Assembly: GCA_900450595.1 (NCBI GenBank)
Contig: UGGS01000002.1
Location: forward strand, 558,001-622,000
Source of the DNA: [Flavobacterium] thermophilum
GTDB lineage: Bacteria; Bacillota; Bacilli; Bacillales; Anoxybacillaceae
Length of the DNA: 64,000 nt
Direction of reading: 5' to 3'
Below, in pieces: positions 1 to 64,000 of this stretch; the stretch's first letter is position 1, and each line of letters begins with the position of its first letter. The notes under the pieces are model-generated. The model made no database searches and was not told the DNA's origin. It saw nothing but the letters and a program-made list of their open reading frames with translations. The position numbers and the translations under genes were made by a program.

Positions 1-609
1 GGGGAATCAGTGGAAATGGAACATGTGTACATCGGACATGAACGCTTGTATGTTCCACGGTTGGTTTTCCGCCGTCTGACGGCGGAAGAATGGCAAAAAC
101 GGATGGCGTATGTGCGGAAAAAGGAAAAAAGAAAAGGGAAGGCGCTGGCACGCCAAACCCTCGAACAAAAGAAATACCACATCTTACTGACGAATTTACC
201 ACAAGAGTCGTTTGATGGTCAACAGGTTTATGAGCTCTATTCCCTGCGCTGGCAAATTGAATTGTTGTTTAAAGCCTGGAAATCCGTATTTGATTTGGAG
301 AAAGTCAAGGAGATGAAAAAAGAACGTTTCGAATGCCATTTATACGGGACGTTGATTGCCATTTTGGTCACCCAGACGTTTCTGTTTCAAGCTCGGATGT
401 ATTGGCATCAAAAGGAAGACATTGAAATCAGTGAACGGAAAGCGCTCGATCTTCTCCAATCGTATTGGCACCAGTTGCTTTTGCGTTCGCATATGGCGGA
501 AATCAACCTTTTCTCTCTCCTTTCCCTGTTACGAAAACATGCCAAGAAAGGTCGAAGGAAAGGGGAAGAAACGGCATCAGATATCTTAACGAAATTAGAG
601 ATATGGTAG
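1..609 (+). CDS. IS4-family transposase, C-terminal part (cut by window edge)
   Basis: The reading frame is open to the first base, so the N-terminus lies outside the window; about 202 residues are visible. The Y-x2-R-x3-E-x6-K signature of IS4-type DDE transposases is seen in YSLRWQIELLFKAWK, about 80 residues into the visible part, giving the catalytic Glu. The aspartates must lie upstream. The end is basic, typical of these enzymes. It is followed by a 15-bp hairpin and an IS end that recurs at 3640, so this is the right part of element 'A' in a nested IS cluster. The family call is good; the exact subgroup is not certain. Confidence 0.85.
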   Translation, partial: GESVEMEHVYIGHERLYVPRLVFRRLTAEEWQKRMAYVRKKEKRKGKALARQTLEQKKYHILLTNLPQESFDGQQVYELYSLRWQIELLFKAWKSVFDLEKVKEMKKERFECHLYGTLIAILVTQTFLFQARMYWHQKEDIEISERKALDLLQSYWHQLLLRSHMAEINLFSLLSLLRKHAKKGRRKGEETASDILTKLEIW

Positions 610-756
610 AATTAGATATGGATATAAATACCAAATACCCCTCTTCTGGAGGGGTATTTGGTATGCCCAATAATGGATGTGATCCCCATCATTCACTGCG
701 GGGATGAACACGAGTATCGTCTTAAAAATTTTATACCGCTAAACTTGACGGGTATG
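603..756 (+). mobile_element. Right end of IS4-type element A with a 15-bp hairpin
   Basis: Non-coding tail after the transposase. Bases 628-642 and 650-664 form a perfect 15-bp stem with a 7-base loop and no U-run, so it is probably an IS structural or read-through-blocking hairpin. The tail ends with ccgctaaacttgacgggtatg (to 756). A second, diverged copy of the same tail ends at 3640, which fixes the IS boundary. Immediately after 756 the sequence switches into the middle of an ISBst12-type transposase. Confidence 0.7.
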
Positions 757-900
757 GGAGCGCCACCCTTTCTCGTGCCGGGAAGACGCTGAACAAGCCT
801 TGGCGTCCCTCAAGACGTCCCTTCGCCCACGGTTTCATCAGGTCAAGGCCGCGGTCGAAGAGATCGTACGCCCGAAAAAACGGCGCTTACGGCCGAAAAA
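757..900 (+). pseudogene. Fragment of older ISBst12-like transposase (left piece)
   Basis: The segment closely matches bases about 1971-2115 of the intact transposase gene at 1001-2659, roughly codons 324-372, with point differences. It begins abruptly at the end of element A and ends at the 6-bp target duplication gaaaaa (895-900) of the intact ISBst12-like copy. It is the upstream half of the older copy; the downstream half resumes at 2788. The part before codon 324 is missing here and may lie left of element A, outside the window. Confidence 0.8.
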
Positions 901-2787
901 CTCACATTTCGCACCCTCCCAACGAAAATCGGGAGGATTTTTTGTGTCCATCGTCGAATGAATCCTTGACATACAAGGAAAGTGAAGGAGTTTTTCTCTC
1001 ATGAACGTTCAAGTCAAAAAGGTCTATCGTAATGATTATTTGAATATAATAAGTGCCCTATTCAAGAAACTGGGCCTGCCCCAATTGATTGACCATCTCG
1101 TTCCCGTTGATCCACAGTGCCAGACTCGAGTCAGCGATGCCGTTCAGGCCATCATCTACAATATGTTTGACGGCCGGCAAGCCCTCGTTCACGTGGAACG
1201 ATGGGCTCAGGAGATCGATCTAGAGAAACTCATCCGTCCCGGTCTCCATCCTTCCTGGTTGAACGACGATGCGTTGGCTCGTCATCTCGATCGCCTGTAT
1301 GAGGCTGGCATTCACAACGTCATCAGCACTTGCTTGATTCATATTTATCGAAAAGAAGGCCTTTCCCTCCGAGCCTTTCACGCCGATACGACGGACAAGA
1401 CGGTTTACGGCGCGTATGAATCGGCCTCGTTAGAGGCCTTACAAATCACACATGGCTACAACCGTCATCATCGTTGGCAAAAACAGATCGGTTTCGGACT
1501 GGTCGGCAACGAGGACGGCATCCCGTTTTACGGCGATGTGCACGATGGCAACCTGCCCGATAAAACATGGAATCCCGAGGTGCTGTCTCGTGTCCATGAA
1601 CAGCTGAAGCAGGCCAAAATCGAAGACGAATGGATTTACGTGGCCGATTCCGCCGCGATGACAAAAGACACTCTGGCGCAAACCAAAGCGGCCAACGCCT
1701 TTTTGATCACCCGAGGCCCTTCGTCGCTTCGGATCGTGAAACGGGCATTAGCGGAGGCCGATTCGCCTCACATCCCGTGGAGCGAACCCTTTACCCTGGC
1801 GGAGAGAAACGGCGCCACGTACCGGGTATGGGAAACATCCTCCACCTATGAAGGCCACCCCGTTCGGCTGATCGTCGTCGAATCGAGTGCGCTCGACCAG
1901 CGAAAAGGAAAGACGCTTGAAAAAGAACGAACCAAAGAAGCGGAGCTTCTTCGCGAGGAACAAGCCCGTTGGGAGCGTCACCCCTTCTCCTGCCGGGAAG
2001 ATGCCGAACAAGCCTTGGCGTCCCTCAAGGCGTCCCTTCGCCCCCGGTTTCATCGGGTTGAGGCCGCGGTCGAAGAGATCGTACGCCTGAAAAAACGGCG
2101 CGGACGGCCGAAAAAAGGGGCGGAACCCGAGGTGGAGACGCTGTATTTCTTGCACCTTGACGTCGAATTCGACCAAGACGCGTGGGAACAGGCGAGACGG
2201 AAAGCGTCCCGGTTTGTCCTTGTCACGACCGTTCCGAAGGAATGGAAGGGCCAACCCATGGATGCTCAAGAGATCTTGAAGCTGTATAAAGGGCAGATCT
2301 CGGTGGAAATGAACTTCGCTTTTTTGAAAGACCCGTTTTTCACGGATGAGATCTATGTCAAAAAGCCAGAACGAGTTGCGGTATTGGGCTATTTGTTTCT
2401 CTTGGCCTTGGCCATTTACCGCGTCTTTCAGCGCCGGGTGCGTCAGTTTATTACTCCAGAACACCCGTTGAAGGGTCCTGGAGGCCGCAAGCTGACCCGG
2501 CCGACGGGACAGGCGATTTTTCAGCTGTTTCAATATGTGAACGTCGTCCTGTTCAAGCTGCCGGATGGGCGCATCCAACGCTCACTGGATCGCTCTCTTA
2601 CCCCTGATCAGCGAAGGATTCTGCAGGGATTGGGCATGGATGAGAGCATCTACGTGTAACGTCATACGGAACGCCCAGCGATGGTAAAAAAAGGATTGCC
2701 ATCGCTCGTTGTGTTGGTCAAAAAGTTATTCTGAAAAACTAAATAAAAAATCCTTTGTTTTGACCTTGTTAGGGTGCGAAATGTGAG
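901..2787 (+). mobile_element. Intact IS1634/ISBst12-like insertion sequence
   Basis: Terminal inverted repeats ctcacatttcgcaccct (901-917) and its complement (2771-2787) bound a 1,887-bp element with one transposase gene. Direct repeats gaaaaa at 895-900 and 2788-2793 are the target-site duplication. The target is an older copy of the same element, so this is a self-nested insertion. A hairpin cctccc/gggagg (915-936) followed by a T-run lies just inside the left end and resembles an intrinsic terminator shielding the transposase from outside transcription. Confidence 0.9.
1001..2659 (+). CDS. IS1634-family transposase
   Basis: A 552-residue DDE transposase of the IS1634 type, which resembles ISBst12 of Geobacillus stearothermophilus. 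The N-terminal part is helical. Candidate catalytic Asp residues are in FHADTTDKT (about 127) and YVADSAAMTKD (about 212), and the C-terminal half contains the K-G-Q-I-S-V-E-x-N-F-A-F segment with the expected Glu. The ATG follows an aaggag sequence with about 10 bases spacing. The frame is intact and the element has full ends and a target duplication, so it is probably functional. A 5'-truncated, frameshifted relative lies directly downstream. Confidence 0.88.
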   Translation: MNVQVKKVYRNDYLNIISALFKKLGLPQLIDHLVPVDPQCQTRVSDAVQAIIYNMFDGRQALVHVERWAQEIDLEKLIRPGLHPSWLNDDALARHLDRLYEAGIHNVISTCLIHIYRKEGLSLRAFHADTTDKTVYGAYESASLEALQITHGYNRHHRWQKQIGFGLVGNEDGIPFYGDVHDGNLPDKTWNPEVLSRVHEQLKQAKIEDEWIYVADSAAMTKDTLAQTKAANAFLITRGPSSLRIVKRALAEADSPHIPWSEPFTLAERNGATYRVWETSSTYEGHPVRLIVVESSALDQRKGKTLEKERTKEAELLREEQARWERHPFSCREDAEQALASLKASLRPRFHRVEAAVEEIVRLKKRRGRPKKGAEPEVETLYFLHLDVEFDQDAWEQARRKASRFVLVTTVPKEWKGQPMDAQEILKLYKGQISVEMNFAFLKDPFFTDEIYVKKPERVAVLGYLFLLALAIYRVFQRRVRQFITPEHPLKGPGGRKLTRPTGQAIFQLFQYVNVVLFKLPDGRIQRSLDRSLTPDQRRILQGLGMDESIYV

Positions 2788-3466
2788 GAAAAAAGAGGCG
2801 GAACCCGAGATGGAGACGCGGTATCTCTTGCGCCTTGACGTCGAATTCGACCAAAACGCGTGGGAACAGGCAAGACGGAAAGCGTCCCGGTTTGTCCTCG
2901 TCACGACCGTTCCGGAGGAATGGAAGGGCCAACAAATGGATGCCCAAGAGATCTTGAAGCTATATAAAGGGCAGATCTCGGTGGAAATGAACTTCGCTTT
3001 TTTGAAAGACCCTTTTTTCACGGATGAGATTTACGTCAAAAAACCAGAACGGGTCGCAGTATTAGGCTATTTGTTTCTGTTGGCCTTGGTTATTTACCGC
3101 GTTTTTCAGCGCCGAGTGCGTCAGTTTATTACTCCAGAACACCCGTTGAAGGGTCCTCTGGAGGCCGCAAGCTGACCCGGCCGACGGGACAGGCGATTTT
3201 TCAGCTGTTTCAATATGTGAACGTCGTCCTGTTCAAGCTGCCGGATGGGCGCATCCAACGCTCACTGGATCGCTCCCTTACCCCTGATCAGCGAAGGATT
3301 CTGCAGGGATTGGGCATGGATGAGAGCATCTACGTGTAACGTGATACGGAACGACCAGCGATGGTAAAAAAGGATTGCCATCGCTCGTTGTGTTGGTCAA
3401 AAAGTTATTCTGAAAAACTAAATAAAAAATCCTTTGTTTTGACCTTGTTAGGGTGCGAAATGTGAG
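2788..3466 (+). pseudogene. Right piece of the older ISBst12-like copy, frameshifted
   Basis: Continues the older copy interrupted at base 900. The frame 2774-3175 is nearly identical to the C-terminal part of the intact transposase, up to a 2-bp insertion: tcctctggagg here against tcctggagg in the intact copy. This shifts the frame and ends the protein about 45 codons early. The remaining coding sequence, the 3' non-coding part and the right terminal repeat (3450-3466) are still present. It is a non-functional relic that served as the insertion target of the intact copy. Confidence 0.85.
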
Positions 3467-3640
3467 TTTTAAAGAAATTTGGGATATGGTAGTGTGGGTT
3501 ATGGATATAAATGCCAAATAACCCTCTTCTTGAGGGCTATTTGGCATGCCCAGCATTTGGTTTTCTCTTCATCCTTTGATTGATTTTTCGAACATGCGTA
3601 TCATCCTAAAAAATTTTATACCGCTAACTTGACGGGTATG
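3467..3640 (+). mobile_element. Right-end remnant of a second IS4-type element
   Basis: The segment is homologous to 590-756, the end of element A: the transposase stop region, a hairpin (3511-3547, one mismatch in the stem) and the same terminal sequence ending in cttgacgggtatg at 3640. The transposase body is missing because the older ISBst12-like copy sits directly upstream. The simplest history is that the older ISBst12-like copy inserted near the 3' end of this IS4-type transposase gene. Confidence 0.75.
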
Positions 3641-3886
3641 GGGATTTCTCCCTTTCCAACAGGATACTGATATTCCGTATCCTGTTGGAAGAAACCAGTC
3701 CCTTATCTAATTCCGTATCCTTTTCAGAGATACCCTATATCTTAACACAAATTAACGATTATTTTTGAATTTCAGCTCAATCTCACGTAAAATGAAAGTG
3801 CCCTCACGTGGAACCCTCTTCCTCAAAATATCGGGTTTGTCCACTTTCATTTGACGAGGGCTCCAAGCAAAGGGCTATTTTACGAT
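3641..3886. other. Intergenic stretch with two inverted repeats
   Basis: No gene seen. ccaacaggatac (3657-3668) pairs with gtatcctgttgg (about 3677-3688), giving a 12-bp stem. Farther on, atgaaagtgccctc and the sequence near 3839-3862 form an imperfect long-range inverted repeat; this could be the end of another decayed IS or part of the transcription stop of the chemoreceptor gene, which ends at 3887. Confidence 0.4.
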
Positions 3887-5146
3887 CTATTTGTTTTCAG
3901 CATCACTCGTAACAACATATCCTTTTGTAACTTCTTCTAAATTTCTAGCCATTTCTTGGAGTACGCTTGATGATGCATCTAAATTTCGGGCAGTATGTAC
4001 TTGTTCCTCAACAGTCGCATTTAACTCTTGTGTTCCAGCCGAAATTTGTTGAGCAGCACTTGCGATGGAATCAATAGCTCGATTTAATTGCTCTATTGCT
4101 GAAGCTTCCTGCTCCACAGCACCTGCAATATTTGTGGTATTGGCGTTAATTTCTTCGGTAACAGACATGATAACGGAGAGGGCTGATTTTGCTTTATCAG
4201 CTAAATTTTGACTCTCTATCACTTCATCTCTAACTTTATCGATTTCAGATACGGCTTCATCTGTACTTTTCTTATTTCGACTAACAATTTCAATAATATT
4301 TTTTGCAGCTTTTGCACTTTCTTCAGCTAGTTTTCTAACTTCTTCAGCTACAACGGCAAAACCTTTCCCATGCTCACCGGCACGGGCAGCTTCAATCGCT
4401 GCATTTAATGCAAGTAAATTGGTTTGATCACTAATATTCGTAATTACACTCACAAGTTGTGTAATTTCGTTAGATTCGTCACTGAGTCTTGAAATCGTAT
4501 TTTTTAATTTTTCGGAGGCGGACGCAACCAATGTTAGTCGTTGAACAACATGATCAACTGCGTCAACACCTTCTTGTGAAGTTTTTAGCGATGCTTCCGT
4601 GACAGAATTCGCTTGTTGTGTGGAAGCATTGATTTCCTCAATAGCAGCGTTTATCTCTTCAATCGTTGCTTGAATTTCTTCAATATGAGCACTTTGCTCT
4701 TGAACACTTGCGGAGCTCTGCTGGATGGCTGCAGATAATTCTTCTGTTGCTTTCATAGATAGATTTACAGATTCAGATAATGAATTAGAAAAATTAGCCA
4801 ATTCGTTTGAGTCGTTTTGAAGTTTTATAATGAGATTTCGTAAACTTTCAGTCATATTATTTATTGTTCTAGCCAGCACTTCAAGATCGCCTTTCGCTTC
4901 GACTTGAACTGTTTGGCTTACATCACCATCTATAATAGCCTGCGCACGTTCGGTGAGTTGGGAAATCGGTTTTACTAAAAAATAATGGAGAATACCAAAG
5001 GACACAAGAATTGACACCACAGATGATGTAGCTAAAGAAACCATCGTATTGTCTTTAAGAAAGTAATTCAAAACATATGAAATCATTTCAGAACCGATCA
5101 GCGTAAGCAAAATAACCCAACTTGAATATGACATTTTTAATTTCAT
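3887..5146 (-). CDS. Methyl-accepting chemotaxis protein without extracellular sensor domain
   Basis: A 419-residue transducer. Two hydrophobic segments at about residues 10-30 and 36-58 form a membrane hairpin with almost no loop outside. A HAMP-like segment follows (about 59-110), then a long coiled-coil signalling domain whose tip has the invariant [15 protein letters not shown] motif (about 248-262). Lack of a periplasmic-type sensor domain suggests it senses a membrane or internal cue, as in redox/energy-sensing receptors; this is inference. A CheW-like gene lies just upstream on the same strand, so they probably work together. The region is AT-rich compared with its neighbours. Confidence 0.9.
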
Positions 5147-5283
5147 TTAATCCTTCCATCCCTTCTAACTTTTAAGATATGTGTCTATTTTCTCGACATA
5201 CTCTTCCTTTTCAAGTTAGAAAATCAAGTCGGATTTAATAGATTTAATATATAAATGGACTTAACTCTTCTCTTCGGTTAGAA

Positions 5284-5760
5284 CTACGAAGTAACTAGAC
5301 TTTCTTTCATTTCTTTTAGTTGTTCTAACTGAATAACAACATCACTGCTTAATAATTTCTCTATATCTAGTAGAATCAAAATACGATTTTCTAAATTGGC
5401 TATTCCTGCTAAGAACTCAATGCTATTGCCATTAACCGTCGGAGTAGGCTGAATTTGCTCCTCTTGAATATCAAGTACTTCATTAGCTGCATCAACAATT
5501 AAACCTACATCTGTGTCATTAATTGTTACGACTACTAATCGAGTTTGATCAGTATAGGAGGTGGATTCCATCGATAAACGTTCTCGAAGGTCAACTACTG
5601 GAATCACATTTCCTCGAAGATTTGTAATTCCTTTGACACCTTTGACACAAGAAATAGTTTTTGGTATTTTTGTAATATTTTGTAATCTTTCAATAGAACG
5701 AATCTGATGAATATTGATTCCAAAATATTCATTAGATAATCTGATAACCACACATTTCAT
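5284..5760 (-). CDS. CheW-like chemotaxis coupling protein
   Basis: 158 residues covering one CheW domain: it begins with the typical V-V-I-R-L-S-N-E-Y-F-G-I-N-I strand and has the conserved I-T-N-L-R-G-N-V-I-P-V-V-D-L segment near residue 50. CheW proteins link receptors to the kinase CheA. There is no response-regulator domain, so it is not CheV. It is 137 bases upstream of the chemoreceptor gene on the same strand, giving a receptor-coupler pair. No CheA is in the window, so the pair must use the core chemotaxis machinery or act separately. Confidence 0.88.
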   Translation of the reverse strand: MKCVVIRLSNEYFGINIHQIRSIERLQNITKIPKTISCVKGVKGITNLRGNVIPVVDLRERLSMESTSYTDQTRLVVVTINDTDVGLIVDAANEVLDIQEEQIQPTPTVNGNSIEFLAGIANLENRILILLDIEKLLSSDVVIQLEQLKEMKESLVTS

Positions 5761-5902
5761 CTTAATCTTTACACTCTCCCTCTATGTTGTCTTGTATGAA
5801 TTCTTTCACGTTAAAATTATAATATGGAGAACTAATATAATCGAAATAGCGCTATATTCCTATTTCTTATCCTTAATCGTCTTTTTTTGTTAATTAATTA
5901 CT

Positions 5903-7289
5903 TATAATTACTGTAGATGAGCAAATTCACTGACATAAATTGACAACTAAACAAAAAAGGAGACATGAACCGGACTCCTTGGGTAAAATAGATGTGTTCA
6001 AAACCCATTCACACAAGGAGGTTCATGTCTCATGAATAGATTAGCACATCACCAAGGAATCCACAAGTTTTTCTTCACGCTGGGGTTGACGCTGCAGCTT
6101 TCCAAACCGGTCATCAAGCATCTCATTCATATTGTCGATGCCTTGACCACCAAGGGATTCTCGGGAACATTGACTGATATTCATTACTGGAGCTTTCATC
6201 CGAATCATCGAACGACGCTCAGTCACTTTTTCACGAAAAGCCCTTGGAACGAGGAAAGGCTGCTTGGGAAGCTTCAAGAGTGGATCCTTTCCCAGGTCGA
6301 ACGACTGGCCAAACGGAAGAATCAACCCCTTTTTGTTTCGATTGATGATACGATTTGCCAAAAAACGAAGCCTTCGTCACGGGCTGTGCACGCCATTCAA
6401 GGGTGCGACTGGCACTACTCGCATAAAGATCATCAATCGGTCTGGGGGCATTCGCTCGTTTGGCTGATGGTGCACACCTTCACGCAGGCGTTCCCATTTG
6501 CGTTCCGCCTGTATGACAAGAAAGCGGGAAAAAGCAAGATCGACCTGGCGATCGAGATGCTTTCCTCGCTCAAGGTGAAGCGGGCTCAGCCGGTGTATGT
6601 GCTCATGGATTCGTGGTATCCGTCCAAAAAGCTCATTGAAGCCTGCTTGAAACAGGGATTCCATGTCATCGCGATGCTCAAGACGAACCGGATTCTCTAC
6701 CCGAAAGGCATCGCCATCCAAGCCAAGCAGTTCGCCCGCTATATCGAGTCCAAAGACACCCGCCTCGTCACGGTGGGGCAGGAGCGTTATCGCGTGTATC
6801 GCTATGAGGGGGCCATCCATGGCCTCGATGACGCGGTGGTGCTGCTGGCTTGGAAGGCGGATCAGCCGATGGCGCCGGAACATCTTCATTGCATCTTGAG
6901 CACCGACCGGGAACTCGGGGACGAAGACATCTTGCGTTACTACGCCCAGCGCTGGACGATCGAGTGCTTTTTCCGGCAGGCGAAAGATCAACTGAAGCTG
7001 GATGGATACCGCGTTCGCCACATTCGGGCGGTGAAACGGTATTGGGCGGTGGTGCTGTTGGCCTGCGTGTACAGCATCGCCGAATCCCGACAAAACCTCT
7101 CCACCGGGCTGGAGCTTCTTCGGTCGCGGAAAGACCACAGCGTCGTCGAGTTCATTTATGACGCTGCAAAGCAAGATATTCCCATTGATGTGATCAAAAA
7201 ACAGCTCCGTATCGCGTAAGGGGTACCCTGTTTGTCTCTCTAACCATGGAAATTATTGTAATGAAAAATGCTCATCTACAGTTATAATT
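5903..7289 (+). mobile_element. Intact IS4-superfamily (IS701-like) insertion sequence with 7-bp target duplication
   Basis: Inverted ends actgtagatgagca (5910-5923) and its complement (7269-7282) bound a 1,373-bp element. Direct repeats tataatt at 5903-5909 and 7283-7289 fit a 7-bp target duplication. The transposase leader holds a long stem (gagacatgaacc near 5962 with ggttcatgtctc ending at 6031) that also pairs ctccttg with the caaggag of the ribosome binding site. It interrupted the intergenic region upstream of the CheW-like gene. Family placement by eye only. Confidence 0.8.
6032..7219 (+). CDS. IS4-superfamily (IS701-like) transposase
   Basis: A 395-residue DDE transposase with an uninterrupted frame. 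The likely catalytic residues are the Asp in VSIDDTICQK (about 103), the Asp in VLMDSWYPSKK (about 190) and the Glu in QRWTIECFFRQAKDQL (about 315), the last resembling the Y/R/E/K signature. It resembles transposases annotated as IS5377-type in Geobacillus, but this is memory, not a search. The start ATG directly follows the 3' arm of a strong stem that also covers the aaggagg ribosome site, so translation should be low when the element is transcribed from outside. Confidence 0.88.
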   Translation: MNRLAHHQGIHKFFFTLGLTLQLSKPVIKHLIHIVDALTTKGFSGTLTDIHYWSFHPNHRTTLSHFFTKSPWNEERLLGKLQEWILSQVERLAKRKNQPLFVSIDDTICQKTKPSSRAVHAIQGCDWHYSHKDHQSVWGHSLVWLMVHTFTQAFPFAFRLYDKKAGKSKIDLAIEMLSSLKVKRAQPVYVLMDSWYPSKKLIEACLKQGFHVIAMLKTNRILYPKGIAIQAKQFARYIESKDTRLVTVGQERYRVYRYEGAIHGLDDAVVLLAWKADQPMAPEHLHCILSTDRELGDEDILRYYAQRWTIECFFRQAKDQLKLDGYRVRHIRAVKRYWAVVLLACVYSIAESRQNLSTGLELLRSRKDHSVVEFIYDAAKQDIPIDVIKKQLRIA

Positions 7290-7365
7290 ATTATCTTTTT
7301 CTCAGTTTTATATTACTATTTAATCCCCTTTTGCTTCTAGTTTATAAAAATAATAGATTAAGTGA

Positions 7366-7603
7366 ACTACCCACCACCTACGCTTCGCTTAGAGGTGGGG
7401 GCTTCAAGCGACTTGTGTGTGTTCGCTGAACGGTAAGCCACACACAAGAACCCTTTACGCTTCCCTTCGTTCCGAAGGTGTCCGTTCTAGCCATATTCTA
7501 TCATATTCGTTGGCTAACGCCAACCGAAATTCATCTCCCACTTTCACTGGTGCTGGCGCACCTTCACGTTTAGAAGTAGGAGACTTCTTTCGGAGGGAAG
7601 TTA
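7366..7603. mobile_element. IS200/IS605-like relic without tnpA or tnpB; string of hairpins
   Basis: The left side (from actacccaccacctacgc) folds into the cccacc...ggtggg hairpin typical of IS200/IS605 ends, and the right side has gaagt-aggag-acttc plus ttcggagggaagttaaac, also typical of these elements. Between them is a perfect 10-bp stem, cttgtgtgtg (7412-7421) with cacacacaag (7439-7448). No transposase or TnpB gene is present; the short open frame through it (7417-7611) is not convincing. It could be an end-only, trans-mobilised element or a decayed TnpB locus whose RNA part remains. Confidence 0.55.
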
Positions 7604-7738
7604 AACAATAAAACTAACACTAGGTTATAATGTTCCCAAACATCTTTATACAAAATTCATGATGTGTAACTATTCACCCCAGTGCTAGTGTATAAAAAAG
7701 CCCAGCACAAATAGGGCATTTCGGTCATAGAAAATGCC

Positions 7739-8161
7739 CTAGGTAGCGGAAAGAACTCGATCGATCGTTTCGCCTGCCAACAGAAGACATAACGAATCCC
7801 ACACGTTTTTTTCGTGTTTCGTCAGTGTGGAAACGATGCTTCTTGCGATGCAAAACGACTGCGCGAATGTTTCTTCGCGAAACGTACCCGAAATGTTCTC
7901 TTTGACTTTGACCATGCGAAGATCGCGTTCGGCTTGGTTGTTATCAAAGGGAACATGTACTTCACGTAAGAAACGCAGCGCTTCTTCCTTTCGTTTTTGA
8001 AGGCGTCGAACAAAAGCGAGTGCTTTTTTCGGAAGAGGCGTCATCGTTTCTAATCGGTGTTGTGCTCTTTCTAGGATGCGATCATACACTCGTTCCCACC
8101 GTCTCGCTTCTTCTGTTTTTTGCAAGCAAAAAATGCAGAGAAGTGCAAGAAAAAATACATA
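7739..8161 (-). pseudogene. IS66-family transposase (TnpC), C-terminal stump
   Basis: About 135 residues match the end of IS66 TnpC proteins: the segment VPFDNNQAERDLRMVKVKEN followed by the I-S-G-T-F-R segment is the highly conserved C-terminal region containing the last catalytic acidic residue. The N-terminal three quarters are missing; the frame is cut at the IS21 end at 8162, and the first residues of the apparent protein are read from the IS21 terminus. A possible right end of the IS66 element (gtaactattcacccc) lies near 7667. Confidence 0.85.
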
Positions 8162-8179
8162 GGCTTGCCAGCTCAAGAC

Positions 8180-8932
8180 TTAAGGTTCCAGACCGGAGGC
8201 AGAGGACGGCTGGATCGCGGAGAGAGCGTTCCGCAGTCGATAGCTCTCTCCCGTAAAGGCCAAGATGTGGGCGTGGTGAACCAAGCGATCCACCAACGCT
8301 GCCGTCAAACGGTTGTCCCTAAACACCCGATTCCACTGTCCAAATTCTAGATTCGATGTCACCATGACGCTTTTTCGCTCGTAACAGTCGGCGATAATAT
8401 GAAACAACAGTTCCGATCCTTGCTTTTGAAACGGCACATAGCCGAGTTCATCCAAAATCAACAGTTCGCATGGGTCGAGGCTTCGTTTCAGCCGTCCGAG
8501 CGTGCCGTTTTTCAACGCCTCTTCCAGCTGGGCGACAAGATCCGCGACGCGGAAAAACCGAACCTCATGGCCTTGTTGGCACGCCTGAATGCCAAGTGCT
8601 GTGGCGAGATGGGTTTTCCCCGTTCCAGGTGAACCTAAAAGCAGAACGTTTTGCTTTCGCTCCAAAAAGCGAAGGTCACACAGTTCCTCCCTCGATGTCG
8701 TGGCTGGCCAATGGATATGACCCGACCATTCGTAATCCTTCAGCCATTTCAACTCCCGAAACTTGGCTTTCTTGATCAGCCGAGCCTGTTTCGCTTCTTG
8801 GCGGCACGACAGTTCCAGCGCCAATACATCCCGCAAAAACTGTTCTTTCGTTTCGAATCTCACCTCCTCGAATCGATCTGCGATATAGGCCAAATGCAGC
8901 GCTTTACAAATCTCTTTCACCTCTGCTCTCAT
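8180..8932 (-). CDS. istB: IS21-family helper ATPase IstB
   Basis: A 250-residue DnaC-like AAA+ ATPase that assists the IS21 transposase in target capture and immunity. Walker A is seen as GSPGTGKTHLATALG (about residues 99-113), and Walker B as LLILDELGYVPF (about 158-169). Its length fits the family. The start ATG overlaps the istA stop by four bases (ATGA), the usual translational coupling of these pairs. It resembles the IS5376 ATP-binding protein of Geobacillus stearothermophilus from memory. Confidence 0.92.
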   Translation of the reverse strand: MRAEVKEICKALHLAYIADRFEEVRFETKEQFLRDVLALELSCRQEAKQARLIKKAKFRELKWLKDYEWSGHIHWPATTSREELCDLRFLERKQNVLLLGSPGTGKTHLATALGIQACQQGHEVRFFRVADLVAQLEEALKNGTLGRLKRSLDPCELLILDELGYVPFQKQGSELLFHIIADCYERKSVMVTSNLEFGQWNRVFRDNRLTAALVDRLVHHAHILAFTGESYRLRNALSAIQPSSASGLEP

Positions 8933-10434
8933 CTCTGGACACCCCCTTCCCGAGCGGGATGAAGACGTTGATCATACACCGTTAAATCCGTTTCATAGTC
9001 GATTAGAACGGAAGGGGTGTATGATTCTTCCCACTTGTCCGGGTAATAGGAGTGCTTCGCTTCCATCAACACGCCGATTTCATGAGGAGCCAAGTCCCAT
9101 CGCTGACTCTCCTCGAGCCACTGGGCGATTTCGTAAAGCGTGTGCCGATCCAACAGCGCTCGCAGTCCTTTCAAACGGGCCACCACCTGGGGCGGGGGGC
9201 CAGCCAGATACGTTCGGATCGCCTCCGGCAAGTACGTCCGGTAGCGGGAATGTCCGACAACCCGGGGTTTGGTCTCCCACTCAGCGAAAATCTCTTTCCA
9301 AGGGATTTCGCGTTTCACGTTCGTATACGGCCTGGGCGCTTCAAGATGGACGTCTCCATCGGAAGAGAACACAACGAAACGATTCCATTCTTTCTTCACC
9401 AACACCCGGTTGGGGACGGACAGGCCATGGACGACGAACGCCTTCCCATCCACCATCACTTCTCCGTACTTATTCACGTAAGCGTGATCGAGGGAGAAGA
9501 TCGGAAGATCTTGTTCCGGCAACGCCAACAGCTCCGGTTGCTCTTCCTGCCATAGTTCCTCGATCCACCGCCCCTTTTCATAATGAGGACGGTTTCGGTC
9601 CTCGACCATCTTGCGATGCAGCCACTCCACCAGCTCCGGATCCGACTCCATCAATGGAGCGGGGATGAAACAAAGGTTGCGAGTGTAATAGACTTTTCGC
9701 TCCGCATTTCCTTTCTCATGTCCACTGTATGGATTGCACACTTGTACATCAAACCGATAGTAGAGTTGAAATTTCTCAAAAGCCTCGGTGAATCGGCGTT
9801 CTCCCCCTTTTCGAATCGACACAATGGCCGCGGACAAATTGTCAATGCGCAATGCCTTTGGCACTCCCCCAGCCTGACGAAACAGCTGCGTCAACCCATG
9901 GAGGAAGCATTCACTGTTTTCCGCCGGCAGCGGATAAGCAAACGCAGCGTTGCTATAGGGAAAGCTCATGATCAAAACCGATCGCTCTTCTTCCTTCCCC
10001 TCCTTCGTCACAACCGTCATCTTCCCGAAATCCACCTGCGCCTCGCCTGGCGGGTGCTCCAGTCGTTCATAGCGCTGTTCTTTCTCGAGCTTGAGCTGCG
10101 GTCTTCGTTTTTGCACGTACGCGCAAACGGTGCGATACGAGCCTTGAAATCCATGGTCACGACAAAGCGCTTCAAACATCGTCTTGTTCGTTCGCCGTTG
10201 TTTTCTCGGCAGCTTGGCATCCTCCTCCAACCAGTCATCAATGATTTGCCCGTACCCTTCTTCCTCAATCATCCCCTTTTTGCGTTTGATGGTTGGTTGG
10301 ACAGAAATGTCTCCATCTGCGTATTTCTTGACCGTTCTCCAGTTATATCCCGTTTCACGGGAAATTTCCGCAATCGATAACCCTTTCTTTTCACGCAGTT
10401 TTCTGATACGATTAATTTCGGGCATTGCCAGCAT
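8929..10434 (-). CDS. istA: IS21-family transposase IstA
   Basis: A 501-residue transposase. The N-terminal helix-turn-helix (LSIAEISRETGYNWRTVKKY, about 19-38) binds the multiple terminal repeats. The integrase core starts with the Asp in AQVDFGKMTVV (about 134), followed by LRIDNLSAAIV and the Glu in HEKGNAERKVYY (about 244), the D-D-E set. The frame is complete. It overlaps istB by four bases. Together they form an apparently intact transposition module lying directly beyond the broken end of the RHS gene. Confidence 0.92.
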   Translation of the reverse strand: MLAMPEINRIRKLREKKGLSIAEISRETGYNWRTVKKYADGDISVQPTIKRKKGMIEEEGYGQIIDDWLEEDAKLPRKQRRTNKTMFEALCRDHGFQGSYRTVCAYVQKRRPQLKLEKEQRYERLEHPPGEAQVDFGKMTVVTKEGKEEERSVLIMSFPYSNAAFAYPLPAENSECFLHGLTQLFRQAGGVPKALRIDNLSAAIVSIRKGGERRFTEAFEKFQLYYRFDVQVCNPYSGHEKGNAERKVYYTRNLCFIPAPLMESDPELVEWLHRKMVEDRNRPHYEKGRWIEELWQEEQPELLALPEQDLPIFSLDHAYVNKYGEVMVDGKAFVVHGLSVPNRVLVKKEWNRFVVFSSDGDVHLEAPRPYTNVKREIPWKEIFAEWETKPRVVGHSRYRTYLPEAIRTYLAGPPPQVVARLKGLRALLDRHTLYEIAQWLEESQRWDLAPHEIGVLMEAKHSYYPDKWEESYTPSVLIDYETDLTVYDQRLHPAREGGVQR

Positions 10435-10491
10435 CCTTTCGCTCCTCCACTGTTTGGTTATGTGTTCACAACTTCCACAGTAGAGGAAATG

Positions 10492-13400
10492 TTAGAGGCT
10501 GGCAAGCCTTTTTTCTTTGCCTTCAGCTCTGCACTTTTCGTTGCAGAACTCTGTATTTTTATTTTGCAATAAACACGCAAACCCAGCGTTAACCGCAAAC
10601 CAGAAGAAATGCCCATCCGGATCCACCAACATTACTGGGTTGTTGTTCGCGTGCGTATAGCCGTTCTGTGTCAAGATGTCATCCGCATCGCCTGGGTCGG
10701 GGTCGAGCGACAAGAACACGCCATGCGTTGGATGATAGTACCGGGCGATCAGATAGTACAGACCCGTTTCTTGGTCATATTGGTACCCCGCATATCGGTA
10801 TGGATTTTCGTCCGCCAATGCGCCGGATTGGGAAAGAATGTTCCCCCACGCATCGTATTGATAGCGGGCAACAATGTTTCCTTGTTCATCCGTCAGGGCG
10901 ATCACGTCGCCATGGGCGTTATAGTGGTAAAAATACGTGGCGTTGCCTTTTTTCATGGCAAGGAGTTGCCCATTTTCTCCGTATATATATGATCTTACCA
11001 CATTTCCACTCGCATCGGTTTCGTACAGAACGTTTAGGCTGTCGCCTTGGTAATGATAGTTCGTAACGACGCCATTGACAGTCTTTTGAATGCGCCGGCC
11101 GTCTTCATCGTATTGGTACGTCACAAACGGCGTGCTTTCGCCTTTTCTTGTGATGGAGACGAGCTGATCCGCTTCGTTCCATTCATATTGATACTGACCG
11201 TCTTCCAATCGGTTGCCGTTGGCATCATATGTGATCGATTCGTTTCCAAAACGAATGAGCTGATTGGCAGCGTTATAATCGGCATTGGTCGTCGTCGACT
11301 GCCCATCCTTTGTTTTCACGACTTTCGTCCGGTTGCCAAATCCGTCATACGTATACTCGATCTTCGTTCCGTCTGGCAGCTGTTCTTCCACTAGTTGATC
11401 GAGCGCGTCGTAGTGATAAACGATCGTCTCTCTCGTTGGGTACTCAATTTTTGTCCGGTTGCCGTTTTCATCGTAACGGTACGTTTCCGATACAATTTCT
11501 GTTCCGTCCGCCGTACCGACCGAAAGACTTTCCACGAGGCCGCGGTCATCATACCTAAAGGTCGAGCCGGCTCCATTTTCTGTCGTGAAGGTGCGAACGT
11601 TTCCTCTCTCGTCATAGTCAAAGCGGTACGTATACGTTCCGTCTTGGACGACTGTATTTTGATCCAAGGCATTGTATTGGTATGTGACTGTTTGGCTAAA
11701 CGATCCATGGGAGAACATAAACTGTTGTAATTTATCCGATGTCGTCGGATAGGTCCACTTTTGTAATCCTCCGCGGTCGGATTGTTCAATGACACGATTC
11801 GCGGAATCAAATTTTCTTGTCTTGGTCGTACCGTCTTTTACATATTGTACAGAAAGTTCGTTTCCGTTTTTGTCGTAACTAAATTCGTAATACGGAACGT
11901 TGTTGTAAGAAATCGTTTTGACCCTTTCCGTTCCGTCATACGTCCATTGAATCGTGTTTCCTTTCGGCAAAACCGTTTTGATTTTATTTCCATTGGCATC
12001 ATATTCATTCGTTGTCACATCATGGAGCGGACCAACGGTTTTCACGAGTTTGCCGGCCGCATCATAAGAATAGGCAAATGTTTGAGACTGGCCGTCGCTG
12101 GTTCGAATGACTTTTGAAGTCATATTGCCATTTAAGTCATAATCGTAGTTGACGGAAGTGCCGTTCGCTAACAACAGCTGTTTTAAGCGATCCGATAAAT
12201 CATACGTGTACTCTTTTTTGTTTCCTTTCTTATCGTACTCGCTTAATAGATTCCCAACGGCATCATAATTCTTTTTCGCCACATAGCCTTCTTCATCCAC
12301 TTCTTCCGTGACGTAATTTCCGCTGGCATCGTACTTGTTTTTCGTCACCACGTTTCCTTCCATGAGCCGGATCGCGTCAAACCATACCGTTCCCGTGTAA
12401 TTGCCGCGGAAGACAGCGGATATGTCGATTTTATCAATTGGCTTGGAAGGTTGAATCGAAACGGCGGCACGGTTCCAATCTTGATTGCCAGCAGGGAAAT
12501 CCGCAGTATACGTTTGGGTCGTTCCATCCACAAAGTATACTTTAGCCGTAATGGAATAATCGCTTGGGCTCACTGTGCCACTGGCTTTGACATCCTGCGC
12601 TTTCGATACACCGGTGAGCGTAAGATTAATTGGTGCATCACCAGATGTTTGGCCAACGATGATGGTCTGCTTATACTCACTTGCCGATTGCGTGGTGCTT
12701 GTTCTAGATATTTTTAGTGAGTACCCTCCATCAAATGATTGCGTAGAATCTACGCTTCCTCCTGTTCCACTCCAATTCGTGGTGGTTCCTTCAAAACTAC
12801 TATTTACAACTGGGTTGTAGCTGGAAGAAACCTGCGCTTCTTCCAATTGAACATTATCAAACCAGGCTTCTCCGGAAGCATCTGGAGACTTATGATCGAC
12901 CTCTAAATAGACGCGAATTTTGGCTGCATTCGAAGGAGTAGTAAATGTAACTTGCCGCTCTGTCCAAGGTCTTGTGCCTGTAAGTTGGCTATAACGATGA
13001 TCCGCCCAAGAAATCGTTTGATTTTGACTATTCAGGAATTGAACATTGAAAAAGGCATTGGCTTTGGTTAAATTCGTTTTGATCTTCCCGCTTAACGTAT
13101 AGGTGGTATTCGGTTTCACCGCGATTTCTTGGGTAGCCGCTACATAGCCAAGTTCTGTGTTAGGAGAAGTAGAGTCGGCGACGATTTTTAATGTTTTTCT
13201 CCCTGTCAATCCATTATAGACATTCGTGTCTTCCTGTAATTGCCCAGTATCATAATGACTGAGCAGATTCCAAGCTGTGATTCCTTGTTCAAAGCCGCTA
13301 TTAGAGAGCAAATTCGTGGCACTGCCTAATGTATCGCTTTCTTCAATGATATTCCCATAGGCATCATACTTCGATACAGAAGACGTTTTTCCGGATTGAT

Positions 13401-16400
13401 CCGTTTCGGATACAGGATTTAAGCCATCATAGGCAATCGTGGTTGTATCGCCTTCCGTATCTGTCATGGAGATGACATCATTATTTTTGTTATACTCGTA
13501 TGTTTCCGTACCATAACTATCTTTCGCCGTTAACACATTCCCCTTGGCGTCATACGTATATGATTCAGTAGGATTCGCTGCATTTTGATCATTCGGATCC
13601 CGTGATTCTACTAGATTATTTCCCTCATAAACATAGCTTGTCGTAATGTTTAAACCATCTACGTCTTCGATAATTTGAATTGGGTTCGCTGCTTCATTAA
13701 ATTTATACTGAATTTTACGGCCATTCGGTTGCGTTACGACAAGTTGTCGTTTTGTTTGGTCATAGTTCATCGTATAGATGCGGTTTTCAGGATCAATCGC
13801 TTGGCTTAGCCTGTCGCCATGATAAATGAACTGATTAACGACCGGTTTTGCTTCCGTATGTGTCGGTTCCAATACTTTCTCTAATCGACCAAGTTCATTA
13901 TATTGGTATCTCGTTACTTCCCCGCCCGTCTGGGTTACTTTTGTTAACAAGTCGTTGTTATACTCATACGTGATTGTCCGGTTCATTGGGGCGGTAATTT
14001 TCTGGATTCTTCCGCTTGCGTTATACTCCATACTCAGTTTTCTGCCTGATGCATCGGTAATCGACACTAGCTTTCCGTTAGAATAACTGTAGGTAGTGGC
14101 ATTCCCATGTCCATCTACGATTTTCGTTAACTTGCCGTCACTTTTTTGAAAGTGGATTTTCGTTTGATCTTTTGTCGTCAGGATATATTCATCGGTTGTT
14201 TCGCTTAACTCCAAGTAAACACCTGTCGGGGCTTTATACGTGCCGTCGGATAATTTCGTGAATATATGGAGTGTGCCATCTTCATCCGTAAATCTTGCTT
14301 CATTTCCTTGGGCAACGATGTTCATTTCCGCATCGCTATGCCATCCTTTTCCAAACAATCCAACCGATGTGGATAAACTATTGTAAGTTCTTGTGATTTC
14401 AAGCCCCGGTCCTCTTCCGGAAATCGAAACATCGTCTTCGTCTATAATCAGATTGCCGGTAGCGGCATTCACGCTGCCATACGGAACATCAATGATGGAC
14501 CAGTACTCTTCTTTTCCTAAATACTCATTCGCCTCCGGAATTTTCACCGTCAAGGCATTGCTGGAAAATACCGTTTCTCCATCCGCATTGTATGCACTGA
14601 GTCGGAAGTAGTAATGGGTGCTTGTGGCGTATTTTGTCCCCATTTTCTCATACATGGGGGAAGGATCTTTCGGAAGTTCCAATCCTTTTCCATCATGATG
14701 CAACGTTAAGGTGCTGGAATCCCCCTGTTGGATTTCCTCCGGAGTTGGCCAAATTCCTTTGTTTTGTGTCGTCCAATGGTCCACGTCTCCTACATCAAAT
14801 GCTTCATAGTAAAGTCCATTGAAAATCCACACTTTATACCCTGTCGCTCCAGGAATCTTATCCCAGTTTAACATGACATAGCCAGAGTTGCTCCCCGATT
14901 GATTGCTGTAAGCAAATCCGGAAGGCGCTGATGGCACTGGCAAATCTGGAATACGAGGCATATACGCGTCAGAAAAGACGGTTTCCCCTTGAGAGTTATA
15001 GGCACTGACCCGAATCCAGTAGTTGGCAGCCGTTGCGTATTTGGTTCCTGCATTGGCATAGACCGGAGACGGGTCAACAGCTAATTCTGTGCCAAGACCA
15101 TCGTTTACATGCAACTTATATCTACCTGCATGAATTTCCGTGGATGTTGGCCAATACTTTTTGTTTTTCGTTGTCCAAGAAGTGACGTTCCCGACATCTA
15201 ACGATTCATAGTAGGAACCGTTAAAAATCCAAATTTTATACCCCGTCGCTCCACTCACAGGATTCCATTTGAAATCGATATATCCTGTTCCATTTCCGTT
15301 TGTATAACTTACCCCCGTCGGAGCAGATGGTTTTGCCAAATTCGGAATGGTCGGCATATACGCGCCTGACATGGCGCTTTCGCCTTGAGGAAAAATCGCA
15401 CTGACTCGGAACCAGTAGTTCTTGCTATTCGGATAACTTCCTCCTGAATTTCGATACACCGGGGAAGGATCGACAGCAAGCTCCGTCCCTAACTGATCTT
15501 GGTGCAAGTCGTATCTTCCAGCGCTAATTTCAGAAGGGGTCGGCCAGATTTTTTTCCCCTTTGTACTCCAGGAAGTGACATTGCCTACATCAAACGCTTC
15601 ATATGATTTCCCGTTATAAATCCAAACTTTATAACCCGTAGCACCAGGAACCGGATCCCATGATAAATTGATATATCCTGTGCCATCCCCATTACTGAAG
15701 GCCGTTCCTGTCGGCGTATTGGGAACGGGTATCGTATACGTAACAGACAAATATGGTTTATAACTGCTATTCGTGGTGGAGACAACCTTTTTCCAATACG
15801 TTTGTCCATTACCATTCGTATGAAGTTTAAATCCGTAATTTGGCTTTGTCCCGGATGCCCTTTCTTTTACCGTATTCGTTACATCAAATTGCGCCCATTG
15901 GTCTCTTGCGACATCAACCTTGCCAATGTTGGTGGAGGAAGGTTTATTATTCCACGTTAACGTGCTCGCGGACCATGGACCGTTGACAACATCTAGCCAT
16001 AGACCTGTTGGTGTTGTTGCATAATACGAATGGGTGACATATACATTGAATGTGGCACTCGTCACATTCATATTCTTGATGCTCGATAGATCTTGATTCA
16101 AAAAGCCATAGCAAGTGCCTGTTGTTCCATCATAATACCCCACCTTTAAAACGTATTGTCCCTGCGCCGAATCCCACTTACTTGATGAGGAACTATAGTT
16201 GGTTGTGGGATAGGCGCTCATCACAAATGCATCGGCAGACACCTGAATGGAAGTGCTCGGATCAATATAAACAGGGTATACACGTTTAGGATCCTTCAGC
16301 CACTCCGGGTCGGCTTTGACCGTTAAAATATATCCTTGATCATCCTGTTGTAATTCATACGTTACATTCTCTGAGCGCTGCACCTCGCCAGAGCGTTCAT

Positions 16401-16868
16401 CGACATTCGAATCCACCATAAACGGCTTCGGCAGTTCAAACACCTTTTCATGTTCTTGATTTGTCAATAAAATGGAGCCATCGTCTTGAATGTCTGCTTG
16501 CAAATCCGTTTTCAGGCGGAATTTGAAAATATGATAGCCAGCAAACGAATGAAGAACCAAATCTTCTTTTGTTGACTCGTTAAATGCAATATTTTGCAGG
16601 TCTATGCTCGGAAAAATGTTTTTGTGAAGAATTTTGTTGTCTTTTTTCTTATAGACGGCGGCAACATCCTTCGCTTTTATCGATTGTACGTCATTACCTG
16701 CCGCCTCTAAAATAGAATAGGAAATCGAATATCCACTGTAATGGAAATTGGCGCATTCTCCATCGACCATCTTTTTATAAAAGTTTGTCTCCAAAATGGT
16801 ATTCTCTGTTTCAACGTAATTCGTATTATTGGTGCTATCCGTTAGACTAGAAGATACTTCCTCAAATA
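10492..16868 (-). pseudogene. WapA-like RHS/YD-repeat secreted protein, main body (tip lost, signal peptide out of frame)
   Basis: About 2,100 residues from the first in-frame ATG (16794); the frame is open up to about 16868. Rough order: an N-terminal globular part, a DNRLRE-type region (about 185-360), three fibronectin-III-like repeats each with a G-A-T-G-Y-K-V/I-W core (about 360-800), a DUF6531-like domain, a first RHS block, two carbohydrate-binding-like beta domains (about 1185-1500), many YD repeats, and the RHS core ending near DPDGH at about 2065. RHS proteins usually carry a variable toxin after this point. Here only some 35 residues follow, the last few read from the IS21 end, so the tip is lost. 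The secretion signal is separated by a frameshift at 16869-16874. No immunity gene is recognised. Confidence 0.85.
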
Positions 16869-17156
16869 TTTTTTGTCCTTTTTCTTCACATGAATAGGCT
16901 CAAAGTAAATCTTCTTGGTAAACGTGCCATCGCCGTTGTAGTAAACCTTTGTATTCTCAGTTCTTTCCTCTATGATTTCCCCTGGCTTGAGATCACGTTT
17001 CAGAGCTTCCGGCACCTTTGGCGGCCCCTCTTTTGGCGCCACACGGTCAACCCCTGATCGGATCGTTTCGGCAAGTCCCTTTGTCGGGACGCTTGACATC
17101 ATCAAAGCCCATACGACCATCCAAACCAACCATCGTCGCAAACGAATGTTTCTCAT
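16842..17156 (-). pseudogene. Signal-peptide and N-terminal part of the WapA-like protein, frameshifted from its body
   Basis: Starts at the ATG at 17156 behind a good gggaaggagag ribosome site: basic R-x-R-R start, a hydrophobic core and an A-type cleavage site near G-L-A-E (signal peptide about 1-29). It ends at 16842 after a shift in a run of six T (16869-16874, + strand). Adding one base joins it smoothly: after H-V-K-K-K-D-K-K the other frame reads I-F-E-E-V-S-S-S-L-T-D and leads into the main body. So the gene was one reading frame of over 2,200 codons. A sequencing slip, a real mutation, or a slippage switch are all possible. Confidence 0.85.
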
Positions 17157-17448
17157 ATGCTCTCCTTCCCGATTTCCATTACTTTTACAATCAAATTGTA
17201 TCTTTCCTGCTCCCTGCCATCCATCATTTTCGACAGACAAAGTTCGACATGACTTTGGGATGGAACGTATACAACCCTATAACGAATGGTGAAATGCTGC
17301 CCTTCTTTTCATTTGAGAACGAGCATGGAAGAAGAGGAGGTGAGCCTTTGAAACGATCCTTTGCAAAACCGTTACAAGGAATTCATGCCCATTTCACATC
17401 ATGCTTGTGCAATGAAAAAGCAATCCCGCCTAACCAAACGAAAAACCC

Positions 17449-17483
17449 CAAACGGTCATGGATGCCTCCCGTTTGGGGTTCGC
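17449..17483 (-). terminator. Terminator after ywiC-like gene
   Basis: ccccaaacgg and ccgtttgggg pair in a strong 10-bp stem immediately after the ywiC stop. Reading leftward, the arm is followed by a T-rich stretch (ttttcgtttgg). It closes the Moco-side operon. The wider gap 17157-17483 has otherwise no convincing gene; a TTG-start frame behind a gaggaggtgag sequence at 17350 runs into this stem and was not accepted. Confidence 0.75.
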
Positions 17484-18209
17484 TCAAGAATAGAGCACGA
17501 TCATCGCGATGAAAAAGTACGCCGCGTTGGCGATTTCCAAAATGCCCAGTTTCATGATCGGCAGCGACTTGCCATATAAATAGACGGCGCGGATGACGCT
17601 CGGTGCATAGGCCAAGACGGCGAACGGCTCGCCGATGGCGATGAGGCCGACGATCAACAGGGCGTGGTAGCCCCATGACAGCCATTTGTACCGCTCGTTT
17701 TTCTTTTCGCGAATCATCGTTTTTACGTAAAACGTGCTGCCGATGAAAAAGAGGAAGGAAAACAGGGCGAGTTCAAACGCTTCGATCGTCAACGCCCCGC
17801 GTCCGGCGTAAAAGGCGGCGAGGCCGCCGATGCAAAACGCCGCGATGGCGGCTACATCATTCCAAAAGGCGCGATCGTTCTTTTTCTTGCTGTAGTACGT
17901 GTTCACCAAGAAAAACGGCACCATGGCGAGCCCGAAGTAGAAAAGCGCCGGCTGTTGCCAAAGAGAGACGGCAAGCGCCGCGGCGGCGATGGCGCCATAG
18001 CGGGCGGCGGCGGGCACGTACGGCTCTTTCCGCTTCGTTTTCACCGCCATCAAGAGCGGATACGTCGCCAAATAGAGCGCAAGCCAGGCGACAAAGAGCG
18101 GCGCGTGAATCCACGAAAGCCCACCGGCGTACGCCCCGAGCCAAAACGGGATGATGAGCATCGCCCAGGCGCCGTGTTGTTTTGGCATCACCCATTTGCT
18201 TTTGTTCGC
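17484..18209 (-). CDS. ywiC: YwiC-like membrane protein
   Basis: 241 residues with a conserved P-K-Q-H-G-A-W start (about 9-15) and about seven to eight hydrophobic segments; it matches the YwiC family. In Bacillus subtilis ywiC lies in the narK-fnr-nar region, so linkage to anaerobic nitrate metabolism is conserved while its biochemical role is unknown to me. The ATG at 18209 was chosen because an aagcggagg sequence inside the end of moaD precedes it and the family motif starts there; longer frames upstream run through moaD. It is the last gene of the moeA-mobB-moaE-moaD-ywiC run. Confidence 0.85.
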   Translation of the reverse strand, partial: ANKSKWVMPKQHGAWAMLIIPFWLGAYAGGLSWIHAPLFVAWLALYLATYPLLMAVKTKRKEPYVPAAARYGAIAAAALAVSLWQQPALFYFGLAMVPFFLVNTYYSKKKNDRAFWNDVAAIAAFCIGGLAAFYAGRGALTIEAFELALFSFLFFIGSTFYVKTMIREKKNERYKWLSWGYHALLIVGLIAIGEPFAVLAYAPSVIRAVYLYGKSLPIMKLGILEIANAAYFFIAMIVLYS

Positions 18210-18217
18210 CATCCGTC

Positions 18218-18448
18218 TCATCCTCCGCTTACCGGTGGAATAAAGGCGACCGTGTCGCCGGCATGAAGCGGCGAGTCGTCGCGGACATACTCCTCGTTGA
18301 CCGCTGTCATGACGCGCCCGAGCGAGATGCCGTAGCGCTCTTCCACTTCGTCTTTCAGTTTTTTCACCGTTTCCGGAACATTCGGCCACATCACTTCCCG
18401 CTCGCCGATTTGCTCGCCCAAATGGGCGAAAAACAATAGACGGATCAT
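18218..18448 (-). CDS. moaD: Molybdopterin synthase small subunit MoaD
   Basis: 76 residues with a ubiquitin-like fold pattern and the required C-terminal Gly-Gly (P-P-V-S-G-G), which becomes a thiocarboxylate and donates sulfur to precursor Z. Works with MoaE, encoded directly upstream with a four-base ATGA overlap. In the cytoplasm it is recharged by a MoeB-type enzyme, not seen here. Its stop codon lies just before the ywiC start, so the three are translationally linked. Confidence 0.93.
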   Translation of the reverse strand: MIRLLFFAHLGEQIGEREVMWPNVPETVKKLKDEVEERYGISLGRVMTAVNEEYVRDDSPLHAGDTVAFIPPVSGG

Positions 18449-18912
18449 TCCTCTTTCACCTCCGGTTTTCCGGACGGATACGCCGTTGTTTCAAGCTGGT
18501 CGCCCACCCAGGCGCTTCCGTCCTCCCATTGCTCTTTTTTCCAAATCGGCACGATTTGCTTGATCCGCTCAATGGCATAGCGGTTCGCCTCATACGCTTC
18601 GGCGCGGTGCGGCGAGGAAACCGCGATGACGACGGCGATGTCGCCGATCTTAAGCCGCCCGATCCGGTGGGTGATGGCGGTTTTCGCCCCTGGCCATTTC
18701 TCCGCAATTTCCGCCCCGATTTGCGCGAGCATTTTCTCGGCCATCGACACGTACGCCTCATATTGCAAAAAGAGCGTCCGCTTGCCGTTCGTCCATTCGC
18801 GCACCGTCCCGGCAAAGACAGCAACCGCCCCCGCTTCCGGGCGCATCACTTTTTTCATCACATCCTCGACCGAAATCGGCCTATCGGTAATGACAAACAA
18901 CGGTTCTGTCAT
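18445..18912 (-). CDS. moaE: Molybdopterin synthase large subunit MoaE
   Basis: 155 residues from the ATG at 18912, which overlaps the mobB stop as ATGA and has gaggtgag in front. The family's conserved parts are clear: GAVAVFAGTVREWTNGK (about 26-42), H-R-I-G-R-L-K-I-G-D near 81-90 and P-I-W-K-K-E-Q-W-E-D-G (about 120-130) with the catalytic lysines. It converts cyclic pyranopterin monophosphate into molybdopterin together with MoaD. Operon position between mobB and moaD supports the call. Confidence 0.94.
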   Translation of the reverse strand: MTEPLFVITDRPISVEDVMKKVMRPEAGAVAVFAGTVREWTNGKRTLFLQYEAYVSMAEKMLAQIGAEIAEKWPGAKTAITHRIGRLKIGDIAVVIAVSSPHRAEAYEANRYAIERIKQIVPIWKKEQWEDGSAWVGDQLETTAYPSGKPEVKEE

Positions 18913-19409
18913 GTTCGTGTTCTCACCTCGTTCATGAGCCATGGAATATATTCGTCATCATCGGCCAGCGAAAACACCGGGTGCGCTAGCGGCCCTTCGA
19001 GCGGCACCCAGGCGATGACGGCGCGAATGTCGGCGAGGTGCTGAAGCGACGTCCAATCTTCCTCGGAACGGACAAGCACGACTTTCGGGTGCCGTTCTTG
19101 TTTGTAGCCCTCCACCAACACAAGATCAAGCTGAAGCGGCGCATAAAGCGCCAACACATCATCCAACCGCCACAACGGGCGGCGGAGATGAAGCTGCAAA
19201 AGCCCGTCTCCTTCCACCGCCGTTGCCACCGCCCCAGCCCGCTCGTGGCGGACGGAATCGACGCCTTCCGGCCGTGCCGGCTCGCCGCCATGGCCGTGAT
19301 GCTTCACCGTTCCGACGCGCCATCCTTCCCGGACCGCGGCCGCCACCCATTTTTCCATCAGCGTCGTTTTGCCGCTATGTTTATAGCCGACGACTTGCCA
19401 GACGTTCAT
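18909..19409 (-). CDS. mobB: Molybdopterin-guanine dinucleotide biosynthesis accessory protein MobB
   Basis: 166 residues starting with the P-loop segment VVGYKHSGKTTLMEKWV (about 6-22), the GTP-binding site of MobB. A T-V-K-H-H-G-H-G sequence follows at about 34-41, also typical. MobB assists MobA in attaching GMP to molybdopterin; MobA is encoded elsewhere in this window (33752-34330). It overlaps moeA upstream and moaE downstream by four bases each, so the set is one tightly coupled operon. Confidence 0.93.
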   Translation of the reverse strand: MNVWQVVGYKHSGKTTLMEKWVAAAVREGWRVGTVKHHGHGGEPARPEGVDSVRHERAGAVATAVEGDGLLQLHLRRPLWRLDDVLALYAPLQLDLVLVEGYKQERHPKVVLVRSEEDWTSLQHLADIRAVIAWVPLEGPLAHPVFSLADDDEYIPWLMNEVRTRT

Positions 19410-20665
19410 TCGCTTGACCCCTCATCGTCATCCAAAAGCCATACGTCCACCTCATCGCCAACCGCAAACCCTCTCGTTCCGCCCGGCAGCACCATCAAGG
19501 CGTTCGCGAACGCTAGCGAGGTGACGATGTTCGACTTGTCCATGCCGACCGGCTTCACGACAAGCCGACCGTCAACCGCCTCGACCCGGCTGCGCACGAA
19601 GCGGGTGAACGGGTTCGGCTTCGGAAAATCGGCGCCGAGCGTGGCCTTCACTTTTTTCAAATACGGCTTGGGGGAAAACAAGCGCGTCCGCACGACCGGG
19701 CGGACAAACAGTTCATAGCCGACGTAGCACGCCGACGGGTTGCCCGACAAACCGAACAGCAGCTTGCCATTCCACTCCGCGACGGTCGTCACGCTTCCCG
19801 GGCGCATGGCGATTTTGTTAAACAAGACGTTCGCTCCGAGCCGCTTGTAAATGGCGGGCAAATAATCGAAATCCCCGACCGAGACGCCGCCGGTCGTAAT
19901 GAGCATGTCCACTTGATCGAGCGCCTGGCGCACAGCGTGAAAACACGCATCGAGGTCGTCGGCCAGCTGGCCGAAATAAATCGGCTCGGCGCCGCTTTTG
20001 AACACCTGCGCCTCGATCATGTAGGCGTTGCTGTTGCGGATTTTTCCCGGCACAAGCGGTTCAGAGACGTCGAGCAGTTCGCTTCCAGTCGCAAAAATGC
20101 CAATCCGCGGCTTTTTCGCCACCTTCACTTCGGCGTAGCCGAACGTCGCCAAGAGCGCCGCCACCCCGGGATTGATGCGCGTTCCTTTTTCGACAAGCGG
20201 CTGCCCTTTTTTCGCATCTTCCCCTTGAAACGAAATGTTGTCGCCAGGGCGGAACGGGCGTTTAATGGCCATATACGTTTTTCCATCCCGCTCGTACTGT
20301 TTGGCGAGCTCCAACATGACGACCGCATCGCATCCTTGGGGAATTTGCGCCCCGGTCATCAAGCGCACCGCTTGAAACGGGCCGACGGGCTGCTTCGCCA
20401 CTTGCCCGGCGCCGATCGTTTCAATGACTTCAAACTCGACCGGATGGTCAAGTCCCGCTCCTTCCGAGTCGGCGGCGCGAATGGCAAATCCGTCATACGG
20501 CGAGCGGTCAAACGGCGGCACGTCATGGTCAGCACGCAAATCTTCGGCCAAATAGCGGCCATACGACTGGCGAAGCGGCACTGTTTCCTCTTCTCCCACT
20601 CCGGCATAACGCATCACCCGATCGATCGCTTCCGATACAGGAATCGGGGTTCGTCTTTCGACCAT
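19406..20665 (-). CDS. moeA: Molybdopterin molybdenumtransferase MoeA
   Basis: 419 residues, the normal MoeA length. Recognisable parts are P-P-F-D-R-S-P-Y-D-G-F-A (about 54-65), the M-T-G-A-Q-I-P-Q-G-C-D-A-V motif (about 105-117), the T-T-G-G-V-S-V-G-D-F-D segment (about 260-270) and the L-S-G-N-P-S-A-C segment (about 309-316). MoeA inserts molybdate into adenylylated molybdopterin. The start has a gaaaggagagag ribosome site. It lies 49 bases after a soluble chemoreceptor gene and heads the Moco genes mobB-moaE-moaD. Confidence 0.94.
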   Translation of the reverse strand: MVERRTPIPVSEAIDRVMRYAGVGEEETVPLRQSYGRYLAEDLRADHDVPPFDRSPYDGFAIRAADSEGAGLDHPVEFEVIETIGAGQVAKQPVGPFQAVRLMTGAQIPQGCDAVVMLELAKQYERDGKTYMAIKRPFRPGDNISFQGEDAKKGQPLVEKGTRINPGVAALLATFGYAEVKVAKKPRIGIFATGSELLDVSEPLVPGKIRNSNAYMIEAQVFKSGAEPIYFGQLADDLDACFHAVRQALDQVDMLITTGGVSVGDFDYLPAIYKRLGANVLFNKIAMRPGSVTTVAEWNGKLLFGLSGNPSACYVGYELFVRPVVRTRLFSPKPYLKKVKATLGADFPKPNPFTRFVRSRVEAVDGRLVVKPVGMDKSNIVTSLAFANALMVLPGGTRGFAVGDEVDVWLLDDDEGSSE

Positions 20666-20714
20666 CTCTCTCTCTCCTTTCGATCATACGGCTGGCGGCA
20701 ACCATATCGTTCTT

Positions 20715-21671
20715 TCAACGTTGTTGCCATTGTTGCAGCTGTTTTATGCCTTCTGCCAACTTTTCATCAACGACGCTCGCATCGGCAATATGCCGCAAAA
20801 TCATCTCCCGCGTTTCGCCAAACAAAGCGGCGGACTGTTCGAGCTCTTTCCTCACTTTATCCGCATAGCGGTATTGTTCCTGAATATAGTTTAGCACGTC
20901 TTGGGCTCGATTTTCGACTTGATCGATCAGCTCCATCATCGCCGACCATTTGCGAGCTGTATGGATGCTCATTTGGACAACCGTTTCGATCAAAGATGAA
21001 ATGGCTTCCGTTTGCTCTAGCGACCGCTCGATTTCCTGCTGCACGGCATCGGTTAGCTGGTGAATCGTTTCCGTGCTGTCCGCCGTATGCTCAGCCAATT
21101 TCCTCACTTCAGCGGCGACGACGGAAAACCCTTTGCCATGCTCCCCGGCGCGAGCGGCTTCGATCGAGGCGTTTAACGCGATCAAATTCGTCTGGCCAGC
21201 GATTTCTTTGATCACTTTCACAATTTGTTCAATTTCTTGCGAGCGGCCGCGCAACCGATGCATCGCGGCCGATGTCGTTTCCATCTCACTGCCGAGCCGC
21301 CCCATCGCCTGCTCCATTTCTTCCGACATGCGGATACCTTCTTTTGCGGCTGCGACCATCTGGCCCGCTGTCTCCGCCAACGCGTTCCCTTGTTCGCACA
21401 GACGGTCGGAAATCGCATATGATGACTTGCTGAGCGTACTGACATTATCGACTTTTTCTTTCGTTCGATCAACGAGTTGGCCTAATACATGGTGTTGCCC
21501 GTTGACCACTTCATGCTGGTGAACGATGTCCTGCAACTCCCCAAGCAAACCGGCCACCGTCTCATGAATGGCTTCCTTTTGTCTCGTGAGCTCGTCTTTC
21601 ATCTCAGCGAGTTGCCGCTCCAGTTCTGTTTTTTCCTCCTTCCACTGCCTTCCCTTCACCAACGCCCACAT
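20715..21671 (-). CDS. Soluble methyl-accepting chemotaxis-like protein
   Basis: 318 residues, no membrane segment and no HAMP. About 60 residues of N-terminal coiled coil precede a signalling domain with the tip motif [15 protein letters not shown] (about 177-191). It resembles short cytoplasmic receptors such as B. subtilis YfmS. It stands first in a run with moeA-mobB-moaE-moaD-ywiC, and an Fnr-type box lies upstream at 21834-21849. That suggests a receptor made with the anaerobic respiratory apparatus, perhaps for taxis to electron acceptors; this is inference. Confidence 0.85.
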
Positions 21672-21759
21672 ATCCGTCTCCCCTTTTCCTTCTCTTGATT
21701 GGCTTCTGTTGTCAACACGTTGTATGTTATCCGCTGAACATGTCCGTTCTCAGTCATGA

Positions 21760-21806
21760 AAGCAGACACCGCCTCCGCAAAGAGTCAGCAGAAGTCTGCT
21801 TTTTTA
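21760..21806 (+). terminator. Terminator-like hairpin without an upstream + strand gene
   Basis: aaagcagac (about 21760-21768) pairs with gtctgcttt followed by a T-run (21795-21806). On the + strand this looks like an intrinsic terminator, but no + strand gene ends here. On the - strand it sits at the predicted 5' end of the transcript into the chemoreceptor gene. It may stop antisense read-through, or end a short RNA. Confidence 0.45.
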
Positions 21807-21833
21807 TTGTACGATAAAGAGGAAAAGTACTGT

Positions 21834-21849
21834 TGTGACGTTTATCACA
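21834..21849. promoter_or_regulatory. Fnr box (perfect TGTGA-N6-TCACA), distal to ric
   Basis: TGTGACGTTTATCACA matches the CRP/FNR consensus exactly. It is 44 bp from a second perfect box. For the - strand a TACAAT at 21811-21806 lies 30.5 bp from its centre, one base off the geometry seen elsewhere in the region, so it may drive the chemoreceptor-moeA operon. For ric it would lie at about -85.5. Confidence 0.75.
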
Positions 21850-21877
21850 TGCATCGATGTCTACTTTTTTTTACGTA

Positions 21878-21920
21878 TGTGAGATCCGTCACAACACCTT
21901 CGCGAAAAACACGGTATGCT
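21878..21920 (+). promoter_or_regulatory. Fnr-dependent promoter of ric/scdA
   Basis: Perfect box TGTGAGATCCGTCACA (21878-21893) with a -10 hexamer TATGCT at 21915-21920. Box centre to first -10 base is 29.5 bp, i.e. about -41.5 from the predicted start (class II). There is no good -35, as expected for an activated promoter. The ric ATG follows at 21957 behind aatggaggga. Confidence 0.85.
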
Positions 21921-21956
21921 GAATCTGTAGCGATTGGATCAATGGAGGGATGATGA

Positions 21957-22664
21957 ATGGAACAGCGGTTTACTGAACAATCATTGATTGGCGATATTGT
22001 CACTCAATTTCCGAAAGCGGCTGATTTGTTTAAAGCGCGGCGCATCGATTTTTGCTGCGGCGGACAGCGTCCGTTAAAAGAAGCGATCGAAGAGCTCGGA
22101 CTTGATGGCGAAGCGCTTCTTCGCGAGCTGAACACCCTTTACGCGGAAGCGCAAAACAAACCGGCCGGAAACTGGGGCGAAGCGCCGCTAGCCGACTTGG
22201 TCGATCATATCATCAACACGCACCACCGCTATTTGAACGAGGAACTGCCGCAGCTCAGCCCGTATGTCACGAAAGTATTGCGCGTGCACGGCATGCACCA
22301 TCCGCATCTTTCCCGCGTGCATAAACTGTTTCATGAGTTAAAAACAGAACTCGAGCAGCATCTCATTAAAGAGGAAACGGGAGCGTTCCCGCTCATTTTG
22401 CAATTTGCCGACAACCCATCGCCGGAGAACCGGGAGGCGGTCGAGCGAGCCGTCCGCGAACTGGTCAATGAACATGACGCAGCCGGCGATTTGATGAAAG
22501 AAATTCGTGAAATCACAAACGACTTCACCCCGCCAGAAGACGCGTGCGGCACGTATCGCCTCGTCTACAACCGGCTGGCCGCGCTTGAAGACGATTTGTT
22601 TACCCACATCCATTTGGAAAACAACATCCTCTTCCCGCGCGTGTTGGCGGCGGTGAAGGCATAA
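21957..22664 (+). CDS. ric: Iron-sulfur cluster repair di-iron protein (RIC/ScdA/YtfE family)
   Basis: 235 residues. The N-terminal domain carries the C-C-G-G motif (I-D-F-C-C-G-G-Q, about 29-36) and the rest is a hemerythrin-like four-helix bundle with the expected histidines (H-I-I-N-T-H-H, H-G-M-H-H, N-E-H-D, H-I-H-L-E-N) that hold a di-iron site. RIC proteins repair Fe-S clusters damaged by NO and oxidants. Control by a class II Fnr promoter and closeness to narK, NO reductase and fnr fit a role in nitrosative stress during anaerobic growth. Called by family; known as scdA in Staphylococcus. Confidence 0.92.
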   Translation: MEQRFTEQSLIGDIVTQFPKAADLFKARRIDFCCGGQRPLKEAIEELGLDGEALLRELNTLYAEAQNKPAGNWGEAPLADLVDHIINTHHRYLNEELPQLSPYVTKVLRVHGMHHPHLSRVHKLFHELKTELEQHLIKEETGAFPLILQFADNPSPENREAVERAVRELVNEHDAAGDLMKEIREITNDFTPPEDACGTYRLVYNRLAALEDDLFTHIHLENNILFPRVLAAVKA

Positions 22665-22728
22665 GCAAGCAAACCCTTCCCCCATTTCTAAGGTAAAGGC
22701 AGGCGCATTGAACGATAACGATAAAGAA

Positions 22729-22762
22729 CAGGGCCGCTCTTCGCTGGAAAGAGCGGCCCTGC
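22729..22762. terminator. Bidirectional terminator between ric and moaA
   Basis: gggccgctctt and aagagcggccc pair in an 11-bp stem, with runs useful for both directions. It separates the convergent ric and moaA genes. Confidence 0.8.
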
Positions 22763-22769
22763 TTCTTTG

Positions 22770-23795
22770 TTACCCACCGATATACGACATTTCAATTTTC
22801 GTCCGTTGTTTCGCCGTTTCTTCCGTCCGTTCTTCTGAATAGCGATCTGTCCGCTGGTTCCAAACCGCGGTGATCAACGACTTCAGTTCCTCTTTCGTCG
22901 CCCCAGCTCTCAGATTGTCTTTCAACGATACGCCCTTCGAGGCAAACAAACACGTATACAGCTTCCCGTCCGCAGAAATGCGCGCCCGCGTGCAGCTACG
23001 GCAAAACGTTTCTGTCACTGAGGCGATAAAGCCGACTTCCACCTCCGTGCCGACGTAGCGATAGCGGCTCGCCACTTCGCCGAAGTACGCTTTTTCAACC
23101 GGTTCGAGCGGATGCATGGCGTTGATTTGTTCATACATCTCTTTTTTCGTCACAACATGGGAGTAATCCCAGCCGTTCGTTGTACCGACGTCCATAAATT
23201 CAATGAGGCGGAGCGGAATGCCTTGTTCTTTGAAATAGGCCGCCATCGGCACGATTTGCGAGTCGTTCCACCCTTTTTTGACGACCATGTTCACCTTGAC
23301 GCCGAGCCCTGCCGCCCGGGCGGCTTCGATGCCTTTTAACACCGGGGCGACGCCGACGCCGATGCCGTTCATTTTGCGGAAAATGTCATCATCCAACGCA
23401 TCCAAGCTGACGTTGACGCGCTTTAGCCCGGCTGCTTTCAGCCGCTGCGCCCATTTCACTAAATGGACGCCGTTGGTCGTCAAGCCGATATCGCGCAGGC
23501 TGGGAATCGCAGACAACCGCGCAATGAGCGCGTCTAGATCGCGCCTTAAGAGCGGTTCGCCGCCCGTCAAGCGGATTTTTTCGACGCCAAGCTCGACAAA
23601 GCATTCCGAAAGAAGCGCCATTTCCTCGACCGTCAACAGCTCGCCTTCCGCCAAAAAGCGAAAATTCGGCCCGAACACTTCGGCCGGCATGCAATAGACG
23701 CAGCGAAAATTGCATTGGTCGATCACTGATAACCGCAAGTCGCGAAGCGGGCGGGACAGGCGGTCCATGACGTTCGTTCGGTTGCGCTCGCTCAT
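22770..23795 (-). CDS. moaA: GTP 3',8-cyclase MoaA
   Basis: 341 residues from the ATG at 23795, preceded by aaaggaggg. A radical SAM enzyme with the C-x3-C-x2-C cluster motif CNFRCVYC (Cys 28, 32, 35) and the second cluster cysteines near the C-terminus in F-C-R-S-C-T-R-A-R and L-Y-T-C. It ends in G-G, typical of MoaA. It makes 3',8-cyclo-GTP, the first Moco intermediate, with MoaC, which is not in the window. It follows modB on the same strand with 54 bases between, so both probably use the Fnr promoter upstream of modB. Confidence 0.95.
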
Positions 23796-23849
23796 CGCGC
23801 TCCCTCCTTTCTGTTTCGTTCGCCTCATGATGTTGCCAGGCGGCTTTGT

Positions 23850-24512
23850 TTATTCTCGTAAACGACCGAGTTTCGTCGCAAAGACCAATAAACTGAATGA
23901 CAATCCGATCGTGACCGCCACCCATGCCCACGCTAACTCCATTCGCCCCGATTCCATGGCCATATAGACGGCGGTCGGGATCGTTTGCGTTTTTCCTGGA
24001 ATATTGCCGGCAAACATGAGTGTTGCGCCAAACTCCCCGAGGCTGCGGGCAAACGACAGCACCGCTCCAGATAATAGTGCGTGTCTGGCAAGCGGCAGCG
24101 AAATATGCCAAAAGACTTGGCGCTCATTCGCCCCATCGATGCGCGCCGCTCCTTCAATGGTTGGATCGACCGCTTCGAGCCCGGTTTTGGCCGCCTGATA
24201 CATGAGCGGGAATGACACGACCACGGCGGCCATCACCGCGGCACCGGGCGTAAACAGTACGGTCGTATGAAACGACGCCTCGATCCACTGGCCGATGGGG
24301 CTATGTCGGCCAAACAAGACGACGAGCAAAAAACCGACGACCGACGGCGGCAACACGAGCGGCAACATAAACACCGTCTCTACCACCGTCTTGCCGCGAA
24401 ACCGGCGGCGCGCCATCCGCTTCGCCGCCGCTGTCCCTAAGACCGCGACAATCAAGCCGGCGAGGAGCGATACTTTGATCGATAACCAAACCGGTGACCA
24501 AAACGATGTCAT
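23850..24512 (-). CDS. modB: Molybdate ABC transporter permease ModB
   Basis: 220 residues, five to six membrane helices, with the EAA-type loop D-P-T-I-E-G-A-A-R-I-D-G-A (about 114-126) that contacts the ATPase and the A-R-S-L-G-E-F-G-A-T-L-M-F-A-G-N signature of the ModB/CysTW group (about 154-169). It belongs to molybdate uptake, supported by moaA directly downstream. The partner binding protein ModA and ATPase ModC are not here. A ribosome site is weak. Fnr control is predicted from the upstream box. Confidence 0.88.
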   Translation of the reverse strand: MTSFWSPVWLSIKVSLLAGLIVAVLGTAAAKRMARRRFRGKTVVETVFMLPLVLPPSVVGFLLVVLFGRHSPIGQWIEASFHTTVLFTPGAAVMAAVVVSFPLMYQAAKTGLEAVDPTIEGAARIDGANERQVFWHISLPLARHALLSGAVLSFARSLGEFGATLMFAGNIPGKTQTIPTAVYMAMESGRMELAWAWVAVTIGLSFSLLVFATKLGRLRE

Positions 24513-24544
24513 AGGTCAGCCTCTCTTTGTTCCATCTCCATCCT

Positions 24545-24587
24545 ACTATACGAAAACGAGCAGGCAAACGCTGTGACACTGCTCACA
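24545..24587 (-). promoter_or_regulatory. Fnr-dependent promoter of modB-moaA
   Basis: Perfect box TGTGACACTGCTCACA (24572-24587) and -10 TATAGT (24550 to 24545, - strand), with box centre 29.5 bp from the first -10 base. It lies 33 bases upstream of the modB start and shares the intergenic region with the fnr promoter. Confidence 0.82.
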
Positions 24588-24630
24588 TTGATTGTATCAT
24601 ATGGGAGGGGAAATCCGGGTTAGAAAAATT

Positions 24631-24705
24631 TGTGACAACCTGCACAAAAAAAGTGACAAACGGTGATTTTTTTCACTCTGTCCTTACTGTGATGTTTTTT
24701 ACAAT
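24631..24705 (+). promoter_or_regulatory. fnr promoter with three Fnr-like boxes
   Basis: TGTGACAACCTGCACA (24631-24646, one mismatch), GGTGATTTTTTTCACT (24662-24677, core GTGA-N6-TCAC complete) and TGTGATGTTTTTTACA (24688-24703, one mismatch). TACAAT at 24700-24705 is a -10 candidate 30.5 bp from the centre of the middle box. The third box would then cover the -10 and could repress. This suggests autoregulation of fnr with a positive and a negative site. Confidence 0.6.
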
Positions 24706-24736
24706 AGAAGCAGCCGAACAAATGGAGGTGTCAATC

Positions 24737-25447
24737 ATGGAACGGCAAAGCCAACTAGTGGAGAAACGCGATTTTTCCCTCTTGCGCTCGTGGCTGCAAT
24801 CGTCGAAAAAAGTGATTCCGCTTCGCAAACATTCGTTTTTGTTTCAAGAAGGGATGCCGGCCAATGAGCTGTATTTGATTCTTTCCGGTAAAGTGCAAGT
24901 AAGCAAAATTGGCCCGGACGGAAAAGAAATGTGTTTCCGCATTTGTGGAAGCGGGGAAATTGTCGGCGAGCTGACGCTGTTTACGAACGACCCGCGCTAT
25001 TTATTGACCGCCAAAGTGATTGAACCGGGCGAGGCAGCGGTGATGAATAAAAACGAACTCGAAGAGCAGTTGCTGATCAATCCCACCCTTACCCTTGAAT
25101 ATATGCGCTGGATGAGCAAGCATGCCCGGCGGACGCAGACGAAGTTTCGCGACTTGATGATGAACGGCAAAAAAGGGGCGCTCTATTCGACGCTCATTCG
25201 CCTATGCAACAGCTATGGCGTCCCGCTTGAAGATGGGAGTATTTTCATTGATGTGACGTTAAAAAACCAAGACTTAGCCAACTTTTGCGGCACGACACGC
25301 GAGAGCGTCAATCGGATGCTCAACGCCTTAAAACAGGAAGGGATTATCTCGATGAAGCGGGGGAAAATTACGGTTCATGATTTAAACTATTTGAAAGCGG
25401 AAATCCAATGTGAAGATTGCCCGGCGGATATTTGCTGCATTGAGTGA
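24737..25447 (+). CDS. fnr: Anaerobic regulator Fnr (Bacillus type)
   Basis: 236 residues from the ATG at 24737 behind aatggaggtg. An N-terminal cyclic-nucleotide-binding fold (about 20-130), a long dimer helix and a winged helix-turn-helix with recognition helix T-T-R-E-S-V-N-R-M-L (about 191-200) are seen. The C-terminus carries Cys 225, 228, 233 and 234 (C-x2-C-x4-C-C), the position of the [4Fe-4S] ligands in B. subtilis Fnr and unlike E. coli FNR. It should activate class II promoters with TGTGA-N6-TCACA boxes, of which many surround it. Divergent from modB. Confidence 0.93.
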   Translation: MERQSQLVEKRDFSLLRSWLQSSKKVIPLRKHSFLFQEGMPANELYLILSGKVQVSKIGPDGKEMCFRICGSGEIVGELTLFTNDPRYLLTAKVIEPGEAAVMNKNELEEQLLINPTLTLEYMRWMSKHARRTQTKFRDLMMNGKKGALYSTLIRLCNSYGVPLEDGSIFIDVTLKNQDLANFCGTTRESVNRMLNALKQEGIISMKRGKITVHDLNYLKAEIQCEDCPADICCIE

Positions 25448-25498
25448 GCAAAACGCCAAGGACAACAAAACGGATCGAGCCGTCTCAGGACACTGATG

Positions 25499-25552
25499 AA
25501 AAAAGCGCCCGGCCGGCCGTTGTTCGCGGCCTGCCGGACGCTCTTTTTTTCT
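25499..25552 (+). terminator. Terminator of fnr
   Basis: A long GC-rich stem, built from gcgcccggc and gccggacgc around an inner pairing, is preceded by A and followed by seven T. It lies in the region where nirK coding sequence was lost. Confidence 0.75.
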
Positions 25553-25602
25553 TGTCGGTTGTGATGCGAATCACTTCTGTTTCTTTTCACCGCCGTATAA
25601 TG

Positions 25603-25872
25603 CGTTTTCCCTTTGTCAATTTCAATGTCGGTGATTTGCGCCGTCATTTCAACGCGGACGTCATGCGGTCCGATCCGCTCCATTTTCAACGGCACCGGTG
25701 CTTGGTTCAATCCTTTATGCGCCGCTAACATGTTCGTAGCAGACTGTTGCGTAGTTGCCGCTGTTCCGTTTTTATTTTCCGCCTTTGCCTCTCCTCCTCC
25801 CCCGTTGCTGCATGCGGCCAGAAGCGATGCAACCAACGCAACTGACAACAACGTAGACACATTTCGTTTCAC
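25603..25872 (-). pseudogene. nirK: Copper nitrite reductase NirK, N-terminal remnant (lipoprotein signal plus about 60 residues)
   Basis: From a GTG at 25872 behind gaagggggag the frame gives a lipoprotein signal (hydrophobic core, L-A-A-C at about 18-21), a low-complexity linker and the segment PVPLKMERIGPHDVRVEMTA then Q-I-T-D-I-E-I-D-K-G-K. That matches the start of the mature Geobacillus NirK as I remember it. Right after it the match stops and the frame runs into unrelated sequence and the fnr terminator, so all copper sites and some 250 residues are gone. The Fnr promoter upstream is still in place. Confidence 0.8.
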
Positions 25873-25910
25873 TGTTTTCTCCCCCTTCAGTTGATTTGAT
25901 TTACACCTTC

Positions 25911-25953
25911 AGCGTACGCCATTTCGGCTTCCCCTCTAGTGATTTGTATCACC
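25911..25953 (-). promoter_or_regulatory. Fnr-type promoter of the nirK remnant
   Basis: AGTGATTTGTATCACC (25938-25953) has the complete GTGA-N6-TCAC core. TACGCT (25916 to 25911, - strand) is placed 29.5 bp from its centre, the same geometry as the live promoters. It now drives only a truncated gene. Confidence 0.7.
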
Positions 25954-26118
25954 AAGGAACACGCATATTTGAAGGGTTTGTGAAACGTTGAACAATATGT
26001 TTATCGCTACTGTAAAAACGATAAAGAGCGTGCCCACGTTGGCTAACGGAAAACGGGCATTTCGTTTTCCGAATCGTCATCAGTCCCCCCTTCAGTCCAT
26101 CATGCCTAGTGAACAATA

Positions 26119-26155
26119 AAAAGAGGCCAAAAGCGGATACTTTTGACCTCTTTCG
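26119..26155 (-). terminator. Terminator of narK
   Basis: aaagaggccaaaag pairs with cttttgacctcttt (one bulge or mismatch), with flanking A/T runs, just after the narK stop. The gap 25954-26118 holds no gene. Confidence 0.75.
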
Positions 26156-26159
26156 ATGG

Positions 26160-27335
26160 TTACGATGCGTACCGTTTCGCCGATTCGCCGGCTTTTTTGC
26201 CGAAGACGATTCGATTCAATAAGAAGCAGATCAAGGTAAACAGGCTGAGAAGCATAAACCCGAGCACGTAAGAACCAGTCACATCTTTGATGATGCCCAT
26301 TAAAATCGGCGGGAAAAAGCCGCCCAGTCCGCCCCAGGCGCCGACAAGGCCGGTGACGGCGCCCGTTTCGGCTGGGAACAGCTGCGGCACGAGTTTGAAC
26401 ACCGCACCGTTGCCCAGCCCAGACATCACGGCCACAAACAAACAAGCCGCTGTCATCACCCAAATGTTTTCCATTCCAAATACGATCGTCAAGGCGCCGA
26501 TTGTCATTCCAGCGTAGACGAACGTCAACACCCGTTCAGCTCCGATTTTATCGCCAAGATAGCCGCCGACTGGCCGCGCAAGCGTAGCGAGTACAGTAAA
26601 CCCAGCCGCGCGCATCCCAGCATCCACTGGCGTCAACCCATACAAGTCAACAAGGAGCGACGGCAAGTAAATGCCAAAGGCGACAAATGCTCCGAATGTG
26701 ACGAAGTAAAACAGCGACAACGTCCACGTATGTTTGTATTTCAACACCGACAGCGATTCGCGCATCGTTTTTTGTTGTTTTGGCTTCGGCATATCCGGTG
26801 TGAAAAACCAAACGAGAATAAGCATGACGACAACGGGGATGATCATTCCCCAAAACGCCCACGAAACGCCGAAAGCGGCAGCGATCGATGGAACCGAAAA
26901 ACTGGCGACCGCTGTGCCGAAGTTGCCCATCGCGTTAATCCCGAGCGCTGTTCCTTGCTTTTCCGGCGGAGTCAAGCGCGACACGAACGTTACCGAGATC
27001 GCGAACGACGTCCCGGCCATACCGATGAAAAACGCCCAAAACAGAAGCATCGCATACGAATCCGCAAACCCTGCGCCGATGAGCGGAACGATTAAAAACA
27101 GGAGCAGCAGCGAAAACAGCCTTCGTCCGCCGATCCGGTCCGTCCAAATGCCAAGCGGCAAACGCATGATCGAGCCGAGCAGCACCGGAATGGCGACTAA
27201 AATGCTTTTTTGCGTCGATGTCAGCCCGTACATTTCTTGAAACGTGCTCGCCAGCGGCGAAAAGACGGCCCAAACCGCGAATGAAAACGTCATGGCCAAT
27301 GTTGTGATCGGCAGCAGCGCCTTTTGTTTATTCAT
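26160..27335 (-). CDS. narK: Nitrate/nitrite transporter NarK (MFS)
   Basis: 391 residues from the ATG at 27335 with tgggagggg in front; 12 membrane helices. The nitrate-porter features are seen: R-L-P-L-G-I-W-T-D-R-I-G-G-R-R (about 58-72) with the key Arg, and a glycine-rich A-N-A/G-M-G-N-F-G-T-A segment around 130-140, and G-L-V-G-A-W-G-G-L-G-G-F-F-P-P in the second half (about 327-341). It moves nitrate in and/or nitrite out. It sits behind a class II Fnr promoter. No narGHJI is in this window, so nitrate reductase must be elsewhere if present. Confidence 0.93.
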   Translation of the reverse strand: MNKQKALLPITTLAMTFSFAVWAVFSPLASTFQEMYGLTSTQKSILVAIPVLLGSIMRLPLGIWTDRIGGRRLFSLLLLFLIVPLIGAGFADSYAMLLFWAFFIGMAGTSFAISVTFVSRLTPPEKQGTALGINAMGNFGTAVASFSVPSIAAAFGVSWAFWGMIIPVVVMLILVWFFTPDMPKPKQQKTMRESLSVLKYKHTWTLSLFYFVTFGAFVAFGIYLPSLLVDLYGLTPVDAGMRAAGFTVLATLARPVGGYLGDKIGAERVLTFVYAGMTIGALTIVFGMENIWVMTAACLFVAVMSGLGNGAVFKLVPQLFPAETGAVTGLVGAWGGLGGFFPPILMGIIKDVTGSYVLGFMLLSLFTLICFLLNRIVFGKKAGESAKRYAS

Positions 27336-27384
27336 GAAAAGCCCCTCCCAAACTTTCAAAATTTGTGACGTTGTTTGTACTTCC

Positions 27385-27427
27385 ATCATACGCAGGAGAA
27401 GGAAACGGATTTGTGAGGTTGATCACA
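27385..27427 (-). promoter_or_regulatory. Fnr-dependent promoter of narK
   Basis: Perfect box TGTGAGGTTGATCACA (27412-27427) and -10 TATGAT (27390 to 27385, - strand), centre-to-hexamer distance 29.5 bp. The start codon follows about 43 bases after the predicted transcription start. Confidence 0.87.
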
Positions 27428-27480
27428 TTCTTGCCTGTTGTCACCATTTTGCCACAAGCGTTGTCACGGTTTTGTCACAT

Positions 27481-27520
27481 CCAAAAAAAAGAAAAAGCCC
27501 GTCCCCAAAAGGAACGGACA
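27481..27520 (-). terminator. Terminator of the ABC/NEW3 operon
   Basis: On the - strand gtccgttcc-tttt-ggggacgggc is followed by tttttctttttttt. It lies about 100 bases after the permease stop (27616) and just upstream of the narK promoter region. Confidence 0.7.
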
Positions 27521-27615
27521 CGATTTGGCAGAACGTTTTTCACATACGAACGATAAGAAACGCTGTTGGGCGCACACATCTCTTCCGCCCCGTCTACGGC
27601 AAACAACTTGTTTTC

Positions 27616-28701
27616 TCACCCACTCGCCCGTATCTCCTGCCTCATAAACAACCAGTACGCGACCGCAAAGCAGATGAGGGTGGCGGCAATGAGCGCGGTC
27701 GCCTGCGGCCAAATGAGCAGCAAACTTTGCGAGAACGGCAAGGGGGCCGCAACAGCGCCGGCCGTTTGCTCCACCGTGACGATCCCTAGCGTTCGGACGT
27801 CCGGCGAAAGCAAGGCGGTTGTTGATTCATTGAACAAGTAGCTCGGCGACAATCTCATGAGACCAAGCACCAACTCTTGACGGCCGACCGCCTGCTCGAC
27901 GGACGTAATGGCGTCAGACTGCAAAAACGATTTCGCAAACACTTCCACGATCATCGAGTAGAAAAGATTGAAAAACAGCCAAACGGCCATCGACGACAAC
28001 GCGGATGTCGCCGCCTGGCGGAAGACGACGGAAAACAAAATGCCGAGATTCAGCCAAAAGGCGATATACACAAGACATAACAACAAAAAGCAAACCATGC
28101 GGGCAAACTCTTCGAAAGTAGGCGGAATCCCCAAGACCAAAATGCCCAACGCCATCACGAGCAGGCCGAGCGAAAGAAACAAAACAGCATTCAACAACAG
28201 CGCAGCGACAAACTTGCCGTTGATCACATAATCGCGCGGAATCGGCTGGGCCATGAGCCGGCTTAACGTCCCCCGATTCCGCTCCGAATTGATGGCGTCA
28301 AATCCAAGGGCGATGCCGAGCAGCGGCCCGAGAAAGCTGACAAACGTCAGAAACGAAGGCAACGTTCCGTCCGAGACGGTGAATAATTTTAGAAACAAGT
28401 AGGCGCCTTTCGCGATTTCCTTGGCCTCTTCCGAGGAATCCAACGCGTCCCGGATTGTCGTCATCGCCGTATACAGCGAGCCGAAGCAAGTAAGCAAGAT
28501 GAGGGCGATTAAAATGATCATGCGCCAACTCGTCAAATAATCGGCCAGTTCTTTTTTGACAATGGCCGAAAAGGCGCTGTTTGCCCCTCTTGCTCGTTTC
28601 TTCTCATCAAGCGCACCCACCTTCAGCCGTTCGCTCCATCTTTTCACATATGAAAAAACATCGTTTGCCCATCGCTCTTCCTTACTGGCCTTCACGTACA
28701 T
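27616..28701 (-). CDS. ABC-2 type transporter permease
   Basis: 361 residues from the ATG at 28701, which overlaps the end of the ATPase gene by 20 bases. A cytoplasmic N-terminus of about 55 residues is followed by an ABC2-type domain: one helix near 60-80, a large outer domain, then five helices. G-F-D-A-I-N-S-E-R-N-R-G-T-L-S-R-L-M is the typical cytosolic coupling segment (about 140-157). It pairs with the ATPase and the NEW3 protein in one operon. This resembles NosY-like and other ABC-2 exporters, but the cargo is unknown. Confidence 0.85.
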   Translation of the reverse strand: MYVKASKEERWANDVFSYVKRWSERLKVGALDEKKRARGANSAFSAIVKKELADYLTSWRMIILIALILLTCFGSLYTAMTTIRDALDSSEEAKEIAKGAYLFLKLFTVSDGTLPSFLTFVSFLGPLLGIALGFDAINSERNRGTLSRLMAQPIPRDYVINGKFVAALLLNAVLFLSLGLLVMALGILVLGIPPTFEEFARMVCFLLLCLVYIAFWLNLGILFSVVFRQAATSALSSMAVWLFFNLFYSMIVEVFAKSFLQSDAITSVEQAVGRQELVLGLMRLSPSYLFNESTTALLSPDVRTLGIVTVEQTAGAVAAPLPFSQSLLLIWPQATALIAATLICFAVAYWLFMRQEIRASG

Positions 28702-29638
28702 CCCTCCCTTCAAAATAGCGGTGATAAATCTCATCAAGTCCAAAATCCCGCCGGCTGAGATGGAACAGCGAAGATCCTGATTCGATGATCGTCTGGCTGA
28801 TGGCGGCGCTCACATCCGTTTGGCAATACACATCCCATCCATCTTCCGTTTGCTCCACTTTATTGACGCCCGGAATCGCCTCGATTTTGGACCGTAAGGA
28901 AGCGTCAAGCGGCGAAGCAACCACATGGATGACATAGGCATCCTGCAAAAACAGCTGTTGCGCCAGGCGTTCGATATTCCCTTCGGCCAACAATCGGCCG
29001 CCCACGAACAAGCCGACTCGGTCGCAAATTTTCTGCACATGGTGCAATTGGTGCGAGGACAGCAGGACCGTGATGCCTTCATGGCGGCTCAAATCGCGGA
29101 TCAGCCGAAGCAGCTCGCGCACTCCCTCAGGGTCGATGCCCAACGTCGGCTCATCCAAAATGATCACTTCCGGGCGCTTCATCAACACATCGGCCAAGCC
29201 GAGCCGCTGCCTCATTCCCCGCGAGTATGTCCCCGCTTTCTTGCGGGCCGCATCCGTCAAGTCCACCTTCTCGAGCAGCTCCCACGCCCGCTTTTCCGCC
29301 TCGGCGCGGGGAATGCCGTTTAACGCTGCCGTATACAACAAGTTCTCCAAGCCTGTCATGTGATGGTAAAAGCCGACATCATCCGGCAAGTACCCGACTT
29401 TCCGTTTAACGTCAATGGGATTTCGCACTGGATCGATCCCGCATACCCTAACCATGCCGGACGTCGGCTCGGTGAGCCCGAGCATCATCAAAATCGTCGT
29501 CGTCTTTCCGGCCCCGTTCGGGCCAAGGAGGCCAAAAATTTCCCCTTTTTGAATGGAAAGCGACAAATGGTCAACCGCCCGATGGTCGCCATACGTTTTG
29601 CACAAGTTGTCAAGCTCGATGACAGCGGGTGCTGCCAT
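28682..29638 (-). CDS. ABC transporter ATP-binding protein
   Basis: 318 residues from the ATG at 29638 behind gggaggagg. Walker A GPNGAGKTT (about 40-48), the C-motif Y-S-R-G-M-R-Q-R-L (about 140-148, an S-x-G-M variant common in CcmA/drug exporters), Walker B V-I-I-L-D-E-P-T (about 158-165) and the switch His in S-S-H-Q-L are present. A C-terminal extension of about 80 residues follows, as in ABC-2 exporter ATPases. It starts two bases after the NEW3 gene and overlaps the permease gene. Confidence 0.92.
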   Translation of the reverse strand: MAAPAVIELDNLCKTYGDHRAVDHLSLSIQKGEIFGLLGPNGAGKTTTILMMLGLTEPTSGMVRVCGIDPVRNPIDVKRKVGYLPDDVGFYHHMTGLENLLYTAALNGIPRAEAEKRAWELLEKVDLTDAARKKAGTYSRGMRQRLGLADVLMKRPEVIILDEPTLGIDPEGVRELLRLIRDLSRHEGITVLLSSHQLHHVQKICDRVGLFVGGRLLAEGNIERLAQQLFLQDAYVIHVVASPLDASLRSKIEAIPGVNKVEQTEDGWDVYCQTDVSAAISQTIIESGSSLFHLSRRDFGLDEIYHRYFEGRDVREGQ

Positions 29639-29640
29639 GC

Positions 29641-30807
29641 TTACCTCCTCCCGTATGTTTTGATCAAATAGTATAGCCCTCCGGCCACCCCGAGAATGAT
29701 CAACACCGCCACCACTCCCCAAACGGTCGACGTTTTGACCGAGACGCGGAACGCCGCCTCCGCCGACGTTTCCGCCGTTTGCGCCTGGAAGTTGACAACA
29801 TAATCCCCAGCGATCGCTTCATCCGACGCTTTCACTTTCGCCTTGACTGTTTTGGAATCGCCCGGGTTCAGCTGGGCGATCGTGCTTTGATCGAATTCCA
29901 CTTCCCAATCAGGCGGAGCGTCAGCCGTCATATTGATGTTCAAAAGTGGAGCGCTTCCGGTGTTTTTGACGACAAGATCGATCACCCGTTCATGCCCCGC
30001 CGTCACATCGGTGCTTAAGTTTCCTGACGGCGTCGTCAGTTTGAGCGCATACGTGCCCGTAATGACCGCTTCTAACGTCAGCTCAGCCGACGTATCGCTC
30101 GTTTGCGCTTTGATCGGGATTTTGTACGTGCCCGCTTTCACATTTTCCGGCGGTTTGACCTCTACGGTAATGTCTCTTGATTCATTCGGCTCGAGTTTCA
30201 CCGACGTAACGGAATTGCCTTCCGATTTAAACGTGACTTGCCAACCTTTTTCCGCCGCCGAACTTAACGCGTAATTTTGCGTCTTGGCAGTTCGATTTTT
30301 CAGCGTGACATCATACGTGAAGCTCGAATCCGCGTGCCCCTCGAGGTTCGTTTGTTCCGACGTCAGTTCCGTTTTAAACGATCCTTGTTCCGTCACGCGG
30401 ACAAGCAGCGGCAATTTCGATGAACCACTGTCCCCTTTCGCGACGAGCCAAAAGCGGTAATCCCCCTTGTCGACATCCAGCGGCACGGTCACTTCCAACG
30501 TGACCTCTTCTTCTTTTCCGCCTCGGACGGACAGCTGCTCAATCGTTCTCCCCTCAGCGGTAATCGAAGTCGACCATCCTTTCGGCAGGTGGTCAAACGA
30601 GAAGGTGACGTTTTCAATGTTGGAACCGTTGTTGATGACATTGACCGTATAGTCGATTGTTTCCCCCGGCGTCACGGAAAGCCCGGTGTATGGCGTGAAG
30701 AGAACAACACCGCTTGCCGCCGATGCCGGGCGGATCGGAAGAAGAAGCGAAAAGAGAGTCAAGATCATGGCGAACATCATGATGATCCTGCTTTGCACGA
30801 CATTCAC
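29641..30807 (-). CDS. Exported NEW3-domain protein of an ABC operon
   Basis: About 388 residues: a signal peptide (hydrophobic core about 8-28, A-S-A-A-S cleavage), three to four immunoglobulin-like beta domains of the NPCBM-associated NEW3 type (repeated P-G-E-T/D-x-x-x-Y-x-V-x-V-x-N-x-G patterns) and a C-terminal membrane anchor (about 360-380) with a basic tail. It is surface-exposed and membrane-held. The start is GTG, either 30807 or 30798; the aaggagggag sequence fits the second better. The ATPase gene follows after two bases. Function unknown; possibly a partner binding the transporter's substrate. Confidence 0.82.
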   Translation of the reverse strand: MNVVQSRIIMMFAMILTLFSLLLPIRPASAASGVVLFTPYTGLSVTPGETIDYTVNVINNGSNIENVTFSFDHLPKGWSTSITAEGRTIEQLSVRGGKEEEVTLEVTVPLDVDKGDYRFWLVAKGDSGSSKLPLLVRVTEQGSFKTELTSEQTNLEGHADSSFTYDVTLKNRTAKTQNYALSSAAEKGWQVTFKSEGNSVTSVKLEPNESRDITVEVKPPENVKAGTYKIPIKAQTSDTSAELTLEAVITGTYALKLTTPSGNLSTDVTAGHERVIDLVVKNTGSAPLLNINMTADAPPDWEVEFDQSTIAQLNPGDSKTVKAKVKASDEAIAGDYVVNFQAQTAETSAEAAFRVSVKTSTVWGVVAVLIILGVAGGLYYLIKTYGRR

Positions 30808-30934
30808 TCCCTCCTTCTGTTTTCACTTCGTATACGCCAGAAATGGATCAATGGATTTGTTTTGCAGGAGAAAAATTCAGTTGTAGAATAGATGCAGAGC
30901 AACCATTCCAAGCATGCGTCGGGAGGTGGGCAAG

Positions 30935-31516
30935 ATGGAAGACCGACGGAAAGACCTCGAACTGCTCGAGAAGATCGCCGAAGGCTCGCGCGCCGCCTTT
31001 GACCGTTTTTACGAAAAATACGCTCCGATGGTCTATCATATCGCTCTTCGGATCGTCGGCGACGAGGTGGAGGCGGAAGATGTCAGCCACGATGTGTTTC
31101 TCGAAATCTTGCAAAAACCGCATCAATTCGACCCGAAACGGGGAAGCGTTCAAGCCTTTCTTGCGGTGAAAACGAAAAGCCGGTCGCTCGACCGCCTGCG
31201 CAAGAAACGGGACCTTTTAGTGAGCCGCCTTGAGGAAGCAGCTTTAACAGAAAAGGGGGCGGAATTTGATTTTCTCCGCCAACTGGAACAACAAGTCATC
31301 CTCGATGCGTTAACCCATCTCCCCGAGGAGCAGCGGCAAGCCATCATTCACTTTTACTTTCATGGGGAAACACAGCGGGAAATCGCCGCCGCGATGAACA
31401 AACCGTTAGGCTCCGTCAAGTCGCTCATCCGCTACGGCTTGCGCAATTTGCGGAAACAAAAAGAGCTGTTCCACTGGATGGGGGCTGGCAGAGGTGAAGA
31501 ACAGCATGAAGCATAG
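30935..31516 (+). CDS. ECF-type RNA polymerase sigma factor
   Basis: 193 residues from the ATG at 30935, placed after cgggaggtggg. Region 2 (F-D-R-F-Y-E-K-Y-A-P-M-V-Y-H-I-A, about 20-35, then E-A-E-D-V-S-H-D-V-F) and region 4 (L-P-E-E-Q-R-Q-A-I-I-H-F-Y-F-H-G-E-T then I-A-A-A-M, about 132-155) are clear. It overlaps the anti-sigma gene. It is divergent from the NEW3/ABC operon with about 130 bases between, so that operon is the likely target; this is inference from position. Confidence 0.92.
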   Translation: MEDRRKDLELLEKIAEGSRAAFDRFYEKYAPMVYHIALRIVGDEVEAEDVSHDVFLEILQKPHQFDPKRGSVQAFLAVKTKSRSLDRLRKKRDLLVSRLEEAALTEKGAEFDFLRQLEQQVILDALTHLPEEQRQAIIHFYFHGETQREIAAAMNKPLGSVKSLIRYGLRNLRKQKELFHWMGAGRGEEQHEA

Positions 31517-32255
31517 CCATATTTCGGAAGCAAAAATCGTGGACTGGCTGTTAGGCATGCTGCCAGAGCAAGAAAAAGAAGACGTGTCCAACCATCTAAA
31601 GCAGTGCCTTGAATGCCAACGCTTGCTTGAAGCGTGGAAAAACATCGGGCTTAAGGAGGAAGCCCAATATGAAGCACCTCCCCTTTCTCATAAAGAGCGA
31701 ATTTGGGCCCAAGCAGAAGCGCAAAGACAAACAGCGCGCGCGCAGCGAAAGGTCCGCATCGCTTCGGGATGGATCGGCGCCGCTTTGGCCGTTTTCCTTT
31801 TCACCTTGCGCCTTTCCGCTCCCAGCGACGGACCAGCCGCTTCCCATGACCGATCGGATGAGCCATATCGATACCAGATTGTCGAACAACATACCGACAT
31901 TCCGATTGAGCGAATCATCCATAATCCCAAAACGAAACAAATTCCGATTGAGCCATCGGCGCTCTTTCAACAGATGGACGGCACGATTTGGCTCAATGAC
32001 GATACGAAGGAAATGTTGATGGAAATTGAAGGGCTGCCGCCGTTTGCGGCCCGCGATTATCAATTGTGGATCATTTACACCAACAACGAGGTCAAAGGGG
32101 AACTGTTGACGATCCGCCACGGAGCGGCGCGCATTTTGATCACCGGCGAGGATGTCAAACAGTTCAAGCAAATTAAAGCGAGCCTCGAACCAAAAGGGGG
32201 AAGCGCGGCGCCGACCGGGCCCGAGACCTTTATAGTCGAGTTGAACCACGAATGA
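31506..32255 (+). CDS. Membrane anti-sigma factor (zinc-finger N-domain, RskA-like C-domain)
   Basis: 249 residues from the ATG at 31506, or 253 from a GTG at 31494. The N-terminal domain has the H-x3-C-x2-C zinc motif (N-H-L-K-Q-C-L-E-C-Q, about 29-38) that binds the sigma factor. One membrane helix follows (about 88-108), then an outer domain with D-Y-Q-L-W-I-I-Y typical of RskA. It should hold the adjacent sigma factor until an outside signal triggers proteolysis. It overlaps the sigma gene by 11 bases. Confidence 0.88.
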   Translation: MKHSHISEAKIVDWLLGMLPEQEKEDVSNHLKQCLECQRLLEAWKNIGLKEEAQYEAPPLSHKERIWAQAEAQRQTARAQRKVRIASGWIGAALAVFLFTLRLSAPSDGPAASHDRSDEPYRYQIVEQHTDIPIERIIHNPKTKQIPIEPSALFQQMDGTIWLNDDTKEMLMEIEGLPPFAARDYQLWIIYTNNEVKGELLTIRHGAARILITGEDVKQFKQIKASLEPKGGSAAPTGPETFIVELNHE

Positions 32256-32268
32256 TCTTTCAACAAAA

Positions 32269-32306
32269 ATGGGGAAGGGCGCCTGCTCCTCCCCCGTATG
32301 TTTTGA
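32269..32306 (+). terminator. Probable terminator of the sigma/anti-sigma operon
   Basis: atggggaaggg and ctcctcccccgtat can pair around a short loop and are followed by gtttt. The stem is imperfect. Confidence 0.45.
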
Positions 32307-32398
32307 ACACACATCCAACATCCGCCGCATGCGCCCGGGCAACCGTCTCACGAACGCCGTAGCGCCGTCATTTTAAGCGGCCGTTTTTCACCGCCCTC

Positions 32399-33517
32399 TT
32401 ACCGTTGGCTTCGCTCTTTTGTCCGCAGCGCCTTTGGAATGTAAACACAATACGGCTCGCTTTCCAAATAGTCGCCCGTTACAGCGTAAGCGCGTGAACG
32501 AGAGCCGCCGCACACATATCGGAACTCGCAGACGCCGCATTTTCCTTTATATTTGTCCGGATTGCGCAAGTCTTGGAAAATCGGCGAGTGTCGGTAAATG
32601 TCCGCCAGCGGCGTTCCCCTGATGTTCCCGGCTTTGACTGGCAGCAGCCCGCTTGGGTAGACATCGCCGATATGGGAGATAAAAACAAAGCCGTTGCCGT
32701 CGTTTACTCCTTTCGGCGCGCGGCCGAGCCCGTCGACTTGTCCGGTCAACCCTTGGTTCAACACATCTTCGTAACGGATGCCGCCTTTTGTCGTTTTTCC
32801 TTCGCGTATTTTCGCCTGCAGCACAACGCGGCGGTAATGCTGGCCGGCTGTCGTTTTAATGTCAAACGGGACGCGCTTGCTCGTTTCATACAACCAGCGG
32901 AACACCCGCTCATGCTCGATGGGGGAAATCATGTCCTCCTCCTTCCCCCTGCCTGTCGGCACAAGGAAAAAGACGCTCCAAAGGACGCATTTCAGCTTCT
33001 CAACCAATTCCGCCATTTCATCAAGCACATGAACGTTGTATCGCGAAATGACGGTGTTGATTTGCACGGGAATGTCGAGCTCATGCAAGTATTGAATCGC
33101 ACGGATCGTCAAATCAAACGAGCCGCTCACGCCGCGGAAATGGTCGTGAATCTCGGCGTTCGGCCCGTCAAGGCTGAACGCCCAGCGCGACAGACCGACC
33201 TCTTTTGCTTTGCGGATCGCCTCTTTCGTCACGTTCGGCGTCGCGCTCGGCGTCATGGACACGCGCAATCCTTTATCGATCGCATATTTCGCTAAATCGT
33301 ACACATCCGGGCGCATGAGCGGATCGCCGCCCGTAAAGACGAGCATCGGCTGATCCATCTCGTAAATCTCATCGATCAGTTTTTTCCCTTCCTCAAACGT
33401 CAATTCGCGCGGATCGCGATGGTATTGCGCTTCGGCGCGGCAATGAAGGCACTTGAGTTGACAAGCTCTCGTCAATTCCCAAATCACAATAAACGGATTT
33501 TCATTAAAATCGCGCAT
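32399..33517 (-). CDS. Radical SAM/SPASM protein (AhbD/NirJ-like, TIGR04053-type)
   Basis: 372 residues from the ATG at 33517 behind aaggaggggg. Radical SAM motif CQLKCLHC (Cys 19, 23, 26), then F-T-G-G-D-P-L-M (about 60-67) for SAM binding, and a C-terminal SPASM region with C-G-V-C-E-F-R-Y-V-C-G-G (about 332-343) and a final Cys near Y-C-V-Y that bind auxiliary clusters. The family is related to heme d1/siroheme-route enzymes and peptide maturases. No precursor peptide is seen beside it. A perfect Fnr promoter suggests an anaerobic job, perhaps heme or cofactor synthesis; the substrate is unknown. Confidence 0.85.
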   Translation of the reverse strand: MRDFNENPFIVIWELTRACQLKCLHCRAEAQYHRDPRELTFEEGKKLIDEIYEMDQPMLVFTGGDPLMRPDVYDLAKYAIDKGLRVSMTPSATPNVTKEAIRKAKEVGLSRWAFSLDGPNAEIHDHFRGVSGSFDLTIRAIQYLHELDIPVQINTVISRYNVHVLDEMAELVEKLKCVLWSVFFLVPTGRGKEEDMISPIEHERVFRWLYETSKRVPFDIKTTAGQHYRRVVLQAKIREGKTTKGGIRYEDVLNQGLTGQVDGLGRAPKGVNDGNGFVFISHIGDVYPSGLLPVKAGNIRGTPLADIYRHSPIFQDLRNPDKYKGKCGVCEFRYVCGGSRSRAYAVTGDYLESEPYCVYIPKALRTKERSQR

Positions 33518-33539
33518 TGCGGCCCCCTCCTTGGCCTCC

Positions 33540-33582
33540 ATTGTACCGCAACATTCAGGCGCGTTATGTGATATCGATCACA
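33540..33582 (-). promoter_or_regulatory. Fnr-dependent promoter of the radical SAM gene
   Basis: Perfect box TGTGATATCGATCACA (33567-33582) and -10 TACAAT (33545 to 33540, - strand), 29.5 bp from box centre to first -10 base. The predicted start lies near 33533, some 16 bases before the ATG, so the leader is very short but still holds the ribosome site. Confidence 0.85.
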
Positions 33583-33751
33583 TCCACAGCAAAGCCACAA
33601 TAGAGGGCGATCGTACCATGGGCGAAGATGACAGCCATCTGAACAGGCGGTATAATATATTGACCCGCCATACGCCCAAAAAGTAAAGCAAGGATGGCTC
33701 TTCTGATTGAAAAAAGTGTATGCTGTGTCTGCTTCGGCCACAATTCCCCCT

Positions 33752-34330
33752 TCACCGGTACTCTTCCTCCGTATTGACATTGCGCCATACGGTTTCATCC
33801 GCGGCAAGCTGTTGGGCGTCAACATAGCGGACGCGGGCGCGGTCAAGGAGCGAGATCATCCGACGTTCGCCGGCGTCAAGCAGCTCGGCGATCACGGAGC
33901 GAAGCCGACGGTGGTATAAGGCGACCAATGGCTCTGGGCGGCCGCCATGGAGCGGGACGATGGCGTCAAACATCGGATCGATATAGGAAGCAAGCCGCTC
34001 TGTCACTTCCCGCCGCATGTACGGCATGTCGCACGGCAAGACGAACACCCAATCCGCTCGGCTCTGTTCCATAACGGTGTAAAGGCCGGCCAGCGGCCCA
34101 CAGCCGCGGCAGCGCTCGACATCGAGCAGCACCGGGATATCCGTTTGGCGGCGGAATTCATCGACAAGCGACGGGTGGCTGACGATATACAATTCATCCG
34201 CGATCGGATCGAGCGCCGCGACCGACCAAGTGAAAAACGGGGCGCCTTCGTGCAGCGCAAACGCCTTCGGCCGCCCGAACCGGCGCGACTGGCCGCCGGC
34301 GAGCACCGCTCCGGCAATGGCTCGTTTCAT
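33752..34330 (-). CDS. mobA: Molybdenum cofactor guanylyltransferase MobA
   Basis: 192 residues from the ATG at 34330 (gaggggatagag in front). Starts with the nucleotide-binding signature G-A-V-L-A-G-G-Q-S-R-R-F-G (about 6-18), Lys in R-P-K-A, and the metal-binding P-C-D-M-P (about 93-97). It links GMP to molybdopterin to form the dinucleotide cofactor used by respiratory nitrate reductases. MobB is encoded at 18909-19409. It is preceded on the same strand by a DUF2249 gene and its terminator, so it may have its own promoter. Confidence 0.92.
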   Translation of the reverse strand: MKRAIAGAVLAGGQSRRFGRPKAFALHEGAPFFTWSVAALDPIADELYIVSHPSLVDEFRRQTDIPVLLDVERCRGCGPLAGLYTVMEQSRADWVFVLPCDMPYMRREVTERLASYIDPMFDAIVPLHGGRPEPLVALYHRRLRSVIAELLDAGERRMISLLDRARVRYVDAQQLAADETVWRNVNTEEEYR

Positions 34331-34388
34331 CTCTATCCCCTCTTTCCGAACATCATCTGTCCCTACCGTACCATACGAACCGGCGAAA

Positions 34389-34416
34389 AAAAAGATTTCC
34401 GCCTGTCGACGGAAAT
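34389..34416 (-). terminator. Terminator of the DUF2249 gene at 34435
   Basis: gatttccg and cggaaatc form a perfect 8-bp stem with an 8-base loop, followed on the - strand by eight T. It lies 19 bases after the DUF2249 stop. Confidence 0.85.
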
Positions 34417-34434
34417 CCCTATGGAGCGGATGAT

Positions 34435-34668
34435 TTATTTTTTGCCGATCGCCACCCGCCATACGTCCGGCCCTTCCTCTAAGTACTCCCACGTAAACTG
34501 ATCCGGACGCTCCATCATGAATTGGTATTGCAGCGGACGCGGGTCATGGTCATTCGTCAGCTCCATTACTTCCCCCGGCTTCAAACTGTCAAACAGCCGA
34601 AAAATTGCCGGATGGCGATCCCGCGGCGGATAGTCCGGGGCGTGGATTTTGGCGGCAAATTGGTTCAT
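34435..34668 (-). CDS. DUF2249 protein
   Basis: 77 residues from the ATG at 34668 (caaaggagg in front). The D-x-R-x-x-x-P-x-I-F-x-x-F-D-x-L-x-P-G-E start and L-T-N-D-H-D-P-R-P-L-x-Y-Q-F-M are the DUF2249 hallmarks. These small TusA-like fold proteins occur next to hemerythrins, NO reductases and other nitrogen-oxide genes; their biochemical role is not known to me. Two more copies lie at 40191-40637. A class II Fnr promoter precedes it, and a palindrome overlaps the predicted start site. Confidence 0.88.
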   Translation of the reverse strand: MNQFAAKIHAPDYPPRDRHPAIFRLFDSLKPGEVMELTNDHDPRPLQYQFMMERPDQFTWEYLEEGPDVWRVAIGKK

Positions 34669-34688
34669 AACATTGGCCTCCTTTGTAG

Positions 34689-34751
34689 TATAATGAATTA
34701 TATACTTTATCATAACCGCTTGAACCTTGGGGGGTAGTGACGAGCGTCACA
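34689..34751 (-). promoter_or_regulatory. Fnr-dependent promoter of a DUF2249 gene, with palindrome at +1
   Basis: AGTGACGAGCGTCACA (34736-34751, one outer mismatch), -10 TATGAT (34714 to 34709, - strand), distance 29.5 bp. The palindrome TATAATGAATTATA (34689-34702) covers the predicted start and leader, so a repressor may also act here. The box lies between this gene and a divergent small gene. Confidence 0.78.
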
Positions 34752-34797
34752 GCCCGAAGGTGAACATGTTCAATCCCCATGAAAGGAGAAATGGCGG

Positions 34798-34965
34798 TTG
34801 GAAGAGCTTGTTGGCTTTTGCGCGCAATGCGGCAAGCCGATCCATTGTCTGCATGGGTTTTTAAACGGCGTCGTCAGCCGAGAAACAGAGACGTTGTACT
34901 GCTTTCCATGCTATGACAAGCAAAAGGAAATGGAACACACCACGCCGGACAAATGCCACAAGTGA
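34798..34965 (+). CDS. Small zinc-ribbon protein (55 residues, TTG start)
   Basis: From TTG at 34798 behind gaaaggagaaatggcgg. The peptide has two C-x2-C knuckles: F-C-A-Q-C-G-K-P-I-H near the start and Y-C-F-P-C-Y near residue 36, plus a Cys-His near the end, so it probably binds zinc. It is divergent from the Fnr-controlled DUF2249 gene and shares its regulatory region. A clear terminator follows the stop. I do not recognise a named family. The good ribosome site, the Cys pairs and the terminator make it more than chance. Confidence 0.6.
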   Translation: MEELVGFCAQCGKPIHCLHGFLNGVVSRETETLYCFPCYDKQKEMEHTTPDKCHK

Positions 34966-34989
34966 TTGAAAACGCTCACAAACGAAGGG

Positions 34990-35042
34990 AGCTGACCCAA
35001 AAATCCGCTAAAAAGCGGACTTTTGGAGCCAGCTCTTTCTTT
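34990..35042 (+). terminator. Terminator of the small zinc-ribbon gene
   Basis: gagctgacccaaaa-tccgct-aaaa-agcgga-cttttgg-agccagctc forms a nested stem followed by tttcttt. The rest of the gap up to 35403 holds no gene; TATAAT at 35237-35242 is a possible -10 for the next gene. Confidence 0.75.
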
Positions 35043-35403
35043 ATTAAGTAAGCCGTGTATTGATCATGAATGATTCTGAATCAAACCCTTTTATTTATAA
35101 GGAAATTCAATTTTCGTCAAAACAATGCCGCTGCCGGGATTAACATGACCGTACAGGCTAAAACGCACTCCTTTTCCTGGACGGATACAAAGCGACAATG
35201 ACACAAAACGTTATTTTCAAATTTCTACGAATCATTTATAATATGAATGGGAAACGATGATCCTCGTTTGTTCTGCGCTACAATCCCATCCCTTTCCTCA
35301 ACCACTTACTCTACACGCTCGTTTCCCCCAATCCTTAAAAGAAAGGAGCGATTCATCATCACCCACTTTTCCATGGCTACTATATAAGAAGGGAGGATTT
35401 TCC

Positions 35404-36339
35404 TTGGAAGCGATATTGAACCAAATTTTGGACAAGCTCCAAATGATCGAACATGAAGTAAGCGATATCAAAACAAACATGGCAACGAAACAGGAACTCG
35501 AAGAAGTGAAGCAAAACTTCTCAACAGAGCTTGAGGATATTAAAGCCAACATGGCAACGAAACAAGAACTTGAAGAAGTGAAGCATAGTTTCACAAAAGA
35601 GATCGAAGACATCAAAGCCAACATGGCTACCAAGCAAGAGCTTGAAGACATCAAAGCCAACATGGCTACCAAGCAAGAGCTTGAAGACATTAAAGCCAAC
35701 ATGGCTACCAAGCAAGAGCTTGAAGACATCAAAGCCAACATGGCTACCAAGCAAGAGCTTGAAGACATCAAAGCCAACATGGCTACCAAACAGGAACTTG
35801 AAGACATCAAAGCCAACATGGCTACCAAACAGGAACTTGAAGACATCAAAGTCAACATGGCTACCAAGCAGGAACTTGAAGACATCAAAGCCAACATGGC
35901 TACCAAGCAGGAACTTGAAGACATCAAAGCCAACATGGCTACCAAGCAGGAACTTGAAGACATCAAAGCCAACATGGCTACCAAGCAGGAACTTGAAGAC
36001 ATCAAAGCCAACATGGCTACCAAGCAAGAACTTGAAGACATCAAAGCCAACATGGCTACCAAGCAGGAACTTGAAGACATCAAAGCCAACATGGCTACCA
36101 AACAGGAGCTTGAGGACGTAAAGAACAACCTAATGAAAGAATTAGATCATGTCAAAGCCAATATGGTCACAAAGCAAGAATTTGTTTTCCTCCAACAAGC
36201 AGTGCTTGAAACAAATGAAATCGTTAAGAAAATAGAACAAAACATGGAAAAGCACGAACGGATTTTAGATCTTCTTTCCAGGCGTTCGATTGAACACGAA
36301 GCGGCAATTTCCAGCATTCGTCTTATAAAGACAACATGA
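35404..36339 (+). CDS. Coiled-coil protein with 13 tandem 13-residue repeats
   Basis: 311 residues from a TTG at 35404 behind gaagggagg; an ATG farther upstream gives a longer version without a good ribosome site. A short amphipathic N-terminus (about 1-20) is followed by degenerate repeats and then 13 near-identical units of D-I-K-A-N-M-A-T-K-Q-E-L-E (35608-36114, 39 bp each), then a helical C-terminus of about 70 residues. No signal peptide or membrane segment, very high charge. It resembles DUF1640-like or t-SNARE-like helical proteins only in general. The neighbours give no role. The repeats are almost identical at DNA level, so copy number is probably unstable. Confidence 0.8.
   Translation: MEAILNQILDKLQMIEHEVSDIKTNMATKQELEEVKQNFSTELEDIKANMATKQELEEVKHSFTKEIEDIKANMATKQELEDIKANMATKQELEDIKANMATKQELEDIKANMATKQELEDIKANMATKQELEDIKANMATKQELEDIKVNMATKQELEDIKANMATKQELEDIKANMATKQELEDIKANMATKQELEDIKANMATKQELEDIKANMATKQELEDIKANMATKQELEDVKNNLMKELDHVKANMVTKQEFVFLQQAVLETNEIVKKIEQNMEKHERILDLLSRRSIEHEAAISSIRLIKTT
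35608..36114 (+). repeat. Thirteen tandem 39-bp repeats
   Basis: 507 bp equal to 13 units of 39 bp, in frame with the coiled-coil gene. Units differ mainly in caagcaagagctt, aaacaggaactt and aagcaggaactt synonymous variants; one unit has Val for Ala (gtcaac). The unit length divides by three, so all six frames stay open, which creates false long reading frames on both strands. Confidence 0.95.
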
Positions 36340-36385
36340 GCAAGGAGGAAGCATCTCTCCTTGCCTTTCTGAGGTGCGGCCGCCT

Positions 36386-36529
36386 TTATAGTAAAGGAAG
36401 AAACATCTCCATCGGAATGCGTTCGACCATTTCGTAAACTACATGAGCCATATGATCCAGTGGAATGATATCGCCTGGCAACGTGAGATGATTCATGGTA
36501 CACTCTTCAAAAATATGATGATGTTTCAT
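36386..36529 (-). pseudogene. IS1182-type transposase, N-terminal remnant
   Basis: 47 residues starting M-K-H-H-H-I-F-E-E with LPGDIIPLDHMAHVVYEMVE resemble the start of IS1182-family transposases. After F-L-P-L the frame hits a stop; the next frame reads Y-Y-K-G-G-R-T, the usual continuation, before homology is lost. So it is a frameshifted stump between the coiled-coil gene and the NO reductase. Family call by eye. Confidence 0.6.
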
Positions 36530-36614
36530 AAACGAATCGCTCCTTTTTCGGTGATAGTGGTTTATGGTAACTCTATTCTGCCAGAAAACGAACGATTCTC
36601 TTCTATATTTCGTG

Positions 36615-36667
36615 TAAAAACGGGCTAATCCCAAAACGCATTCGCGTTTTGGGTCAGCCCGTTTTTG
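36615..36667. terminator. Strong bidirectional terminator after the NO reductase gene
   Basis: aaaaacgggct...cccaaaacgc-attc-gcgttttggg...agcccgttttt: a perfect outer 11-bp and inner 10-bp stem, A-run on one side and T-run on the other. It directly abuts the NO reductase stop codon at 36668. Confidence 0.92.
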
Positions 36668-39031
36668 TTATTCTTCCTCCGCCAAATTCGCCACCGACAG
36701 CTCTTCCCCTTCGCCGTGCGTTGGTTTGCGCAAATGGAACATCGCTTTGATGGCAAAGACAAGCAAGGCGGCGACGCCGATCAAAAAGATCGTATCCGGA
36801 ACAAAGCGGACAAGCAGCAAGTTTTGGACGATATCTTGTTGTAAGAACGAAGGTGAACGCGACGCCCAATAGCCGTGTTCAAACGCTTCTTTGATTTGCA
36901 GCACCCCAACCGGGAGAAGCGTGATGAGAACCATGCCAGCCAGGCCGATGTTCAGCATCCAGCAAGAGAATTTCAGCCATTTGTCGTTCCATGCTTCCGG
37001 TTTGACGATGTTGCGCAGCGAATAAAGGAGCACGGCGATCGCAAACATGCCATACACGCCCATCATCGCTCCGTGGCCGTGAGCCGGCGTTAAGAATTGC
37101 CCGTGTTCAAAGTAGCTGACCGCCGGCAAGTTGATCAGAAAGCCGAGCACCCCTGCGCCGACCAAATTCCAAATGGCGGTTGAAATCAAGAACCAGAATG
37201 TGGCCTTGTACGGGAAGTTGACCCCGCCGTCGCGCATCATTTTGTACTGCTCATACGCTTCCAAAATAAGGAGCGTGAGCGGAATCACTTCGAGCGCCGA
37301 GAACACCGCGCCAAGGGCGATCCATACTTCCGGCGAACCGTTGTAATAATAGTGGTGGCCGATGCCGATCACACCGCTGCCCAATAAAATCGTAAATTGG
37401 AAGTAGAGCGCTCTGACCGTCGATTTTTTCGTTACGAGCCGCAATTGAACGAGCAAGAACCCGATGACAACAACGGCGAACACTTCAAAAATGCCTTCCA
37501 CCCACAAGTGGATGATCCACCAGCGCCAGAAGTCAGCCATCGTAAAGTTCGTATCCGGCTCGATAAAGAACGCGAAGATGTAAAAGAACGGAACGGCGAT
37601 GGCCGAATAAAACAGCAAGTGGATGAGCCCGCCTTTGTCGCTTTCTTGCTTCAGCCCGCGTTTGACGCCGCGGAAGACGATGACCAGCCAAAGCAGCATG
37701 CCGACGACTAGAATAATTTGCCAAACGCGGCCAAGTTCGATGTATTCCCAACCTTGGTGGCCAAACAAGAACCAGCTGTTCCCTAAGTAGCCGTTGACGC
37801 CGAGCCATTGGCCGATCATGCTGCCGCCGACAAGGACGACAAGCGCCCAGAAGAGCAAATCAACAAGCAACCCTTGCTTTTTCGGTTCTTGCCCACCGAC
37901 AAGCGGGGCGATGAAAATCCCCATGCCAAGCCATGCGGTCGCAATCCAGAAAATCGCCAGCTGCAAATGATACCCTTTGGCGATGTTAAACGGCAATAGG
38001 TCATGGATCCATTTGATGCCAAAGAAGCTGTCCGGTTCCGTATAGTAGTGGGCGAGCAGCGCCCCGAACATCGTTTGGACGAAAAAGAGCGCCGATACAA
38101 CGACGAAATATTTGCCCGCTTTCACTTGCGACGGAGTCAGCGGCTGCCGCCGCAAATCGATGACTGGAAACTTCCCTTCTGCATACGCTTCTTGCATGCT
38201 TAACTGATAGCGGTGGAACACATACAAAATGATCCCGATGAACAAAATCAAAATCGTGACGCTCGCGCCGCTCCACCATACCGCGGAAAACGACATTGTA
38301 TTGCCGGCGTCCTCATAGTACGGCCAGTTGTTCGTATAGGTGATGTGGTCGCCAAGTCTTGGCGTGCTTGACAGCCAAGCGGTCCAGAAGAAAAAGTCGG
38401 CAATTTGCCTAATTTGATCGCCCTCGGCGACCCAAGCGCGATCCGCTTTTGGCATGTCGCTTTCTTTGATCAATCCTTTTTTCAATCCCCAGCCGTCACC
38501 ATTGGTGAACACGTCGCGGTAATAGTCGCGCACTTTTTCCAACCCGTAGACTTGCGCATCTGTCAGGACGAGAACATCCGTAACCGGGTTGTAGCGGTTT
38601 TTTCGCATTTCCTTGATGACTTGTTCGCGGATGATCGTTTTCTCATCGGCGGTTAAATCGGCAAACGGTTTGTGATACCGCTCTTTTGCTTTGTAATCTT
38701 GCATGCCTTCCGTATAAATTTTCAACGCTTCCGCCGTATAGTCCGGCCCCATATACGACCCGTGTCCAAGCACGGTTCCGTAATCCATCAGCCCGTATTT
38801 TTGGAAGACGGCCTGCCCGCCGATGATCGTTTCTTTCGTCATCAACACTTGGCCGTCTTCACTGCGCACTTCCTTCGGCCTTGGCGCCATTTCTTTAAAA
38901 ATCCAATACCCGCCGACAAGCAGGACGGTAAAGCTGATCACAATAGTGAAAATGAGAATCGATTTGAGAAAACTGTTGGTCGTTTGCCGCCCCGTCCGCA
39001 TGTTGGGGCGAACGGATCGATGAACTTCCAT
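36668..39031 (-). CDS. norZ: Quinol-dependent nitric oxide reductase (qNOR/NorZ)
   Basis: 787 residues from the ATG at 39031 behind aaggaggttgg; a TTG three codons earlier overlaps the ribosome site. An N-terminal membrane helix (about 22-44) and a soluble cytochrome-c-like domain without a C-x2-C-H heme motif (about 45-225) replace NorC, followed by about 13 helices of the NorB core with the heme/iron histidines, e.g. G-Y-H-L-Q-L-A-I-F-W and H-L-W-V-E-G-I-F-E-V-F, G-H-H-Y-Y-Y-N and H-G-H-G-A-M-M-G-V-Y-G. It reduces NO to N2O with quinol. The length equals that of the G. stearothermophilus enzyme of known structure. It is divergent from a Crp/Fnr gene. Confidence 0.95.
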   Translation of the reverse strand: MEVHRSVRPNMRTGRQTTNSFLKSILIFTIVISFTVLLVGGYWIFKEMAPRPKEVRSEDGQVLMTKETIIGGQAVFQKYGLMDYGTVLGHGSYMGPDYTAEALKIYTEGMQDYKAKERYHKPFADLTADEKTIIREQVIKEMRKNRYNPVTDVLVLTDAQVYGLEKVRDYYRDVFTNGDGWGLKKGLIKESDMPKADRAWVAEGDQIRQIADFFFWTAWLSSTPRLGDHITYTNNWPYYEDAGNTMSFSAVWWSGASVTILILFIGIILYVFHRYQLSMQEAYAEGKFPVIDLRRQPLTPSQVKAGKYFVVVSALFFVQTMFGALLAHYYTEPDSFFGIKWIHDLLPFNIAKGYHLQLAIFWIATAWLGMGIFIAPLVGGQEPKKQGLLVDLLFWALVVLVGGSMIGQWLGVNGYLGNSWFLFGHQGWEYIELGRVWQIILVVGMLLWLVIVFRGVKRGLKQESDKGGLIHLLFYSAIAVPFFYIFAFFIEPDTNFTMADFWRWWIIHLWVEGIFEVFAVVVIGFLLVQLRLVTKKSTVRALYFQFTILLGSGVIGIGHHYYYNGSPEVWIALGAVFSALEVIPLTLLILEAYEQYKMMRDGGVNFPYKATFWFLISTAIWNLVGAGVLGFLINLPAVSYFEHGQFLTPAHGHGAMMGVYGMFAIAVLLYSLRNIVKPEAWNDKWLKFSCWMLNIGLAGMVLITLLPVGVLQIKEAFEHGYWASRSPSFLQQDIVQNLLLVRFVPDTIFLIGVAALLVFAIKAMFHLRKPTHGEGEELSVANLAEEE

Positions 39032-39064
39032 ATGAGCCAACCTCCTTCTCGTTTGTTCGCCCCC

Positions 39065-39107
39065 ATTGTAGCGTGCTGAATCGAGGCCGGTTTGTGAGCC
39101 GGGGCAA
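39065..39107 (-). promoter_or_regulatory. Candidate promoter of the NO reductase gene with half-site TTGTGA
   Basis: TACAAT (39070 to 39065, - strand) is a -10 candidate 34 bp before the ATG. Centred 29.5 bp upstream of it is TTGTGAGCCGGGGCAA (39092-39107), a TTG-N10-CAA dyad with only one good TGTGA half. The class II spacing suggests a weaker or different Crp/Fnr-family site, possibly for the divergent regulator. Confidence 0.5.
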
Positions 39108-39115
39108 ATGTCCGT

Positions 39116-39158
39116 TATGATTTATATCACAGCTTTATGGCGTGAGAATGTATACAAT
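39116..39158 (+). promoter_or_regulatory. Fnr-type promoter of the second Crp/Fnr gene
   Basis: TATGATTTATATCACA (39116-39131, one mismatch) and -10 TACAAT (39153-39158), distance 29.5 bp. It drives the regulator at 39264 and leaves a leader of about 100 bases. Confidence 0.72.
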
Positions 39159-39263
39159 GAAGGCAGAAAAGGCCAAACGGCGCAGATGTTCAAAAAGAGA
39201 AAAGCATCGATGCTCTGTTGACAGCCGCCACACTTTTGTCACATTTCCAAAGGAGAGAACGCC

Positions 39264-39956
39264 ATGGCGAACCATTGGATGAAAGACCGCTTAAAAGCTG
39301 TTCCGTTGTTTCGCGAACTGTCCGATTACGAGCTCGAATCGCTTGTCGCCATTTCCCACGTGCGCGTTTACAAGCCGCGGACGTTTGTCTTTATGCAAGG
39401 CGACCCGCTCGAGCGAGTCTATTTCATTCATTCCGGCACGGTAAAAATTTATAAAACGGACTTCAGCGGGAAAGAACAAATCGTTTCGATTTTGCAGACG
39501 GGAGAAATGTTTCCGCATGCCGGTTTTTTCTTAAAAGGCACCTATCCGGCCCACGCCGAAGTGGTCGAGGAAGCGACATTGATCGCGATCCCGATCCACG
39601 ATTTCGAACAAGTGCTGATGGCGAGCCCTGAACTTTGCATAAAACTGTTTCGCGTCATGGGCGAAAAAATCGTTGATTTGCAAAACCGGCTCGAAGCGCA
39701 AGTGCTCCATAATACGTACGAACAAATCGTGTTGCTTTTGTTGCGGCTGACGCGCACGAACGCCGTCAAACAAGGGAAATGGCACCGTCTCACCGCCCAT
39801 GTGACAAACCGTGAGCTGGCCAATATGATCGGCACCGCCCGCGAAACGGTCAGCCGGACGTTGAGCCAGCTGAAACGGAAAGGGTTGATCCATGTCGACG
39901 AACACGGCTTTTATTTGATCGACCAAGAAGGGCTTGAGCAAGAAATCTTTTTCTAA
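39264..39956 (+). CDS. Crp/Fnr-family regulator without iron-sulfur cysteines
   Basis: 230 residues behind ccaaaggagag. The cyclic-nucleotide-binding fold (about 12-125), dimer helix and winged helix with recognition segment T-A-R-E-T-V-S-R-T-L (about 193-202) are clear. It lacks the C-terminal cysteine cluster of Fnr; its single Cys near 136 is not a cluster. It is divergent from the NO reductase gene, a place typical of NO-sensing DNR/NnrR-type regulators, so control of NO reductase is likely but not shown. The R-E-x-x-x-R pattern suggests a TGTGA-type half-site. Its own promoter has an Fnr box. Confidence 0.87.
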   Translation: MANHWMKDRLKAVPLFRELSDYELESLVAISHVRVYKPRTFVFMQGDPLERVYFIHSGTVKIYKTDFSGKEQIVSILQTGEMFPHAGFFLKGTYPAHAEVVEEATLIAIPIHDFEQVLMASPELCIKLFRVMGEKIVDLQNRLEAQVLHNTYEQIVLLLLRLTRTNAVKQGKWHRLTAHVTNRELANMIGTARETVSRTLSQLKRKGLIHVDEHGFYLIDQEGLEQEIFF

Positions 39957-40123
39957 TCCCCTTTTGTCTAACATGCGGCGCATCACGGAAATGGGGATGA
40001 ATGCCGCTCTTGCCTCCACTTGAGAGCCGGATGGCGAGGAAATGCTTGGACATCGCACGTTCAGAACAAACCATCCATCGTTTTCGAACCGGCGGCAGAC
40101 ACATCGTGTTCCGACCGCTTGGT

Positions 40124-40166
40124 TGTGAGCTATATCACAACATCTAACAATGAAAATGATTATCAT
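40124..40166 (+). promoter_or_regulatory. Fnr-dependent promoter of the DUF2249-membrane protein operon
   Basis: Perfect box TGTGAGCTATATCACA (40124-40139) and -10 TATCAT (40161-40166), 29.5 bp from the centre. The -10 lies inside a Fur-like box, so two regulators probably meet here. Confidence 0.85.
40151..40165. promoter_or_regulatory. Fur box over the -10 element
   Basis: TGAAAATGATTATCA matches the Bacillus 7-1-7 Fur box TGATAATNATTATCA at 14 of 15 positions. It overlaps the -10 hexamer of the Fnr promoter by five bases, a position that would repress when iron is present. Confidence 0.75.
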
Positions 40167-40190
40167 AATAGCAAAAAGGAGGGGATGTGG

Positions 40191-40424
40191 ATGGCCACAA
40201 CGATTGAACTCGATGTACGCGAAGATTTGCGGCAAAAGCGGGAACCGTTTGAAAAAATTATGAACGCCATCAAGCCGCTGCAGCCGGGCGATACGTTCAT
40301 TTTACACGCCCCGTTCAAGCCGCTGCCGTTGTTTCCGATTATGAAAGCGAAAGGATTTACGTACGAGGCCGAACAAATCGAGAAAAAACATTGGAGAGTA
40401 ACGTTTGTCAAACAGGGGGGATGA
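40191..40424 (+). CDS. DUF2249 protein, first gene of an Fnr/Fur-controlled operon
   Basis: 77 residues from the ATG at 40191; the ATG at 40185 is too close to the aaaggagggg ribosome site. It has L-D-V-R-E-D (about 6-11), I-K-P-L-Q-P-G-D-T-F and H-A-P-F-K-P-L-P-L-F (about 39-48), the DUF2249 pattern. Followed after three bases by another DUF2249 gene. Conserved acidic and His residues might bind metal. Role unknown, but the regulation points to low oxygen and low iron. Confidence 0.85.
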   Translation: MATTIELDVREDLRQKREPFEKIMNAIKPLQPGDTFILHAPFKPLPLFPIMKAKGFTYEAEQIEKKHWRVTFVKQGG

Positions 40425-40427
40425 CCG

Positions 40428-40637
40428 ATGATCCTCGATAACCGCGGACTCGAGCCGCCGCAGCCAATGATGCGGACGCTCGCTGCCCTCGCTAAGCTGA
40501 ATCCTGGGGAGACGCTGACGATCATTAACGATCGCCGCCCGATGTTTTTGTACGAGCAGCTTGACGAGCTTGGCTACCGGCACGAGACGGTCGCACGCGA
40601 AGACGGCAGTTTTGAAATCCGCATTACGAAAGGATGA
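40428..40637 (+). CDS. Second DUF2249 protein of the operon
   Basis: 69 residues, shorter and lacking the usual D-x-R start: M-I-L-D-N-R-G-L-E-P-P-Q-P-M-M-R, then L-N-P-G-E-T-L-T-I-I-N-D-R-R-P-M-F-L-Y (about 24-42). The start ATG follows ggggggatgacc in the end of the previous gene. Its stop overlaps the next start by four bases (ATGA). It probably forms a heteromer or acts in sequence with its neighbour; this is inference from pairing only. Confidence 0.82.
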   Translation: MILDNRGLEPPQPMMRTLAALAKLNPGETLTIINDRRPMFLYEQLDELGYRHETVAREDGSFEIRITKG

Positions 40638-41884
40638 GCAACGTGTTTCCTACTCGCACGGGGACGGAAACAGACGTCCGTCTTCCGTTCTCGTTTATCA
40701 TGTTCGCCGTGTTGGCGTTCGCCGCGTCGCAGCTTATGTTGCTTGGAGCGATTCCCTCACTTAGCAGCGGCGCGTTCCGGCTGCCGTTCGTGTGGGCGGC
40801 GGCCCACCTGGCGTTGCTTGGCTTTGCATTGATGACGGCCATGGGGGCGATGTACCAGCTCGTTCCGGTCGCCTTTTTGACGCCGATTTGGAGCGAGCGG
40901 CTCGGTTTTTGGCAGTTTGCGATCACCGCTCTCGGCATCGTCGCCTTTGCCGCCAGTTTAGCGTTTACGCCAAACCAGGCGTTTCTCCCTGGCTTGCTTC
41001 TGCTGTTCGGCATCGTGCTGTTTGTCTGGCAAATGGCGATGACATTAAAACAACAAAAAAACAAAACGATCATGACGCTGTTTGTCGCGACTTCCTTGTT
41101 GTTTTTGCTGCTGACGGGCGCCGCCGGAGGGCTGCTTGCCTTTCACTTTTTCGCCGCCACAGGCGCCAACAGTCATGAAACGGTGTTCGGCTTGCATGTG
41201 CTGTTCGGGCTGTGCGGCTGGTTCACACTGCTCATCATAGGCTTTTCGTACAAAATGGTGCCGATGTTCTCGCTCGCCCACGGCTTTTCGCTGCGGCCGG
41301 CGCGTTACGTCTATGCGCTGTACATCAGCGGGATTGCTGTGGCGTTCGCCAGCTTATTCTTGCGAAGCCACGCATGGCTTGCAGCCGGTGCAGCCTTGCT
41401 CATGAGCGGATTCGTTGTTTTCGCCTGGCATATCCGCGCCATTTTGCAAAAGCGGATGAAAAAAACGCTTGACCGCCCGTTCCGCTTTTCGCTTTCGGCC
41501 ATCGTCATCGGCCTTGTGCTGCACGTTGCCGCCTTTGTCGCCATCGTCGTCGGCAGCGGACGGCTGCTTGGCATCATTGTTTATCTATTCATTGTCGGCT
41601 GGATTCTCTTCAGCATCGTCGGCTATTTGTTCAAAATCGTGCCGTTTTTATGGTGGACGCATCGCTACAGCGAAAAAGTCGGCCAACAAAACGTGCCGAC
41701 GTTAAAACAAATGATGAATGAGCGAGCCGTCACCGTCCAATGCCGCCTATGGCTCATTGCCCTCGCGCTGGCGGCCGTTGCGCTTGCTGTCGCGAGCGTG
41801 CCGCTGTTCGCCATCACTCAAGTGCTGTTGGCTGGATTAAGCGTTGCCTTTGCCGGAACGATTTTAACGGTCTTCCGAAAATAA
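40634..41884 (+). CDS. Polytopic membrane protein with duplicated H...G...P helices (heme-copper/NnrS-like)
   Basis: 416 residues with about 12 membrane helices and few loops. Two similar segments stand out: A-H-L-A-L-L-G-F-A-L-M-T-A-M-G-A-M-Y-Q-L (about 57-76) and L-H-V-L-F-G-L-C-G-W-F-T-L-L-I-I-G-F-S-Y (about 187-206), each ending in V-P. His in helices and this pattern recall NnrS and heme-copper oxidase subunit I relatives found with NO reductases. It is translationally coupled to the DUF2249 pair. A heme/metal-binding role in NO or nitrite stress is inferred, not shown. Confidence 0.7.
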   Translation: MSNVFPTRTGTETDVRLPFSFIMFAVLAFAASQLMLLGAIPSLSSGAFRLPFVWAAAHLALLGFALMTAMGAMYQLVPVAFLTPIWSERLGFWQFAITALGIVAFAASLAFTPNQAFLPGLLLLFGIVLFVWQMAMTLKQQKNKTIMTLFVATSLLFLLLTGAAGGLLAFHFFAATGANSHETVFGLHVLFGLCGWFTLLIIGFSYKMVPMFSLAHGFSLRPARYVYALYISGIAVAFASLFLRSHAWLAAGAALLMSGFVVFAWHIRAILQKRMKKTLDRPFRFSLSAIVIGLVLHVAAFVAIVVGSGRLLGIIVYLFIVGWILFSIVGYLFKIVPFLWWTHRYSEKVGQQNVPTLKQMMNERAVTVQCRLWLIALALAAVALAVASVPLFAITQVLLAGLSVAFAGTILTVFRK

Positions 41885-41906
41885 ACGAATGAGGAGGAAA
41901 AGAACG

Positions 41907-42230
41907 ATGGATGTCCGCGAACTTGCCATTCAACAGCTGAAAACGGTCCTTGATCCGGAGCTCGGCATTAACGTCGTCGATTTAGGGTTGATTTATGACT
42001 TAAAAATCGAAGATGGGCATATCAATGTCCTGATGACGCTCACGACCCCCGGCTGCCCGCTTCACGACTCGATCGCCGGCGGCGTCAAACGGGCGCTTGA
42101 GCACATTGACGGCATCCGTGACGTGCGCGTCCAAGTGACATGGAACCCGCCATGGACGCCGGAGCGAATGAGCGAAGAAGCGCTCCGGCAGCTTGGGCAT
42201 TTCACAACCATGCCATCAAAGGAACGATGA
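41907..42230 (+). CDS. yitW: MIP18/DUF59 Fe-S cluster assembly protein (YitW-like)
   Basis: 107 residues from the ATG at 41907 behind gaggaggaaaag. It has the DUF59 pattern D-P-E-L-G-I-N-V-V-D-L-G-L-I-Y (about 18-32) and T-T-P-G-C-P-L-H (about 49-56) with the conserved Cys. SufT/PaaD-like proteins help Fe-S cluster maturation. In B. subtilis yitW lies next to yitV and yitU, as here, so this gene marks the edge of the core block. It could be co-transcribed with the DUF2249 operon 22 bases upstream. Confidence 0.9.
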   Translation: MDVRELAIQQLKTVLDPELGINVVDLGLIYDLKIEDGHINVLMTLTTPGCPLHDSIAGGVKRALEHIDGIRDVRVQVTWNPPWTPERMSEEALRQLGHFTTMPSKER

Positions 42231-42369
42231 CAAAAAAGGCGAAGGCGATGTATCCGACATATCGAATCCACCGGGGAAATCCTCGCCAATCGAGGGCTTC
42301 CCGCTTCATCGCCCCTCCCGCGGCGATCCGATCCAACTCTTCGACCGGCGAAAACACCCGGTCATCCAT
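42202..42369 (-). CDS. Small single-helix membrane protein (55 residues), convergent with yitW-like gene
   Basis: From the ATG at 42369, a charged N-terminus (M-D-D-R-V-F-S-P-V-E-E-L-D-R-I) is followed by R-W-I-R-Y and a clear membrane helix V-G-Y-I-A-F-A-F-F-V-I-V-P-L-M-A-W-L at the end. A shorter version may start at the internal ATG (35 residues) that follows gggagggg. The frame overlaps the yitW-like stop by 29 bases. The first ATG has no clear ribosome site. The charge/helix layout and codon pattern look real, but no family is recognised. Confidence 0.5.
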   Translation of the reverse strand: MDDRVFSPVEELDRIAAGGAMKREALDWRGFPRWIRYVGYIAFAFFVIVPLMAWL

Positions 42370-42399
42370 CCGTTATTTGAATAAAAAATGTGCTCAAAC

Positions 42400-42438
42400 G
42401 AAAAATCCGCCTTTTTTGTTTTTAAAAGGCGGATTCCC
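42400..42438. terminator. Bidirectional terminator
   Basis: aaatccgccttttttg-tttttaaaaggcggatt: a 9 to 11-bp stem with A and T runs. It lies between the yitW/small gene pair and the yitV-like gene, whose stop is at 42499. Confidence 0.8.
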
Positions 42439-42498
42439 TCTTGTGAAGCACGCTTTAGCTGACCACAAACATGTTCGTTTCCTCATTGCCGATTTTGC

Positions 42499-43266
42499 TT
42501 ACACATGCTCGCGAAACCAGCGCACCGTCTCCAAAAACGCTTCACGCGTCACTTTATGGCCGGCGTGCGGGTCGGCGATGAATTGCAGCCGGTCTTCGTT
42601 TCCTTCATAAAGTGGTTTAATTTGCTTGTAAAACTCATATGTATAAGCATACGGGACGACTTGGTCGGCTTTCCCGTGCCAGATGAACAGCGGCCGGCCG
42701 TCGAGTTTTTCCGGCTGCTTGGATAAATCGTAGCGGGCGAGCTTTTCTTTTTCGAGCGCAAGCAGCGTCGGCGGCAGCGGAATGTCGATTTGGCGCCGCT
42801 TTCCTTCTTCAATCATCTCATCAAAAAAGGCGCTGTAGTTCGGGCAGCCCATGAGCGCCACCGCCGCCCTCACCCACGGATAGACGGCGAGCGCGCCGAA
42901 CGTGACGATTCCGCCCATCGATGTCCCAGCGAGCCCAATCCGTTCTCGGTCAGCCAGCCCGCGGCTTACAAGGTCGTTTTTCATCTCCTCGATTTCGGTG
43001 ATCGTGCGCACAACAATGTCCCAAAACGACAGCTGCAATTTCCGTTCGCTCAAGCCTTCGTCCCGTTCACCGTGAAACAGCGCGTCGGGAAGCACAGCGC
43101 GGTAGCCCGCCTCGGCGAGCAAGTAGCCGAAATGCAAATTATGTTCTTTGGCGCTCGTAAAGCCGTGGATAAAGAAAATCAGCGGCAGCCGTTCGTCCCG
43201 CTTTTCCAGCTTGACAACGTGAAGAACCGGCACGCCGGCCAACTGTTCCTGTTCAATGATCACCAT
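42499..43266 (-). CDS. yitV: Alpha/beta hydrolase (YitV-like esterase)
   Basis: 255 residues from the ATG at 43266 behind aaaagggg. The oxyanion region F-F-I-H-G-F-T-S (about 31-38), the nucleophile G-T-S-M-G-G (about 114-119, Ser), an Asp in W-H-G-K-A-D-Q-V-V-P (about 193-202) and a His in D-P-H-A-G-H (about 231-236) make the triad. Matches the YitV group of esterases; substrate unknown. It is divergent from the HAD hydrolase gene, as yitU-yitV neighbours in B. subtilis. Confidence 0.88.
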   Translation of the reverse strand: MVIIEQEQLAGVPVLHVVKLEKRDERLPLIFFIHGFTSAKEHNLHFGYLLAEAGYRAVLPDALFHGERDEGLSERKLQLSFWDIVVRTITEIEEMKNDLVSRGLADRERIGLAGTSMGGIVTFGALAVYPWVRAAVALMGCPNYSAFFDEMIEEGKRRQIDIPLPPTLLALEKEKLARYDLSKQPEKLDGRPLFIWHGKADQVVPYAYTYEFYKQIKPLYEGNEDRLQFIADPHAGHKVTREAFLETVRWFREHV

Positions 43267-43382
43267 GGTTGCACAAACCCCTTTTCTTTTTCCATCGCTG
43301 TATAGTTTACCATATGGACAGCGATTTTGGAAAAGAGTTACACTATGTAGTGTAAAGAATAACGAGGGCAAAGGAGTCGGAC

Positions 43383-44189
43383 ATGAAGCCGTATTTAATC
43401 GCGTTGGATTTGGATGGAACGTTGCTCAAAGGGGATAAAACGATTTCTCCATTTACCAAAGACGTCATCCGCCGCGCCATCGACGCCGGCCATTTTGTTG
43501 TCATCGCCACCGGCCGCCCGTACCGGGCAAGCTCCATGTACTACGAAGAACTTGGCCTTGCAACGCCGATCGTCAATTTCAACGGCGCGTTTGTCCACCA
43601 TCCGCGCCAGCCGTCGTGGGGCATGCACCATTACCCGCTGCCGCTTGCGATCGTCAAAGACATTGTTGAAATCAGCGAATCCTATGGAATCAAGAATATG
43701 ATGGCCGAAGTGTTAGACGATGTCTATTTCCACCAACATGACGAGGTGTTGCTTGACATCGTCCGCCTTGGCAACCCGACCGTGGAAATCGGTGATTTGC
43801 GCCGCTCGCTCGGCAAAGATCCGACGAGCGTGCTCGTGTACACGGACGATGATCATATCGAGCGGATTCAATCACACTTAGCGAATGTGTACGCCAACGT
43901 CATCCACCAACGGCGCTGGAGCGAACCGTGGCATGTCATTGAAATCATCCGCCATGGCGTCCATAAGGCTGCAGGCTTAAAACAAGTCGCTGACTATTTC
44001 GGCATCCCAAGGGAGCGCGTCATTGCTTTTGGCGATGAAGACAACGACCTCGAGATGATCGACTGGGCCGGTCTCGGTGTTGCGATGGGCAACGCCATCG
44101 AACCGTTGAAAACCATTGCCGACGATGTGGCAAAAACCAATGAAGAAGACGGCGTCGGTGCATATTTGCAGGATTTGCTTCGTTTGTAG
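43383..44189 (+). CDS. yitU: Cof-type HAD hydrolase (YitU-like sugar phosphatase)
   Basis: 268 residues. HAD motif I A-L-D-L-D-G-T-L-L (about 7-15) with the nucleophile Asp, motif II A-T-G-R-P (about 41-45), Lys in H-K-A-A (about 197), and motif IV G-D-E-D-N-D-L-E-M (about 215-223). The inserted C2 cap fits the Cof/YitU group of FMN or sugar-phosphate phosphatases. The ATG follows aaaggagtcgg. A terminator lies at 44199-44224. Confidence 0.92.
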   Translation: MKPYLIALDLDGTLLKGDKTISPFTKDVIRRAIDAGHFVVIATGRPYRASSMYYEELGLATPIVNFNGAFVHHPRQPSWGMHHYPLPLAIVKDIVEISESYGIKNMMAEVLDDVYFHQHDEVLLDIVRLGNPTVEIGDLRRSLGKDPTSVLVYTDDDHIERIQSHLANVYANVIHQRRWSEPWHVIEIIRHGVHKAAGLKQVADYFGIPRERVIAFGDEDNDLEMIDWAGLGVAMGNAIEPLKTIADDVAKTNEEDGVGAYLQDLLRL

Positions 44190-44198
44190 TTTCCATCG

Positions 44199-44224
44199 CG
44201 GCGGCTTCCGAGCCGCCTTTTTTG
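44199..44224 (+). terminator. Terminator of the yitU-like gene
   Basis: ggcggctt-cc-gagccgcc with a six-T tail. The rest of 44225-44534 holds no gene I can support; a basic frame on the - strand there has no start signal. Confidence 0.8.
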
Positions 44225-44534
44225 ACGCCGTCCATTAAGGTGGATGAAAAAGCGCGTTTCTCCAAAATGTTCATGAACAGAAAAAAGAACTGTTTCGATG
44301 CTGCTCCGTTGGCGAACGCTTTGCTGGAGCGTTTTCCGCGTTCCATCACCAGCCTTATCTGCTTCCTACAATCTAAACGCTGGCTGATGCTTCTCTTTTC
44401 GCCTTGCTCCAACCGCCTTGCCGCTTTGTAGAGCGACTTGTGTTGTAACGAATTTCCTTACTACTGTTCCCCCCGTGCGGTTACACTATACGTGACGCAA
44501 CGCGCGTCTTCATATTTTAAAGGGGGAATCCGTC

Positions 44535-44687
44535 ATGGGCAAACGAAACAAATCGAAGCGTTTCGTCCAACAAAGCGTCGATGCGGTTGAACGGCATGAC
44601 AAGCGAATCCCTTATCATTTAACGTACGCCGAGGCGGAAGCGCGCAAAGCGGAAAAAGCGATGGAAACGTCGCTTGGAGGAGCGTAG
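44535..44687 (+). CDS. Small basic/acidic protein (50 residues)
   Basis: ATG at 44535 behind aaagggggaat. Sequence starts M-G-K-R-N-K-S-K-R-F-V and continues with an acidic-basic helix (A-E-A-E-A-R-K-A-E-K-A-M-E). It ends two bases before the next small gene, whose ribosome site lies in its end (ggaggagcg), so the two are coupled. No named family recognised; it resembles the short YfhD/YpzI-like proteins of Bacillaceae in style. Confidence 0.7.
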   Translation: MGKRNKSKRFVQQSVDAVERHDKRIPYHLTYAEAEARKAEKAMETSLGGA

Positions 44688-44689
44688 CG

Positions 44690-44890
44690 ATGGGCAACCG
44701 CCTGTTCCAAGAGGCGCGCAAAGCGGTCGCGCAGGCCAAACAAGCGGCTAACGGCGAAATCGACATGAACGTCGACCACGCCATTGCCATCGCCAAAAAC
44801 GCCTTGTCATCTGCCTATGCGCATTCCAACACGGCGGAAAAAGCGCAGTTGCGTCAATTTCAAGCCGAGCTTGATGAGCTCACCCACTAA
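44690..44890 (+). CDS. DUF3813-type small protein (YitR-like)
   Basis: 66 residues, all helical: M-G-N-R-L-F-Q-E-A-R-K-A-V-A-Q-A-K at the start and A-I-A-I-A-K-N-A-L-S-S-A-Y-A-H in the middle. I take it for the DUF3813 family. It lies between the HAD and DegV-type genes as part of a block matching yitR-yitS-yitU-yitV-yitW of B. subtilis in a rearranged order. A hairpin (ggctgcgg/ccgcagc, about 44893-44911) follows. Confidence 0.7.
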   Translation: MGNRLFQEARKAVAQAKQAANGEIDMNVDHAIAIAKNALSSAYAHSNTAEKAQLRQFQAELDELTH

Positions 44891-44985
44891 ACGGCTGCGG
44901 TCTTCCCGCAGCTGTTTCTTTCGCCCGCTCGAGATTTTCCATTGTATTCCGTCCGAAAAACCGCTACACTAAAAGAAGATAATGA

Positions 44986-45933
<948 letters not shown>

Positions 45934-45957
45934 CGCCTTTCCCGCCGGACAAAACAC

Positions 45958-45984
45958 GGGCGCCTGCACAACACAGGCGCCTGT
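45958..45984. terminator. Hairpin between DegV gene and fic remnant
   Basis: gggcgcctg-cacaaca-caggcgcct: a perfect 8-9-bp stem between two convergent genes; T-runs are weak. Confidence 0.6.
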
Positions 45985-45989
45985 CCTCA

Positions 45990-46467
45990 TCACCGAAGTT
46001 GATCAAGAAGGTTGTAGTAGTAGTACGTTTTGGACCGCATCCGGCCATCCGAGAAAATGAGTTGCTGTTCCTCAAACCGATTCAAATAGCGCCGAACCGT
46101 CGCTTCCGGCAAACCGGTCAACTCCGCCATCATGTTCGCGGTAAAAATCGGGTGCTGGAACATGACATTGACAACGGTTCGAATATTATGGCTGTTCACA
46201 AGCGCACTTGCCTTTTCCAAATCCTCTTCATACAAATCGTTTACTTTTTGAATCAATCGAACATTTTGTTTCGCTTGTAAATGGACGCATTGCAAGAAAA
46301 ACTGAATCCATTGCGTCCAGTCGCCTTTGTAGCGGGTATCATTCAAATAGCGGTAATACTTGTGCTTATCCCGTTCAAGCACATCGCTGACAAAAAAGAA
46401 AACGCATTTGATTCACGACATCTTCGCTAAGAGGAAGCTTGAAGGGGACAAACGGTTTTCGTTTCAT
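45990..46467 (-). pseudogene. Fic-domain protein with the catalytic core deleted
   Basis: The start (ATG 46467 behind taaagggga) reads M-K-R-K-P-F-V-P-F-K-L-P-L-S-E-D-V-V, the usual N-terminus of Fic proteins, and ends after about 30 codons. In another frame from about 46382, 130 residues match the C-terminal part of such Fic proteins (Y-Y-R-Y-L-N-D-T-R-Y-K-G-D-W-T-Q-W-I) with a winged-helix end. The central catalytic H-P-F-x-x-G-N-G-R region is absent. So the gene suffered an internal deletion plus frameshift. Confidence 0.8.
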
Positions 46468-46701
46468 TTTTCATTCCCCTTTACGAACATTTTAGATAAA
46501 AAATGATCGTTAAACACCTATATTTACCCTATTACAAACATTTATCTCTATTTTTGTACTTAATTATACTCTGAAGCGAACCATTTGTTAAGAAAAATTC
46601 TCCATTTATCTTTCCACAAACTACCTTCCCCTATTTCCATATAGTTCATTTCCATTTACCGCATACTAATGATGGACGATCGAAACAAGGGAGGGCTACC
46701 G

Positions 46702-46833
46702 ATGCCAAACACGAGCGACAACGACAAAAAAGCGCGCGACAACCAAGCGAAGCGCCATGAGAAAAACATGATGCGCGAGAAAAACCGCGAAGCCGGGAAG
46801 TTCGCGTATTCGAAGAAGACGGATCATTTGTGA
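46702..46833 (+). CDS. Small conserved basic protein (43 residues, DUF3941-like)
   Basis: ATG at 46702 behind agggagggctacc. The peptide is highly charged: S-D-N-D-K-K-A-R-D-N-Q-A-K-R-H-E-K-N and the end A-Y-S-K-K-T-D-H-L. I take it for the DUF3941 family of short Bacillaceae proteins. A good terminator follows. The 234-base AT-rich gap upstream (46468-46701) holds its promoter and nothing else I can name. Confidence 0.75.
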   Translation: MPNTSDNDKKARDNQAKRHEKNMMREKNREAGKFAYSKKTDHL

Positions 46834-46842
46834 GCAAAATGA

Positions 46843-46872
46843 CAAAAAAGGCGGCCGAAACACCGCCTTTTT
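46843..46872 (+). terminator. Terminator after the 43-residue gene
   Basis: aaaaaggcgg-ccgaaaca-ccgccttttt: perfect 10-bp stem with A and T flanks. Confidence 0.85.
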
Positions 46873-47034
46873 CACATTGTTCCCCTGCATCAAGTCCCGC
46901 TTTCAGCATGGTGCTACATGCCGGCCTCTTCCGGATAAAGGACGAAACTAACCTTCTTGCCCCTTTGATCATTGTTGTCTTTCCTCCCACCTTTTTCTAT
47001 AATGAAAGTACATCACACGCCCGGGAGGTCGCTT

Positions 47035-47526
47035 ATGTCCAAAGAAAGTTCGTTTGATATCGTATCCAAAGTCGATTTGTCGGAAGTGGCAAACGCCATC
47101 AACATCGCCATGAAAGAAATCAAGACGCGCTACGACTTCAAAGGAAGCAAAAGCGACATTTCGCTCGAGAAAGACGAGCTCGTTCTCATCTCCGACGACG
47201 AGTTTAAGCTTGAGCAGCTGAAAGATGTGCTCATCGGCAAGCTCATTAAGCGCGGGGTGGCGACGAAAAACATCCAATACGGCAAAATCGAGCCGGCATC
47301 AGGCGGCACGGTGCGCCAGCGCGCCAAGCTTGTCCAAGGGATCGACAAAGAAAACGCGAAAAAAATCACCACGATCATCAAAAACACCGGCTTGAAAGTG
47401 AAAAGCCAAGTGCAAGATGACCAAATTCGCGTCAGCGGCAAAAGCAAAGACGACTTGCAAAAGGTGATCGCCGCCATTCGCGAAGCCGATTTGCCGATTG
47501 ACGTGCAGTTTGTGAACTACCGCTGA
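47035..47526 (+). CDS. yajQ: YajQ family nucleotide-binding protein
   Basis: 163 residues from the ATG at 47035 behind cgggaggtcgc. The start [10 protein letters not shown] (about 5-14), R-Y-D-F-K-G-S-K (about 32-39) and the end V-Q-F-V-N-Y-R are strictly typical of YajQ (YitK in B. subtilis). Members bind cyclic di-GMP or nucleic acids in some bacteria. A terminator aaacaggca-gaagcgcgc-tgcctgtttttt lies at 47526-47557. Confidence 0.95.
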
Positions 47527-47557
47527 AACAGGCAGAAGCGCGCTGCCTGTTTTTTCA
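47526..47557 (+). terminator. Terminator of yajQ
   Basis: aaacaggcag and ctgcctgttt pair around a GC loop, followed by T. It touches the stop codon. Confidence 0.85.
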
Positions 47558-47595
47558 TAAATAGAAGAGTGATGTTTATAGGGGAGGAAGCAAGT

Positions 47596-49347
47596 GTGTC
47601 TGATTGGGGGATGATCGTTTCGTTTCTTCTCGGTTTTTCCTTCCAATGGGTAGCCAAAAAGTTAGAAAAATGGAACGCAGCCTTATACGGCCGCCTATTC
47701 GCTGCATTGATTGGAGCTGTTTGGGCATGGTGTGGTTTTGTTCAAGGCGGATTGCTGCAGTCTGTTTCGATGCTCGGCGCGTTTTGGCTCAGTTACGAAG
47801 TCATCCCGCTGCCGAAACGAAACCGCGTGCCAACATATGACATCATTGCCGAACTGCAAGCGAAAGGGGCAAAAGAAATTGTTGTTCCACGCGAAAAAAA
47901 GCGAGCGTTGCTTGACATCGGCTTCTCCGCCTTATTCATCGGCATCGCCATTCCTTATTTTTGGATTGGCTCTCCATCTCCCGTTGTGGAGCTGTTTCTC
48001 TTATACGGCTTTTTATCGATGGCGGCGGGACTTTTCAAACGCATGGCGCTTTTTCGTTCGCTCCACCTGTTTTATGACCAAAACGATCATGCGCTCTATC
48101 TCATCTCTTCCGTTGAGGCGAAGCGATATCCATTGGATCAGTGCGTTGACATCCAAGTGCATACAGCCCCCGATATTTTGCAGCTATTCCATCTGTTTCA
48201 CTTGTTCTCCCCTCATGCCGACTATACGGTCAACATGGGAAAAACGTGGAAGCTGTCGTTTGACGGGGAACGAGTGTATCTCAATCCTGGATCGCTGGCA
48301 TCAATGAACATCCTTCCAAAACCGTTGTCTTCGCAGAGAGAGATTCACATCCAGCCGTTTTATCATCCAAGCAATTGGAAGCGGCTGCTTGGAAAAGCGT
48401 ATTTCTCCGCGGCCGTCAAAGGGGTGGGGGCTTACGCCGCCCTTCTTGCCTTGCTGGCGTATTGGAAAATCGATTCCATCACCATGATCGCCGCCATTCT
48501 CTTTTTTTGGACAATTAACCTATTCATTTCTGATCGAGTTTTGAAAATTGCTCTCGATATGAAACCGGTCACGAATCCACCTATCCAGCACATCATTCGG
48601 ACCATTTGCGCACGGGCCGGCTTGCCCCATCTTGCAGTTTATACAACAGAGTCAAGCGACTACAACGGCTTTGCGGCAGGCCCTTACATCGGTCGATCGC
48701 TGATCGCCTTGACATCGGAAACGTTGAAACTTCCGCACGATGCGTTGGCAGGAGTCATCGCCCACGAAGCCGTCCATGTCAAAAAGCGGGACGTTTTAAC
48801 TGCGCAGCTGTTGCAGTTTGCCTTCATCATGGTGATTTCCTCCATCATCGCCGGCGTGTACGAAGCAGCCGCCCATTGGTTGGAAACACATCGCGCCGCA
48901 ACGTTTTTGATCGGTTGGACGCTCATCGTTCTATTGTATCCCGCTTTCCGTTCATGGCTTGTGCAGTGGATGGAAGTGCGCGCTGATCATCTCGGAGCGA
49001 CGCTGCTTGATGGCGGCAACGACCAGATGGCCAACGCCTTAGCCATTCTTTCAAAAAATCAAGACCAAGCCATCGAGCAAGCACATAGCTACCACATCGA
49101 TGCGAAGGAAAAAGACGATGAGGAGGAAGATGCATTTGCCGAGGACGGTTCTTTCACTTTCGAGAGAGAGGACTGGTTTTCACGCTTTTCCAAATTTCAA
49201 CTATCCCCCCATCCGCCGATGTATTGGCGCATTCATTCGCTCCGCACGACCGAAACCGGATGGAGCACGCAAAAACTTCGATTATGGTGGCGCGACTGTT
49301 GGCGCGAATCGCTTCCTGATTTTGTGAAAGAGTGGTTGCATATATAG
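47596..49347 (+). CDS. Membrane M48-family metallopeptidase
   Basis: 583 residues from a GTG at 47596 that follows ataggggaggaagcaa; two earlier ATG/GTG codons lack a ribosome site. Four N-terminal helices, a cytosolic part, then two helices and the zinc motif A-H-E-A-V-H-V-K-K-R-D (about 393-403), followed by two helices and the third ligand region M-E-V-R-A-D-H-L-G-A (about 467-476). This resembles HtpX/Ste24-type proteases of membrane quality control. An acidic stretch follows at about 508-518. The last codons lie in an inverted repeat that starts at 49342. Confidence 0.85.
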   Translation: MSDWGMIVSFLLGFSFQWVAKKLEKWNAALYGRLFAALIGAVWAWCGFVQGGLLQSVSMLGAFWLSYEVIPLPKRNRVPTYDIIAELQAKGAKEIVVPREKKRALLDIGFSALFIGIAIPYFWIGSPSPVVELFLLYGFLSMAAGLFKRMALFRSLHLFYDQNDHALYLISSVEAKRYPLDQCVDIQVHTAPDILQLFHLFHLFSPHADYTVNMGKTWKLSFDGERVYLNPGSLASMNILPKPLSSQREIHIQPFYHPSNWKRLLGKAYFSAAVKGVGAYAALLALLAYWKIDSITMIAAILFFWTINLFISDRVLKIALDMKPVTNPPIQHIIRTICARAGLPHLAVYTTESSDYNGFAAGPYIGRSLIALTSETLKLPHDALAGVIAHEAVHVKKRDVLTAQLLQFAFIMVISSIIAGVYEAAAHWLETHRAATFLIGWTLIVLLYPAFRSWLVQWMEVRADHLGATLLDGGNDQMANALAILSKNQDQAIEQAHSYHIDAKEKDDEEEDAFAEDGSFTFEREDWFSRFSKFQLSPHPPMYWRIHSLRTTETGWSTQKLRLWWRDCWRESLPDFVKEWLHI

Positions 49348-49484
49348 ATGCAATGAAATCGTTTCACATATCTTTGACGGAAGACCGAACAACAACCTGG
49401 AAGCGGCGTTGTTCGGCCACCCGACAGCCGGGTGCAATGACCAGCAAAAGCGATAAATGTTAAAGTTTTAGATTGCATCTATAT
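49342..49484. repeat. MITE-like 143-bp element with 13-bp terminal inverted repeats
   Basis: atatagatgcaat (49342-49354) and attgcatctatat (49472-49484) are perfect inverted repeats. Inside are two more stems: ccgaacaac...gttgttcgg (about 49387-49414) and cacccgacagccgggtg (about 49416-49432). The element supplies the M48 gene's stop codon. No coding sequence inside. Confidence 0.6.
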
Positions 49485-49665
49485 TATTATGATGAAATCC
49501 GCTACTGCCGCGCCCTGCCAAGCTTGGGGCGGACAAGCTCGGCAACAGTTTATTGCCGTTTTTGGAAAGAGGGGGTCTCTTCTTTTTTCTTCCCCTCCAT
49601 GCACCCCTTTCTCTAAATCGTCGGGCATCGTCCGCCCGCGAACACCTTTAAACAGGCAACCATCA

Positions 49666-49806
49666 TCAGACGCCAACCACCCTTCCGACCAGAACACCGG
49701 CAACAATGATCACCAATGTCGCCCCGACAATCGGTTCGACAAGGCGCATCGCTTCTCCTTCCCCGCCGAGGCGGCCGATCGCGGCAGCAACCAAAGCAAG
49801 ACTGAT
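49666..49806 (-). other. Possible small membrane protein or membrane-protein remnant
   Basis: A hydrophobic frame reads I-S-L-A-L-V-A-A-A-I-G-R-L then M-R-L-V-E-P-I-V-G-A-T-L-V-I-I-V-A-G-V-L-V-G-R. An aaggag sequence directly after the B3/4 stop is well placed before its ATC codon (49806), which is not a normal start; an internal ATG at 49749 behind gggaaggagaagcg gives 27 residues. Either a tiny membrane peptide, a gene whose start codon was lost, or a remnant. The remaining gap 49485-49665 shows no gene. Confidence 0.3.
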
Positions 49807-49816
49807 GAAGGGCTCC

Positions 49817-50526
49817 TTAATCTGTTATCGATATTTCCGAATGATGGGCATCCAATATGTGCATCTTCACCGTGCCGCCAAGATAGTGCCGTACCGAATA
49901 AGCCAGTTCCTCTAATGCTTGATGAAGCGCCTCATGCCTCGTATCATCAATCGATTCGATGCAAAGGAAGGCGTGCTTCGTCTGTTCGGTGAGCATCGTT
50001 CGTTGGGCTTCCCGCCAATTCCAACAGCGGCATATGGCTCCCACATCGTCTTTATATACGATTTCTCCTTCATACGGCGGGTCGTTTTCCTCGCCTCCCA
50101 ACGGGATGAACGGTTCATGACCATCCGCCAGCGCCAGCCGGATGTCGCCGACAAACGTGTCGATATCCTCCCCTCCGCATGGAAGCCCGTAACGCAATGA
50201 AACAGAATTATAAATATCCACAAGCGGGTTGATCGTTCGGATGTGCTGACCGTTTTTCACTCGTTTCAGCAGCGCTTCAACCGAACAACGCGCCCTTTTT
50301 TCGTTTTGAATCGCCGAAACGCCTCTCGCCAAACAACGATGACGGGGTTGCGGCTCAATTCTTCAAACTCCAGGAATTTCCGCGCCTCTTTCTCCGCCTC
50401 TCGCAGCATTTGTTCGTAAACGCTGGCATTCTTGATGCCGTTGTCAATCCCTTGGGCAACGACCACACCGATTTTGGCGTGGGGAAATATGGCCCAAACA
50501 TCGTCTTCAACAACAAAACGTGTCAT
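49817..50526 (-). pseudogene. B3/B4-domain (tRNA synthetase-like) protein, frameshifted
   Basis: Two frames join into one B3/4 protein: the first (ATG at 50526 or 50529 behind gaatggaggag) ends ...E-A-F-R-R-F-K-T-K-K-G, the second continues A-R-C-S-V-E-A-L-L-K-R-V then D-I-Y-N-S-V-S-L-R-Y-G-L-P-C-G-G-E-D, the usual core. One base is missing near 50296-50305 in a run of C/T (+ strand). The domain resembles the editing-type B3/4 domain of PheT. In the cell it may be dead, or the slip may be a sequencing error. It follows paiB directly. Confidence 0.8.
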
Positions 50527-50579
50527 CATCCACTCCTCCATTCTCTTACGGTTTTGAAGGGCTCGCCAAGGCGGAGATT

Positions 50580-51188
50580 TCACTGCTGTTGCTTTTTCAT
50601 CAGGGAAGCGATTCGCTTTTCGTTTTCAAATGGCATTTGCTCGAGCTGCTTGATGATCCTCTCTTGCCGATGTACAGAATGGTTTTGACTTAATTTGGCT
50701 TTTCCCTCTATTCGCTCGATATGGATTTTAAAAGCTTGAATTCCGCTTCTCATCTTGGAAAGCAACTTAGCATCGACCTCTGACAGCTGGTAACGGCTGT
50801 CCGGCGCTTCGTACTTTTCTACCATATCGTGCAGCGACCGCATGATTTCCCCTTCATCATGGATAAGCTCCACATTGCCATACACATGGACGACCACATA
50901 ATTCGATGTCGGCACTGCTTGGTTCGTTTCATACCAGGAAGGAGAAATATAACAATGCGGACCGTGGAAAATCGCCAAGACCGTCTGACGTTGAATGTCG
51001 TTCCATTGCGGATTAGAACGGGCAAAATGGCCGTACAAACACGCTTTCTCCCGATCGAGCAGCAGCGGCAAATGGGTAGCAAACAGCTCCCCTTGATGCA
51101 TCGACACCAAGGTGGCAAAACTGTTCTCCTTAATTACTTGATAGGCGACATCCACATCGTTGATGGCAAAATCCTTCGGAATATACAT
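50580..51188 (-). CDS. paiB: FMN-binding protein of the PaiB family
   Basis: 202 residues beginning M-Y-I-P-K-D-F, with [17 protein letters not shown] (about 25-41), [10 protein letters not shown] (about 53-62) and [13 protein letters not shown] (about 74-86), the PaiB hallmarks. PaiB binds flavin and in B. subtilis affects sporulation and degradative enzyme genes. It is divergent from a MocR-type regulator, which is its likely controller, and followed by the B3/4 gene with a few bases overlap. Confidence 0.92.
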
Positions 51189-51307
51189 TAAATCCCCCCT
51201 TCACTTTTTCCAACTTAACAATCGAATCTTTACGATGTATCATATAACTAAATTTGACATAGAAAAAGGGACAATAACAAAAAAATAAACATGTCAGAGG
51301 GATGGAC

Positions 51308-52687
51308 ATGAAAACGATCATTTTTGCTCTACATGACCGCTTGCCTAAATACAAACAAATCTACGAAAAGTTAAAATCGATGATTGAACAAGGCGACATC
51401 CAGGCGAATGAACCACTTCCCTCGATCCGTCAACTTGCTGAATCGTTGAATGTGAGCCGCAACACCACCTTAATGGCCTACGAACAGCTTGTTGCTGAAG
51501 GATATATTCGTGCGGAAAAACGAAAAGGGTATTTTGTCAATGAGGTGGAACCACTTTTCATTCCAAAAATCCAGGTTTCCTTGCGCCAATCGAAAAATAA
51601 ACCAACATCGACTGTTGTTGTCGATTTTCGTGCTGATGCAGTCGATGCTGCTCATTTCCCTCTTAAAGCATGGAGACGAATTTCGAATCAAGTCTTTACT
51701 TCAGCACACTGCTTTCGCTATGGAGACCCGTTCGGGGAATTATGTTTGCGCGAACAAATCTCTGTCTATCTTTTGGAATCCCGTGGAGTAAATGCAGAGC
51801 CAAATGCCATTATCATCGGGAGCAGCACTCAACAAATGCTCCTCTCTCTCGGTCATATTCTCAAAGAGGAATTCCAGAGCATCATCATCGAGGATCCCGG
51901 CTACGATGGTGCTAGGGAAGCGTTTCAGTTTCATCACTTCCGATTGGAGACAGTGCCCGTTTCCGAAACGAGCGTGGACCTTTCGTCACTGAGGGAGATG
52001 TCATCGCGGCTCATCTATGTCACCCCTTCGCATCAAAGCCCCATGGGAGTCAGCATGCCGATCCAGCAGCGATTCCTGCTCATCCAATGGGCCAACGAGG
52101 TGAATGGCTATATTATTGAGGATGATTATGACAGCGAATTTCGCTATACGCAAAAACCGTTTCCGGCTCTTGCCTCCATTGATTCGTCAAGAGTCATTTA
52201 TCTGGGCAATTTCTCAAAATCGTTTCTGCCTGGGATTCGCTTAAGTTACATGGTGTTGCCGCCGTCGCTTTTGGACCGTTATCAGCAGCGGTTTCGCCTT
52301 TTCGAGAGCACCGCGTCCATCCTCAGCCAATTGGCGATGGCCAAATTTATGGAGGAGGGGGAATGGGGCCGCCATATTAAACGCATGCGCCTCGTGTATA
52401 GACGAAAAATGGAGCACTTAACATCACTGCTGCGAAAAGCATTTGGAGATATGATCTCGATTATTGGCGAACAGTCCGGTTTATACGTGTTAATCAAAGT
52501 TCAGTCGGATTGTACAGAAGAACAGTTGCTTCAGCGCGCCCTATCGTGTGGGGTAAAAGTGTATCCCACTTCGCGCTATTTTGTGAACCAACAGCCGGAC
52601 CAACCCATGATCAAGATCGGTTTTAGCGGCTTGTCGCTCGAGGATATTGAGCTTGGAGTAAAACTGCTCAAAAAAGCATGGTGTTGA
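51308..52687 (+). CDS. MocR-type transcription regulator (GntR helix-turn-helix plus aminotransferase)
   Basis: 459 residues; ATG 51308 is better placed after agaggga than the ATG six bases upstream. GntR-type DNA-binding domain (about 12-75: L-P-S-I-R-Q-L-A-E-S-L-N-V-S-R-N-T-T) and a class I aminotransferase-like domain with D-D-Y-D-S-E-F-R-Y (about 275-283) and the PLP lysine in G-N-F-S-K-S-F-L-P-G (about 302-311). MocR proteins sense PLP or amines and often control a divergent gene, here paiB. Confidence 0.9.
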   Translation: MKTIIFALHDRLPKYKQIYEKLKSMIEQGDIQANEPLPSIRQLAESLNVSRNTTLMAYEQLVAEGYIRAEKRKGYFVNEVEPLFIPKIQVSLRQSKNKPTSTVVVDFRADAVDAAHFPLKAWRRISNQVFTSAHCFRYGDPFGELCLREQISVYLLESRGVNAEPNAIIIGSSTQQMLLSLGHILKEEFQSIIIEDPGYDGAREAFQFHHFRLETVPVSETSVDLSSLREMSSRLIYVTPSHQSPMGVSMPIQQRFLLIQWANEVNGYIIEDDYDSEFRYTQKPFPALASIDSSRVIYLGNFSKSFLPGIRLSYMVLPPSLLDRYQQRFRLFESTASILSQLAMAKFMEEGEWGRHIKRMRLVYRRKMEHLTSLLRKAFGDMISIIGEQSGLYVLIKVQSDCTEEQLLQRALSCGVKVYPTSRYFVNQQPDQPMIKIGFSGLSLEDIELGVKLLKKAWC

Positions 52688-52852
52688 CGATGACTTCAAG
52701 GAAAACGACCCTCTTTTTACACAAGCTCCCGGAGTCCCTGTCTTGGCGTGTATTTTTGATCGGTTTCTAATGTCACGTTAATTTTAAATATTTACTTTTT
52801 TTCTTTTTTTGTATAATGCAATTAAATACAGGAAAAGAAAGGGTAGAAAAAA

Positions 52853-53578
52853 ATGATCACCGTGCAAGACGTAAACAAAATCTATCCGCCAAACCGCCAA
52901 GTATTACATGATGTCTCTCTCGAACTGGTTGAAGGGGATCGGCTTATTCTGTTAGGGTCGAATGGAGCCGGAAAAACTACTTTAATAAGGTGCATCATCG
53001 GGCTTACCGCACCAGACAGCGGCAGCATCTATGTCAATGGAGTAGATGTTGTCCGCCATCCAGATGAAGCGCGCGAGTCGATTGCGGTCGTATTTGAAGA
53101 AGCTGACAACTCCTATTCTTATTTAACTGTTTTGGAAAATCTCTTATACTTCGGCTTGCTGAACAAATGGAGTCGTGCTGAAGCAAAACGAAGAGCCGAA
53201 CGAATGATGGCCGTGTTGAATCTAACCCCATACGCTGAGCGTCTTACCCAAACCCTTTCACGTGGGATGAAACAAAAACTGGCATTTGCGATCGCCTTAA
53301 TGAAAGGAGCGCCGTTTTTGTTCCTTGATGAGCCAACTCTTGGCCTTGATGTTGAGTCGCAACATCATATCCGAACCATGTTAACGGAAGAAAACCAATG
53401 GTGGAAAGCCGTTCTCATCACCACCCACGACATTCCTTTTGCCCACGCCGTTGGAAATAAGTTTGTCTTTATTCAAGGCGGAAAAATCGTTTGGAGCGGC
53501 ACGAAAGAACATTTTTCAACTCCAGCCGACCTTGAAACTCATTTTTTGGCCGCTATTCGTTCCAACCTATCCATCTAA
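52853..53578 (+). CDS. ABC transporter ATP-binding protein
   Basis: 241 residues. Walker A GSNGAGKTTLIR (about 34-45), signature T-L-S-R-G-M-K-Q-K-L (about 135-144), Walker B F-L-F-L-D-E-P-T-L-G-L-D (about 154-165) and the switch His in T-T-H-D. The C-motif and length suit ABC-2 exporters. The permease follows after 13 bases. TATAAT-like tataatg near 52811 may be its -10. Cargo unknown. Confidence 0.92.
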   Translation: MITVQDVNKIYPPNRQVLHDVSLELVEGDRLILLGSNGAGKTTLIRCIIGLTAPDSGSIYVNGVDVVRHPDEARESIAVVFEEADNSYSYLTVLENLLYFGLLNKWSRAEAKRRAERMMAVLNLTPYAERLTQTLSRGMKQKLAFAIALMKGAPFLFLDEPTLGLDVESQHHIRTMLTEENQWWKAVLITTHDIPFAHAVGNKFVFIQGGKIVWSGTKEHFSTPADLETHFLAAIRSNLSI

Positions 53579-53591
53579 GGAGGTGAGTCGG

Positions 53592-54362
53592 TTGTCCCCG
53601 CAAATTTTGAATGTAGTATTGGCTTCCTTTTTGAAAAAAAGGGCAGAGTATCGTCGGTATTGGTTCGATTTTACCGTTGGGCTTATCATTAAATTTATCT
53701 TTTTTCTCGGTACGCTGTACGCAAGCCCGATACAAACCGGAAAGGAAGCGACGCTCAAACTGTTCGGTTTCAGCCTTTGGTACTTAAGCGCTCATTTGAT
53801 CTCAAAGCTCGGCAACACGGTGATCGAGGAAGCGTATCTCGGCACGGCAGAGCAGGTACTTTCCACCAAGACTCCCCCATGGCAAGTTTTAATGGGCGTA
53901 GTGATCGCGGAAATCGCATTATCATCCGTGTGGGTAGTGCTCTTTTTCATCTGTGCAGCTTTGATGATTGGATTTTCCGAAATTCTCTCGGGAATCGTAT
54001 CCATGATAACGGAGATCGTCGTATTTGGCGGCGTAAGCCTAATCGGGATGACGGGAATCGGTGTGTTCATTTTAGGACTGTCCCTTCGCTTAAAACAAGT
54101 CGGAGCCGTTACCGAGGTGCTGCTTTATTATTTATTGATCTTCTCAGGATTTTTTCTATCTTCGAATGTATTGCCGACAGCGTTTCATATTCTCAACTAC
54201 TTTTCTCCCCTTTCTTGGGCCGTGCAAGGAGTGAATGAAGGATGGCCCGTATTCTTTCCTGCTCTCGGCATCTCGCTATTATGGCTGGCCATGGGCTCAT
54301 TGGTCTTGAAGCAACAATGGCATTGGGCGAGAAAAAACGGAAAAATCGGAAGCTACGTATAA
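53592..54362 (+). CDS. ABC-2 type transporter permease
   Basis: 256 residues from a TTG at 53592 with taaggaggtgag in front, the ribosome site lying over the ATPase stop. Six membrane helices; the last pair surrounds F-S-G-F-F-L-S-S-N-V-L-P and F-S-P-L-S-W-A-V-Q-G, typical of ABC-2 permeases. It forms an exporter with the ATPase. Codons are AT-rich at the start of the gene. A stray ISBst12-type end lies 18 bases after its stop. Confidence 0.87.
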   Translation: MSPQILNVVLASFLKKRAEYRRYWFDFTVGLIIKFIFFLGTLYASPIQTGKEATLKLFGFSLWYLSAHLISKLGNTVIEEAYLGTAEQVLSTKTPPWQVLMGVVIAEIALSSVWVVLFFICAALMIGFSEILSGIVSMITEIVVFGGVSLIGMTGIGVFILGLSLRLKQVGAVTEVLLYYLLIFSGFFLSSNVLPTAFHILNYFSPLSWAVQGVNEGWPVFFPALGISLLWLAMGSLVLKQQWHWARKNGKIGSYV

Positions 54363-54379
54363 AAGAGCGGACGTTATCC

Positions 54380-54396
54380 CTCACATTTCGCACCCT
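54380..54396 (+). mobile_element. Solo ISBst12-like terminal repeat
   Basis: ctcacatttcgcaccct is identical to the 17-bp end of the element at 901. The next bases (ttcggcgaaaacggattt) resemble the element's left leader loosely. No transposase follows, so it is the trace of an old insertion or imprecise deletion, placed between the ABC permease and a gene fragment. Confidence 0.65.
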
Positions 54397-54582
54397 TTCG
54401 GCGAAAACGGATTTGTTGCGGACGTCACGATCCGCGGCGAACCCCATTCCGTCATCGAAGCCATTGAGCGGCAAATGTACCATTATTCGTATCATATCGG
54501 GCAAATCGTCTATATCGCGAAACAGCTGAACGCAAACAACTGGAAAACACTGACCATACCAAGAAATCGAAAAACAACATAG
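54397..54582 (+). pseudogene. DinB-like DUF1572 protein, C-terminal fragment
   Basis: About 61 codons without a start: R-G-E-P-H-S-V-I-E-A-I-E-R-Q-M-Y-H-Y-S-Y then H-I-G-Q-I-V-Y-I-A-K and L-T-I-P-R matches the end of DUF1572/DinB-like proteins, including the metal-binding His of the Y-H-x-G-Q motif. The N-terminal two thirds are missing and an ISBst12-type end sits exactly at the break, so an IS event probably removed them. Confidence 0.75.
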
Positions 54583-54706
54583 GCAACTCCTTATTCGAAT
54601 GATCATGCAAACGCCATCCGCCCCTCAGAACCGTCAGCCGATAAAGGTGGATGGCTTCTTTTTGTTGTTTGTTGTTCCTTCCCAATCATACCTATCGGGA
54701 TCGCAG

Positions 54707-55027
54707 TCATCGTCTGGAAAGTTTCACAATGCCGACCAACAAACAAACCATCCCCACTCCCCATGCCAACCCCGCCTTGCCAAGAAGGAGGGAGATTTCT
54801 TCGGATGCCTGCACATGGGTAAGATCAAACTTGATTGCTCTCAATGCAAAGTAGGCGGCAATAGAGAACAGCAGAAAATGAGCAAAAATCCAATGCCATG
54901 CGGAACGACGCGACCGGTCCTTCCGCCAAAGAAAAACAACCGTTATGATGGCGACCAACATCACGCCGGAAAAACCACCAATGAGCAAATCCATCACATC
55001 TTCTTCCATGGGCAAGTGTTTATGCAT
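54707..55027 (-). CDS. Small membrane protein of unknown function
   Basis: 106 residues from the ATG at 55027 behind gaaaggggtcg. Three hydrophobic segments (about 14-37, 49-68 and 82-100) with R-K-D-R-S-R-R between the first two, so the basic loop should face the cytoplasm. No family recognised. A hairpin gccatcc...ggatggc lies at about 54612-54652 beyond its end. Confidence 0.65.
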   Translation of the reverse strand: MHKHLPMEEDVMDLLIGGFSGVMLVAIITVVFLWRKDRSRRSAWHWIFAHFLLFSIAAYFALRAIKFDLTHVQASEEISLLLGKAGLAWGVGMVCLLVGIVKLSRR

Positions 55028-55141
55028 GTTTTCGACCCCTTTCATCAAGGTGAGGTAATATTTTATACTTCTCTTTCCATTCCCCCTCTCCCTTTTTCCA
55101 AATATTCAAACACTCATCACAATCATCTTCGAGCAGAGAGT

Positions 55142-55387
55142 TCATGCGTTATTCGGCAATAAGAAAAGGTGTCCTATCTCTTTTGGGACACTCATTTGAT
55201 AAGTTCGAATTTTCGAACAAAATTGCCGAACATTTGGAGAAAATGGACGAAATCTTGGCACGCTTCCCCTATCAAATCTCTTTAGGAGCTGTTGAAGCAT
55301 GTTTATTTCTTCCAACCGTTTATTCGCAAATTCTGAGGAAGTCGACTTTTCAAATTGAGAACTTGCTTGTTTTAAATGTTCTTTCAC
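55142..55387 (-). CDS. Hypothetical 81-residue frame in the adh upstream region
   Basis: A GTG at 55387 has gagggggtggtg in front and the first 38 residues look helical (F-E-K-S-T-S-S-E-F-A-N-K-R-L-E-E-I-N). The rest is low in pattern and contains palindromes at 55166-55218 that could be regulatory. It may be a short protein or chance; I recognise no family. Confidence 0.25.
   Translation of the reverse strand: MKEHLKQASSQFEKSTSSEFANKRLEEINMLQQLLKRFDRGSVPRFRPFSPNVRQFCSKIRTYQMSVPKEIGHLFLLPNNA
55203..55218. promoter_or_regulatory. Palindrome upstream of the sigma-54 promoter (candidate activator site)
   Basis: gttcgaa-tt-ttcgaac is a perfect dyad about 220 bp before the -24/-12 promoter. Another dyad, gtgtcc...ggacac, lies at about 55167-55190. 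Upstream sites at such distances are usual for NtrC-type activators. No second copy was found near the other genes of the cluster. Confidence 0.4.
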
Positions 55388-55421
55388 TTTATCACCACCC
55401 CCTCTTCTTCACCATTATTAC

Positions 55422-55438
55422 TTGGCACGATTTTTGCG
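55422..55438 (+). promoter_or_regulatory. Sigma-54 (-24/-12) promoter of adhP
   Basis: TTGGCACGATTTTTGCG fits TGGCACG-N4-TTGC exactly, with GG (55424-55425) and GC (55436-55437) 12 bp apart. The start would be near 55449 and the adhP ATG is at 55486. An NtrC-family activator is encoded at 58377-59831. Confidence 0.88.
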
Positions 55439-55485
55439 TTTCATAGTAGGCGAAACCAAAAAACTTTATAAGGAGATGGTGAGAA

Positions 55486-56496
55486 ATGAAAGCCGCCGTT
55501 GTTCACAAATTCAAGCAAAAACTTCAAATTGAAGAAGTGGAGAAACCAAAACTAGGATATGGCGAAGTGCTTGTGAAAATTGAAGCTTGTGGCGTCTGCC
55601 ATACCGATTTGCATGCGGCTCATGGGGATTGGCCGGTAAAACCGAAACTTCCACTTATTCCTGGTCATGAAGGGGTAGGAATTGTTGTTGAGATCGGTGA
55701 GGGAGTGAAATCAATCCAAATTGGCGACCGTGTTGGCATTCCATGGTTATACTCAGCATGCGGTGAATGTGAATATTGTTTAAGCGGTCAAGAAACACTT
55801 TGTCCACATCAATTAAACGGTGGATACTCTGTCGATGGCAGTTATGCAGAATATTGCAAAGCCCCGGCCAATTATGTCGCACGAATTCCTAAAAACCTCG
55901 ATCCCGTACAAGTTGCTCCTATTCTTTGTGCTGGGGTCACAACGTATAAAGCATTAAAAGTTTCAAATGCCAAGCCTGGCGAATGGGTCGCTATTTATGG
56001 AATCGGGGGATTGGGCCATATTGCTCTTCAATATGCCAAGGCAATGGGATTAAATGTTGTTGCTGTTGATATCAGTGATGAAAAGGCAGAACTTGCGGCA
56101 AAGTTGGGTGCTGATATTACGATCAATGGATTGCAAGAAGACCCTGTAGCAGCCATTCGTGAAAAAGTAGGCGGAGTACAAGCGGCTATTAGCGTTGCTG
56201 TAACGAAAAAAGCGTTCGAACAAGCTTATCAATCCGTGCGACGCGGCGGCTGCCTTGTCATAGTTGGACTGCCTCACGATGAACTGCCGATTCCTATTTT
56301 TGACACTGTATTAAATGGCGTTACGATAAAAGGTTCGATCGTCGGTACACGAAAAGATATGCAAGAAGCTCTAGATTTCGCCGCACGCGGAAAAGTTCGC
56401 CCTATTGTGGAAGCGGTACCATTAGAAAAAATTAACGAAGTATTTGAACGGATGGAAAAAGGTCAAATCAATGGCCGCGTTGTTTTAACAATGTAA
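55486..56496 (+). CDS. adhP: Zinc-dependent alcohol dehydrogenase
   Basis: 336 residues, almost certainly the same type as the NAD-dependent ADH of G. stearothermophilus. Catalytic zinc ligands Cys38 and His61 (A-C-G-V-C-H-T-D and G-H-E-G), the structural zinc cysteines in [15 protein letters not shown] (about 92-106) and the nucleotide site G-I-G-G-L-G-H-I-A (about 171-179) are present. It oxidises ethanol and other primary alcohols to aldehydes. ATG follows aaggagatggtgaga. Transcription from the sigma-54 promoter upstream, then probably into the aldehyde dehydrogenase gene. Confidence 0.95.
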
Positions 56497-56685
56497 CACA
56501 AAGCAGCAGAAGAACAACCCTAAATTTCCTAGAGGAACGATGGAAAATAGCGATTTTTTCGGCATTGTCTGTTTTTGGTTTAGGAGTGGATTGATATCAT
56601 AAGGTTTCCCATTTTGAGAAATCGACCTGTTCCACCACAACGCCTATCATCTGCTTTCTAGAAAACATTACGGTGCCTATTATAT

Positions 56686-56727
56686 CAAGCTCTTAGGGGA
56701 CGATTCCCCCTCCCCTAAGAGCAGCTA
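56686..56727 (+). terminator. Hairpin between adhP and aldehyde dehydrogenase gene
   Basis: gctcttagggga and tcccctaagagc form a perfect 12-bp stem around cgattcccc; no T-run follows directly, so it may be a weak terminator or RNA-stabilising hairpin that allows partial read-through. The remaining gap 56497-56823 has no gene and no second -24/-12 element was seen. Confidence 0.55.
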
Positions 56728-56823
56728 CTTTATAAGACGCAATGGCCATAAGAGTATATCTGAATGGAAAATAGCTTAATTTAAACATCTTTCTGAAACT
56801 TTATGACACAAGGAGGAATGCAA

Positions 56824-58341
56824 ATGATTTACAGCAAACCAGGCGAAAAAGATGCAAAAGTTCAATTCAAAACAAGATACGATAACTATATTAACGGAGA
56901 ATGGATACCGCCTATTTCGGGTCGATATTTCCAAAATATTACACCCATAACAGGAGAAGTATTTTGTGAAGCAGCACGCTCGCAGGCTGAGGATATTGAA
57001 TTGGCATTAGATGCCGCGCACGCGGCAAAAGAAGCTTGGGGAAAAACATCCCCGGCTGACAGAGCGTTGATTTTAAATAAAATCGCTGATCGCATGGAAG
57101 AAAACTTAGAAATGTTAGCGGTTGCCGAAACATGGGATAACGGCAAACCGATCCGTGAAACGTTAAACGCCGACCTACCCCTAGCCATCGATCATTTTCG
57201 TTATTTCGCTGGAGCCATACGCTCCCAAGAAGGAACAATCAGCCAAATTGATGACGATACGATCGCGTACCATTTTTATGAACCACTCGGCGTTGTCGGG
57301 CAAATTATCCCATGGAATTTTCCATTATTGATGGCAGCATGGAAAATTGCTCCTGCGCTTGCTGCCGGAAACTGCATTGTGCTAAAACCAGCTGAACAAA
57401 CTCCGGCATCAATTATGGTGCTTATGGAGCTGATTGGCGATCTGTTGCCTCCTGGAGTGCTCAACGTTGTCAATGGGTTCGGATTAGAAGCTGGCAAACC
57501 ATTAGCTTCTAGTTCACGTATCGCCAAAATCGCGTTTACCGGTGAAACAACGACAGGGCGGCTGATTATGCAATACGCTTCACAAAATATTATTCCTGTT
57601 ACACTGGAATTGGGAGGCAAATCCCCAAACATCTTCTTTCCTGATGTAATGGAAAAAGACGATGACTTTTTAGATAAAGCGATTGAAGGATTTGTCATGT
57701 TCGCTTTAAACCAAGGCGAGGTTTGTACGTGCCCTTCTCGTGCTCTCATCCATGAGTCCATTTATGACGAATTTATGGAGCGCGCTCTTGAACGTGTGAA
57801 AAAGATTCGAACAGGAAATCCGCTTGATACAAGCACAATGATGGGAGCGCAAGCTTCAGCAGAACAAATGGAAAAAATTCTTGCATACATTGATATTGGA
57901 AAACAAGAGGGCGCCGAATGCCTAATCGGCGGCGAAAAAAACATAGTCCCTGGATTCGAAAACGGGTATTATATCAAGCCAACTGTATTTAAAGGACATA
58001 ATAAAATGCGCATTTTCCAAGAAGAAATTTTCGGTCCAGTAGTCTCAGTAACAACGTTTAAAGATGAACAGGAGGCTTTGGAGATTGCTAATGATACGTT
58101 GTACGGCCTTGGTGCCGGGGTATGGACGAGAAACATCAACTTGGCCTATCGTTTCGGAAGAGGCATTCAGGCAGGAAGAGTTTGGACAAATTGCTATCAT
58201 GCTTATCCGGCCCATGCTGCTTTTGGAGGATATAAACAATCTGGGATCGGTCGTGAAACCCATCATATGATGTTAGCGCACTATCAACAAACGAAAAATT
58301 TACTCGTTAGCTACAATCCAAAACCATTAGGATTTTTCTGA
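56824..58341 (+). CDS. NAD-dependent aldehyde dehydrogenase (acetaldehyde type)
   Basis: 505 residues from the ATG at 56824, seven bases after acaaggagg. Conserved I-P-W-N-F-P-L-L (about 163-170), G-E-T-T-T-G-R-L-I (about 242-250), general base Glu in L-E-L-G-G-K-S-P (about 264-271) and catalytic Cys in Q-G-E-V-C-T-C (about 300-306), and E-E-I-F-G-P-V near 400. It resembles AcoD/ExaC-type enzymes. With the alcohol dehydrogenases it completes alcohol to acid oxidation. Confidence 0.93.
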
Positions 58342-58353
58342 TCAATCAAGCAA

Positions 58354-58401
58354 CAAAAAGCTGATCCGAAAGCCATTTACGCTTTTGGATCAGCTCCTTT
58401 T
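58354..58401. terminator. Bidirectional terminator between aldehyde dehydrogenase and activator genes
   Basis: aaaaagctgatccgaaagc...gcttttggatcagctcctttttc: stem of about 15 bp with A and T runs. It overlaps the last codons of the activator gene (stop at 58377). Confidence 0.85.
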
Positions 58402-59831
58402 TCTTTTAATAAATATCTTAATGTTCGTACGGTGATATTTAACCGTTCTGCTGCTTCTTTACGATTTCCTAACGTTTCTTTTAACATTTTCAGTACAAAA
58501 GATCGGCCGATTTTCGTTTCTAGTTCTTTCACTGAAGATAATACATGTTCAAGATCTAACCGATCACTGTTTCTCCATAGTGCTAGCACACCATTCATCC
58601 ATTCTTGCAAATAAGCTTCTAAGTCTTCTACTCCATCTTTTGGACTTCGCACGCTATTCGATACTTGCCCTAAATGCAACGGAATCTTAAGCTTCTCCGG
58701 CAAATAGTCAAGGGTGATCACCTCTGTTTCTCCTTCCGCTAAAGTTACCGCCCTTTTAACAACATTAAACAATTCTCTCACATTCCCCGGCCAATGATAC
58801 TGTTTCATCCGGGAAATACAGTCCTCTGAAAACGATAGAGGTGTATTTAGTTTTTTTAAAAAATAATCAATCAAAATTGGAAGATCTTCGAGCCGTTCTC
58901 GAAGCGGAGGAATGGTAAGTTTCACAACATCTAATCTGTATAATAAATCCTCTCTAAACGTCTTCTCCTCGACTGCTTTTGCCAGATTGACATGCGAAGC
59001 AGCAATAATGCGTGTATTCGTTTTGCGGATCGTTTCACCCCCGACGCGAATATACTCCCCTGTTTCCAGCACTCTTAACAGTTTTACTTGCGTTGCAAGA
59101 GACGCTTCTCCAATTTCATCTAAAAATAACGTGCCACGGTTAGCAATTTCAAAAATCCCCTTTTTTTCTTTTACCGCTCCTGTGAACGCCCCTTTTTCAT
59201 GTCCGAACAATTCGCTTTCTAACAGTGTTTCCGAAACAGCGCCACAATTCACCCCAATAAAAGGCTGATCATAGCGCATGCTCGCGTTGTGGATAAAATG
59301 AGCGAGCACTTCTTTTCCAGTCCCAGTCTCTCCTTCAATCAACACATTCACATTTTTTTTCGCAATTTTATAAGCTAATTTAAGCAAATCATTCATCTGT
59401 TTATTTGTTCCAACGATGAAACCGAGCGTCTCAGCCAACTTATACATATCATCTTGGGATGAAAGAGGACTATCACTTAATAATTCATCGATTAATCGTT
59501 CTAACTGTTCAATATCGTCAAACGGTTTTTCAATATAGTCGTTTGCCCCATGTTTAATCGCTTCAACTGCTGTCTTTATTGTGCTATAGCCTGTCATTAC
59601 AACAGCTTTACAAGAAGGACATGAGCGTTTTAACTGTTTTAATAAATTTAAACCATTTGCATCTGGAAGTTTCACATCGATGAAAGCAAGATCAAACTTG
59701 TATTGTTGAATCAACTGAAAAAAATCTTTCCCGCTAAATCCAAGCTTGACCTTGTTCCCTTTCCCTTCTAATAAATGTTGAAAAAACGTTCCTACTTCCC
59801 TTTCGTCATCAATAACTAAAATATTCCCCAC
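58377..59831 (-). CDS. NtrC-family sigma-54-dependent response regulator
   Basis: 484 residues. Receiver domain with phospho-acceptor Asp52 (L-A-F-I-D-V-K) and D8/D9, Lys near 103. AAA+ domain with Walker A G-E-T-G-T-G-K-E (about 167-174), the sigma-54 contact loop G-A-F-T-G-A (about 214-219), and Walker B G-T-L-F-L-D-E-I-G-E (about 232-241). A Fis-type helix-turn-helix (R-K-E-A-A-E-R-L-N-I-T-V-R-T-L-R-Y-L-L) ends it. All parts needed to activate a -24/-12 promoter are there. The sensor kinase gene lies 65 bases upstream on the same strand. Confidence 0.95.
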   Translation of the reverse strand: MGNILVIDDEREVGTFFQHLLEGKGNKVKLGFSGKDFFQLIQQYKFDLAFIDVKLPDANGLNLLKQLKRSCPSCKAVVMTGYSTIKTAVEAIKHGANDYIEKPFDDIEQLERLIDELLSDSPLSSQDDMYKLAETLGFIVGTNKQMNDLLKLAYKIAKKNVNVLIEGETGTGKEVLAHFIHNASMRYDQPFIGVNCGAVSETLLESELFGHEKGAFTGAVKEKKGIFEIANRGTLFLDEIGEASLATQVKLLRVLETGEYIRVGGETIRKTNTRIIAASHVNLAKAVEEKTFREDLLYRLDVVKLTIPPLRERLEDLPILIDYFLKKLNTPLSFSEDCISRMKQYHWPGNVRELFNVVKRAVTLAEGETEVITLDYLPEKLKIPLHLGQVSNSVRSPKDGVEDLEAYLQEWMNGVLALWRNSDRLDLEHVLSSVKELETKIGRSFVLKMLKETLGNRKEAAERLNITVRTLRYLLKEKGADPKA

Positions 59832-59896
59832 TCATCTCCCCCCTTATTTCTTTTTTGGAAGTTTTAAGGTTCATCACCAAAAGATGTACTTGACTT

Positions 59897-61645
59897 TTAA
59901 AGACAAACATGATAGCAATGTTGCTCAAAGAGATGTGTGGTATAAAAAGGAAAAATGCTGTTTTGATTTTCTTTATCATAATCGTCTTTCTTTGTCAAGT
60001 ACACTTTGTGGTGAAGAGCCAGTTTTAATATAAACTCACTTCCTTTACCAAGTTCGCTGACCACCTCAATCGTTCCACCGTGCGCCTCAGCAATCCCTAA
60101 ACTAACAGACAGCCCAAGCCCGGTTCCCTTACCTGGCCTCTTCGTTGTAAAAAATGGATTAAAAATTTCCTGCAAATGTTGTTCCTCTATTCCTTTTCCG
60201 TTGTCACGGATCGATAGAACAACCCAATGTTCTCCGGCTTCAACGATCGACTTTGTTTCTATGACAATGATTTTCTCTGGAATATCCATCTCTTCAAGCG
60301 CATCTTTAGCGTTTATTAATAAATTTAAAATAACTTGGCTTATCTGTTGAAGGTTTCCTTCAATCAATTCAATGGAAGCGTCTAATCTTTTTTGAATACT
60401 AATATTTTGTTTGCAAATTTGATCACCAATTAACCCTAATACTTGTTCAACGGCATCATTTATAGAACAATCTTCAAACCTATATTCATCTTGTCTTGAA
60501 AATGTCAATAAATTTTGAATAATGGTTTTGCAGCGTTTCCCGCATGAATAAATATCAAATAGCAGTTTATATATACGATCATCTTTTGAAAAAGACCGCA
60601 ACAACAGCTGGGCATTGCCAAGAATAGCGGTGAGAGGGTTATTCAATTCGTGCGCAATTCCAGCAGCCATTTCCCCAATTGCAGCTAACTTTCCTGATTG
60701 AACAAGTTGAGCTTCAATCTGCAATTTTTCAGTAATGTCATTCAGATACATAATCACAGCATACATATTTTGTTTTTCATTCAAGACGGGATAAGAACGC
60801 AATTCGCATACCCTCTGCTGGATATGAATACGCCGATGAACAGATTTTTTTGTTTCTAAAATTTCCACGATCGGGCTTTCCTTTGGATTAATTGATAACA
60901 ATTTACATATATCTTTTTTATACAAGTCAACTTGAAAAAACTCGTTAGCTGCATCATTATACCGTAAAATATTCCCTTCTAGGTCGACGAGGAATATCAT
61001 TTCTGAAACAGCTCGGAATGTCTCTTCCCATTCTTTTTTACTGGTAAGTACCTCATTATAAAGACGGACATTTTCAATACAAACCGCCAGTTGGTCGCAA
61101 AATTGCTGAAAAAAGGACAGATCATCTTCATCATACACCACTTTTTCCTTGCTTCCTATACTCAGTACCCCGATCACCTTTCCTTTGCTAATAAGTGGAA
61201 TCAATAATACACTGCGAACTCCTAAGGCGTTATATACAGCTGCTTCAACATACAAATCTTCGTCTTCTTCTATTTGATAAAAAATTTTTTCGAGCGATTG
61301 TACGACTTGCCAATAGAGCGACCTCTCTTTTGGTAAAACAAAACCAATAGGAAAATACAAAGAGTGAGCGGGATATACATTTGTTAACACTAATTTATGA
61401 TTTTCACATAACGATAAGCTGATTCGTTCCACTGGAAAAATTGTTTTCAATTTATCCATACTATTTTTCATCATTTCATCCATTGATATATCAATATTGA
61501 AGCTTTTTGTAATATCATTAATAATCTCCAACTGCATATTTTTCTTTTTTAACTCTGTGACCATCTTTTTTAATTCTGTGTAATAACTTTTTTTCGAAGA
61601 TTGAACTCCTGTTAAAAGGCTAATGAGCTGTTGCCGGTCATTCAT
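59897..61645 (-). CDS. Cytoplasmic sensor histidine kinase (GAF-PAS-HisKA-HATPase)
   Basis: 582 residues from the ATG at 61645; a GTG four codons earlier overlaps the previous stop. No membrane segment. Coiled start, GAF domain (about 45-200), PAS domain (about 215-325), phospho-acceptor His in G-E-M-A-A-G-I-A-H-E-L-N-N-P-L (about 340-354), N-box N-L-L-I-N-A-K-D-A-L, and G boxes D-N-G-K-G-I and G-K-G-T-G-L-G-L. NtrB-like. The ligand of the GAF/PAS part is unknown; alcohol, aldehyde or redox state are plausible from the neighbours. Five bases after the iron alcohol dehydrogenase gene. Confidence 0.93.
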   Translation of the reverse strand: MNDRQQLISLLTGVQSSKKSYYTELKKMVTELKKKNMQLEIINDITKSFNIDISMDEMMKNSMDKLKTIFPVERISLSLCENHKLVLTNVYPAHSLYFPIGFVLPKERSLYWQVVQSLEKIFYQIEEDEDLYVEAAVYNALGVRSVLLIPLISKGKVIGVLSIGSKEKVVYDEDDLSFFQQFCDQLAVCIENVRLYNEVLTSKKEWEETFRAVSEMIFLVDLEGNILRYNDAANEFFQVDLYKKDICKLLSINPKESPIVEILETKKSVHRRIHIQQRVCELRSYPVLNEKQNMYAVIMYLNDITEKLQIEAQLVQSGKLAAIGEMAAGIAHELNNPLTAILGNAQLLLRSFSKDDRIYKLLFDIYSCGKRCKTIIQNLLTFSRQDEYRFEDCSINDAVEQVLGLIGDQICKQNISIQKRLDASIELIEGNLQQISQVILNLLINAKDALEEMDIPEKIIVIETKSIVEAGEHWVVLSIRDNGKGIEEQHLQEIFNPFFTTKRPGKGTGLGLSVSLGIAEAHGGTIEVVSELGKGSEFILKLALHHKVYLTKKDDYDKENQNSIFPFYTTHLFEQHCYHVCL

Positions 61646-61650
61646 TTTGT

Positions 61651-62799
61651 TTACCACGCCTTTCTGAATATTTCCTCAATTTCTTCTACAGTGATATCAC
61701 GAGGGTTGGTGATCATACATGCGTCATGAAAGGCGACCAAACTCATTTTCCGTATTTCTTCTTGTTTCACTCCTATATCCGATAATCGCTGCGGCACCCC
61801 AATATCCTCTGCCAATCGTTTTACATACTCAATCGCCTTTCTTCCCGCTTCCATATAAGACATGCCACGAGTATCCATTCCGAGAAAATAAGCAATATCA
61901 GCAAATTTTTTCGGATTCGCCAACAGATTGAACTCCATCACATGCGGAAGCAATATAGAGTTTATATCCCCATGAAGAAGAGGATACCTTCCCCCGACAG
62001 CATGGGACATTGCATGAACAGCGCCTAAAATCGCGTTAGAAAAAGCCAATCCTGCCTGCAAACTCGCCATTGCCATATTGGTTTTTGCCTCTTGGTTGAT
62101 TTTAGAGGCGACAGAAGGGCGCAAATATTTTCCTACTAAAGAAATAGCGTTTTGAGCTTGAACGTCTGTAAGCGGTGTAGCTGCTAGACTTACATACGCC
62201 TCAATGCCATGCGTTAAAACATCTAATCCTGTTGAGGCAGTTAAATGAGCGCTTTTTGTCGACAATGTTTCTGGATCAATAATTGCAATATCAGGAATAA
62301 GAGATCGGGAAATGATCGTCATCTTTTTTTTCTCTTTTGTATTAACAATAACAGAAAATTGGGATACTTCTGATCCTGACCCTGCTGTTGTTGGAACCAT
62401 CACTTGAGGAGGAAGGGGCAATTGAATTTTATCCACTCCCTCATATTCATGAATTTGTCCCCCGTTTGTAGCAAGAATGGCGACAGCCTTTGCGGCATCA
62501 ATAGAACTGCCTCCACCGATTCCAATGATAGCATCGCATTCATTCTCAAGATATGCTTCACAGCCTTTTTTTACTTCTTCGTCCTTTGGATTTATTGTTA
62601 CATCACAAAATGTCGTGTATTTTAATCCTACTTGCCTGCAACTCTTAATGACAACATCGAGCCAACCAGCTTCCGTAACACCTGGATCGCTGACAATCAA
62701 CACATTTGTCGCACCAAGCCTTAGACAACTTTCCCCTACTTGATGAATGGAACCGTTACCAAAAATCACTTCGGGCATCACGAACTTATGAATGTTCAT
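61651..62799 (-). CDS. Iron-containing alcohol dehydrogenase
   Basis: 382 residues of the group III (Fe-ADH) family. Nucleotide site G-I-G-G-G-S-S-I-D-A-A-K (about 93-104), P-T-T-A-G-S-G-S-E-V-S (about 137-147) and metal ligands in G-L-D-V-L-T-H-G-I-E-A-Y (about 192-203) and A-M-S-H-A-V-G-G-R-Y-P-L-L-H-G (about 263-277). It heads the operon with the kinase and activator, so regulators and one target enzyme are co-transcribed. No -24/-12 element is clear upstream. ATG follows aagggggcacgagg. Confidence 0.93.
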   Translation of the reverse strand: MNIHKFVMPEVIFGNGSIHQVGESCLRLGATNVLIVSDPGVTEAGWLDVVIKSCRQVGLKYTTFCDVTINPKDEEVKKGCEAYLENECDAIIGIGGGSSIDAAKAVAILATNGGQIHEYEGVDKIQLPLPPQVMVPTTAGSGSEVSQFSVIVNTKEKKKMTIISRSLIPDIAIIDPETLSTKSAHLTASTGLDVLTHGIEAYVSLAATPLTDVQAQNAISLVGKYLRPSVASKINQEAKTNMAMASLQAGLAFSNAILGAVHAMSHAVGGRYPLLHGDINSILLPHVMEFNLLANPKKFADIAYFLGMDTRGMSYMEAGRKAIEYVKRLAEDIGVPQRLSDIGVKQEEIRKMSLVAFHDACMITNPRDITVEEIEEIFRKAW

Positions 62800-62929
62800 C
62801 CTCGTGCCCCCTTATTGGCCATCTGCATTTTATTGCTCAACAACCTTATGTTTTAAGCACTCATTCGACATCCCGGATGAGAAATCCTCCTGATTTTCTG
62901 CAGGAGAAGGAGAAATGAGAAAGCGAGCG

Positions 62930-62970
62930 CCAACCCTCGTGAATGAAGGCGTACGCTCGCTTCGCCGATA
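62930..62970 (-). terminator. Hairpin after the polyamine-binding protein gene
   Basis: gcgagcg and cgctcgc pair around a 20-base loop (about 62930-62962), followed on the - strand by tttctcatttctcc. Moderate terminator. The gap 62800-62988 has no gene. Confidence 0.5.
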
Positions 62971-62988
62971 GAACGCTGCTTCGTTTGT

Positions 62989-64000
62989 TTATTTTTGCTG
63001 CATCTTAAACTCCAAAAACAGCTCGTTGTAGTAGGCGAGCATGTGTTTTCCTAAGTTTTCGTACACTTCGAGATGCCCTGCTGAATCCAAATCGGGGTAA
63101 AAGCGCCGATCGCCCGCGATGTCTTTTGGCAAATAGCGAAGCGCCGCGCGATTCGGAGTCGAATAGCCGACATACTCGGCGTTTTGCGCCGCGTGTTTCG
63201 GGTCGAGCATAAAATTGATAAACGCGTGCGCTCCTTCGATGTTTTTCGCTGTTTTCGGAATGACCATGTTGTCAAACCATAGGTTGGATCCTTCTTTCGG
63301 CACGACATAGTCGAGCTTGTCGTTTTCGGCGATGATTTCCGCCGCATCACCCGACCAGACGACGCCGATGGCCGCTTCTTCATTCACGAGAAGCAGCTTG
63401 ATCTCATCGCCGACAATCGCCTTCACATTCGGCATGAGTCGATCGAGTTTCCGCTTTGCTTCTTGCAAATGGGCTTTGTTCGTGTCATTGAGGGAATAGC
63501 CGAGGCTGTTTAACGCCATCCCCATTACTTCGCGCGCTCCGTCGACAAGCAAAATTTGGTTTCGCAAACTCGGATCCCATAAGTCGTTCCAGCTTGTGAT
63601 GGTCTTGCCGCCAAGCATCTCGCGGTTGTAGACGATGCCGACCGTCCCCCAAAAATACGGCACGGAATACCGGTTGTGCGGATCAAACGACAAGTTGAGG
63701 AACCGCGGCTCGATATATTGTAAATTCGGCAGCTTGTCGTGATCGAGCGGCAACAGCAAGTTTTCCTCGATCATTTTGCTGATGGCGTAATCGGACGGAA
63801 CGGCGACATCAAACGTCGCCCCGCCTTGGGCGATTTTCGCCATCATCGCTTCGTTGGAATCGAATGTTTGGTAAATCACTTTCCACCCTGTCTCTTTTTC
63901 AAACTCCCGAATGAGCGCTGGGTCGATGTAATCGCCCCAGTTGTAAACGGTCACCGTTTTGCCTCCGCCGTACCCTTCCGCTTCGTTCAACCGGTGGGTG
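62989..64000 (-). CDS. potD: Spermidine/putrescine ABC transporter substrate-binding protein (5' end outside window)
   Basis: The frame is open to the right edge; about 337 residues are visible. It starts in the linker before V-T-V-Y-N-W-G-D-Y-I-D-P (PotD hallmark for the mature start), so the lipoprotein signal lies outside. Further typical parts are D-V-A-V-P-S-D-Y-A-I (about 60), Y-F-W-G-T-V-G-I-V-Y-N (about 110), W-S-G-D-A-A-E and the end Y-Y-N-E-L-F-L-E-F-K. It captures polyamines outside the membrane; potABC should lie upstream, beyond the window. Confidence 0.92.
   Translation of the reverse strand, partial: THRLNEAEGYGGGKTVTVYNWGDYIDPALIREFEKETGWKVIYQTFDSNEAMMAKIAQGGATFDVAVPSDYAISKMIEENLLLPLDHDKLPNLQYIEPRFLNLSFDPHNRYSVPYFWGTVGIVYNREMLGGKTITSWNDLWDPSLRNQILLVDGAREVMGMALNSLGYSLNDTNKAHLQEAKRKLDRLMPNVKAIVGDEIKLLLVNEEAAIGVVWSGDAAEIIAENDKLDYVVPKEGSNLWFDNMVIPKTAKNIEGAHAFINFMLDPKHAAQNAEYVGYSTPNRAALRYLPKDIAGDRRFYPDLDSAGHLEVYENLGKHMLAYYNELFLEFKMQQK

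Follow-up and report, generated by a model that had tools for sequence, protein, structure and literature searches.

Genes and promoters of the island

We analysed a 64,000-nucleotide stretch of the [Flavobacterium] thermophilum genome (contig UGGS01000002.1, positions 558,001 to 622,000), hereafter the window, and positions are counted from its first letter. Boxes are compared with TGTGA-N6-TCACA, and the gap is the number of bases between a box and a -10-like hexamer. On the minus strand, genes for a soluble chemoreceptor-like protein (partial profile matches, below the cut-off), MoeA, MobB, MoaE and a YwiC-like protein occupy 17484..21671, and their promoter (21806..21849, minus strand) has a perfect box at 21834-21849, gap 22 and TACAAT. 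The ric promoter (21878..21920, plus strand) combines the perfect box TGTGAGATCCGTCACA with gap 21 and TATGCT, ahead of the gene for a ric/scdA-type iron-sulfur cluster repair di-iron protein (21957..22664, plus strand; NCBIfam TIGR03652, 294 bits, cut-off 205). The genes modB (molybdate permease) and moaA (22770..24512, minus strand; TIGR02141 and TIGR02666) lie behind a promoter at 24545..24587 (minus strand, box 24572) with a perfect box, gap 21 and TATAGT. The fnr promoter (24662..24705, plus strand) has the two-mismatch box GGTGATTTTTTTCACT, gap 22 and TACAAT, and the encoded Fnr, here FnrA (24737..25447, plus strand), matches Pfam cNMP_binding and HTH_Crp_2, with a C-terminal CX2CX4C and the recognition helix RESVNR.

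A remnant at 25387..25872 (minus strand), which we take to be the copper nitrite reductase gene nirK, as an earlier note on this DNA names it, lacks an internal stretch by blastn against locus L022 of a relative, where the frame is 364 aa long; the remnant had no Pfam match. Its promoter (25911..25953, minus strand, box 25938) carries a two-mismatch box, gap 21 and TACGCT, and a similar two-mismatch box with gap 21 was found in L022-L025 and L033, and farther from fnr in L027. Another box, at 25560 (TGTGATGCGAATCACT, gap 20, TATAAT), sits inside the remnant with no gene seen downstream, and perhaps reflects coding conservation.

Further along, the nitrate/nitrite transporter gene narK (26160..27335, minus strand; TIGR00886, 263 bits, below the cut-off of 312) has a promoter at 27385..27427 (minus strand, box 27412) with a perfect box, gap 21 and TATGAT. 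The promoter at 33540..33582 (minus strand, box 33567; perfect box, gap 21, TACAAT) precedes a radical SAM/SPASM protein gene (32399..33517, minus strand) that matches the TIGR04053 profile; the next-best profile, heme b synthase AhbD, was below its cut-off. Genes for a DUF2249 protein and a MobA-like protein (33752..34668, minus strand) follow a promoter at 34709..34751 (minus strand, box 34736; one-mismatch box, gap 21, TATGAT). The quinol-dependent nitric oxide reductase gene qnorB (36668..39031, minus strand), whose product matches the solved structure 3ayf with 1709 bits over residues 1-782, has a promoter at 39065..39108 (minus strand, box 39093) with the two-mismatch box TTTGCCCCGGCTCACA, gap 22 and TACAAT. 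The window's second Crp/Fnr regulator, Crp2 (39264..39956, plus strand; no CX2CX4C, recognition helix RETVSR), lies behind the one-mismatch box TATGATTTATATCACA with gap 21 and TACAAT (39116..39158, plus strand). Finally, a promoter at 40124..40166 (plus strand; perfect box, gap 21, TATCAT) precedes an operon at 40191..42230 (plus strand) for two DUF2249 proteins, a heme-copper-oxidase-like membrane protein and a FeS_assembly_P protein. The membrane protein gave a weak COX1 match over residues 15-111 and, by sequence, no relative among solved structures (best E 0.22).

Spacing between box and -10 hexamer

The earlier note had claimed that eight of these promoters (ric, modB, nirK remnant, narK, radical SAM, DUF2249-mobA, crp2 and DUF2249 operon) place the -10 hexamer exactly 29.5 bp from the box centre. 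We re-measured the window with boxes of at most two mismatches, and all eight distances and hexamers were reproduced, 29.5 bp being 21 bases past the box. There are five perfect boxes among the eight, while two (34736 and 39116) have one mismatch and one has two; the last, at the nirK remnant, is weak, and its hexamer is just 3/6 like TATAAT. The fnr (24662) and chemoreceptor-moeA (21834) promoters, described before as one base off, both lie at 30.5 bp, as does qnorB (39093), which had not been named.

At E. coli class II promoters, CRP or FNR sits at -41.5, the -35 is weak or absent, and the activator contacts RNA polymerase. The promoters here are alike in predicted centre and in -35, and polymerase contact would follow by analogy. 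A -35 hexamer is missing from all 11 promoters, where the closest word to TTGACA shares 1-3 of 6 bases (spacers 16-18), and the box-to-hexamer distance is fixed at gap 21 in 8/8 named promoters. With a transcription start some 7 bp downstream of the -10, the box centre would lie near -41.5, so that the class II placement proposed earlier fits both the geometry and the missing -35. TGTGA-N6-TCACA is also the consensus of Bacillus-type Fnr, and its presence upstream of these genes suggests a regulon of that type.

Conservation at orthologous promoters

We then assessed the orthologous promoters of seven genes in family genomes, taking at most the best 30 loci per gene and allowing up to three mismatches. 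Among 191 loci, 156 had gap 21, 28 had gap 22, one had gap 23 and six had none. The calls include two oxidase sites (L148, L158) that are worn and belong to Fnr-less genomes, and gap-21 boxes at L086, L182, L246 and L264, and the scan left out the FnrB-type loci L089-L094, second narG copies and a 42% qNor relative (L234). Among loci counted as having none, the gap-21 box of L085 lies some 860 bp upstream, beyond the range scanned, and L061 offers just 124 bp of upstream sequence; L063, L064, L156 and L157 had no box within that range.

The gap varied by gene among the matches listed. Orthologues of fnr (n=24) gave 12 with gap 21, 11 with gap 22 and one with none in range, and those of qnorB (n=24) gave 12, 11 and one with gap 23. 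For the radical SAM gene, 25 loci had gap 21 and five had gap 22, with TACAAT in 30/30, while the DUF2249 operon had gap 21 and TATCAT in 25/25. Gap 21 was found at 27/30 crp2 loci, the other three being one with 124 bp of upstream sequence and two 62-63% relatives without a box. The word strict, used for the geometry in the earlier note, slightly overstates it: gap 21 holds for 156/185 orthologous calls, but 28/185 have gap 22, including about half of those at fnr and qnorB.

Boxes and gap were also preserved in loci of 13 named relatives; these look identical to 13 of the 41 family genomes, so the two conservation counts are not independent. In 10/13, the ric box, gap 21 and TATGCT stand at the same place, and the other three ric loci begin too near fnr to show the box, or show none. 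The chemoreceptor-moeA promoter has gap 21 in L022, L024, L027 and L033.

Promoters outside the window

The earlier note had proposed scanning the whole genome for box plus -10. The scan found six sites with a mismatch-free box, 21 bases and TANNNT, five of which belong to this cluster. The set is wider than the eight named members: elsewhere in the genome, the same promoter type stands before narG and before the operon of a ba3-type oxidase. At narG, gap 21 was present in 28/28 of the matches listed, second copies left out; of ten second copies, the two examined (L188 and L189) had no such box upstream.

Across the 41 family genomes, the oxidase box was intact, with gap 21 and no more than one mismatch, in 36/37 with an Fnr homologue and in 0/4 without (Fisher p 4.9e-5, relatedness ignored). 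The five genomes lacking an intact box are thus the four Fnr-less ones, where the promoter is worn or lost, and G035, which has Fnr homologues and a degenerate box with three mismatches. G035 belongs to the same genus as Fnr-less G034, so that box loss there may be independent of Fnr. Three of the four Fnr-less genomes also have a worn -10, so in these the whole promoter decayed and not the box alone. The worn oxidase promoter in Fnr-less genomes is a natural experiment that backs the reading of the box.

Three CRP/FNR regulators with shared recognition residues

The genome encodes a second Fnr, FnrB, at C2:555144, 27 kb from FnrA and 57% identical to it, with the same C-terminal CX2CX4C (CEDCPADIC in FnrA, CEGCPPELC in FnrB). 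The fourth Fe-S ligand of B. subtilis Fnr is the aspartate D141; FnrA and FnrB have an FRDL stretch in common. Both would be Bacillus-type Fnr proteins by their putative cluster ligands. According to PMC3520743, CX2CX4C is the motif that supplies Fe-S ligands in Bacillus Fnr. Crp2 has Crp domain matches, all below the NCBIfam cut-offs.

FnrA, FnrB and Crp2 all carry R-E-x-V-x-R in the recognition helix, and because FnrB and Crp2 share these residues, the assignment of the boxes to the window's Fnr stays partial. The boxes alone cannot tell which of the three paralogues reads them. The idea of one Fnr regulon stands as far as the shared conserved promoter type and the oxidase promoter worn or lost without Fnr are concerned, but the window's Fnr is one candidate reader of three. 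G010, for example, has a second-type Fnr and Crp2 but no close FnrA orthologue, and its boxes are retained.

It is a real possibility, though one to which we give well under even weight, that Crp2 is the main reader of the qnorB, crp2 and DUF2249-operon boxes and Fnr takes the nitrate half, with box and spacing in common; Crp2, having no Fe-S motif, may sense NO like DNR. It has the same recognition helix (R-E-T-V-x-R), and it occurs at 78% identity or more in 24/24 genomes with qNorB (E 1e-100) and 25/25 with the heme-copper-like protein (E 1e-60), against 28/41 overall. In G005 and G008, narG is present without Crp2, while in G010 Crp2 accompanies qnorB and the DUF2249 operon in the absence of narG and of a close FnrA. 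The distal half-site is weak but conserved, being TTTGY in 21 of 23 qnorB boxes shown and TATGA in 26/27 crp2 boxes, with a perfect proximal TCACA in both. However, G010 retains its second-type Fnr, the co-occurrence may reflect a single island because Crp2 adjoins these genes, and the DUF2249-operon box is symmetric, as in Fnr-type boxes.

Rex and chance as explanations of the boxes

The NADH-sensing repressor Rex has the same half-sites in its consensus TTGTGAA-W4-TTCACAA (abstract of PMC2883068), and perfect boxes without a gap-21 -10 stand before ldh-like and cydA-like genes of this genome (named by eye), the ldh-like gene's box having the Rex form. That the cluster boxes are Rex operators is nevertheless very improbable: 0/6 perfect window boxes have the form TGTGAA-N4-TTCACA, 0/22 Rex-form boxes examined carry a -10 at gap 21, and a repressor needs no fixed spacing. 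We therefore rejected this reading for the cluster. The regularity of the spacing makes box plus gap 21 an aid in telling Fnr-type from Rex sites.

We also compared unselected perfect boxes, using all those of G000-G004 and of four Fnr-less genomes and 10/16 of G005. Gap 21 was found in 32/63 boxes of the six Fnr-bearing genomes (our own and five of one other genus) versus 4/27 of the Fnr-less ones (p 0.002), and in 26/53 without our own genome (p 0.003). Total numbers of perfect boxes overlapped, at 2-10 in Fnr-less genomes and 6-19 in the others, and did not tell the two groups apart. Nor is the rule exclusive: one conserved promoter with box, 21 bases and TATCAT survives in G011 and G034, both Fnr-less, which shows that a box with gap 21 does not prove control by Fnr. 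A promoter at C1:59970 falls outside this account.

Six of the ten perfect boxes in the 3.73 Mb genome lie within 18 kb here. Read in both directions, these six gave TANNNT at gap 21 in 5 of 12 readings, where the background is 0.0067 per position and the mean at other gaps 0.15, so that P is about 1e-8 for a gap fixed beforehand (about 4e-7 after multiplication by the 41 gaps inspected), in line with the earlier view that chance is unlikely. Allowing up to two mismatches per box across the window weakens the signal: in the readings of 39 boxes, the word occurs 10 times at gap 21 and 7 times at another gap. Among 281 distinct boxes, 184 TANNNT fell at gap 21 and 48 at the next most frequent gap, a histogram biased because the loci were picked for this regulon. 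A gap-21 box at korA (2-oxoacid:ferredoxin oxidoreductase-like) that the genome scan had picked up was rejected, being kept in 9/30 orthologue loci examined, eight with two mismatches and one with three, in Geobacillus-genus genomes only. The loose word TANNNT, that rival gap and the poorly conserved korA box could speak for a common spacing that arose by chance or by choosing -10-like words selectively. This is hardly credible given P for the perfect boxes, conservation across up to eight of nine genera and the contrast of genomes with and without Fnr; it is refuted for the set as a whole, with the nirK remnant and other single members less secure.

Discussion

The arrangement is real, common to relatives and mostly the expected design for an oxygen-sensing class II regulon; this much is solid. 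We consider it probable that this Geobacillus nitrate/nitric-oxide island is run from class II promoters, including the Fnr reading and a share for Crp2. Boxes, spacing, missing -35, conservation and the joint absence of Fnr and oxidase promoter argue for this, and transcription starts, clusters, oxygen dependence, activation and the regulator at each promoter are predicted from it. A CRP/FNR dimer would bind TGTGA-N6-TCACA where the -35 would be and contact RNA polymerase, and transcription would begin from the -10 hexamer 21 bases on (box centre about -41.5). At low oxygen, the boxes would be read by one or both putative [4Fe-4S] paralogues, FnrA and FnrB. The promoters of qnorB, crp2 and DUF2249 are probably also targets of Crp2, and narG and the ba3-type terminal oxidase would be driven by the same promoter type. 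More speculatively, and rather unlikely in full, the three paralogues with one recognition helix (the Fe-S pair and a cluster-less, perhaps NO-sensing Crp2) may share one box and promoter ruler. The oldest part of this network in the family would then be a small regulon of FnrB, comprising the ba3-type oxidase, ric and ywiC and found in species that lack nitrate reductase; the nitrate/NO island would have been added by adopting the same format, with conserved weak distal half-sites at qnorB and crp2 setting the dominant regulator.

Among the closest known systems is the B. subtilis Fnr regulon, reportedly described by Cruz Ramos in 1995 and Reents in 2006, with CRP-like TGTGA-N6-TCACA boxes centred near -41.5 and an Fe-S Fnr with three C-terminal cysteines that targets narK, narGHJI, fnr and ywiC. 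Box type, predicted centre, putative Fe-S Fnr and these candidate targets agree, whereas here a single island gathers many more promoters, those of ric, modB-moaA, the moeA operon, the radical SAM gene, the DUF2249 genes and qnorB, and there are also a ba3-type oxidase and three CRP/FNR paralogues. Among the matches listed from the open literature, which leaves most subscription journals outside, no study of Geobacillus Fnr promoters was found, and passages of PMC8139620, PMC8055807 and PMC7726195 hold nothing on Bacillus Fnr promoter spacing. The Bacillus licheniformis cluster nar-fnr1-narK1-fnr2-qnorB-dnrN likewise combines narK, qnorB and an NO-response gene with a neighbouring pair of Crp/Fnr genes, but the passages of its source describe neither promoter geometry nor a DUF2249 operon (PMC4719734).

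The link of DUF2249, presumably the same family as COG4309, to nitrogen-oxide respiration is already known. In part of PMC1274295, DNR, NnrR and NsrR regulons include dnrN, norB, narK and COG4309, the last suggested to be relevant to NO reductase; the regulators are others, as are the box sequences (NnrR, NsrR), and Geobacillus is not mentioned in the text. In passages of two further sources, the DUF2249 proteins DrpA and DrpB of Thermus thermophilus belong to nitrate respiration, with drp under the CRP-like DnrT (PMC6282519), and DUF2249 genes of the haloarchaeal H. mediterranei are expressed with denitrification (PMC11218638); these are other phyla with other promoters.

These findings describe a compact and testable regulon for thermophilic nitrate respirers and place the DUF2249 proteins, the TIGR04053 radical SAM protein and the heme-copper-oxidase-like protein under a defined promoter type. 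They would also connect Fnr-type control with a ba3-type oxidase throughout a bacterial family.

Spacing between box and −10 hexamer in the window

We scanned the window for TGTGA-N6-TCACA-like boxes with at most two mismatches and sought −10-like hexamers on either side. The earlier note had described eight promoters (ric, modB, nirK remnant, narK, radical SAM, DUF2249, crp2 and the DUF2249 operon) with the box centre 29.5 bp from the hexamer. On re-measurement all eight were recovered with the hexamers it named, each starting 21 bases past the box (gap 21). Five boxes were perfect, two had one mismatch, and that of the nirK remnant had two and was followed by a poor hexamer, TACGCT. The fnr promoter and the chemoreceptor-moeA side, described as one base off, measured 30.5 bp (gap 22), as did a third promoter not named before, that of qnorB.

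The island encodes ric (TIGR03652), modB, moaA, a Crp/Fnr regulator with a C-terminal CX2CX4C motif (the window's Fnr, here FnrA), narK (263 bits, below the curated cut-off), a radical SAM protein (TIGR04053), a DUF2249 protein with a MobA-like protein, qNorB (1709 bits against the solved structure 3ayf) and a second Crp/Fnr regulator (Crp2). The DUF2249 operon encodes a pair of DUF2249 proteins, a membrane protein that matches COX1 weakly and an FeS_assembly_P protein; the moeA-side operon comprises a chemoreceptor-like protein, MoeA, MobB, MoaE and a YwiC-like protein. Among named organisms, FnrA has its nearest relatives, 90-95% identical, in Geobacillus species. The nirK remnant (25387-25872) has kept both ends and, compared with the gene in locus L022, lacks about 0.85 kb; its promoter box survives. 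At 35404-36339 the window encodes a coiled-coil-like protein in which near-identical 'ATKQELEDIKANM' repeats recur many times and which has no visible link to the regulon.

Chance expectation and genome-wide counts

The six perfect window boxes, read in both directions, gave TANNNT at gap 21 in 5 of 12 readings, while other gaps averaged 0.15. Against a background of 0.0067 per position, and with the gap named in advance, this corresponds to P of about 1e-8, in agreement with the claim that chance is unlikely. With looser boxes across the whole window, 39 boxes gave 10 readings at gap 21 versus at most 7 at another gap; the contrast between gap 21 and other gaps shrinks once the boxes are looser. 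The 3.73 Mb genome contains ten perfect boxes, six of them within the 18 kb cluster, and the reversed box pattern does not occur anywhere in it. The proposed whole-genome scan for a box at a fixed −10 distance (box, N21, TANNNT, no mismatch) found six cases, five in the cluster. The original observation is accurate and far from chance.

Conservation in relatives

In 13 named loci from Geobacillus, Parageobacillus and Anoxybacillus, apparently among the 41 family genomes compared next and with genes placed by position, gap-21 boxes recurred before ric, modB, narK and nirK, and the fnr and moeA-side boxes lay at gap 21 or 22, within each locus's reach. We then extended the comparison to the promoters of seven genes in 41 genomes, accepting up to three mismatches and treating gaps 19-23 alike. 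Of 191 loci, 156 had gap 21, 28 gap 22, one gap 23 and six none in range. Gap 21 was found at all 28 narG promoters and all 25 DUF2249 operon promoters, and among the loci listed at 27 of 30 for crp2, at 25 of 30 for radical SAM (gap 22 in five) and at 27 of 30 for the oxidase operon described below (gap 22 in one). The fnr promoters (24 loci) were divided between gap 21 (12) and gap 22 (11), as were those of qnorB (12 and 11 of 24, with one at gap 23). These per-gene counts suggest that the one-base-off promoters of the window look like drift around a common ruler.

Promoters outside the window

The set of such promoters is larger than the earlier note could see. In the same genome, gap-21 promoters precede narG (C1:948512, TATAGT) and an operon at C1:718305 that encodes a short hydrophobic protein (recognised by eye) and two subunits, one of COX2 and one of COX1 type; from its layout we take it to encode a ba3-type oxidase (cbaB, cbaA). 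For subunit I, none of the matches to NCBIfam oxidase families reached the family's cut-off.

With FnrA as query, an Fnr homologue (E 1e-40 or better) was present in 37 of the 41 family genomes, in G030 only in broken form; none was found at that threshold in G011, G015, G034 and G039, which belong to three genera. Of the 41 genomes, 36 had an intact oxidase box, with gap 21 and no more than one mismatch; the five in which it was absent or worn were the four Fnr-less genomes and G035 (Fisher p 4.9e-5, kinship ignored). Since G035 and G034 belong to the same genus, the loss there need not follow Fnr. Alignment of 11 loci showed similarity preserved downstream of the oxidase promoter. The four Fnr-less genomes all have a worn box, and all but G039, which keeps TATGAT, have a worn −10 as well. 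The promoter therefore decayed as a whole, as an unused activator-dependent promoter might. In the aligned loci, conserved TTCACA/TGTGAA half-sites that resemble ResD sites flank the box on both sides.

Perfect boxes regardless of gene

We examined the flanks of every perfect box in the own genome (G000) and G001-G004, of 10 of 16 in G005, and of all 27 in the four Fnr-less genomes. Gap 21 occurred at 32 of 63 boxes in Fnr-bearing genomes versus 4 of 27 in Fnr-less ones (p 0.002), and at 26 of 53 without the own genome (p 0.003). Totals of perfect boxes did not separate the groups (2-10 in Fnr-less genomes, 6-19 in the others). Rex-form boxes (TGTGAA-N4-TTCACA) had gap 21 in 0 of 22 cases. Perfect boxes of the own genome at C2:753934 (L015) and C2:822249 (L016), which precede a cydA-like and an ldh-like gene (both identified by eye) and lack a gap-21 −10, are perhaps Rex sites.

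Of the four gap-21 cases in Fnr-less genomes, three belong to a single conserved promoter, TGTGAAATTNNTCACA-N21-TATCAT (L001, L011; flanks conserved), located in the own genome at C1:59970-60012 on the minus strand and followed there by a short reading frame. It is also present in G001, G002 and the Fnr-less G011 (twice) and G034; a beta-propeller lipoprotein gene lies downstream in G002 and also in G011, where it is in pieces. Its presence in Fnr-less genomes indicates that Fnr is not the sole user of the box and gap-21 format. Excluding it, a post hoc choice, leaves gap 21 in 29 of 60 versus 1 of 24.

Candidate regulators of the boxes

In CRP, the residues of the motif R-E-x-V-x-R read TGTGA, and the Fnr of B. 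subtilis binds at −41.5. FnrA and Crp2 share this motif in the recognition helix with a second Fnr, FnrB (C2:555144-555797, just outside the window), which is 57% identical and carries CEGCPPELC; Crp2 lacks the CX2CX4C cluster motif. Every genome with qNorB (24) and every genome with the COX1-like protein (25) had Crp2 at 78% identity or more, and narG occurs without Crp2 in G005 and G008. G010 retains Crp2, an FnrB-type Fnr, the NO genes and the boxes, with no close FnrA and no narG. G028, whose sole Fnr is FnrB-type and which has no Crp2 match, keeps the oxidase box. Gap-21 boxes also precede a ric-like gene in G002 and a ywiC-like gene in G003 (genes identified by eye), both species being narG-less. 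Ten genomes (G016, G020, G022, G023, G025, G032, G033, G036, G038 and G012) have an additional narG with 66-68% identity to their first, within about 7 kb of fnr in nine and on another contig in G012; a single narG was found in the own genome.

Because three regulators share the helix, and the box is kept without FnrA, Crp2 or narG, the box cannot say which protein reads it. Of the proposed single Fnr regulon, the promoters, their spacing and their conservation stand; the assignment to one Fnr is tentative.

Bacillus Fnr binds its cluster through three C-terminal cysteines and an aspartate (PMC3520743), and in B. licheniformis narK and qnorB have two fnr genes as neighbours (PMC4719734). DUF2249 corresponds to COG4309. 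Its link to nitrogen-oxide respiration is already known, from Thermus DrpA (PMC6282519), from DUF2249 genes of a haloarchaeon (PMC11218638) and from the association of COG4309 with norB (PMC1274295). No study of Geobacillus Fnr promoters was among the matches listed in the open literature, from which most subscription journals are absent. The promoters follow the logic to be expected in this family, with a likely, still putative, division of labour among FnrA, FnrB and Crp2.
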